Below are positions 1 to 29,013 of a DNA stretch of 29,013 nucleotides, piece by piece. Position 1 is the stretch's first letter. Each line of letters opens with the position of its first letter. This stretch comes from a virus, in IMG/VR virus record IMGVR_UViG_3300021440_000094, positions 1 through 29,013 of that record; one strand, 5' to 3'. A program made the translations under genes and the position numbers. The notes under the pieces were generated by a model. That model worked only from the letters and a program-made list of their open reading frames with translations, was not told where the DNA came from and did no database searches.

Positions 1-780
1 GTCCCGCTGCTGCAGGCCGGCTTCAATGCGCTGGTCGACCTGGAGAAGATCAGCGGCGGCAGCGCCGAGTCGTTTCTGAAGAACTCGGCCCGCACGGTCG
101 TCTTCAAGTTCGAGAAGGACAGCAACCCGCAGGCGATCACGCAAAACGCAGACGGCTCCGACAGCGGGAAGAGCGTCGGCGAGGTCATCGAGGAGAAGAC
201 CGAGCGCCTGAACAAGAACCTCGACGCCTCGATCGCGCTGGCCGGCGGCGACGCCACGACGCTGCAGACGCAGCAAAGCGACCCGACGAAGCCTTTCGAG
301 GTGGCCGCGAACCTCTTTGCCGCCTCGGTGCAGTTGCCGTTCACCATCCTCTTCGGTCAGCAGACCGGCCGGCTCGCCAGCGACCAGGACAAGCAGGACT
401 ACATCGCGCGCGCCGTTGGGCGCCAGTTGAACGAACTGACGCCGATGCTGGAAGAGTTCATCTCCCGCATGCAGGCGGCCGGGATCATCGAGGCAGGGGA
501 ATTCGAGGTCGAGTGGCCGCCGCTCGACGCGCCGGGCTACGAGGCGAAGGCGGGCCAGCTGGGCAAGCTGACGGCGGCCATGCAGCAGGCGACCGCGGCC
601 GGCCTGGCGGAGCCGCTCTTCGACGCGAACGAGCTGCGCGCCGTGGTGGACTTCGAGCCGCGTCCGGACGACGGCATGCCGCAGGAGGGCGACCCGGGCG
701 TCGACCCGGCGGCCGATCCGACCGCTGACCCGGCAGCGCAGCAGCAGGCGCAGAAGCCGCGCGTGGTGGCGTCGCGATGA
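1..780 (+). CDS. Phage portal protein, DUF1073 type (5' end outside window)
   Basis: The reading frame is open from base 1 and ends at TGA 778-780, so about 259 C-terminal residues are present and the true start lies upstream. The stretch around nt 340-430 (QLPFTILFGQ followed by GRLASDQDKQDY) matches the signature of DUF1073 portal proteins, which form the dodecameric ring at the capsid vertex through which DNA is packaged and ejected. The last ~45 residues are a low-complexity tail rich in Asp, Pro, Ala and Gln. Pfam groups this family with Acb1-like proteins, but no separate Acb1 nuclease domain follows here. The GTG at 301 is only an internal codon. The position directly before a MuF-type gene supports the portal call. 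Confidence 0.85.
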   Translation, partial: VPLLQAGFNALVDLEKISGGSAESFLKNSARTVVFKFEKDSNPQAITQNADGSDSGKSVGEVIEEKTERLNKNLDASIALAGGDATTLQTQQSDPTKPFEVAANLFAASVQLPFTILFGQQTGRLASDQDKQDYIARAVGRQLNELTPMLEEFISRMQAAGIIEAGEFEVEWPPLDAPGYEAKAGQLGKLTAAMQQATAAGLAEPLFDANELRAVVDFEPRPDDGMPQEGDPGVDPAADPTADPAAQQQAQKPRVVASR

Positions 781-1025
781 AGCTCAGCTGTCGTGAGGGT
801 GAGCCTGGCTATGTCGAGTGGGCGACGAAGCATCGCCGTTCGCTGGTATTCCTCGATGGCGTTCGGCAGCGCGACGCGATCCGCTGCGACGAAGAGGCCG
901 GAACGCTGACGCGCTACAAGCGCGACGCCGATGGCAAGCTGGTGCTGAATCGCATGCTCGACGAGATCGAGACCGAGGACTTGACCGGCGTCGTGCGGAT
1001 CGAGCCGTTTGCAGTGGAGGCCTAG
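777..1025 (+). CDS. Small phage protein of unknown function
   Basis: An 82-residue protein starting at ATG 777, which overlaps the portal stop by four bases (ATGA), indicating translational coupling. It is charged and soluble, with no membrane segment or signal peptide and a single Cys pair too far apart for an obvious metal site. I do not recognise a family. Its place between portal and MuF genes suggests an accessory head gene or cargo gene; small genes of variable identity are common at this point in related phages. Existence is supported by the overlap and by length; function is not. Confidence 0.6.
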   Translation: MKLSCREGEPGYVEWATKHRRSLVFLDGVRQRDAIRCDEEAGTLTRYKRDADGKLVLNRMLDEIETEDLTGVVRIEPFAVEA

Positions 1026-1028
1026 ACG

Positions 1029-1430
1029 ATGGGCGCACTCTCGCGGTACCTGCGCAACGTAGCCGGCGGCGGCCTGACCTTCTGGTGCGAGGGCTGCCGA
1101 GAAGCGCACACCGTCTGGGTGGGCGAAGGCAAGGGCCCACGCTGGACCTGGAATGGCGACGTAGAGAAGCCGGTGTTCGGGCCGAGTGTGCTGGTTACCG
1201 GCCACTGGTACACGCCGAAGGGCGAGGCCGACGAGCAGTCTTGGCAGGACGCGGGCTGCCCGCAACCGAGGCCGAACTTCGAGACAGCAGACACCCGCTG
1301 CCACACCTTCGTCGGCTGCAACGGCGCGCAGCCTGGCGAGATCATCTTCCTGAGCGACTGTACGCATGCGCTCGCCGGCCAGGTCAGGCCGCTCGCGCCG
1401 ATGCCGGAGCCGCGCATCATCGAGGCGTGA
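1029..1430 (+). CDS. DUF6527-like protein with Cys/His metal-site motifs
   Basis: A 133-residue protein starting at ATG 1029, three bases after the previous stop. It has a FWCEGC motif followed by EAHTVW, a Trp-rich segment (RWTWNGD), then CHTFV and a C-terminal DCTHALAGQ motif. This pattern is what I know as DUF6527, a small phage family often mislabelled ammonia monooxygenase. The paired Cys and His residues suggest a structural zinc, but that is inference. It ends in an overlap with the MuF gene (TGATG at 1428-1432), so it is expressed with the head genes. Its role in the particle is unknown. Confidence 0.7.
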   Translation: MGALSRYLRNVAGGGLTFWCEGCREAHTVWVGEGKGPRWTWNGDVEKPVFGPSVLVTGHWYTPKGEADEQSWQDAGCPQPRPNFETADTRCHTFVGCNGAQPGEIIFLSDCTHALAGQVRPLAPMPEPRIIEA

Positions 1431-2365
1431 TGCCTCGCACGCGAGCCTCCCGCGACCCGCTCATCCCGGGTAACAAGAAGGACCGAACCGGTGCCGGCGG
1501 CATCCTTCGCCGGGCCGGCGCCGAGATCCGCAAGCGTTTTGCCGTCATCGAGCGCGATGTCCTGGCGCTCTTCGACGCGATCCCTACCTACGCGCTGAAC
1601 GACCGCTTCGGTACGCCGGTGCGCTACGGCCTGACGCCCGACCGGCTCGCCGGCATCGCGCTCGAGCTGCAGGACACGGTGAAGCGCTGGCTCGCCGATG
1701 GCCGCGACGAGAAGGGCGCCTTCTGGTGGGACCGATACGTCGAAGACTCGACGCACCTCGGAACCGTGCAGGAGCAGGCGAACCTCTCGGGCCTGTCCGA
1801 GCAGTACGCCGGCGCGCGCTCGATCGAGGCGATCATCTTCTCCGAGCCGTACCGCGTGCGCATGGCGACCGCCAAGTTCAAGTCGTACGAGCACTGGACA
1901 GGCCTCGCCGCCGAGCAGAAGGCCGAGCTCGCGCAGGCGATCGGCGAAGCGGTGATGGACGGCCTGAACCCGACAGTCGCGCGGAAGAAGATCCAGGATC
2001 TGCTCGAGGTGAGCAAGTCGAAGGCGCTGGCCTACGCGCAGACCGACATCACCGACACGCTTCGCCAGGCTCGGATCGCCGAGGACCAGGCCGCCGAAGA
2101 CGACCTCGGCATCCGCACCGGTGAACTCTGGACCTCGGCCCTGATTCCGACGACGCGGCCCTGGCACGCCAGCCGGAACGGACGGGTCTACACGCGCGAG
2201 GAGGTGAAGGCGTTCTACGCCGAGCGCGGGAACCGGTACAACTGCCGGTGCAGCGTCACCTCCTGCCTTCTCGATGCGGACGGGAAGCCGATCCTGTCGA
2301 AGCGCCTGCAGTCGGCGATGGCGAACGAGCGCAAGGCGTGGCAGGCGGTCCACGGCAAAGGGTGA
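1430..2365 (+). CDS. MuF-type head morphogenesis (minor capsid) protein
   Basis: A 311-residue protein. I chose ATG 1430 because it overlaps the upstream stop (TGATG); the open frame further upstream is only readthrough of the other strand's codon pattern. The C-terminal third carries the MuF signature: a TRPWHASRNGRVY segment near residue 243 and YNCRCSV near residue 270. MuF proteins are minor head proteins bound at the portal and needed for head assembly or ejection. The protein ends shortly after the MuF domain, so there is no C-terminal toxin domain of the kind seen in MuF polymorphic toxins. Its location between portal and protease fits the usual head order. Confidence 0.88.
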   Translation: MPRTRASRDPLIPGNKKDRTGAGGILRRAGAEIRKRFAVIERDVLALFDAIPTYALNDRFGTPVRYGLTPDRLAGIALELQDTVKRWLADGRDEKGAFWWDRYVEDSTHLGTVQEQANLSGLSEQYAGARSIEAIIFSEPYRVRMATAKFKSYEHWTGLAAEQKAELAQAIGEAVMDGLNPTVARKKIQDLLEVSKSKALAYAQTDITDTLRQARIAEDQAAEDDLGIRTGELWTSALIPTTRPWHASRNGRVYTREEVKAFYAERGNRYNCRCSVTSCLLDADGKPILSKRLQSAMANERKAWQAVHGKG

Positions 2366-2377
2366 CGGCGCGGCGCG

Positions 2378-2390
2378 CTCCGTAGCATCC
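2378..2390 (+). promoter_or_regulatory. CTYCSTAGCAT element, copy 1
   Basis: CTCCGTAGCATCC lies between the MuF stop and the protease gene, 26 nt before ATG 2417. It is one of six + strand copies of an 11-mer in the window. Here the downstream gene has its own Shine-Dalgarno sequence, so this copy would act at transcription rather than translation. TAGCAT could be a -10 hexamer; GTGACG 15 nt upstream is a poor -35. Function is inferred only. Confidence 0.4.
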
Positions 2391-2416
2391 GCCAGCAACT
2401 CGACCAAGGGTTGCAC

Positions 2417-3709
2417 ATGGCTGCAAGGAAACGTGTTCACCTTCTGACGGCGGTCAACGCCAGCGCCGTATCGAAGGATGGCGGGAAGTACATCATCCGC
2501 GGCGTCTGCGGGGCGACCGACGACCTCGTGATGAACGGGATGCTCTACCCGGGCGACCAGCTGGCCGCCGCGGCGCCGGGGCTGAACGGCAAGCCGGCAC
2601 CGGCCGGGCATCCGAAGGACTCCGGCGGGCGCTTCATCAGCGCCACGAACGGCGAGGCCCTGCTGTCGGCCTACATCGGCTCGATCTGCACGAACGCGCG
2701 CCACGAGGGCGGCCGGACGCTGGTCGATGTGGTCGTCAACGAGAAGCAGGCGCGGGCGAACGACGCTGGTGCAGCGCTGGTCGATCGCCTCGACGCCGCG
2801 ATCGCCGGCACGAACGCCGAGCCGATCCACGTCTCGACCGGCCTGATGTGCGAGGTCGTCAACGCCGCGGGAGAGTCGCGCGGCAAGAAGTACAGCCGGA
2901 TCGCCGCGAACATCGCCTACGACCACCTCGCGATCCTGCTGAACGACCAGGGGGCCGGAACGCCAGCCGATGGCGTCGGGATGTTCCTGAACGCTGCTGG
3001 GCATGAAGAGGCTGTCGAGGCAGGGCAGATCAGCGATCAGCCGGAAGACAAGCGAAGCGCCGGCCTGAAGCGCTGGCTCCTGCGCCTGCTCGGCAACGCC
3101 TCCGGCGACGTGAGTTTCGACGCGATCAGCTCGGGCCTCTACGCGCTGATGCCCGAAGGCGCATGGCTGCGCGACGTCTTCGACCGCTATGCCGTCTGGA
3201 CCGACGCACAGGGCCAGATGTGGAAGCAGGACTACTCGGTCAGTTCGACCGGCTCCGTAGCATTTTCCAGTGACCCGGTCATGGTGACCCGCCGGGTTGA
3301 ATACCAAGAGGTCACCAACTCCCGAAAGGACGACGACTCCATGAAGCCCCAGATCCTCGCCGCGCTCAACGCGGCCGGCATCAAGACGGACGGCCTGAGC
3401 GACGACGATCTGCTGGCCGCGTACAACTCTTTCGTTCGCAAGCCGGTCGAGGTCAAGCTCGACGCCGCGAACAGCAAGATCGCCGAGCACGAGGCCGCCG
3501 CTCGTGCCGCGGAAGAGCAGGAGGTCACCGCGCTGGCCACCGCGCTCGCCGTGAACTCGTCGCTCACGGTCGACGACCTGAAGAAGCTCGGCAAGGCCCG
3601 CCTCGTCGATCTGAAGGCCAAGGCCGCGCCGGTCATCACCGGCAACAGCGGCGGCCAGCCGGCCGACGAGTTCGCCGGCTACGACATGAACGCCGACCTC
3701 ACCAAGTAA
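2417..3709 (+). CDS. DUF2213-type capsid maturation protease fused to scaffold
   Basis: A 430-residue protein. ATG 2417 is preferred over TTG 2411 because AAGGG at 2406-2410 is correctly spaced to it. Residues 1-200 match DUF2213 prohead proteases: GHP (His65), HVSTGL (Ser140) and YDHLAIL (His170) are plausible catalytic His-Ser-His residues of the herpesvirus-assemblin type, but this assignment is by motif only. Residues from about 309 are an acidic, Ala/Lys/Glu-rich, probably coiled-coil segment typical of scaffold. Such proteins template capsid assembly and then cleave scaffold and coat. It directly precedes the decoration and coat genes, as in other phages. A nested start for the scaffold part is listed separately. 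Confidence 0.85.
   Translation: MAARKRVHLLTAVNASAVSKDGGKYIIRGVCGATDDLVMNGMLYPGDQLAAAAPGLNGKPAPAGHPKDSGGRFISATNGEALLSAYIGSICTNARHEGGRTLVDVVVNEKQARANDAGAALVDRLDAAIAGTNAEPIHVSTGLMCEVVNAAGESRGKKYSRIAANIAYDHLAILLNDQGAGTPADGVGMFLNAAGHEEAVEAGQISDQPEDKRSAGLKRWLLRLLGNASGDVSFDAISSGLYALMPEGAWLRDVFDRYAVWTDAQGQMWKQDYSVSSTGSVAFSSDPVMVTRRVEYQEVTNSRKDDDSMKPQILAALNAAGIKTDGLSDDDLLAAYNSFVRKPVEVKLDAANSKIAEHEAAARAAEEQEVTALATALAVNSSLTVDDLKKLGKARLVDLKAKAAPVITGNSGGQPADEFAGYDMNADLTK
3253..3263 (+). promoter_or_regulatory. CTYCSTAGCAT element, copy 2 (inside protease gene)
   Basis: CTCCGTAGCAT occurs within the protease coding region, 77 nt before the possible internal scaffold start at ATG 3341. The following bases (TTTTCC) depart from the CCC seen at most other copies. 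It could drive extra scaffold mRNA, or be a chance match in coding sequence; the 11-mer match itself is exact to the consensus. Confidence 0.3.
3341..3709 (+). CDS. Possible nested in-frame scaffold protein (Nu3-like start)
   Basis: ATG 3341 is in frame with the protease gene and would give a 122-residue protein identical to its C terminus. AAGGA at 3326-3330 lies 10 nt upstream, a usable ribosome binding site. The predicted product begins MKPQILAALNAAGI, looks like an independent N terminus, and is mostly helical and rich in Ala, Glu and Lys with a likely coiled coil. In lambda, scaffold Nu3 is made from an in-frame start within protease gene C, so the arrangement has a precedent. This is a prediction from the ribosome site and composition; the fused product alone is also possible. 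Confidence 0.4.
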   Translation: MKPQILAALNAAGIKTDGLSDDDLLAAYNSFVRKPVEVKLDAANSKIAEHEAAARAAEEQEVTALATALAVNSSLTVDDLKKLGKARLVDLKAKAAPVITGNSGGQPADEFAGYDMNADLTK

Positions 3710-3721
3710 GGAGCCGACAAC

Positions 3722-4174
3722 ATGGCAGGCAACCGCATTGTCCGCAGCGCCGACGAGTGCATCCGGACCATCACCGACCGCACCGTCTCCGGTGCGCTTC
3801 TCCCCGCGACCGGCGTCTTCGTCGGTGCGACCTCCCTGACGCAAGCCGCTGCCCCGACCGGCGGCCGGCTCGCGCTGCTCGCGAACCGCGACTACTTCGG
3901 CAACTGGCTCGACTCGACCGACCCGCTGCTGACGCCGTACGCCTCCGGTGACTCGGGCGTCGCGATCATGCTCGAGCCGGACCTTGAGGTGTCCTGGGCG
4001 ATGGCCGCGGGCACCTACACGAACGGGCAGGAGCTGACCGTCGGCGCCTCGGGCCGCCTGACGGCTGCCGCGACCACGAACGTCGTCGTCGCGTACTACG
4101 ACCAGGCCGGCGCGACGCTGACCGCCGGCCAGATCGCCGACGTGTGCATCGCGAACTACTACACCAAGGCCTGA
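3722..4174 (+). CDS. Probable capsid decoration/stabilisation protein
   Basis: A 150-residue protein from ATG 3722 with a strong AAGGAG at 3709-3714. It is Ala/Thr/Gly-rich with low Lys content, alternating hydrophobic residues and no membrane segment, consistent with a small all-beta structural protein. It has no motif I can name. The slot between protease/scaffold and major capsid gene is where gpD-like or cement proteins are usually encoded, and the C-terminal half (EVSWAMAAGTYTNGQELTV) looks like a beta-barrel decoration fold. The role is inferred from position and composition. The good ribosome site suggests high expression, as needed for a protein present in hundreds of copies. Confidence 0.6.
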   Translation: MAGNRIVRSADECIRTITDRTVSGALLPATGVFVGATSLTQAAAPTGGRLALLANRDYFGNWLDSTDPLLTPYASGDSGVAIMLEPDLEVSWAMAAGTYTNGQELTVGASGRLTAAATTNVVVAYYDQAGATLTAGQIADVCIANYYTKA

Positions 4175-4200
4175 CGGCTGATCCACAGGAGAACAGGACC

Positions 4201-5205
4201 ATGTTCCGCTTCACCGACATTCAGGCCGCCGCGATCCTCGCCGCGCGCCGCTCGTTCAACGAGGACTCCGCAGCCCTGCAGGCCAACATCGCCCGCCGCG
4301 GCGAGGTGGTCGGCAACTCGATCGCGATCCCGGTCGACGCCTGGCGCCGCATCGATCAGCGCGCGCAGCTGATCGCGCGCAGCCGGCTCTCCGTTTTCAA
4401 CGCGCTCGCCGCCGCGTCGACCATCCCGGTGTCGATCGGTGATCTGGTGAACTACTACCCCCAGATCAGCGATTCGAACGACGTGACCGTCACCATGGAC
4501 GGGCGCAACTCGGGCAAGGCCGATCAGGCGAACGTCGCCTACGTCGGCACGCCGGTCCCGCTGGTCGCGACCGCGGCCCGCTTCGGCTGGCGCCAGATGG
4601 CCGTGATGATGAAGGGCGGCGGCGGCATCGACCTCGCCACCATCACCAACGGCCAGCGCAAGGTCGCCGAGAAGCTCGAGGACATGGCCCTGAACGGCCT
4701 GTCGAGCATCGTCGTCGGCGGATCGACGATCTACGGCCTGCGCAACCTGCCGCAGCGCAACACGGGCAACCACGGATTCGCGCTGGCGACCACGGCCACC
4801 GGTGCGAACTGGCTGACCGCCTTCACGCAGGCGATCAACCTGGCGATCGGCGACAACAACTTCGGCAAGGTGACCTTCTTCGTGAACTACGGCGATTACG
4901 TCGCCGCGGACACGAAGGACTACGCCGCGAACTACCAGGGCACGATTCTGCAGCGCCTGAAGGCGATCAACTCGGTGCAGGACATCATCCCGGCATCGTC
5001 GGTCCCGGCGAACGAGATCCTCGGCGTGGCCGACCTCGGCATGGGCGAGTGGGGCGGCATCCTGCAGGCCATGCCGCTGACCACGCGGCCCCAGGCGCGC
5101 AGCAACCCGGAGGACGACTACACCTTCCAGATGATGGCTGCCGCAGCGCCCCAGCTGCGCTACGACTTCTCGGGACAGTCGCCCTTCGTGCATCTGAGCT
5201 TCTGA
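4201..5205 (+). CDS. Major capsid protein (HK97 fold)
   Basis: A 334-residue protein. ATG 4201 is chosen over the earlier in-frame start because AGGAG at 4187-4191 precedes it by 9 nt and the upstream frame overlaps the decoration gene. Order (protease, decoration, this gene, connector), length and content support the coat protein. Features include an N-terminal helical arm, the segment MALNGLSSIVVGGSTIYGLR resembling the loop region of encapsulin-like coat proteins, and a conserved-looking C terminus (RYDFSGQSPFVHLSF). I think it belongs to the family annotated DUF6260 or encapsulin-like, but cannot confirm that without a search. It would form the icosahedral shell. Confidence 0.85.
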   Translation: MFRFTDIQAAAILAARRSFNEDSAALQANIARRGEVVGNSIAIPVDAWRRIDQRAQLIARSRLSVFNALAAASTIPVSIGDLVNYYPQISDSNDVTVTMDGRNSGKADQANVAYVGTPVPLVATAARFGWRQMAVMMKGGGGIDLATITNGQRKVAEKLEDMALNGLSSIVVGGSTIYGLRNLPQRNTGNHGFALATTATGANWLTAFTQAINLAIGDNNFGKVTFFVNYGDYVAADTKDYAANYQGTILQRLKAINSVQDIIPASSVPANEILGVADLGMGEWGGILQAMPLTTRPQARSNPEDDYTFQMMAAAAPQLRYDFSGQSPFVHLSF

Positions 5206-5216
5206 GGACCAGGACC

Positions 5217-5414
5217 ATGAAGGTGACTATCACCCATCTGAAGGCCCCGTGGCCGGCCGGAGCCGTCGTCGGCTCGGTCGTCGAAGTCGGCGACGCAATT
5301 CCGGCCTGGGCGCTCGGCAAGTGCGTGCCCGCGGCCGACGACGCCGAGGTGACCGTGCCCCCGGCCGCGGAAGCGACCGAGGCGCCGGCCACCGGCAAGA
5401 AGGCGAAGGGCTGA
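5217..5414 (+). CDS. Small head-region protein of unknown function
   Basis: A 65-residue protein starting at ATG 5217, eleven bases after the coat gene stop, with AGGACC repeats upstream giving a weak ribosome site. The N-terminal half (VTITHLKAPWPAGAVVGSVVEVG) is beta-like and would form a small barrel; the C-terminal third is an Ala/Pro/Lys/Glu-rich disordered tail. Proteins of this look are common just after the coat gene in proteobacterial siphophages, but no function is established to my knowledge. It may bind head or connector surfaces. Confidence 0.65.
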   Translation: MKVTITHLKAPWPAGAVVGSVVEVGDAIPAWALGKCVPAADDAEVTVPPAAEATEAPATGKKAKG

Positions 5415-5415
5415 C

Positions 5416-5784
5416 GTGATCACCCCCACGCAGGCGAAGCAGTACCTCGACCTGACGCTCGGCGTCGCCGTCCCCGACTTCATCGTCGCGGCGGCGGTCG
5501 ACAAGGTCGAGGCTGCCGAGCCTGCGATGGTGGCGGCCGGCTACAGCGAGTCCGACCAGGTGCTCGTGCAGAGCATGGCGGTCGCGCTGATCGCCTCCGC
5601 CGGTGATCCGCGGCGAATCCAGTCCCAGGGAGCGCCTTCGGGAGCCTCCCGCTCGTTTAAGAACAGCGACGCCGCGCTCACCGCGCTGCGGCGCGCGCTG
5701 GCGGCGCTCGACACCGCCGGCACCGTGGCCGCGCTTGTCGGCCCTGACCCGTCCCGAACCACGATGCTGATCGTGACCTGCTGA
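5416..5784 (+). CDS. Head-tail connector/adaptor (DUF7370, gp6-like)
   Basis: A 122-residue protein starting at GTG 5416, one base after the previous stop, indicating coupling. It is helical, with an N-terminal TPTQAKQYLDLTLGVAVPDFIV segment and a diagnostic IQSQGAPSGASRSF stretch around residues 68-81, which I recognise from DUF7370-type phage connectors. Such proteins form a ring below the portal to extend the DNA channel. In most relatives the head-closure gene follows directly; here about 5.8 kb of fibre-like genes intervene, which is the main oddity of this locus. Confidence 0.7.
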   Translation: MITPTQAKQYLDLTLGVAVPDFIVAAAVDKVEAAEPAMVAAGYSESDQVLVQSMAVALIASAGDPRRIQSQGAPSGASRSFKNSDAALTALRRALAALDTAGTVAALVGPDPSRTTMLIVTC

Positions 5785-5815
5785 CGCAGGCGCAGCACTC
5801 ACCGGAGCCCCTTGC

Positions 5816-6307
5816 ATGGCTGCAACTGTCCAACTCGTCGAGAAGAACGGCGCCGGAGGCACGACGACCGACAAGACCGGCGGCACCATCCGCTTCAAGA
5901 CGGCCGACAACTCCACGGTCGACCTCGTCGCCCCGATCGTCAAGCCGGCGTCGGGCTCCAACTGGTCCTTTGAGAAGTGGCTGCGGCTGAACATCACCGG
6001 CGGCACGTTCTCCCAGATCACCAACGTCGGCGTCTACAGCGACGGCTCCAGCGGCCTGGGCACCGGCATCAACATCTGGGCGAAGGCGGTCACGACCTAC
6101 GCCACGCCGGCCCTCGGCACGGCGAGCACCGGCTACGCCAACTTCTTCACCTTCGTCACCGGCTCGCGGCTGAGCCTCGGCGCCGGCCCGTTCACGGGCA
6201 CCGGCGAGAAGGGCGACCACTGCGTGATGCTGGCAGAGGTCACCTCGACCGCATCGGGAGGCCTCACGCCGAGCGAGACGCTCACGCTCGCCTGGGACGA
6301 GATCTGA
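5816..6307 (+). CDS. Structural protein of unknown role (beta-rich)
   Basis: A 163-residue protein from ATG 5816, with GGAG at 5805-5808 as a ribosome site. It is rich in Thr, Gly and Ser, poor in Cys, and lacks membrane segments. Aromatic residues recur in a pattern typical of beta sandwiches (SNWSFEKWLRLN, then GINIWAKAV, then GYANFFTFV). It is the first gene of the fibre-like block between connector and head closure. A decoration or base-of-fibre role is plausible because it sits beside head genes, but that is inference. No family recognised. Confidence 0.6.
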   Translation: MAATVQLVEKNGAGGTTTDKTGGTIRFKTADNSTVDLVAPIVKPASGSNWSFEKWLRLNITGGTFSQITNVGVYSDGSSGLGTGINIWAKAVTTYATPALGTASTGYANFFTFVTGSRLSLGAGPFTGTGEKGDHCVMLAEVTSTASGGLTPSETLTLAWDEI

Positions 6308-6310
6308 CGC

Positions 6311-6721
6311 ATGGCCGCACCTGATCTGGCCGCCGTGCAGGACGCGCAGCCATTCGAGATCGTCGACGCCGATGGCGGCGCCAAGGTCGCGAGCAACGGG
6401 CGCGTGAGCCTCACCGTGCTGCCGGACGTGCAGGCCGACGGCGGCGTGCGCCTCTTCAAGCGCCGCGCGATCAAGGGCATCAACGTGCGCCCGGCCGGCG
6501 AGGTCGCGCTGCCGCTGCTGAACCAACTGGCCGGCGAGCTCGTGGCCGACCTCGGCATGCCGTCCTTCGCGGTGGCCGACCGGCTGCGCGCGATCGCCGA
6601 CCAGGTCGTGCCGACACCGCCGCAGCGCGTCGAGTGGGTCGTCGCGGAGGTCGACGGCCGGCTGCGCGTGTACTTCGACGGCGATCGCGTCATCGTCACC
6701 GGCCTGGACCTGAATCCATGA
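6311..6721 (+). CDS. Structural-region protein of unknown function
   Basis: A 136-residue protein from ATG 6311, three bases after the previous stop. It is acidic with a mixed alpha/beta look, a central helical region (PLLNQLAGELVADLGMPSF) and a beta-like C terminus ending in VDGRLRVYFDGDRVIVTGLD. No signal peptide, membrane segment or metal motif. The stop codon overlaps a 15-codon reading frame leading to the Gly-rich gene, so it is probably co-translated with the fibre block. It might be a chaperone or an attachment protein for the fibres that follow, a guess from position only. Confidence 0.55.
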   Translation: MAAPDLAAVQDAQPFEIVDADGGAKVASNGRVSLTVLPDVQADGGVRLFKRRAIKGINVRPAGEVALPLLNQLAGELVADLGMPSFAVADRLRAIADQVVPTPPQRVEWVVAEVDGRLRVYFDGDRVIVTGLDLNP

Positions 6722-6765
6722 CTCTTCATCAACGCATGGTCCGCGCTGCGCGGCGCGTGGGGTAA
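6718..6765 (+). CDS. Possible 15-codon linking ORF
   Basis: ATG 6718 overlaps the preceding stop (ATGA) and runs 15 codons to TAA 6763-6765, three bases before the next start. The peptide MTLHQRMVRAARRVG is basic. It may serve only to carry ribosomes to ATG 6769, or be the remnant of a longer gene. Evidence is the exact stop-start overlap; no function is implied. Confidence 0.25.
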   Translation: MTLHQRMVRAARRVG

Positions 6766-6768
6766 GCA

Positions 6769-8115
6769 ATGCTCATCGGCGCCGGAACTTCCGCAGTCCT
6801 CCAGCTTGTCACCTCGGCGGCAGGGACAATCCACGCCAGCGGCTCAGTCGTGGTGGTGGACCAATCGACCCCGCCGGTGGTGCAGGGCTCGACCACGGCC
6901 CCCTTCACGCCTGCGGCCATCTCGACCGCGACGACGACGCCGCTGGTGACGGGCATCGCGTCGCGCATCACGCGGCTGATCGAGTGCTCGATCCGCAACG
7001 CGCACGCCAGCGTCGCCAATGACGTGACCGTGCAGCGCACGGACGGCACGAACACCGACACGGTGATCAAGGCCACGCTGAACGCGGGCGAGGCGCTGGT
7101 CTACACCGGTTCGACGTGGATCCACTACGACGCGAACGGCGTCGTCAAGGTGAGCAACCAGCCGCCGGACGTGCAGACGTTCACCTCGGCCGGCGCGCAG
7201 ACCTGGACGAAGCCGACCGGGTTCACGCCGAAGGTCGTGGAGGTGTGGGCCTGGGGCGGTGGTGGCGGTGGTGGCGGCGGTGGCTCGCTCGCCACGGCTG
7301 TCGTCTGCAAGGGCGGCGGCGGTGGTGGTGGAGGGGCGTGCGTCGTGCGCAGGTTCGCGGCTGCCGATCTTCCGGCGACCGTCACCGTCACCGTCGCGGC
7401 GGGCGGCACGTCGGGCGCTGGTGGCACGGCCGGCGCTGCAGGGTCCACTGGCGGCATCGGCGGGACGACGACGTTCGGCACCTACGTCAACGCCTTCGGC
7501 GGAGGTGGCGGTGCTGGTGGCGCGATCTCGGCTGCCGTGACTGGCGGTGGCGGCGGCGGCGGCGTCGGAACGTCTGCTGCATCGGGTTCTACGACTGGCG
7601 GCACCGGCGGATCACCGACAGCGGGCTCGCTCGGGGCTGGTGGGCAAGGCGTCACCGGTTCCACCGGCGTCAGCACGACCCAGAGCGCCGAATACGGCGG
7701 GGCTGGCGGCGCAGGCATTGCGGGCACGCCTGTGGCGGGCTCGCTCGGCGGGTCGTCCATCTTCGGCGGAGCCGGTGGCGGTGCGGGCGGTTCGCACAGC
7801 GCAACGCCTGCGAACATCGCGGGCGGTGCTGGCGGCGCCGGCAACTCCTACGCCCACGGCGGCGGCGGCGCGGTCGGAACCGATGGCGCAAGCCCAACGG
7901 CTGGAACAGCCGGCACCGCCCGCACGACCAGCGCCTTCGGCTCGGCCGGCGGCGGCGGCGGCACTACCGTCACGGCCTCGACCGCTGGTGCAGCAGGCGG
8001 CGCAGGCGGCGCGGGCGGACACGGCGGCGGTGGCGGCGGCGCGGGCATGAATCCGGGCGTCGGCGGCGCAGGCGGCGTCGGCGGCGTCGGCATGTGCATC
8101 GTCTACTCGTGGTGA
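6769..8115 (+). CDS. Glycine-rich fibre/adhesin protein
   Basis: A 448-residue protein from ATG 6769. Residues 1-130 form a beta-like head domain (SIRNAHASVANDVTVQRTDG and surroundings). From residue 135 the pattern TFTSAGAQTWTKPTGF, VEVWAWGGGGGG, then ACVVRRFAAADLPATVTV matches the glycine-rich domain found in phage tail fibres. The remaining ~250 residues are mostly Gly, with Ala, Ser and Thr in runs, ending GMCIVYSW. Such Gly-rich stretches can pack as polyglycine-II bundles, as known in gp38-type adhesins of T-even phages. The product is likely a surface fibre or receptor-binding tip. Its location amid head-neck genes suggests a head or neck fibre, which is inference. Confidence 0.75.
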   Translation: MLIGAGTSAVLQLVTSAAGTIHASGSVVVVDQSTPPVVQGSTTAPFTPAAISTATTTPLVTGIASRITRLIECSIRNAHASVANDVTVQRTDGTNTDTVIKATLNAGEALVYTGSTWIHYDANGVVKVSNQPPDVQTFTSAGAQTWTKPTGFTPKVVEVWAWGGGGGGGGGGSLATAVVCKGGGGGGGGACVVRRFAAADLPATVTVTVAAGGTSGAGGTAGAAGSTGGIGGTTTFGTYVNAFGGGGGAGGAISAAVTGGGGGGGVGTSAASGSTTGGTGGSPTAGSLGAGGQGVTGSTGVSTTQSAEYGGAGGAGIAGTPVAGSLGGSSIFGGAGGGAGGSHSATPANIAGGAGGAGNSYAHGGGGAVGTDGASPTAGTAGTARTTSAFGSAGGGGGTTVTASTAGAAGGAGGAGGHGGGGGGAGMNPGVGGAGGVGGVGMCIVYSW

Positions 8116-8118
8116 CCG

Positions 8119-8988
8119 GTGGCAAAGGATGCAGTCGCGCGCGGCTGGTCGATGCGGGCCAGCCTCGACGGGCAGCGCTACAGCGCGTGGCCGGCCGGCA
8201 ATGAACTCTGGGTGCCTCCCCCGATCACCGGGCTGATCTTCCCCGGTAACTTCGTCGCAGGCGGCGACATCGCGCTCGACTGGACCACGGGCTGGGACCG
8301 GCTCAATCACACCTCGATCTGGCAGGCCAAGTTCGACCAGCAGTCGGGCTATTACGCCTGGGAGTGGGAGGTGTTCACCGACAACGCCTGGCACTCCAAC
8401 GACGGCACCAAGCACGGCGAATTCGGGTGCCATCCGTACCCGACTGACGGCAACGTCAACGGGCAGGGTTACTCGTCAGGAACAGGCCCCGGCGGGACCG
8501 TTCACTACTTCGAGATCGCCAACGGCGGCGACAAGATCAGCGATCCGCCCGGCAGCCCGAAACAGGTCATCAAGGGGCAGTGGTACACGCAGGCGAAGAC
8601 CTGCGAAACGGTCGGCAGCGACTACGTGCACAAGTTCTATCCCGACCTGACGCGCGATCCAGGCTACGCGCTGACCTGGGTCATCCCCACGGGCTCGTTT
8701 GAGGCATCGCCGATGAAGCATCGCAACGGCGCCTCCCCCTGGACGCCTGCGGGCTCTGGCAACCAGGAGTGCCCGAGCGGCACCTTCCGCTTCTTCCTGA
8801 AGTACACCCGGGCGCTGACGATCACCGAGATCCTCGCGAAGACCGGTCTCTCGTCGAACGACACGACGGACCCGGATCGCTACTACTCCAACATCAACCC
8901 GACGCCGAGCGACGTGACCGACAAGTCGGGCCGTGGCCATGACCCGACCTGGGCCACCGGCAACAGGCCGACCCTCTTCTCGACGTAG
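8119..8988 (+). CDS. Lectin-like structural protein (putative)
   Basis: A 289-residue protein starting at GTG 8119, three bases after the preceding stop. It is rich in Trp, Tyr and Gly, with strands such as YYAWEWEVFTDNAW and FRFFLKYTRALTITEILAKT; the C terminus DKSGRGHDPTWATGNRP resembles the end of phage concanavalin/LamG-like domains. A jelly-roll carbohydrate-binding fold is therefore plausible, but no catalytic motif is visible. It lies between the Gly-rich protein and the repeat fibre, close-packed with both, so the three are likely parts of one surface appendage. The fold call needs a structure prediction. Confidence 0.6.
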   Translation: MAKDAVARGWSMRASLDGQRYSAWPAGNELWVPPPITGLIFPGNFVAGGDIALDWTTGWDRLNHTSIWQAKFDQQSGYYAWEWEVFTDNAWHSNDGTKHGEFGCHPYPTDGNVNGQGYSSGTGPGGTVHYFEIANGGDKISDPPGSPKQVIKGQWYTQAKTCETVGSDYVHKFYPDLTRDPGYALTWVIPTGSFEASPMKHRNGASPWTPAGSGNQECPSGTFRFFLKYTRALTITEILAKTGLSSNDTTDPDRYYSNINPTPSDVTDKSGRGHDPTWATGNRPTLFST

Positions 8989-8990
8989 CC

Positions 8991-11249
8991 ATGGCATTCG
9001 TCCAGAAGACCAACTCGGGCGCGCTGCAGACCGCTTCCAACTCGGTCAGCACCGCGGCATTCGCGTCGAGCGTCGCGGCGGGCAATTTCCTCTGGGTGAT
9101 CGCCACCTGGGGCTCGCTGGGCACGCCGAGCAGCGTCACGATCAACGGCCAGGCCGCGACCGCGCTGCTCACCTCGCCGGTGCAGGACACCGGCAACAGC
9201 CAGTCGGCGAACATTTACTACGTCGTCAACGCCACGGGCGGCAGCACGACGGGCGCGACGATCAACTTCGCAAGCGCCACCAGCTTCGTCGGGCTGATCG
9301 CGCACGAGCACAGCGGCATCGCCACCAGCGCCGCGACGGACGGCAACGGGTCGATCTACCTCGTCGCCGGCACAAGCGCCACCACGTCGAGTTTCACGAC
9401 GGCGGCGTCGGGCGACGAGATCATCGTCGGCTTCATCGACTCGTCCGGCACGACCACCGCGGTCAACACGCCGACCGCGACGAGCTCGACGCTGACGATC
9501 CGCGACACGACCGGTGCCGTGGAGATGTCGTCGGCGTCGGGCACGCAGACCGCATCGGGCGCCAGCACCGCGACGTGGACATGGACGGGTGTCTCGAGCG
9601 CGCTGGTGGTGGCCGGCGCGTTCAAGGTCTCGGGCGGTGGCGGGTCGTCGCCGACCATCACCACCACCAGTACGGCGAACGCGCCCTACCAGTCGTCGCT
9701 GACGATCACGGGGAACAACTTCGGCGTCACGCAGGGCGCCGGAACCGTCACCATTGGCGGCACGGCGCAGACGGTCACGGCGTGGAGCAACACGTCGATC
9801 ACGGTCACGGTCGCGCGCGGGGCGAACAAGTACGGCTCGGCGCTGAACATCGTCGTCACCGAGAACGGCGGGCTGTCGTCGTCGCCCTACTCGCTGGCGA
9901 GCATCCAGCCGCAGGCGGGCTGGTCCTACGTCACGATCGGCACGCCGAATCCGAACCTGACGAAGCGGCTCTCGGCCACGCCGGACATCGCCTCGGGCGA
10001 CCAAATCGCCTACGACAACCTGTCGGGCGCGGTCATCGTCAACGACGACGGGTCGTTCTCCGCCTCCACCGCGGTGACGGCCTTCACCTTCGAGGTCTGG
10101 TCGAGCGGCTGGGGCACGTCGGCGATTCAGACGGTCTACCCGGATACCTACCCGGCGGCCGACTTCCTGTTCGTCGACCAGGCCGCCAAGGTCTCGGAGT
10201 TCCGCGCGCTGCTGGACCCGAGCACCTGGTTCGGCCCGATCAGCGTCGCCAAGTGGTTCGCCGACGAGCTCGTGCAGACGGCCGGGGCAACGCAGGTCAG
10301 CATCACGACCAGCCTGTCGGCCGCGGTCCAGATCGCGAACGCCGCGACGGCCTCGATCGCGGCGGCGGTGCAGACCTCGCCGAGCGCGACGGCCAGCATC
10401 GCAGCCGCTGTGCAGCAGGCACGCACGGCGACGGCGCAGATCGACGCAGCGGCGCAACTGGCGCGCACCGCGACGGCGAGCATCGACACTGCTGTCCGCG
10501 CTTCCGGCTCGCAGTCGGCGAGCCTCGCCGCAGCGGTGCAGGCGGCGAACTCGGCCTCGGCCAGCATCGGCGCCGCGCTGCAGATCGCCACCTCGGCCGC
10601 GACCAGCATCACCGCGCTGGTGCAGGCGCAGACCCAGGCCACGGCCTCGATCAGCCTCCAGGTGCAGGCCGGCTTCAGCCAAACGGCGAGCACCGACGTC
10701 CTGGTGCAGCAGGCGCGCAGCGCGCTCGCGACGATCGACGCCGCGGTGCAGGTCGCCCGCAGCGCCGCGGCTAGCCTGGAGGCCGCAGTCCAGACCGCAC
10801 GCAGCGCCACGGGCAGCATCGACCTGCCGGTGCAGGCCGGGCGCTCGAGCGCGGCATCGATCGACCTGCAAGTTCAAGCTGGCTCGACCGCCTCGGCGTC
10901 GATCGCTGCCGCGGTGATCGCTTCCGCCTCGGCTTCGGCCTCGCTGACCCTGGCGGCGCAGGCCGCGCGCACCGCTCTCGCGTCCGTTGACGCCGCCGTC
11001 TCCGTCCAGCGCCTGATCACCGCCTCGATCCAGGCCGCCGTCTTCGGAGGCGTCAGCCTCGCCGCCGGGTTCGACCTGTTCGTGCTCGGCGACACGCCAG
11101 CCGGGCCGGACGCCTTCTGGCGCTACGACGTCCCATCCGACGGCGGCCTGCGCTACGACGTCCCGCAGGCCTCCCTACGCTTCGACGTGCCAGACGAGTC
11201 GCTCCGCTTCGACGTGCCTAGCATCGGCGCCGGAATCACCATCACCTGA
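8991..11249 (+). CDS. Long repeat fibre with IPT/TIG domain
   Basis: A 752-residue protein from ATG 8991, two bases after the previous stop. Residues 1-215 form a Ser/Thr/Ala-rich beta domain. Residues 218-305 look like an IPT/TIG Ig-like domain (LTITGNNFGVTQGAGTVTIG). Residues 310-435 are another beta region. Residues 440-705 are nineteen 14-residue repeats of type ASIDAAVQxARSAT. Residues 710-743 carry four copies of a LRYDVP-type unit. No membrane segment or signal peptide. The architecture is that of an elongated fibre with a modular N terminus and a repeated shaft. Its place between connector and head closure is odd; a head- or neck-attached fibre is the best guess. Confidence 0.7.
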   Translation: MAFVQKTNSGALQTASNSVSTAAFASSVAAGNFLWVIATWGSLGTPSSVTINGQAATALLTSPVQDTGNSQSANIYYVVNATGGSTTGATINFASATSFVGLIAHEHSGIATSAATDGNGSIYLVAGTSATTSSFTTAASGDEIIVGFIDSSGTTTAVNTPTATSSTLTIRDTTGAVEMSSASGTQTASGASTATWTWTGVSSALVVAGAFKVSGGGGSSPTITTTSTANAPYQSSLTITGNNFGVTQGAGTVTIGGTAQTVTAWSNTSITVTVARGANKYGSALNIVVTENGGLSSSPYSLASIQPQAGWSYVTIGTPNPNLTKRLSATPDIASGDQIAYDNLSGAVIVNDDGSFSASTAVTAFTFEVWSSGWGTSAIQTVYPDTYPAADFLFVDQAAKVSEFRALLDPSTWFGPISVAKWFADELVQTAGATQVSITTSLSAAVQIANAATASIAAAVQTSPSATASIAAAVQQARTATAQIDAAAQLARTATASIDTAVRASGSQSASLAAAVQAANSASASIGAALQIATSAATSITALVQAQTQATASISLQVQAGFSQTASTDVLVQQARSALATIDAAVQVARSAAASLEAAVQTARSATGSIDLPVQAGRSSAASIDLQVQAGSTASASIAAAVIASASASASLTLAAQAARTALASVDAAVSVQRLITASIQAAVFGGVSLAAGFDLFVLGDTPAGPDAFWRYDVPSDGGLRYDVPQASLRFDVPDESLRFDVPSIGAGITIT
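10308..11105 (+). repeat. Nineteen tandem 14-residue (42-nt) repeats
   Basis: Residues 440-705 of the long fibre divide without gaps into 19 units of 14 residues, consensus ASIDAAVQxARSAT. Positions 3, 5 and 7 are hydrophobic (Ile/Leu, Ala/Leu, Val) and position 8 is almost always Gln in the first 14 units. Units diverge at DNA level, so this is an old protein repeat, not a recent DNA duplication. Alternation suggests beta strands in a solenoid or trimeric shaft; 14 is also two heptads, but Pro and Gly in several units argue against a coiled coil. Confidence 0.85.
11118..11219 (+). repeat. Four RYDVP-type repeats at fibre C terminus
   Basis: Residues 710-743 read WRYDVP, LRYDVP, LRFDVP, LRFDVP, spaced by 10, 9 and 9 residues. 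They follow directly on the 14-residue repeats and end eight residues before the C terminus apart from a short hydrophobic tail. They may cap the shaft or bind a tip protein. Confidence 0.7.
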
Positions 11250-11258
11250 GAGAACGCG

Positions 11259-11591
11259 ATGACCATCGGCGCAGCCTGGGACGTGTCGGATCCGAAGAAG
11301 CCCTGGGCGCTCTGGGATCCGGACGCGAACATCAAGATCCCGATCGGCGTCGACGCATGGCTGGCCGACCTCGGGACGACCTACGGCAGCCATCAGGTGA
11401 TCGCGAATGCGCCGCTGCAGTGTGTCGCGGCTGGTTCCTACGCCGCCGGCACGATCGAAGTCCGCATGGCGCTGGTCGCATCGCCGACCTACACGGCCGG
11501 AACGAAGTACCCCTTCACTCTGCGCATCACCGGCGCCGACGGCATCACGAAGGACGACCGCACGCTCTGGCTGAAGGTAGCCCAGCGCTGA
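11259..11591 (+). CDS. Small beta-rich structural protein
   Basis: A 110-residue protein from ATG 11259, nine bases after the fibre stop, with GAGAGAA upstream as a weak ribosome site. The sequence is beta-like with several Trp residues near the N terminus (AAWDVSDPKKPWALWDPDAN) and alternating strands (GTIEVRMALVASPT, YPFTLRITGADG) resembling an immunoglobulin-type sandwich. It closes the fibre block and could be the fibre's tip or its attachment piece. I do not recognise the family. Confidence 0.55.
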   Translation: MTIGAAWDVSDPKKPWALWDPDANIKIPIGVDAWLADLGTTYGSHQVIANAPLQCVAAGSYAAGTIEVRMALVASPTYTAGTKYPFTLRITGADGITKDDRTLWLKVAQR

Positions 11592-11615
11592 CGGTCCCCG
11601 CGCGCGGCGGGCGCG

Positions 11616-11629
11616 CTCCGTAGCATCCC
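11616..11629 (+). promoter_or_regulatory. CTYCSTAGCAT element, copy 3 (8 nt before ATG)
   Basis: CTCCGTAGCATCCC lies in the 43-nt gap before head-closure ATG 11635. TAGCAT ends exactly 8 nt before the ATG and there is no Shine-Dalgarno sequence in between. If TAGCAT is a -10 hexamer, transcription would start at or within about 2 nt of the start codon. It marks the right edge of the fibre block. Confidence 0.45.
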
Positions 11630-11634
11630 GCGGC

Positions 11635-11979
11635 ATGTCCTCGATCGCCTCCTGGTCCTACACCGCCACCGCCACGCACTGGCCGGTGACGGGCATCGAC
11701 GACTGGACGCGCAAGGCCACCTTCGGCGCTCCGGTCACGTTCCCGTGCGACTACACCGCGCAGGCGACCAAGATGACCGACGACCGCGGCGAGGAGTTCG
11801 TGTCGCGCAACATCCTCTTCACCGAGCGCTCGAGCATTAAGCGCGGCGACTGGGTTCTGATCGGCGCCTCGACGGCGGCCGACCCGACGACCGTCGCCGA
11901 TGCGATGGAGGTTCGGTCGGTGGCGCGCTTCGCCGACACCTTCGAGCGCAGCGCCGACGATTGGAAGGTAGCGACGTAA
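11635..11979 (+). CDS. Head-closure / head-tail joining protein (putative)
   Basis: A 114-residue protein from ATG 11635. It is beta-rich with the pattern typical of small neck proteins: a FGAPVTFPCDYTAQATKMTDDRGEEF region followed by a compact barrel-like stretch (KRGDWVLIGAST). Position immediately before a gp10-like gene and a tail terminator makes a head-closure or stopper protein (lambda gpFII or SPP1 gp16 type) the most likely identity. No Shine-Dalgarno sequence precedes the ATG; instead a CTYCSTAGCAT element sits 8 nt upstream, so expression may start anew here after the fibre block. Confidence 0.65.
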   Translation: MSSIASWSYTATATHWPVTGIDDWTRKATFGAPVTFPCDYTAQATKMTDDRGEEFVSRNILFTERSSIKRGDWVLIGASTAADPTTVADAMEVRSVARFADTFERSADDWKVAT

Positions 11980-12330
11980 ATGAGCCGCGCCAAGGTCACG
12001 AACAACCTGCCGCAGTTCCTGAGCGACGCGCAGCGCAAGGCCGCGCGCGGCATGACGCAAGCGCTGGTCATCGGCACATCGGAGGCGAGCGTGCTCACCC
12101 CGTTCGACACCGGGACGCTGCTGAACTCGCAGTTCTGCGACGTACGTCTGGTCGACGGCAAGATCGTCGGCGTGGCCGGCTACACCGCGAACTACGCGCT
12201 CCCGGTGCACGACCCGAAGAACCTGCAGAACTTCCGCCGCGCCACCGCCGAAAAGGAGTTCTTGCGCAAGGGCTTCGAGCGCGCGCGCAGCACGATCGAC
12301 GACGTGATCACCGGAGCGCTCAAGACATGA
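11980..12330 (+). CDS. HK97 gp10-like neck/tail completion protein
   Basis: A 116-residue protein from ATG 11980, directly following the TAA of the previous gene. The sequence has the gp10 family pattern: an N-terminal helix, TPFDTGTLLNSQF near residue 44, GYTANYALPVHDP near residue 66, and a C-terminal helix (RATAEKEFLRKGFERAR). These proteins act in head-tail joining or tail completion. It overlaps the tail terminator gene by ATGA, which fits the usual pairing of these two functions. Confidence is good from the conserved spacing of these segments. Confidence 0.8.
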   Translation: MSRAKVTNNLPQFLSDAQRKAARGMTQALVIGTSEASVLTPFDTGTLLNSQFCDVRLVDGKIVGVAGYTANYALPVHDPKNLQNFRRATAEKEFLRKGFERARSTIDDVITGALKT

Positions 12331-12677
12331 GCACGCCGTCCGACGCTGTGCGCACCTTCCTCGCGCCCCTGCTGCCGTCCTGGCGCTTCCAGTTCGGCCG
12401 CTGGATGGACGGCGCGCGCACCGACCGCTACGTCGTCGTGCGGCCTGCCGGCGGCCTGCCGGTGTCGCTCACGCGCGAGCCGCAATACACCCTGTTCTTC
12501 ATCGGGTCGGAGAACGACGACGCGACAGTCGTCGCCGACGCGGTGAACACCGTCATCGAGGCCATGCGCATCAGCAGCGGCGGCCTCGTCTTCATGCAGC
12601 CGGCCGAGCCGGTGTTCGTGCCGACCGACGATGGCCGGCCTGCTTTCGAGTTCGCCATGTCGGCGATCGTCAACTAG
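12327..12677 (+). CDS. Tail terminator protein (gpU-like)
   Basis: A 116-residue protein from ATG 12327, overlapping the gp10-like stop by four bases. It has an alpha/beta makeup typical of tail terminators: N-terminal helix, strands around RYVVVRPAGG and QYTLFFIGS, a long helix (ATVVADAVNTVIEAM) and a final strand before the C terminus (FEFAMSAIVN). Tail terminators cap the tail tube at the length set by the tape measure and bind the head. The call rests mainly on position (between gp10-like and tube genes), size and this layout. Confidence 0.7.
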   Translation: MSTPSDAVRTFLAPLLPSWRFQFGRWMDGARTDRYVVVRPAGGLPVSLTREPQYTLFFIGSENDDATVVADAVNTVIEAMRISSGGLVFMQPAEPVFVPTDDGRPAFEFAMSAIVN

Positions 12678-12689
12678 AGGAGCTACCCC

Positions 12690-13139
12690 ATGGGTGCATT
12701 CACCGGGCGAGACGTACAGATCGAGTTCGCCATCGCAGACGAGGCCGCCACCTATTCGGGCCTCACCTTCCTGCCGCTCGGCATGATGCGGGACAAAGGC
12801 ATGGACATCAGCTGGGACACGGTCGACGCCACCGCCGACGACTCGCCGCAGTTCACGAAGGAGAACCTCGTCACCTTCAAGCAGGTCGAGTTCTCCGGCT
12901 CCGGCGTGGCGCGCACCGAGTCGGTCCACAACCAGGCGCAGCTGAAGGCGCACATCTACAACCCGCCGGCCAGCACGGGTAACCAGCCGAAGATCTGGCT
13001 GCGCCAGACCGCTCCGGACGGTGTCACCTACGGCCCCTTCATCGCGTCGAAGTGGTCCAACGCCTCGCCCTACTCCGACGTCGTGACCTGGGACATGACC
13101 GCCATGTCGAACGGCGCGATCACCTTCGTCCCGGCCTGA
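12690..13139 (+). CDS. Major tail tube protein
   Basis: A 149-residue protein from ATG 12690 with a strong AGAGGAG upstream, consistent with high expression. It starts GAFTGRDVQIEFAIAD, contains ISWDTVDATADDSP, a strand-turn-strand region (VTFKQVEFSGSGVARTE) and ends with YSDVVTWDMTAMSNGAITF. This is the beta-sandwich pattern of siphophage tail tube proteins, with the WDTVDATADDS segment resembling the loop between strands. Position after the terminator and before the assembly protein and tape measure is canonical. It would polymerise as stacked hexamers. Confidence 0.8.
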   Translation: MGAFTGRDVQIEFAIADEAATYSGLTFLPLGMMRDKGMDISWDTVDATADDSPQFTKENLVTFKQVEFSGSGVARTESVHNQAQLKAHIYNPPASTGNQPKIWLRQTAPDGVTYGPFIASKWSNASPYSDVVTWDMTAMSNGAITFVPA

Positions 13140-13159
13140 TCCTGAAGGAGCACTGAACC

Positions 13160-13507
13160 ATGGCAGCTATTTCCAGCGTCACCCCGACCCCGGGCGCCTT
13201 CGCCGCTGCGCCGGCCACCCTGACCGCGAGCGACACGATCACGATCGCCACGGGCAAGAAGCAGCTCGCGGTCTTCCGCAACGGCACCGGCGGCGCGCTG
13301 AACCCGATCATCGACGGCGCCGGGGGCTCGAGCATCGACGCCTCGGTGCTGGGCCTCGGCTCGGTCAACGTCGCCTCCGGCTACACCTTCTCGCTGGCCG
13401 CGGGCGAGACGAAGGCGATCGTCCTGTCGAGCATCTCGGCCTACTGCCAGGGCGTCGTGACGATCACCGGCGGGACCGGCGTCAGCCTGACCGTCTTCGA
13501 CCTCTGA
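13160..13507 (+). CDS. Small beta-rich tail or decoration protein
   Basis: A 115-residue protein from ATG 13160 with GAAGGAG upstream. It is Ala/Gly/Ser/Thr-rich with alternating hydrophobics and a single Cys, in keeping with a compact beta sandwich, and resembles small phage proteins that coat tubes or capsids. The good ribosome site and place between tube and assembly genes suggest a structural product, perhaps a domain displayed on the tail tube. Lambda gpV carries a comparable extra C-terminal domain on its own chain; here it would be separate. This comparison is inference. Confidence 0.6.
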   Translation: MAAISSVTPTPGAFAAAPATLTASDTITIATGKKQLAVFRNGTGGALNPIIDGAGGSSIDASVLGLGSVNVASGYTFSLAAGETKAIVLSSISAYCQGVVTITGGTGVSLTVFDL

Positions 13508-13520
13508 CGCCTGGCGTCCC

Positions 13521-14099
13521 GTGCTCGTCGAATGCGGCTACGTGCGTGCCACGGACGGGGATGGAGCGGAGTTCACCTTCGCCCCGTCGCTCGGCCGCAT
13601 CGCGTCGCTCGGCAGCCCGCACGAGATCGTCGAGATCTTCGCGGCCCTGCACGGTCCGCACGCTGAGCGCGAGTCGGCCTACGTCCTCGCGTGCCTGTGC
13701 GAGCAGGATGATCCCTCTCCGCTGATCGGCTGGCGCGACGAGACCGGCTGGCACGATGGAAGCATGCCGCCGAGCGAGCGCGTGATCATCGCGCGGCACC
13801 TGATGCAGCACGGCATAGTCGGCAAGGCCCGGCCGGAGTCTACCGGCAGCGGCACCTACAGCCCGACCTTCGACGCCTCGGAGTACATCGCCGCGGCGCG
13901 CGTGCACCTGGGGCTGAGCAGCGCCGACGCCGAGGCGCTGAGCATGAGCGAGTTCCAGCTGATGCTCGAGATGAAGTTTCCCGATGCCGCCAAGCGCGGT
14001 GCGAACGACATCCCCACCGCCGATGAGTACGCCGCGGCCGAAGAGGCTGCGCGCGCGCTGCGCGATCGTATCTTGATGAGGGAGGCCGCCAATGGCTGA
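13521..14099 (+). CDS. Tail assembly protein, DUF6246 (likely chaperone)
   Basis: A 192-residue protein from GTG 13521. The N-terminal LVECGYVRATDGDGAEFTF, then LGRIASLGSPHEIVEI and CLCEQDDPSPLIGW, match what I know as DUF6246, found just before tape measure genes. The C-terminal half (HLGLSSADAEALSMSEFQLM) resembles the T part of tail assembly chaperones. It overlaps the tape measure start by 8 bases. I looked for a slippery heptamer for a G/GT-type frameshift and saw none in the correct phase, so a single product is assumed. Such chaperones bind the tape measure protein and recruit tube subunits. Confidence 0.75.
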   Translation: MLVECGYVRATDGDGAEFTFAPSLGRIASLGSPHEIVEIFAALHGPHAERESAYVLACLCEQDDPSPLIGWRDETGWHDGSMPPSERVIIARHLMQHGIVGKARPESTGSGTYSPTFDASEYIAAARVHLGLSSADAEALSMSEFQLMLEMKFPDAAKRGANDIPTADEYAAAEEAARALRDRILMREAANG

Positions 14100-16791
14100 A
14101 GGCACGCAGGTAGGTGGGATTTACTACTCCGTAACCCTCGACACGAAGCAGGCCATCGAGGCGCAGCGCGACGTCGATAAGGTCGTCGGTAAGGTAGAGA
14201 CCACCCTAAACGCTGTAACGAAAGCGACGAAGACCTACACCGAGTCACTCGATCTATCGGCAAAGGTCAACAGGGAGCTAGAGAAGGCCGCCGAGAAGGC
14301 TGGTGCGGCAGCAGAGAAGGCTGCCCAAAAACGAGCGGAGGCCGCCGAGAAAGCAGCCGAGCGCGAGTCAAAGGCGGCCCAGAAGAAAGCCGAGGCCGTC
14401 GAGAAAGCCTCCGAACGTGAGGCAAAGGCTGCCGCAAGAGTTGCCGCGAGGGTCGCTGCCGATGCCGCCAAGGCAGCCGAGCGCGAAGCCAATGGAGGCA
14501 TCTCAAACAAGCAACTTGAGGCAGCTACGCGCGGCATCGGTCCGCAGGTTACCGACATCGTGACCGGCCTTGCTACTGGCCAGGCTCCGATGACGGTTCT
14601 TCTGCAGCAGGGCGGCCAACTGAAGGACATCTTCGGGTCCGTCGGCAATGCCGTGTCTGCTGTCGGTGGATATCTTTTGCGGCTCATTTCTTCCCTGACA
14701 GTAACCGGAGCAGCCGTCGCCGCGCTAGCCGCCGCATTCTTCAAGGGCAGGGAAGAGGCCGAGGCCTTCAATGAGTCGATCACGATGACGGGCAACCGCT
14801 CGGGCGTCACGGTCGACCAGCTGGGGACGATGGCGACGCGCCTCGACGCGCTGGCCGGCATCACGCGCGGCAAGGCCGCCGAGGCGCTGAACGTCTTCGT
14901 GCAGTCCGGCGTGAGCGCTGCCGGCGGGCTGGAGAAGCTGACGGTCGCCGCGATCCGCATGGAGCAGGCCGGCGGCGCATCGATCGAGCAGACCGCCAAG
15001 GCCTTCCGCGACCTGGAAAAGGATCCGGTCGCCGCGGCGCTCAAGCTGAACGAGGCGGTCAACTTCCTGAGCGTGTCCACATACCAGCAGGCCGCCGCGC
15101 TGGCCGAGCAGGGCAAGCAGACGCAGGCGACGAAGCTGCTGCAGGACGCCTACGCCGACGCGGTGCTCGAGCGCACGCCGAAGATCCTGGAGAACGTCGG
15201 CGCGATTGAGAAGGCCTGGCGCGGCGTCAAGAACGCGGCGAAGGAGGCATGGGACCAGATCCTGAACGTCGGCCGCAGCAAGACCCTTGACGAGCAGATC
15301 AAGGAGACGATGGACGACATGGCGGTGATCAGGAACCGGCTCGCGCAGGCTGGCTCAGTTCCGTTCGCTGGCCGCAGGCCGTCTACCGACCGTGCCGAAC
15401 TGGCCGCGCTGACCGCGCGCCTCAACGCGCTGCAGGCCGCCGCCGGCTTCTCCAAGCAGGCCGCCGACGCCGATGCAGGGCGCGCGAAGTCAGTCGAGGC
15501 ACAGGCCAAGCTGGACAAGGACGGCGAGAAGCTGCTCGACAAGAAGGCCAAGGAGGAACGCGAGATTGCGCAGGCTCGCCAACTCGGCCTCGCAGCCGGA
15601 TGGACAGAGGTCCAGATCGAAGAACGCATCAAGGCGATCCGGGCCAGCTACGCCGAGAAGGGTGGCCGGTCCGAGAAGGCGAAGTTCGATGCGGTCGCGT
15701 ACCTCATCGGCCTGCAGGAGAAAGCGGCCGAAGGTTACGAGAAGATCGACCTCGCCGAGAAGCAGGCGATGCAGAAGAACGCCGAGCGGCTGAAGGCCGG
15801 CGACATCAACGCCGAGGTCTTCGAGCAGGCACGAACCGCCATCCGTGCGCAGGCTTCGAAGGAGCGCCAAAAGCTCGCGGAGAAGGAAGAGGCCGACGCG
15901 ACCTCGATCCTCCGTCGCGGGTTCAACGAGCGGGACGCCGAGGCGCTGAAGGCCGCGCAGGCTCGCCAGAAGGGCCAGGACATGGCTCGCGGCATCATCT
16001 TCGGCGGCAGCGAGATCGCGCAGATCCAGGCCGACGCCGAAGCGAAGTCGGCTCTCCTGCTGCAGTACGCCGAAGAGGATCAGGCGAACGCCGAGCTCTA
16101 CGCGCAGGCCCGCATCGAGCTCGAGCGCCAGACGAACGAGCGAATCCGCCAGATCGTCGAGGGCGAGCAGGAGAAGAAGCGGAAGGCCGAGGTCGACGCG
16201 CTGTCGTCCTATGGCTCGCTCTTCGGCTCGATGGCCGACATCGTGAAGGCGTTCAGCGGCGAGCAGTCGAAGACCTACCGCGCGCTCTTCGCGGTGTCGA
16301 AGGCCTTCGCAGTGGCCGAGGCGATCATGAACATCCAGGCGGCGATCGCCAAGGCTTCGAACCAGCCATTCCCGGCGAACCTTGCCGCGATGGCGACCGT
16401 GGCCTCCGCGACCGCCGGCATCATCGCGACGATCAAGGGCGTGCAGTTCGGCGGCGGCCGGCAGTACGGCGGGCCGGTCACGGCAGGCACGCTGTACCGC
16501 GTCAACGAGGGCGGCCGACCGGAGATGTTCACGGCGGCCAACGGCGCGCAGTACATGCTCCCGACCAGCGGTGGCAACGTCTCGCCCAGCGGGGCGAGTG
16601 CCTCGCCGGAGTGGAAGGTCATCGTGAACAACGCACCGCCCGGCACATCCGCCACTGTCGACCAGTCCGCGCGCATCATCGAGATCGCCGTCGGACGCGC
16701 GAAGGCCGAGGTCGCCAGCGACATCGCCAGCAACAGCGGCGTCGTCTGGTCGGCGATGACCGGGGCAACCAACGTCCGAGGGCGCTTCTGA
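14092..16791 (+). CDS. Tail length tape measure protein
   Basis: An 899-residue protein from ATG 14092, overlapping the DUF6246 stop by 8 bases. It follows the classic layout: N-terminal domain, Ala/Lys/Glu-rich coiled coil with repeated EKAAE/REAKAA-type units (about residues 65-135), hydrophobic segment near residues 183-217, long helical middle, a second hydrophobic segment near 760-785 and a Gly/Ser-rich C terminus. It resembles lambda gpH-type proteins, which set tail length and are ejected into the host envelope. At roughly 0.15 nm per residue it predicts a tail of about 130 nm. The first ~220 codons have lower GC and rarer codons than the rest, pointing to recombination inside the gene. 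Confidence 0.88.
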   Translation: MAEGTQVGGIYYSVTLDTKQAIEAQRDVDKVVGKVETTLNAVTKATKTYTESLDLSAKVNRELEKAAEKAGAAAEKAAQKRAEAAEKAAERESKAAQKKAEAVEKASEREAKAAARVAARVAADAAKAAEREANGGISNKQLEAATRGIGPQVTDIVTGLATGQAPMTVLLQQGGQLKDIFGSVGNAVSAVGGYLLRLISSLTVTGAAVAALAAAFFKGREEAEAFNESITMTGNRSGVTVDQLGTMATRLDALAGITRGKAAEALNVFVQSGVSAAGGLEKLTVAAIRMEQAGGASIEQTAKAFRDLEKDPVAAALKLNEAVNFLSVSTYQQAAALAEQGKQTQATKLLQDAYADAVLERTPKILENVGAIEKAWRGVKNAAKEAWDQILNVGRSKTLDEQIKETMDDMAVIRNRLAQAGSVPFAGRRPSTDRAELAALTARLNALQAAAGFSKQAADADAGRAKSVEAQAKLDKDGEKLLDKKAKEEREIAQARQLGLAAGWTEVQIEERIKAIRASYAEKGGRSEKAKFDAVAYLIGLQEKAAEGYEKIDLAEKQAMQKNAERLKAGDINAEVFEQARTAIRAQASKERQKLAEKEEADATSILRRGFNERDAEALKAAQARQKGQDMARGIIFGGSEIAQIQADAEAKSALLLQYAEEDQANAELYAQARIELERQTNERIRQIVEGEQEKKRKAEVDALSSYGSLFGSMADIVKAFSGEQSKTYRALFAVSKAFAVAEAIMNIQAAIAKASNQPFPANLAAMATVASATAGIIATIKGVQFGGGRQYGGPVTAGTLYRVNEGGRPEMFTAANGAQYMLPTSGGNVSPSGASASPEWKVIVNNAPPGTSATVDQSARIIEIAVGRAKAEVASDIASNSGVVWSAMTGATNVRGRF

Positions 16792-17261
16792 TGGCCGACG
16801 CCTATCCGTTCCACCTGCGCACGATCCTCGCCGCCTCGAAGAAGCGCAGCCAGGCGGCCAGCTTCACCGTTTCGGAGCCGCGCCGCGGCTACGCCTACGT
16901 TCAGGCGGTCGGCACCGATGTCCCGCTGCTGTGGGACGTTTCCTTCGCCTTCACGCGCGCCGAGGCTCCGGTGTTCCGCCTCTGGTTCAAGCTGAACACG
17001 CAGAGCGGCCTGAAGGAGTTCACGCTGCCGATCCGCACCGAGTTCGGCCTGGTGACCTACACGTGCCGCTTCCTGTCCGACAAGCTGATGGACACCGGCG
17101 AAGCGGGCAACGTCTTCACCTACAGCGCGACGATCATGGCGCGCGCCGAGGTGATCCCGGATGAGTATCTGGTCGCGGCCGACCTGATCGTCGGGCTGCC
17201 GCAGTGGGAGGAATACCGGCGCATCCTCGACCTCGTGATGACGCAGGAAATGCCGGTCTGA
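16791..17261 (+). CDS. Minor tail protein (distal tail region)
   Basis: A 156-residue protein from ATG 16791, sharing one base with the tape measure stop (TGATG). It starts with ADAYPFHLRTILAASKKRSQ and has aromatic-rich beta strands (SFAFTRAEAPVFRLWFKLN). Position between tape measure and DUF1833 gene corresponds to lambda gpM, which forms part of the distal tail. No catalytic or membrane features. The function is inferred from order, which is strongly conserved in phages with this tail type. Confidence 0.65.
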   Translation: MADAYPFHLRTILAASKKRSQAASFTVSEPRRGYAYVQAVGTDVPLLWDVSFAFTRAEAPVFRLWFKLNTQSGLKEFTLPIRTEFGLVTYTCRFLSDKLMDTGEAGNVFTYSATIMARAEVIPDEYLVAADLIVGLPQWEEYRRILDLVMTQEMPV

Positions 17262-17264
17262 GCG

Positions 17265-17747
17265 ATGGATAAGCGCGTCTTTTGGGCCACGAAGTCGCCC
17301 CTGCCAGAGTTCCACGCGATCGCCTTCGAGCACACGTCGTTTGAAGCGCCGATCCGCCTCGTCGCGAACCAGTTCGCCGAGGTCACGCTGGCCGGCAACG
17401 TGCATACGCCCGCGGGAATGGCGATCAAGCCGCCGGAGCAGAAGGGCGACGTGCAGCCGCGCCTCGTGCTGTCCTTCCCGCGCCAGGAAGTCGGCATGGA
17501 GTTCAAGCGCCAGCTGCGCCGGGTCTACGCCGCCGGAAGCCGTGATCCCATCTCGGTGACGTACTCGATCTTCCTCGGTGACACCGACGCGCCTGCGATC
17601 GTGTGGGAGCTGTATGTCGCCGAGCAGGGCGGCGTTCAGTTCACCGACACCGCTGTGCAGGTCACGGCGACCGACGACAACCCGATGCGCCGCAATGTCG
17701 CGCTGATCTACGATCCGAGCGTCTTCACGGGGCTCGAGAACATCTGA
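17265..17747 (+). CDS. Minor tail protein, DUF1833
   Basis: A 160-residue protein from ATG 17265, three bases after the previous stop. Segments FHAIAFEHTSFEAPIRLVAN, a stretch ending in RLVLSFPR and the C-terminal AIVWELYVAE match the DUF1833 pattern. In lambdoid-like tails DUF1833 lies in the place of gpL and acts in the distal tail where the central fibre attaches. It is followed by a 31-nt gap with a CTYCSTAGCAT element and then the NlpC peptidase, so this gene ends one tail sub-operon. Confidence 0.75.
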   Translation: MDKRVFWATKSPLPEFHAIAFEHTSFEAPIRLVANQFAEVTLAGNVHTPAGMAIKPPEQKGDVQPRLVLSFPRQEVGMEFKRQLRRVYAAGSRDPISVTYSIFLGDTDAPAIVWELYVAEQGGVQFTDTAVQVTATDDNPMRRNVALIYDPSVFTGLENI

Positions 17748-17759
17748 CCCGAAGGCCCG

Positions 17760-17773
17760 CTTCCTAGCATCCC
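17760..17773 (+). promoter_or_regulatory. CTYCSTAGCAT element, copy 4 (8 nt before ATG)
   Basis: CTTCCTAGCATCCC fills the gap before the NlpC gene; TAGCAT ends 8 nt before ATG 17779 with no Shine-Dalgarno sequence between. CTGACC lies 15 nt upstream of TAGCAT as a weak -35 candidate, though it includes the upstream stop codon. Same geometry as copies 3 and 6. Confidence 0.45.
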
Positions 17774-17778
17774 TCGCG

Positions 17779-18192
17779 ATGCAGGGCCTACTGTCTCCCG
17801 ATGCCTTCGCCGCCCGCATGGTCGGCGTCCCTTGGCGCCGCTGGCGCTCCGACTTTGAGGCATGCGACTGCTACGGCCTGGTGATCCTGTACTTCCGCGC
17901 GGTGCTTGGCGTCGACCTTGGCGAAGTTCCGGAGACCGGCATCGCTGAAGGCTTCGACCAGATCCGCGGCTGGCAGCAGTGCGGCATGGCCGAGGCCGGC
18001 GCGGTCGGCTTCATGACCTGGCGCAACGGGGCGCCGACGCACTGCGGGGTCGTGATGCCGGGCGGCCGGCTGCTGCACGCGCAGGAGGGCTACCCGATCC
18101 CGCTCAATGGGTCGGTGAAGGTGTCGCGGCTGGCGGTGCTGCAGCGCGCGTGTCCGGACCTGCGCTTCTACCGGTACGCGCCCACATGCTGA
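17779..18192 (+). CDS. NlpC/P60 tail assembly peptidase (gpK-like)
   Basis: A 137-residue protein from ATG 17779. CDCYGLV at residues 29-35 gives the catalytic Cys31, and PTHCGVV gives His88, the expected NlpC/P60 pair; LLHA near residue 99 is the usual third motif. In lambda, gpK has this domain and works at tail tip assembly, possibly also cutting peptidoglycan on entry. This version lacks the JAB domain of gpK and is the NlpC part alone. It overlaps the tail tip gene by 7 bases. No Shine-Dalgarno sequence is seen; a CTYCSTAGCAT element sits 8 nt upstream. Confidence 0.85.
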   Translation: MQGLLSPDAFAARMVGVPWRRWRSDFEACDCYGLVILYFRAVLGVDLGEVPETGIAEGFDQIRGWQQCGMAEAGAVGFMTWRNGAPTHCGVVMPGGRLLHAQEGYPIPLNGSVKVSRLAVLQRACPDLRFYRYAPTC

Positions 18193-20822
18193 TCATCTTG
18201 AACGACCCGACCGGTGCGACGGGCCTGCGCCGGCATCAGCTCGACCTCGGCGTCAGCCTGCAGGAGAACATCGAGCGCCACCTGAGCGGCGGCGCCGACG
18301 CGGTGCTGCGGATCAACGGCGTGAAGGTCGACCCGCTGTCCGATCCGCGGCTGGACGTCCCGCCAGGGCCGAGCGACACCGTCGTCGTGGAACTGCGGCC
18401 GGCCGGCTTCGACCCGGTGACGGTGACCTACATCGCTGCGACGGCGGCCACCGCGACGGCGATCTACACCTACGTCTCGATGCGCCGCATGACCGGCGCG
18501 CAGGACGCCGCCGTCGGCAAGGAGAGCCCAAACAACTCGCTGACCGGCCAGACCAACGTCGCGCGGGCCTACCAGGCGGCGCCAGACGTGTACGGCTATC
18601 GCCGGCTGTGGCCCGACCTGATTCAGTCGTCGGTCGTGGAGTACGTCGATCACGTGAAGTACGTGACCGAGTGGCTCTGCCTGAGCCGCGGCATCGGTGA
18701 CATCACCTCGGTCCAGTACGCCGACACGCCGATCGAGGACATCGGCGGCTCGAGCTTCGAGGTGTTCGAACCGGTGGCGCCTTCCGGTGGATACCCGGAG
18801 GATGGCCAGACGCTGATGCGCGACGTCTTCGAGACGTTCGCCTCCGACGAGGTCAACGGGCAGGAGATGACCTATGCCGCGCCGTACCCCGCGGTCACGA
18901 AGAGCGGAACCTTCAATGCGGGATCGGGTGCGACATCCTTCACGATCAACATCCCCGACGGCTCTGACCTTGCCGACCTGAAGGCTGCGGCGCCGAGCGG
19001 CACGGCGACCGTGAACTTCACCTACGGCGTCGGGCCGAGCACGTTCAACGAGACCTGCACGGTCCTGTCGTTCTCGGTGGCATCCGGCAACGCCACATTC
19101 ACCTTCAGCAGCTCGGCGTGGGGCTCGGCCGAGAGCGGATCGTCAACCTTCACGATCACGCGGCTCGGCACCGTTTACACCGTCCTCGGGCCGTACACGC
19201 TGCAGACGCAGAGCGACCGGCTCTGGTGGAACGTCGTCTACTTGCGCGGCCTCGTCGGTACGGTGAACTTCGAGGCGCAGTGGTGGCAGATCGACGCGCT
19301 CGGCGTCGAGGTGCCAGGCACGCGCGAGATCTACAACTTCGGGCACACGGCAGCCACGTACGACCAGCGCTTCTTCACGCAGAAGGTCACGCCGCTGGCC
19401 GGCTTCGGGCGCTATCGCATCCAGTTCCGCCGGACCTCGCTGCAAGTCGATTCGAGCGGCGCCGACGTGGCGAAGCTCGAGGAGCTCTACGCGGTTCGCT
19501 ACTACGAATCGAAGACGCTGCCAGGCGTCACGGTGGCGCGCATCACGACGAAGGCGACGAACTCGGCGACAGGCTTCTCAGACCGGAAGTTCAATCTCCG
19601 GTGGCTGCGCCACGTGCGCGAGCTCGACACCGACGATCTGAGCCCGTCGCGGAACTTCGCGCGCGCGATGGCGCACCTCTGGACGATCGCGGGGAACCCT
19701 ATCAGCGGCATCGACACCGACGCGCTACGTGCCATCAATGCAGAGCACGGCGAGGACTCTCCGCTGCTGCGCTTCGACGGCAGCCTCGACGATGCCGACA
19801 TGAGCCTTGGCGAGCGCATGGCCTTCATCGCCGACACGGCGCGCGTCTTCATCTGGCGCGACGGCGTGAAGTGGACCTTCGCGCGCGATCAGTACCGGCC
19901 GACGCCCGATGCGCAGTTCGACTACCGCAACCTTGCCGCGAACGCGTCTCCCGCGCAGGCCTTCTCGTCGGTGATGCCGGCCTCTACCGATGGCGTCGAG
20001 GTCGAGTTCGTCGACGAGACGACTCAGCAGAAGAAGAGCTATGTCCGTTACTCAGTCGTCGGCGGCAAGCTGTCGCCCGGCCAGTCTCGGAACCCGCGCA
20101 AGGTGCGCCTACCGGGCTGCGCAACGCTGGCACAGGCAGACAACCGCGCGCAGCTCGAGGCGAACCGGCTGCTCTTTCAGCGCGAGTTCGTCAACGACAC
20201 GGCGCTGTCGGATGCGATGGATCTGGGCATCGGATCGACGGTGCGCTGGGTCGATCCTTCCGACTTTGGCGGTGACGGGCTGCAGGCCGGCGAGGTGCTC
20301 AGCATCACCGGCAACGTCATCACGACGTCGGAGGTGCTCGACTGGGGCAGCGAGACCACCGGCCGAATGATCTTCACCGGCGAGGACGGCCGGCGCCTGA
20401 CGCCGACGACGCAGTGCATCAAGGTCGACGGCGGCGTGCAACTTGCCGTCGTGCCGCCTGGCCTCTACGTGGCCGACGAGTCCCGCCAGTGCGGCAGCCG
20501 CTACGCCTTCGCGGTCGGCCTCACGAAGCAGGAGATCGAGACCGCCGGCCTTTACACGCTGAATTCGCTCAGGCCCGAGGGAGAGGGGAGGGTGTCCATC
20601 TCCCTAGCATCCCTCGACATTCGCATCTATGCCGGCGACGGCGTGGTTGCGGCGGATACCGAGGACGAGGCGGTGATCGTGCCGGTGCTGCCTGAACTCA
20701 GCTACTCGGCGACCTACGGCGGCGCATCAGCGACTGACTTCGTCGGCACCGACATCGACTCCGGTGGATCTTCGTCGACGAGCTTCGCTGGCCTTGATCT
20801 TGAGTACGGGGGAACTGCATGA
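18186..20822 (+). CDS. TipJ-like tail tip / host specificity protein
   Basis: An 878-residue protein from ATG 18186, overlapping the NlpC gene. Residues 1-80 are beta-grasp-like (INGVKVDPL region), resembling lambda gpI or the N terminus of tip proteins. A hydrophobic Ala/Thr stretch lies near residues 80-100. The middle contains tail-hub-type segments, and the C-terminal part the repeated strands of gpJ-like proteins. Residues 239-330 look like an inserted beta domain. The end has two related units (TDFVGTDIDSGG, TSFAGLDLEYGG). It should form the trimeric tip that organises the spikes. Copy 5 of the TAGCAT element is inside its 3' end. Much shorter than lambda J (1132 residues), with receptor-binding probably moved to the spikes. 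Confidence 0.82.
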   Translation: MLIILNDPTGATGLRRHQLDLGVSLQENIERHLSGGADAVLRINGVKVDPLSDPRLDVPPGPSDTVVVELRPAGFDPVTVTYIAATAATATAIYTYVSMRRMTGAQDAAVGKESPNNSLTGQTNVARAYQAAPDVYGYRRLWPDLIQSSVVEYVDHVKYVTEWLCLSRGIGDITSVQYADTPIEDIGGSSFEVFEPVAPSGGYPEDGQTLMRDVFETFASDEVNGQEMTYAAPYPAVTKSGTFNAGSGATSFTINIPDGSDLADLKAAAPSGTATVNFTYGVGPSTFNETCTVLSFSVASGNATFTFSSSAWGSAESGSSTFTITRLGTVYTVLGPYTLQTQSDRLWWNVVYLRGLVGTVNFEAQWWQIDALGVEVPGTREIYNFGHTAATYDQRFFTQKVTPLAGFGRYRIQFRRTSLQVDSSGADVAKLEELYAVRYYESKTLPGVTVARITTKATNSATGFSDRKFNLRWLRHVRELDTDDLSPSRNFARAMAHLWTIAGNPISGIDTDALRAINAEHGEDSPLLRFDGSLDDADMSLGERMAFIADTARVFIWRDGVKWTFARDQYRPTPDAQFDYRNLAANASPAQAFSSVMPASTDGVEVEFVDETTQQKKSYVRYSVVGGKLSPGQSRNPRKVRLPGCATLAQADNRAQLEANRLLFQREFVNDTALSDAMDLGIGSTVRWVDPSDFGGDGLQAGEVLSITGNVITTSEVLDWGSETTGRMIFTGEDGRRLTPTTQCIKVDGGVQLAVVPPGLYVADESRQCGSRYAFAVGLTKQEIETAGLYTLNSLRPEGEGRVSISLASLDIRIYAGDGVVAADTEDEAVIVPVLPELSYSATYGGASATDFVGTDIDSGGSSSTSFAGLDLEYGGTA
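20600..20613 (+). promoter_or_regulatory. CTYCSTAGCAT element, copy 5 (inside tail tip gene)
   Basis: CTCCCTAGCATCCC lies within the tail tip gene, about 205 nt before the first tailspike start. The codons there (Leu-Ala-Ser) do not require this exact sequence. Eight bases after TAGCAT is ATT rather than ATG. It could supply extra tailspike mRNA. Confidence 0.35.
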
Positions 20823-22984
20823 CGACGGTACTGCGCCGCAGACAAGAACGGGTCGACACGGCTGCCAACTGGGCCAGCGCGAACCCGGTCCTGCTCGACG
20901 GCGAGCTCGGCTATGACAAGACCGCCGACCGGATGAAGGTCGGAGACGGCGTGTCGGCCTGGTCCGCGCTGGACTTCGTCGATGCCTTCAATCGGTCCTT
21001 CCAGGTCAACGTGCGCGACCCCGTCTTCGGCGGATGCAAGAACGACCGCAGCGTTGACGTGTCGAGCGTCTTCCAGACCGCGCTCGACGCGCTGCGGTCC
21101 CCGATCAGCGTCGGCGGATCCGGCAGCTTCAACTATCAGAACTGGTACGGCGGAACGCTGCATGTCCCGGGCGGCATCTACAAGCTGTCGAGCACGATCG
21201 GCCAAACCAGCGCGACCGGCTTCGACCGCGTCGGTGTGCGCATCAAGGGCGACGGGATGCGCACGACGGTGCTCTACACCGACACGCTCGAGCGCGTTCT
21301 GGACTTCGCGGCCTCGGGCATGTTCGTCGCTTTCGAGGACTTGTCGATCGTCGTCTACACGAACCTCTCGGCGTCCACCGCCGCGAAGATCGTGAACCTC
21401 GTCGGAGTGCTCGGCTGGTACATGAACCGGGTCGAGGTCTACGTCCGATCCGGAGGCAACGAGAACCTCGGCGTCATGCACGTGTACGCGCAGGACAGCT
21501 ACTACGGCGTGATGAACGCCTGCAAGACGACGACCTTCGCGCAGCAGCTTCCGCAAGGCGTGAAGCATGCCATCAGCGGCAGCACGACCTTCGCGCGCCT
21601 GAGCGGATGCCACATCTACTCGAAGAACAACAATGCCCTCGTCGTGCGCGATCACACCTGGGGCAACCCGCACCGCTGCATGACGCTGGAGGACGACGAT
21701 GGCGTCCTCGTCGATGGTGGATCGGCCGAGTGGTTCAACCAGGGCTTCGGCTTCATCGGCAATAGCTCGCTGAACGTGGTCCGGCATGTCCGATTCGAGG
21801 CGCACCCGGAGGTCTCGCACAAGTACCTTGGAAACGACCAGCACTGGCTCGCCAAGTTCGGCGAGCGCACCTTCGACAACGTGGTCGACCTCCCGAACGC
21901 GAACAACCTGCCGGTCGACAACACGCGCAACGGCATCGTCGACCTCAGCGGGTCAAACATCTACCGCGTCGCCGGTCTCGCGAACACGCAGATCTCGCGG
22001 AGCATGATGGCGAACGCGAGCGGATCGGCTGCGCACAGCACGGTCTGGACGACCTCGGGCACGGCCACGATCACCGATGTCACCGCGGACCTGCCGCCTG
22101 ACCAGTCGATCGTCGGTGCGATGCAGCTGGCGGTGACCGGCAACATCGCGGGAGCGACACGCGCGGCCTTCGCTGTCGACCCGCAGCGCCTGAACGCGTG
22201 GACCTTTCGCTACTGGGCGAAGCGCACCGCCGGCCAGCAGCAGATGCGCTACATGGTCGAGAGCAACGTCGCGGGCCAGTACCTGGTGACCGACCTCAGC
22301 CGGTCCGCGATCACGGCGCACCTGCTGAACGGCAAGACGATCAGTCTGTCCGGCGCGACGTGGTCAGGCGGCGTCGCAACCTACACGACCGACCAGGACA
22401 ACCACTGGCTCGTCACGGGCCAGAACGCGGGCGTCTCGGGCATGACGCCGGCCGGCTACAACACCGCCGGCCAGGTGACGGTCCTGAACGCCACGCAGTT
22501 CACGCTCCCGGTCGCGAGCAACCCGGGCAGCAACGGCGGGGCCGGTACCGGCACGCGCTTCAGCTATGACAGCGAATACACCAACATCGGCGAATGGCAC
22601 GAGGTGAAGGGCGTGTTCAGCGTGCGCCGCGTGGTGACGGGCGTCTCCGCGACTGGCTCACAGGTCACCTACACCTTCGACGGCCCGCACCGCATTCCGA
22701 ACAATGTCGGCTGTCAGGTCAAGGTCTGGGGCCTGTCGATCGCCGGCTACAACGGCACCTTCAACGTCGTGAGCACGACCAGCACGACGGTCACGGTCAC
22801 GAACGCCACCACCGGCACGCCGACGGCCGGCTTCGACGGCGTGGCGCTGGGCTTCGGCGGCTACTTCGGCAACGTGACGGTTCGGCTCGGCAACGAAGGG
22901 TCAGGCTCTGCGACCTGGCTGATCGCAGGGTTCAGCCAGATCCCGGGCAGCGATCGCCGCATCATGCTCAGCTATTCGAACTGA
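20819..22984 (+). CDS. Tailspike 1: Mtd-type N terminus, beta helix, interrupted C-terminal domain
   Basis: A 721-residue protein whose ATG 20819 overlaps the tip gene stop. Residues 1-55 (RRRQERVDTAANW, LLDGELGYDKTADRMKVGDG) match the N-terminal attachment domain of Mtd-like proteins. Residues ~60-390 have the short-strand pattern of a pectin-lyase beta helix (TLHVPGGIYKLSS, then GVRIKGDGM). The C-terminal beta-sandwich, likely carbohydrate binding, starts near residue 395 and is interrupted twice by related modules (497-583, 606-678). Such spikes bind and often cut surface polysaccharide. The substrate cannot be read from sequence. Mtd-type start does not imply a diversity-generating element; no reverse transcriptase is present in the window. 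Confidence 0.8.
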   Translation: MTTVLRRRQERVDTAANWASANPVLLDGELGYDKTADRMKVGDGVSAWSALDFVDAFNRSFQVNVRDPVFGGCKNDRSVDVSSVFQTALDALRSPISVGGSGSFNYQNWYGGTLHVPGGIYKLSSTIGQTSATGFDRVGVRIKGDGMRTTVLYTDTLERVLDFAASGMFVAFEDLSIVVYTNLSASTAAKIVNLVGVLGWYMNRVEVYVRSGGNENLGVMHVYAQDSYYGVMNACKTTTFAQQLPQGVKHAISGSTTFARLSGCHIYSKNNNALVVRDHTWGNPHRCMTLEDDDGVLVDGGSAEWFNQGFGFIGNSSLNVVRHVRFEAHPEVSHKYLGNDQHWLAKFGERTFDNVVDLPNANNLPVDNTRNGIVDLSGSNIYRVAGLANTQISRSMMANASGSAAHSTVWTTSGTATITDVTADLPPDQSIVGAMQLAVTGNIAGATRAAFAVDPQRLNAWTFRYWAKRTAGQQQMRYMVESNVAGQYLVTDLSRSAITAHLLNGKTISLSGATWSGGVATYTTDQDNHWLVTGQNAGVSGMTPAGYNTAGQVTVLNATQFTLPVASNPGSNGGAGTGTRFSYDSEYTNIGEWHEVKGVFSVRRVVTGVSATGSQVTYTFDGPHRIPNNVGCQVKVWGLSIAGYNGTFNVVSTTSTTVTVTNATTGTPTAGFDGVALGFGGYFGNVTVRLGNEGSGSATWLIAGFSQIPGSDRRIMLSYSN

Positions 22985-23003
22985 GGGACTGACGCGAGGG
23001 GCT

Positions 23004-23017
23004 CTTCCTAGCATGCC
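23004..23017 (+). promoter_or_regulatory. CTYCSTAGCAT element, copy 6 (8 nt before ATG)
   Basis: CTTCCTAGCATGCC lies between the two tailspike genes; TAGCAT ends 8 nt before ATG 23023. CTGACG 14 nt upstream of TAGCAT is a possible but too-close -35. No Shine-Dalgarno sequence precedes the ATG. Confidence 0.45.
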
Positions 23018-23022
23018 CCGGC

Positions 23023-25053
23023 ATGACTACCCCGACGACCGCAGCCGTCCCGAGCAACGCTTCGGCGGATCTGCTCTTCAACGCCGAGAAGCTCGACGAG
23101 GTCTTGAACTCGTCGGCCCTCGCGTACTTCGACCGGCTCGGCGTCTCGCGCCTGACGGTGGCTGGCGCAATGGCTCGGATCTCGGCGGTCAACCCGCGTG
23201 GTACATGGGCGACTGCAACGCTCTACGCGGCGCGCGACGTGGTCCAGAGCTCGGGGACGTGGTACATCGCCCTCGACACGCACACCTCGGGCGCGACCTT
23301 CGCAGGTGATCAGACGGCGCACTGGCGCGTCTACCAAGGCGTCGTCGGGACGGACCTCTCCGACGTCGCGAGCGCGGTCAAGGGGCCGGCGCTGGTCGGC
23401 TTCAACCCGGCCCTGAACTACGCAGCGCAGACCCTCGGCGGCGCAGTCCTTCACGGTGCGCTGGCCCTGAGCCAGTTCACCGGCGCAGACCCGACAGGCG
23501 TCGGAGACAGCACGAGCGCGATCAACACCGCGCTCTCTGTCGCGAACACGCTGCGCACGCGCCTCCTCATCGATGGCCGCTATCGCTACACATCGCAGAT
23601 CGTGCCTCCGGCGCGCACGCAGCTGATCGGCGTCGGGCACACGAGCGATGCGTCGACCGGTGGCCGATCCCTGTCGTGCCTGATCAAAGACTTCAGCGGC
23701 TCGGCGGGCTTCCTGTTCAGCGGCGACGACTGCGCGGCGACCGGAGTTCAGTTCGACTCGGTGGCCGCGCGCACCGGTGACGGCGTGCAGATCACGGGCT
23801 CGCGCTTCCGCGGCACGTCATGCGCGAGCACGAACGCCGGGCAGGATGCCTGGCGCATCGGCGCCGACTCGGGCTCCTTCAACGCGAACCTCTGGAAGCT
23901 CGACGGCTGCGTCGGCCTCTCGGCTGGTCGGCATGGCCTCTACGTGCATGACCCGGCCGTTCCGTCCGACGTCAACGGCGGCGTCTGCATCGCGTTCGAT
24001 GGCCGCAACTGCGGCGGCGATGGCATCCGCGAGGGCGCGTCGACCTGGAACACCTACCTCGGGATCGTCTGCCAGACGAACCTTGGCGCCGGGTTCCGCA
24101 TCACCAGCGCGTCGCGCGGCTGTGCCGTTCGTGGTGGCGACATCGAGGGCAACGCACTGGCCGCCTTCACCGGCTCGATCAGCGGGACGACCCTCACCGT
24201 CACCGCGGTCTCTTCCGGGGCGCTGGCGATCGGCTCGCTTCTCGTGAGCGTGACTGCGGGGCTCGTCCAGACCGGAACCTACATCACCGCTCTGGGCACC
24301 GGCACGGGCGGCACGGGCACCTACACGGTGAACCTGACCCAGACCGTCGCCTCGACTGCAATCACTTCGAACATCAACGGCCTGGTCGAAGCCGGTTCGC
24401 TTTCGCACGACATCGCGGGCAGCTTCTACGGCGGCGCGGCTTCGACATGGTTCGACGCGAGCGGCATCGACGGCGGGAACTCGATCAGCAACTTCGACAA
24501 CTCGATCTCGAAGCTCGCGCGCGGCGCCTGGATGGTGCTGCACAACCTGCTCGCCGGTGGCGCTGCGGCCGTCGACTTCTGGGCCGAGACCTTCAACGTC
24601 GGCCGCATCAGCGCGACGAAGACCGGCACCAACGGCGGCGAGGTCCGGGTTCGCACGAAGCGCGACTCGGGAGGCGTTGCGACGTCGGCCATCTTCTGGG
24701 ACAGCCTGCAGCGCACCATCACGCGCGCCGCGCTGGCCGAGACGAACGTCGGCGTCACCTACTCGCCGAGCATGACGATCGACGCATCGCTCGGCAACCG
24801 CTTCCAGGTCACGGCGAACAACGCAACGGCGTTCACTTTCAACGCGCCGACGAACCCATCGGACGGCCAGCGCTTGACGATCTGCCTGCGCAATGCCTCC
24901 GGCGGTGCGCTCGGCACGATCACCTGGAACGCGGTCTTCAAGATGGCCGCATGGACCAGCCCGGCGACCGCGTTCTCGCGCTCGATCACGTTCCGCTATG
25001 ACGGCGCGTCGTGGATCGAGGAAGCGCGCACGCCGGCCGACGTGCCGAACTGA
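23023..25053 (+). CDS. Tailspike 2: beta-helix spike with chitin-binding-like N-terminal module
   Basis: A 676-residue protein from ATG 23023. Residues 15-55 ([35 protein letters not shown]) are an N-terminal anchor typical of tailspikes. Residues ~58-105 ([37 protein letters not shown]) look like a CBM5/12-type carbohydrate-binding module. Residues ~155-370 are a pectin-lyase-type beta helix starting with [13 protein letters not shown]. Residues 381-449 are an inserted [14 protein letters not shown]-type module common in high-GC phages. The end is a jelly-roll-like domain. Its anchor differs from that of tailspike 1, so two spikes with different receptors are likely. Catalytic residues cannot be named from sequence. 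Confidence 0.8.
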
Positions 25054-25076
25054 TCGTGATCGGCATCGGCGGAACG

Positions 25077-25289
25077 ATGGCAGACGAAACCGTGCAGCAC
25101 CGCGCACCGTCCGGGCGTCCGCTGCCGCAGCCGACCAAGTTGGGGCGCGTCTGCGTGCGGCGGCGTTGGCTGAAGGTCGGCCCGGAGCAACACCTGCTCA
25201 CGGCCTTCTCGAAGGCAATCGCGGCGCGTGCTTCCGAAGCTGATCCAGACGCGGTGCGCCGCGACCCATTCAACCGGAGAGAAGCATGA
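25077..25289 (+). CDS. Small basic protein, unknown function
   Basis: A 70-residue protein from ATG 25077; GTG 25056 in the same frame is an alternative that would add 7 residues and sits 2 nt after the tailspike stop. The protein is basic and Arg-rich with no membrane segment or recognised motif. It overlaps the next gene by ATGA, which is the main support for it being real, as all seven genes in this stretch are joined in that way. No function is suggested. Confidence 0.5.
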   Translation: MADETVQHRAPSGRPLPQPTKLGRVCVRRRWLKVGPEQHLLTAFSKAIAARASEADPDAVRRDPFNRREA

Positions 25290-25471
25290 ACCTCGTGAAC
25301 GTCCTGATCTCGATCGCGCTGATCCTGCTGGTCGGGGTGGCGGTGCTGGCGTGGGCGGCTGTCTCCCGGCGCCGCGTCGACCGGCTGGCGGCGCACGAGG
25401 ACACGCGGCCGGCGATGCCCGAGGCGCGCGTCAGGCCGAAGGACGGCCCCGGGCCCTACCGGCCGAAGTGA
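25286..25471 (+). CDS. Single-span membrane protein (lysis-region)
   Basis: A 61-residue protein from ATG 25286, overlapping its neighbours at both ends. Residues 5-27 are a strong membrane segment (VLISIALILLVGVAVLAWAA), followed by Arg residues and a Pro/Arg-rich C-terminal tail. This gives an N-terminal anchor and a soluble tail. It lacks the coiled coil expected for an inner-membrane spanin, so the role is uncertain; it may be an accessory lysis or membrane protein. Confidence 0.6.
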   Translation: MNLVNVLISIALILLVGVAVLAWAAVSRRRVDRLAAHEDTRPAMPEARVRPKDGPGPYRPK

Positions 25472-25821
25472 TGCGGCGCGACCCGATCAACCCGCTGGCG
25501 CTGCTCGTTGGCCTGATCCTCGCCTTCACGGCCTGGAACGCCTTCGACGACAAGCCGCGGGCCTTCTACCACTGCATGGCGCTGCTTGGCGTCGGGCTCA
25601 TGCTGGCGATCGGCTGGCGTGCGCACAAGCGCCTGGCGGTCGTGTGCGCATACGGGGTCTTCCTTTACGGCTCGACGAGCGCGTGCGACCTTTCCTACTT
25701 CAAAGAGGCGAACGGCTGGCAGTACATGTGCGATGCCGGCACGAGCGCCCCAGTGTCGGCTATCACCCTAGCCGTTGGCGTGTTGATCGCGGGATGGCTA
25801 CTAGGGGGCCGTGATGGCTGA
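25471..25821 (+). CDS. Four-span membrane protein (lysis-region)
   Basis: A 116-residue protein from ATG 25471, sharing one base with the preceding stop (TGATG). Four likely membrane segments: residues 8-25, 32-49, 54-71 and 93-112. Three Cys (35, 59, 72) plus Cys87 in a loop (YFKEANGWQYMC) are notable for a short membrane protein. It might be a holin partner or an antiholin, or a superinfection-exclusion protein; I do not recognise the family. Overlap with the following holin candidate (8 bases) suggests coordinated expression. Confidence 0.6.
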   Translation: MRRDPINPLALLVGLILAFTAWNAFDDKPRAFYHCMALLGVGLMLAIGWRAHKRLAVVCAYGVFLYGSTSACDLSYFKEANGWQYMCDAGTSAPVSAITLAVGVLIAGWLLGGRDG

Positions 25822-26188
25822 CGTAACGACGACTGCAACCGATGCAGTCGGGGCTGGAATTCTCGCCGGGGTCGTCGCAACGACTGGCGTCGATCCGCAG
25901 GTGTTGATCTACACCGGGATGGGAGCGACCCTCGGCATGGGCGCGGCGCCGCCGGCCGGCAGGTTCCGTGCCGTCTGCATGTTTGCTGCCGTCACGCTGC
26001 TCGGCGCAGCGCTCGGGCACTTCGTCGAGCATCACTTCTACCCGGGTGAGCTGGCCGTCCGCAACCTGTCGGGAGGCGTGGCGGCGGCGCTGGCTTACCC
26101 GATCCTCGGCGCCATGATGGCGAACGTCCCGCCGTTCATCGCCAGCGCACTCGACGGCTTGCTGCGACTTCTGAGGCTGAAGGCATGA
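25814..26188 (+). CDS. Putative holin
   Basis: A 124-residue protein. ATG 25814 is chosen over GTG 25811 because AGGGGG at 25803-25808 lies 5 nt upstream. Three likely membrane segments (about residues 12-42, 52-70 and 84-105) and a short basic C terminus (LRLLRLKA) fit a class I holin, which forms holes in the inner membrane at lysis. Position after the spike genes and size support the call. No family-specific motif is visible, so this rests on topology and context. Confidence 0.6.
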   Translation: MADVTTTATDAVGAGILAGVVATTGVDPQVLIYTGMGATLGMGAAPPAGRFRAVCMFAAVTLLGAALGHFVEHHFYPGELAVRNLSGGVAAALAYPILGAMMANVPPFIASALDGLLRLLRLKA

Positions 26189-26511
26189 CGACTCTCGACG
26201 CTGCTGTTGTGCTCCTGTCCGTGTCGGCTACCGGCGCGATGCTGTGCCGCCTGGACGCGCTCAAGTTCAGCGAGCATCGGGTGGAAGTCATCGCGCTGCA
26301 CATGCTGCTCGCGTGGGTGTCGATCGTCTCGGGCGTCCATGCGTGGGAGGGGGCGACCGACACGCAGGACGTGCTCGGGCCACTGGTTACGCTGTGCTGG
26401 GTCGTCGTGAGCCTGCCCACGTGGAGCGACGGGCCGCCGCGCAATGCGTCCAGCCGGCCGATGCCGTTGGACGATGACGACCTCGACCGCTACATCGGGG
26501 GCGGCGCGTGA
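26185..26511 (+). CDS. Small membrane protein, second holin-like candidate
   Basis: A 108-residue protein from ATG 26185 (ATGA overlap with the putative holin). Membrane segments near residues 5-22, 34-54 and 62-80, then an acidic C-terminal tail (PLDDDDLDRYIGGG). Paired small membrane genes in lysis cassettes are often holin and antiholin; the acidic tail, unlike the basic tail of the upstream protein, would suit an opposing partner. This is inference from context only. Confidence 0.55.
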   Translation: MTTLDAAVVLLSVSATGAMLCRLDALKFSEHRVEVIALHMLLAWVSIVSGVHAWEGATDTQDVLGPLVTLCWVVVSLPTWSDGPPRNASSRPMPLDDDDLDRYIGGGA

Positions 26512-26981
26512 AGGCCTGGCCGCTTCTGGCCTTGCTGCTGGCGGCACCTGGCGGTGCTCAGGTGCTGAACCCGGCCGTCACGCAGGCCACCATCGGCGAC
26601 ACGATCTGCAAGCCCGGCTGGGCAGCCAGCGTGCGCCCGTCGACCAGCTACACCGGCAAGGTGAAGCGCCGCCTCTTCCGATCGGCGCTCGAGGCCGGCG
26701 AGGTGCGCGACGGCGAGGACATCGACGACTTCGAACTCGACCACAACGCGCCGCTGGTCCTCGGAGGCCACCCGCGCAGCCTGGACAACCTGCGGTTGCA
26801 GCGCTGGGAAGGACCGGACGGCGCCTTCGCGAAGGATGCCGTCGAGCGCCGGATGCGCGACATGGTGTGCCGCGGCCAGATCGACCTGCTGCGCGCGCAG
26901 GTCTGCATGGTGACGGACTGGAAAGCCTGCTCGGGGAATCCGAAGGGCGGCGACCCCATCGTGAAGGAGAGAACGGAATGA
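26508..26981 (+). CDS. Exported HNH-type nuclease-like protein
   Basis: A 157-residue protein starting at GTG 26508 (overlap GTGA with the previous stop). Residues 1-18 form a signal peptide (MKAWPLLALLLAAPGGAQ). The mature part begins NPAVTQATIGDTICKPGW and has ELDHNAPLVLGG (Asp78, His79) and Asn94 (LDNLRL), matching the HNH pattern of a bacterial secreted family I know as HNH-like proteins with an ELDHxxPL..GG signature. Four Cys (34, 121, 133, 141) could form disulfides, in line with the periplasm. Activity is not proven. In a lysis-region position it may instead be a lysogeny-expressed cargo gene, for instance against incoming phage DNA. Confidence 0.7.
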   Translation: MKAWPLLALLLAAPGGAQVLNPAVTQATIGDTICKPGWAASVRPSTSYTGKVKRRLFRSALEAGEVRDGEDIDDFELDHNAPLVLGGHPRSLDNLRLQRWEGPDGAFAKDAVERRMRDMVCRGQIDLLRAQVCMVTDWKACSGNPKGGDPIVKERTE

Positions 26982-27253
26982 GCGAACGTCGCGAGTGCAT
27001 CGCCTGCGGGCGAGCGGGTCATCTGTCCGACGCCTGCCCGCGCAAGCTGTGGCGGTTCCCGGTCGTCCTGGCCGCCGCGCTGCTGGCCGGCTGCTCCACC
27101 GTCACCGGCGTGCGCGATCACGTGCTCGAGCAGGCCCAGCCGACCATCGTTCACGACGGCGAAGGCCGCGCCTGGATCTGGATGCGCGGCATGGTGCCGA
27201 CAGTCGTCATGCGGCTGAAAGAGGCCGACAGGACCGAGCCGACGAAGCCCTGA
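26978..27253 (+). CDS. Zinc-knuckle protein with lipobox (spanin-like?)
   Basis: A 91-residue protein from ATG 26978 (ATGA overlap). Residues 7-20 form an exact CCHC zinc knuckle (Cys7, Cys10, His15, Cys20: C-x2-C-x4-H-x4-C). Immediately after come a basic stretch, a hydrophobic segment (residues 27-38) and a lipobox LLAGC (Cys39). No in-frame ATG or GTG lies between, so both parts belong to one product. The C-terminal 50 residues (after Cys39) are short, with two Trp near residues 67-69. An outer-membrane spanin is possible, but no matching inner-membrane partner is clear. The combination is unusual; if processed as a lipoprotein, the knuckle would be cleaved off. Confidence 0.6.
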   Translation: MSERRECIACGRAGHLSDACPRKLWRFPVVLAAALLAGCSTVTGVRDHVLEQAQPTIVHDGEGRAWIWMRGMVPTVVMRLKEADRTEPTKP

Positions 27254-27256
27254 AGG

Positions 27257-27322
27257 CTGTCCAACGAAAGCGCCGAGAGGCGCGCAGAACCTGGCGCGAT
27301 TCCAGCCTCGGAAGTTGGACAG
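27257..27322. repeat. Inverted repeat, putative integrase arm sites (left)
   Basis: CTGTCCAAC (27257-27265) and GTTGGACAG (27314-27322) form a perfect 9-bp inverted repeat separated by 48 nt. Related sites occur on the other side of the core. Confidence 0.5.
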
Positions 27323-27358
27323 ATCGGCCTGCAACCCGCGCCGTTGCGTGATTGCGCG

Positions 27359-27408
27359 GCAGCCTTCTAAGCAGCAGGTCGGGGGTTCGAGTCCCTCCGG
27401 GCAGGCCA
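27359..27408 (+). other. att core: 3' part of tRNA-Arg(UCU)
   Basis: The sequence reads as a tRNA from the anticodon arm to the 3' CCA. The loop CTTCTAA is 27364-27370 with anticodon TCT at 27366-27368, the variable region AGGTC, T-stem 27381-27385 paired with 27393-27397, T-loop TTCGAGT at 27386-27392, acceptor strand CGGGCAG, then G and CCA at 27406-27408. The anticodon stem pairs at four of five positions (A-A mismatch at 27361/27373). No D-arm or 5' acceptor strand is found upstream, so it is a fragment that would restore the host tRNA upon integration. Homology with the host likely starts near 27362. Confidence 0.8.
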
Positions 27409-27409
27409 G

Positions 27410-27422
27410 AATCAATGACTTA
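27410..27422 (+). promoter_or_regulatory. Predicted IHF binding site
   Basis: AATCAATGACTTA matches the IHF consensus WATCAANNNNTTR at every defined position and starts 2 nt after the core CCA, where a bend between core and arm sites is expected. Predicted from consensus match only. Confidence 0.6.
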
Positions 27423-27443
27423 GCGTGTCTCGTGCACGCAACG

Positions 27444-27470
27444 TGTCCAAGATTCCGCGCCACGTCCAAT
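27444..27470 (+). repeat. Direct repeat, putative integrase arm sites (right)
   Basis: TGTCCAAG (27444-27451) and CGTCCAAT (27463-27470) share GTCCAA with the left-hand sites and have the same orientation as 27257-27265. They lie just beyond the integrase stop codon. Confidence 0.45.
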
Positions 27471-27471
27471 T

Positions 27472-28458
27472 TCAGCGCGTCGGCTTGACCTTCCGCGCGT
27501 ACTTCCCTTCGACGTAGTGCCGCGTCATCCGCTCGCCCTTGTGGCCGAGCAGGCGCTGCGCCGCGCGCATGTCCTCGTCGTCGCCGAGCGCGTCGACGCC
27601 GGCCCGACCGCGCAGGTCGTGGATGTGCAGATCCTCGATGCCGGCGCGCTCGCACGCGCGCACCCAGGCCGATCGGATGCCGGCATAGCGGTAGCCTCGG
27701 CCGCTCTGGGTCTTCAGGACGTGGCCGATCTTGTCGCCGCGTTCGCACGCCTTGATGGCGGCGCGCAGGGCCGGCGTCCATTCGACGAGAAGCTTCGTGC
27801 TGCCCTGTCCCTTGCCCTGATCGAACAGGATGCCGGCATCGGTCACGTCCTGCCACCGCATGCCGATCAGGTCGCCGATGCGCTGGCCGGTGAGCAGCGC
27901 GAGTTCGATCATCTGCACCAGCGCCTCGCCGTTGCGGCTCTGCTTCAGCGCTGCGGCCTTCACCACCTTCACCTCGGCGTCGGTGACGATGCGGTGCCGG
28001 CCGACGACCTTCTTCGGCGCGATGTTGTCGACCGGATTGTGCCCTTCACGCAGGCCATCGAGAGCGGCGAACGCGAGCACCTGGCGCAGCATGGTTCGGT
28101 GCATGTTGTGCGTCCGCGGCGTCGCGGCGTAGCGGCGCAGGTACTCGGCGGCGACCGGCGTCGTGATGTCGGCCGGAGAGAACTCGGCGAAAGCGTTCGC
28201 CATCTCGTCGGCGATCCGCTCCTGATCGGCGGCGGTCTTATCGGCCCAGTCGGCGCGCTTCTCGTCGAGCCAGCGCGTCAGGACGGCCGGCATGCGGTTC
28301 CGGTTCGACTCGCGCTCTCCTAGCGCCGCGAGGGCGCGGTACATCGCCGGCAGGCCTTCACGCTCGGCGGAGAGCCGGATCCACTTCCCGGCCGGCGTGA
28401 CGAAGTAGTACGCGCCGTGCCGGAGGTAGACGCGCCGGGGCATGTCGCTGCGGGTCAT
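27472..28458 (-). CDS. int: Tyrosine-type integrase
   Basis: A 328-residue protein on the - strand; ATG at 28458 overlaps the DUF4224 stop (ATGA). It has the full catalytic set of tyrosine recombinases: Arg193 (TGQRIGDL), Lys222 (GSTKLLVE), His280 and Arg283 (HDLRGRAG), His306 (LLGHKG) and Tyr315 (RHYVEGKY). Residues 1-55 resemble an arm-binding domain, and about 60-150 the core-binding SAM-like domain. It should catalyse integration at the adjacent tRNA-Arg(UCU) core and excision with a directionality factor. The gene ends 64 nt from the att core, the normal arrangement for tRNA-targeting phages. Confidence 0.95.
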   Translation of the reverse strand: MTRSDMPRRVYLRHGAYYFVTPAGKWIRLSAEREGLPAMYRALAALGERESNRNRMPAVLTRWLDEKRADWADKTAADQERIADEMANAFAEFSPADITTPVAAEYLRRYAATPRTHNMHRTMLRQVLAFAALDGLREGHNPVDNIAPKKVVGRHRIVTDAEVKVVKAAALKQSRNGEALVQMIELALLTGQRIGDLIGMRWQDVTDAGILFDQGKGQGSTKLLVEWTPALRAAIKACERGDKIGHVLKTQSGRGYRYAGIRSAWVRACERAGIEDLHIHDLRGRAGVDALGDDEDMRAAQRLLGHKGERMTRHYVEGKYARKVKPTR

Positions 28459-28688
28459 GCGGTGCGGAGCTTGGGAGGACGAAGGCGCGGCTGCGGCGCA
28501 TGCTGCTCTGCCGCCGCGGCGCCGGCTGCGACCGCATCATAGTGCGCTCGCTCGAGCACCACGCGGCCGAGGCGGTCACGGTACGCGCGCCAATAGCCGC
28601 GTCGGTGCAGGGCGGCCAGCTGCGCGGCCGGCTGGCGGTAGCCGGTGATCTCTTCGATCTGGTCTGGCGTTAGGGTCAGCATCGCCAT
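28455..28688 (-). CDS. DUF4224 protein (integrase-associated, possible excisionase)
   Basis: A 77-residue protein starting at ATG 28688 (ATG 28682 also possible), just after the stop of the Cys-rich gene. The N-terminal LTLTPDQIEEITGYRQPAAQ, then LHRRGYWRAYRDRLGRVVLER, match DUF4224, a short helix-turn-helix-like family almost always upstream of phage integrases in proteobacteria. The arrangement ATGA with int suggests co-expression. A role as DNA-binding directionality factor is reasonable but, to my knowledge, not firmly shown for the family. Confidence 0.8.
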   Translation of the reverse strand: MAMLTLTPDQIEEITGYRQPAAQLAALHRRGYWRAYRDRLGRVVLERAHYDAVAAGAAAAEQHAPQPRLRPPKLRTA

Positions 28689-28691
28689 CGC

Positions 28692-29000
28692 CTACAGGAA
28701 CCCTTCGCCGCCGCACTCTCGGCATGGCGCGTTGTCCCCGTGCATGCACCATCCCTGCCCATTGCACAGATCGTCGCAGCACTGGATGTCGTTGCCATCT
28801 CCGCCGCAGGCCCAGCACGTGACGAGATCGCCAAGGTAGCGTGCGTCGTCCTCGTCGTTCCAGTAGTGGTCATCGTTCCAGTGCTCCGGGTCCGGATCTG
28901 GAACGTAGGGAGCTACCGCGTCGCCCGGCTCGTAGCAGCCGAGCAGCTCGAGGTGGAACAGCGCGCGGCCTTCGTGGTCGAGAGGATGTTCCATGGCCAT
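28692..29000 (-). CDS. Cys-rich (DnaJ-like zinc motif) small protein
   Basis: A 102-residue protein from ATG at 29000 (ATG at 28994 also possible). The N-terminal half is acidic with aromatic residues (EHWNDDHYWNDEDDARY). The C-terminal half has CWACGGDG, a middle stretch CCDDLCNGQGWC, and CRECGGEG, close to the CxxCxGxG repeats of the DnaJ zinc domain. It probably binds zinc. Such short proteins occur in phage early or integration regions without known function. The start overlaps what looks like the stop of another gene (TGATG), so it belongs to a longer - strand operon. Confidence 0.65.
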   Translation of the reverse strand: MAMEHPLDHEGRALFHLELLGCYEPGDAVAPYVPDPDPEHWNDDHYWNDEDDARYLGDLVTCWACGGDGNDIQCCDDLCNGQGWCMHGDNAPCRECGGEGFL

Positions 29001-29013
29001 CAGAACAATTCCA
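29000..29013 (-). CDS. End of an upstream - strand gene (partial)
   Basis: On the - strand the last bases read GAA TTG TTC TGA, with TGA at 29002-29000 overlapping ATG of the Cys-rich gene. This is likely the 3' end of another gene outside the window (ending Glu-Leu-Phe). Only the overlap supports it; alternatively the Cys-rich frame itself extends further upstream. Confidence 0.25.

Follow-up and report, generated by a model that had tools for sequence, protein, structure and literature searches.

A putative family of -10-only late promoters with the motif CTYCSTAGCAT in temperate siphophages of GC-rich hosts

Late promoters of the Mu type are multiple and are activated by C. The late promoters of phage T4 have a -10 element only, and the T4 proteins gp33 and gp55 bind the clamp via short terminal motifs (PMC2988020, PMC7892883). 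The cited T4 review describes the mechanisms of replication-coupled late transcription as either confined to T4-related phages or far removed from those of other bacterial systems. In M. tuberculosis (PMC3898074) and in Deinococcus (PMC12340547), TANNNT boxes with no -35 element drive leaderless genes.

The stretch of DNA analysed here (29,013 nt; the window) is a fragment of a siphophage-like temperate phage; it carries genes for the head and the tail, and its 5' end is inside the portal gene. We argue from its sequence and from the sequences of its relatives that CTYCSTAGCAT is likely a family of -10-only late promoters.

The motif in the window

A sequence-only reading of the window had listed six exact copies of CTYCSTAGCAT. 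A pattern scan recovered all six on the + strand, at 2378, 3253, 11616, 17760, 20600 and 23004 (Table 1), with CCG after the first copy and CCC, CCC, CCC and GCC after the last four. The expectation by chance had been put at far less than one copy; indeed, shuffles gave a mean of 0.01 and a maximum of 1, while the - strand had no matches. With a tolerance of two mismatches the count in the window dropped to the background level, so the signal is sharp. The six sites scored from 16.4 to 19.5 bits. They were followed by a seventh TAGCAT at 11219 (13.4 bits) and by the next best match at 9.7 bits. The seventh hexamer has the prefix GTGCC; the earlier statement that all TAGCAT hexamers noticed carry the same prefix thus does not hold exactly.

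At three of the sites (11616, 17760 and 23004) the distance from the motif end to an ATG is exactly 8 nt. The Shine-Dalgarno (SD) match of these ATGs did not exceed 2 nt, which ranks them with the poorest starts examined in the window. A counterpart of site 17760 was found at the same place in L072. Site 2378 is situated 28 nt 5' of its ATG; the RNA start is predicted near A2397, giving a leader of ~20 nt with AAGGG before the ATG. The leader sequence (CAGCAACTC...AAGGGTTGC) is conserved in L034, L035 and L041. The remaining sites are intragenic. Site 3253, inside the protease/scaffold gene, is 77 nt 5' of the next plausible start and presumably feeds the internal scaffold start ATG 3341 (SD AAAGGA). 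Site 20600, inside a tail gene ending at 20822, is 208 nt 5' of the next plausible start. The suggestion that the copies mark module boundaries therefore stands for part of the sites and fails for these two of the six.

Just 5' of the head-closure block, the window encodes a large TIG-domain protein (8991-11249) that had no PHROG match.

Table 1. Putative promoter elements and neighbouring genes of the window (first twelve rows), with examples of the terS-upstream family from other loci (last row)
Feature	Position	Strand	Remarks
Putative late promoter element CTCCGTAGCAT, 5' of protease/scaffold gene	2378..2388	+	motif match
Head protease with C-terminal scaffold, phrog_760	2417..3709	+	
Putative intragenic promoter element in protease gene, GGC TCC GTA GCA TTT	3253..3263	+	codon-level conservation in relatives
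Weaker candidate element GTGCCTAGCAT, 5' of gene 11259	11214..11224	+	13.4 bits
Putative promoter element, 8 nt before ATG 11635	11616..11626	+	motif; leaderless mRNA predicted
phrog_797 protein, head-closure family	11635..11979	+	head closure of the sequence-only reading
Putative promoter element, 8 nt before ATG 17779	17760..17770	+	motif; leaderless mRNA predicted
NlpC/P60-like tail protein	17779..18192	+	Pfam match slightly below cut-off
Intragenic element near 3' end of tail gene, 5' of gene 20819	20600..20610	+	motif
Tail fibre/tailspike gene, Mtd_N-like N terminus	20819..22984	+	
Putative promoter element, 8 nt before ATG 23023	23004..23014	+	motif; leaderless mRNA predicted
Second tailspike, pectate-lyase-like	23023..25053	+	weak Pfam match
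terS-upstream family, examples	L008:690-1148, L003:2548-2982(-), L053:66-557		about 30 more

Conservation, shape and DNA-level selection in relatives

Searching IMG/VR for the motif followed by CCC and ATG produced eight contigs. Contigs L002, L003, L005, L007 and L008 were relatives, with the motif at the starts of portal, tape-measure, tail-cassette or post-terminase genes. Alignments of the portal and phrog_797 proteins gave 142 loci, where the motif was present in 156 forward and nine reverse copies, confined to loci of ~55-71% GC. Among 30 whole records, 22 carried the motif, in two to seven copies each, nearly all on the late strand. The orientation seen in the window thus extended to whole relatives: the opposite strand was nearly empty, and the reversed control pattern had zero matches in the 30 records.

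For a hand-picked list of GC-rich relatives, motif-less members included, we counted motifs (one mismatch allowed) at most 60 nt from gene starts and found them at 35/39 portal, 32/35 protease and 20/25 head-closure genes. The same count in enteric and other relatives was 0/34, 1/52 and 0/47, respectively; these relatives show an SD-like GAGGA at those starts instead of the motif.

Seedless Gibbs sampling of 108 upstream regions arrived at CTCCCTAGCATG, that is, C-T-C/T-C-C/G-T-A-G-C-A-T and then G/C, with the CTYCS extension nearly as constrained as the TAGCAT hexamer. No conserved -35 or other upstream hexamer was detected in 119 non-redundant sites, where only two motif-adjacent bases exceeded 0.2 bits. 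For 158 non-redundant sites, defined by the 10-bp core, offsets to the start codon were counted from the final T. An ATG was located 6-9 nt after the motif in 83 of them; the offsets of 6, 7, 8 and 9 nt had 14, 21, 44 and 4 sites, compared to 0-2 sites at neighbouring offsets. GTG was observed at 6-9 nt in only 4 of the 158 sites. In the sites with no near ATG, position 9 was most often occupied by A (0.42), which matches the expectation for an RNA start site. Such spacing is the geometry of a -10 box that would drive a leaderless mRNA.

The constant ATG distance at half of the sites could also be produced by a motif acting in the mRNA, as a start-associated ribosome signal. A role of this kind was suggested for the mycobacteriophage start-associated sequences (SAS), which are similarly oriented and positioned at starts (PMC3203893). 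However, some conserved copies are intragenic and have no start next to them, some copies have a separate SD leader, the motif is not complementary to the 16S 3' end, and sister lineages carry variants of a -10 box. We therefore consider an RNA-level translation signal quite improbable.

The variants are found at the same positions. In L056, L076 and L078, CTCCCTATCAT replaces the motif at the same genes, while in L119-L126 GTATATT or GTAGACT is located 6-7 nt 5' of the late-gene ATG. We see that the hexamer varies in the manner of a putative -10 box while its position stays. In the sister lineage, GTATATT/GTAGACT followed by CGCGCC(C) and ATG at the protease gene and another late gene (L119:4020, L119:12734, L120:1464, L120:10036) makes a candidate parallel set of leaderless promoters. 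Some of the sister-lineage sites directly follow a hairpin and T run that resemble a terminator.

Asymmetric, oriented, multi-copy sites in a temperate phage that has an integrase gene might also be repressor operators or stoperators that keep late genes off in the lysogen, like those of cluster A mycobacteriophages (PMC9283540). Still, a stoperator needs neither the 6-9 nt spacing to ATG nor the TANNNT core, and most sites here are within late genes; we regard this explanation as very improbable. The integrase gene itself (tyrosine integrase, 27475-28458, - strand) adjoins a tRNA 3'-end-like stretch, GGGGGTTCGAGTCCCTC (27360-27420), likely the attP core; ARAGORN found no complete tRNA there.

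The intragenic site of the protease gene offers a view of selection at the codon level. It reads GGC TCC GTA/CTA GCA T, and its TCC, GTA/CTA and GCA codons were kept in 32/32 selected genes, a biased estimate since the genes were chosen for the standard form; the covariation with TATCAT is independent of this choice. In the background of these genes, computed with the motif site removed, GTA makes ~2% of Val, CTA ~2% of Leu and GCA ~12% of Ala codons. In L076 (TCC CTA TCA T) and L056 (TCC GTA TCA T) the amino acid differs and the lineage's own TATCAT form is kept; in L043 and L046 the site has decayed (TCC GTA TCT). Since rare codons are used, and amino acids change where the lineage uses TATCAT, we conclude that selection acts on the DNA. 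Site 20600 has counterparts in L118 and L179, displaced by no more than ~6 nt, and L072 has one that carries one mismatch; they are absent in L119, L126 and the enteric relatives.

Two copies are coding and the adjacent protein sequence is conserved, as would be seen if the motif were repeated by chance or driven by the protein. The probability of this explanation is negligible, however, with 0.01 copies expected, rare codons kept and amino acids altered to preserve the DNA word. Repetition by chance is refuted by the strand bias and by the empty reversed-pattern scan of the whole records.

In L008, an HNH-like gene (by eye, 3128-3635) between the terminase and portal genes has its own motif copy; it looks as if the portal promoter had been captured.

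Among 50,697 phage records no cultured representative of the clade was found, the nearest portal being 42% identical. Plasmid matches reached ~41% at best, 369 genomes of class Gammaproteobacteria had no portal match, and the MCP as a single-sequence query retrieved no viral contigs. Searches of cultured phages and of the literature detected neither the motif nor the terS-upstream protein described below, and literature on TAGCAT/CCCTAGCAT promoters yielded nothing relevant.

Promoter model and candidate reader

One proposal of the sequence-only reading was that TAGCAT is the -10-like part of a dedicated family of late promoters. This proposal gained support from the spacing, the strand bias, the clade-wide conservation and the absence of a -35 element, as well as from the -10 variants in sister lineages and the DNA-level selection inside coding sequence; on these grounds we infer the promoter identity and the RNA start site. 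The motif would be a core at about -17 to -7, with TAGCAT as the -10 hexamer (a TANNNT box) and CTYCS as a fixed upstream extension that differs from the known TGn extension. RNA would begin 7-9 nt 3' of the motif. At approximately half of the sites the start base would be the A of the ATG, making a leaderless mRNA; at the protease site it would open a short leader that contains a Shine-Dalgarno sequence, and the intragenic sites would be internal promoters for the scaffold and the tailspike. The family would be private to one clade, temperate siphophages of GC-rich hosts, and several of its promoters would each raise one block within a single late operon.

Such promoters could be ordinary ones, read by host RNA polymerase with a housekeeping or alternative host sigma and no phage factor, the terS-upstream protein being unrelated. 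This explanation falls within the late-promoter model and denies the clamp step alone; we give it a substantial probability, somewhat short of even. The TANNNT boxes of M. tuberculosis and Deinococcus speak for it, as do sister lineages without the terS-upstream protein, which use near-canonical TATATT and TATACT at the same genes. On the other hand, CTYCS shows almost the same constraint as the hexamer, unlike in a generic TANNNT box. Also, ten cellular genomes, which may not include the true hosts, had one ascertained match each, so the motif is no common host promoter in these genomes. A pattern scan of bacterial genomes for host promoters had 25 scattered matches, of which two, in Planctomycetota, were at gene starts; these two were taken as chance because the whole genomes have that single match each.

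Comparison of gene content singled out one non-structural gene, directly 5' of terS, in the motif-bearing loci covering that region. The gene lies outside the window, and none of the examined enteric relatives that lack the motif has it. A profile search found its protein in 22 of the 30 records, namely 20 of the 22 motif-bearing ones and both with TATCAT; the other six had none. The two motif-bearing records without the protein (G019 and G029) are fragments whose sequence starts close to the portal, and L064, with a portal upstream sequence common to the G019 locus, has the protein. The link between protein and motif is not independent evidence, because co-occurrence within one clade may reflect one or few events.

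The protein has ~130-170 aa and a conserved C-terminus, ERERxRRARQxPPKPxKKAKTR (elsewhere given as RRARQxPPKPxKAKTR). Near the N-terminus we observed QLDLF, QLSLF, QFDLF or similar; the bacterial consensus for binding the beta clamp is QLxLF (PMC4549789). The pattern Q[LFI]xLF was present in 15/34 members, compared to 5/6210 other ORFs, and a broad clamp-motif pattern in 27/34; no clamp motif was visible in several members (L005, L036, L059, L078). The protein had no detectable homology to gp33/gp55, three scanned members had no significant Pfam or PHROG family, two members had no match among the 50,697 phage records, and a structure model was uninformative (pTM 0.31, no Foldseek match). The motif itself occurs just 5' of 7/30 genes of the family (including L055:6927, L080, L051:7411, L047:1035 and L185), which is suggestive of positive autoregulation.

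The terS-upstream protein would redirect host RNA polymerase to the motif and tether the polymerase to the sliding clamp; this tethering would couple late genes to replication, like gp33/gp55 in T4. Clamp-tethered, T4-like late transcription via this protein is a possibility that we put forward tentatively. A second, independently evolved clamp-coupled late system, in which a small protein of temperate siphophages bridges polymerase and host beta clamp at -10-only, mostly leaderless promoters and so confines the expression of virion genes to replicating DNA, seems to us possible, though less probable than not.

No universal sigma-like protein was found in the motif-bearing records: PF08281, PF00196, PF04542 and phrog_3282 were matched in some only, and a sigma/LuxR-type regulator was rejected as the general reader since none of the four was universal. 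A gp55-like sigma region 2 (PF04542) was above the cut-off in 1/26 records, in a search that a diverged gp55 analogue could escape. Small sigma-region-4/LuxR-type HTH proteins (phrog_3282 'sigma factor') are encoded 5' of the terminase genes in some relatives (L008:71-346 and L003:5635-5955(-)).

For this large phage clade, in which no cultured member was found among the 50,697 phage records, the motif provides a late-gene code that is sharp and open to test. If the promoter reading is true, many private promoters, most of them leaderless, control the late operon, with two of these putative promoters written within protein-coding sequence and paid for in codon choice. If the clamp link is true, replication-coupled late transcription evolved at least twice.

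Comparison with described systems

The Mu late operon likewise has several promoters, including one at the protease/scaffold gene. In Mu an activator site is located 5' of the -10 element, whereas none is conserved in the 119 sites here.

The mycobacteriophage SAS (PMC3203893) are likewise short repeats, asymmetric and oriented, that are located where genes start; the motif does not have their consensus, GGGATAGGAGCCC, and is also intragenic and -10-box-like. Cluster A stoperators (PMC9283540) are likewise asymmetric, oriented and dispersed. Conversely, the sites here have a fixed ATG spacing and are mostly at late genes, and the motif is not likely a stoperator.

The leaderless promoters of Mycobacterium and Deinococcus (PMC3898074, PMC12340547) likewise have TANNNT near the ATG and no -35. 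Here, in contrast, we see a phage-specific fixed TAGCAT with a 5-bp extension, restricted to one clade, located mostly at late genes and with ATG nearly exclusive. From its sequence, the motif appears to fit the general class of leaderless TANNNT promoters, with a fixed 11-bp phage code.

The T4 late promoters (gp55/gp33/gp45) are likewise many copies of a short -10-like element before late genes, with no -35. T4 has a phage clamp-binding partner, and the terS-upstream protein with its clamp-type motif is a candidate for such a partner here. The T4 element is an 8-bp TATA box, however, whereas here it is CTYCSTAGCAT, and half of the sites predict leaderless mRNA, unlike in T4. T4 has gp55 (sigma region 2) and gp33, while no homologue of either was found here. 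The clamp motif here is N-terminal and of the host-beta type, unlike in T4, and a temperate siphophage would presumably use the host clamp. By its consensus and by the absence of a gp55 match, the motif system falls outside the T4 system, though it may work similarly.
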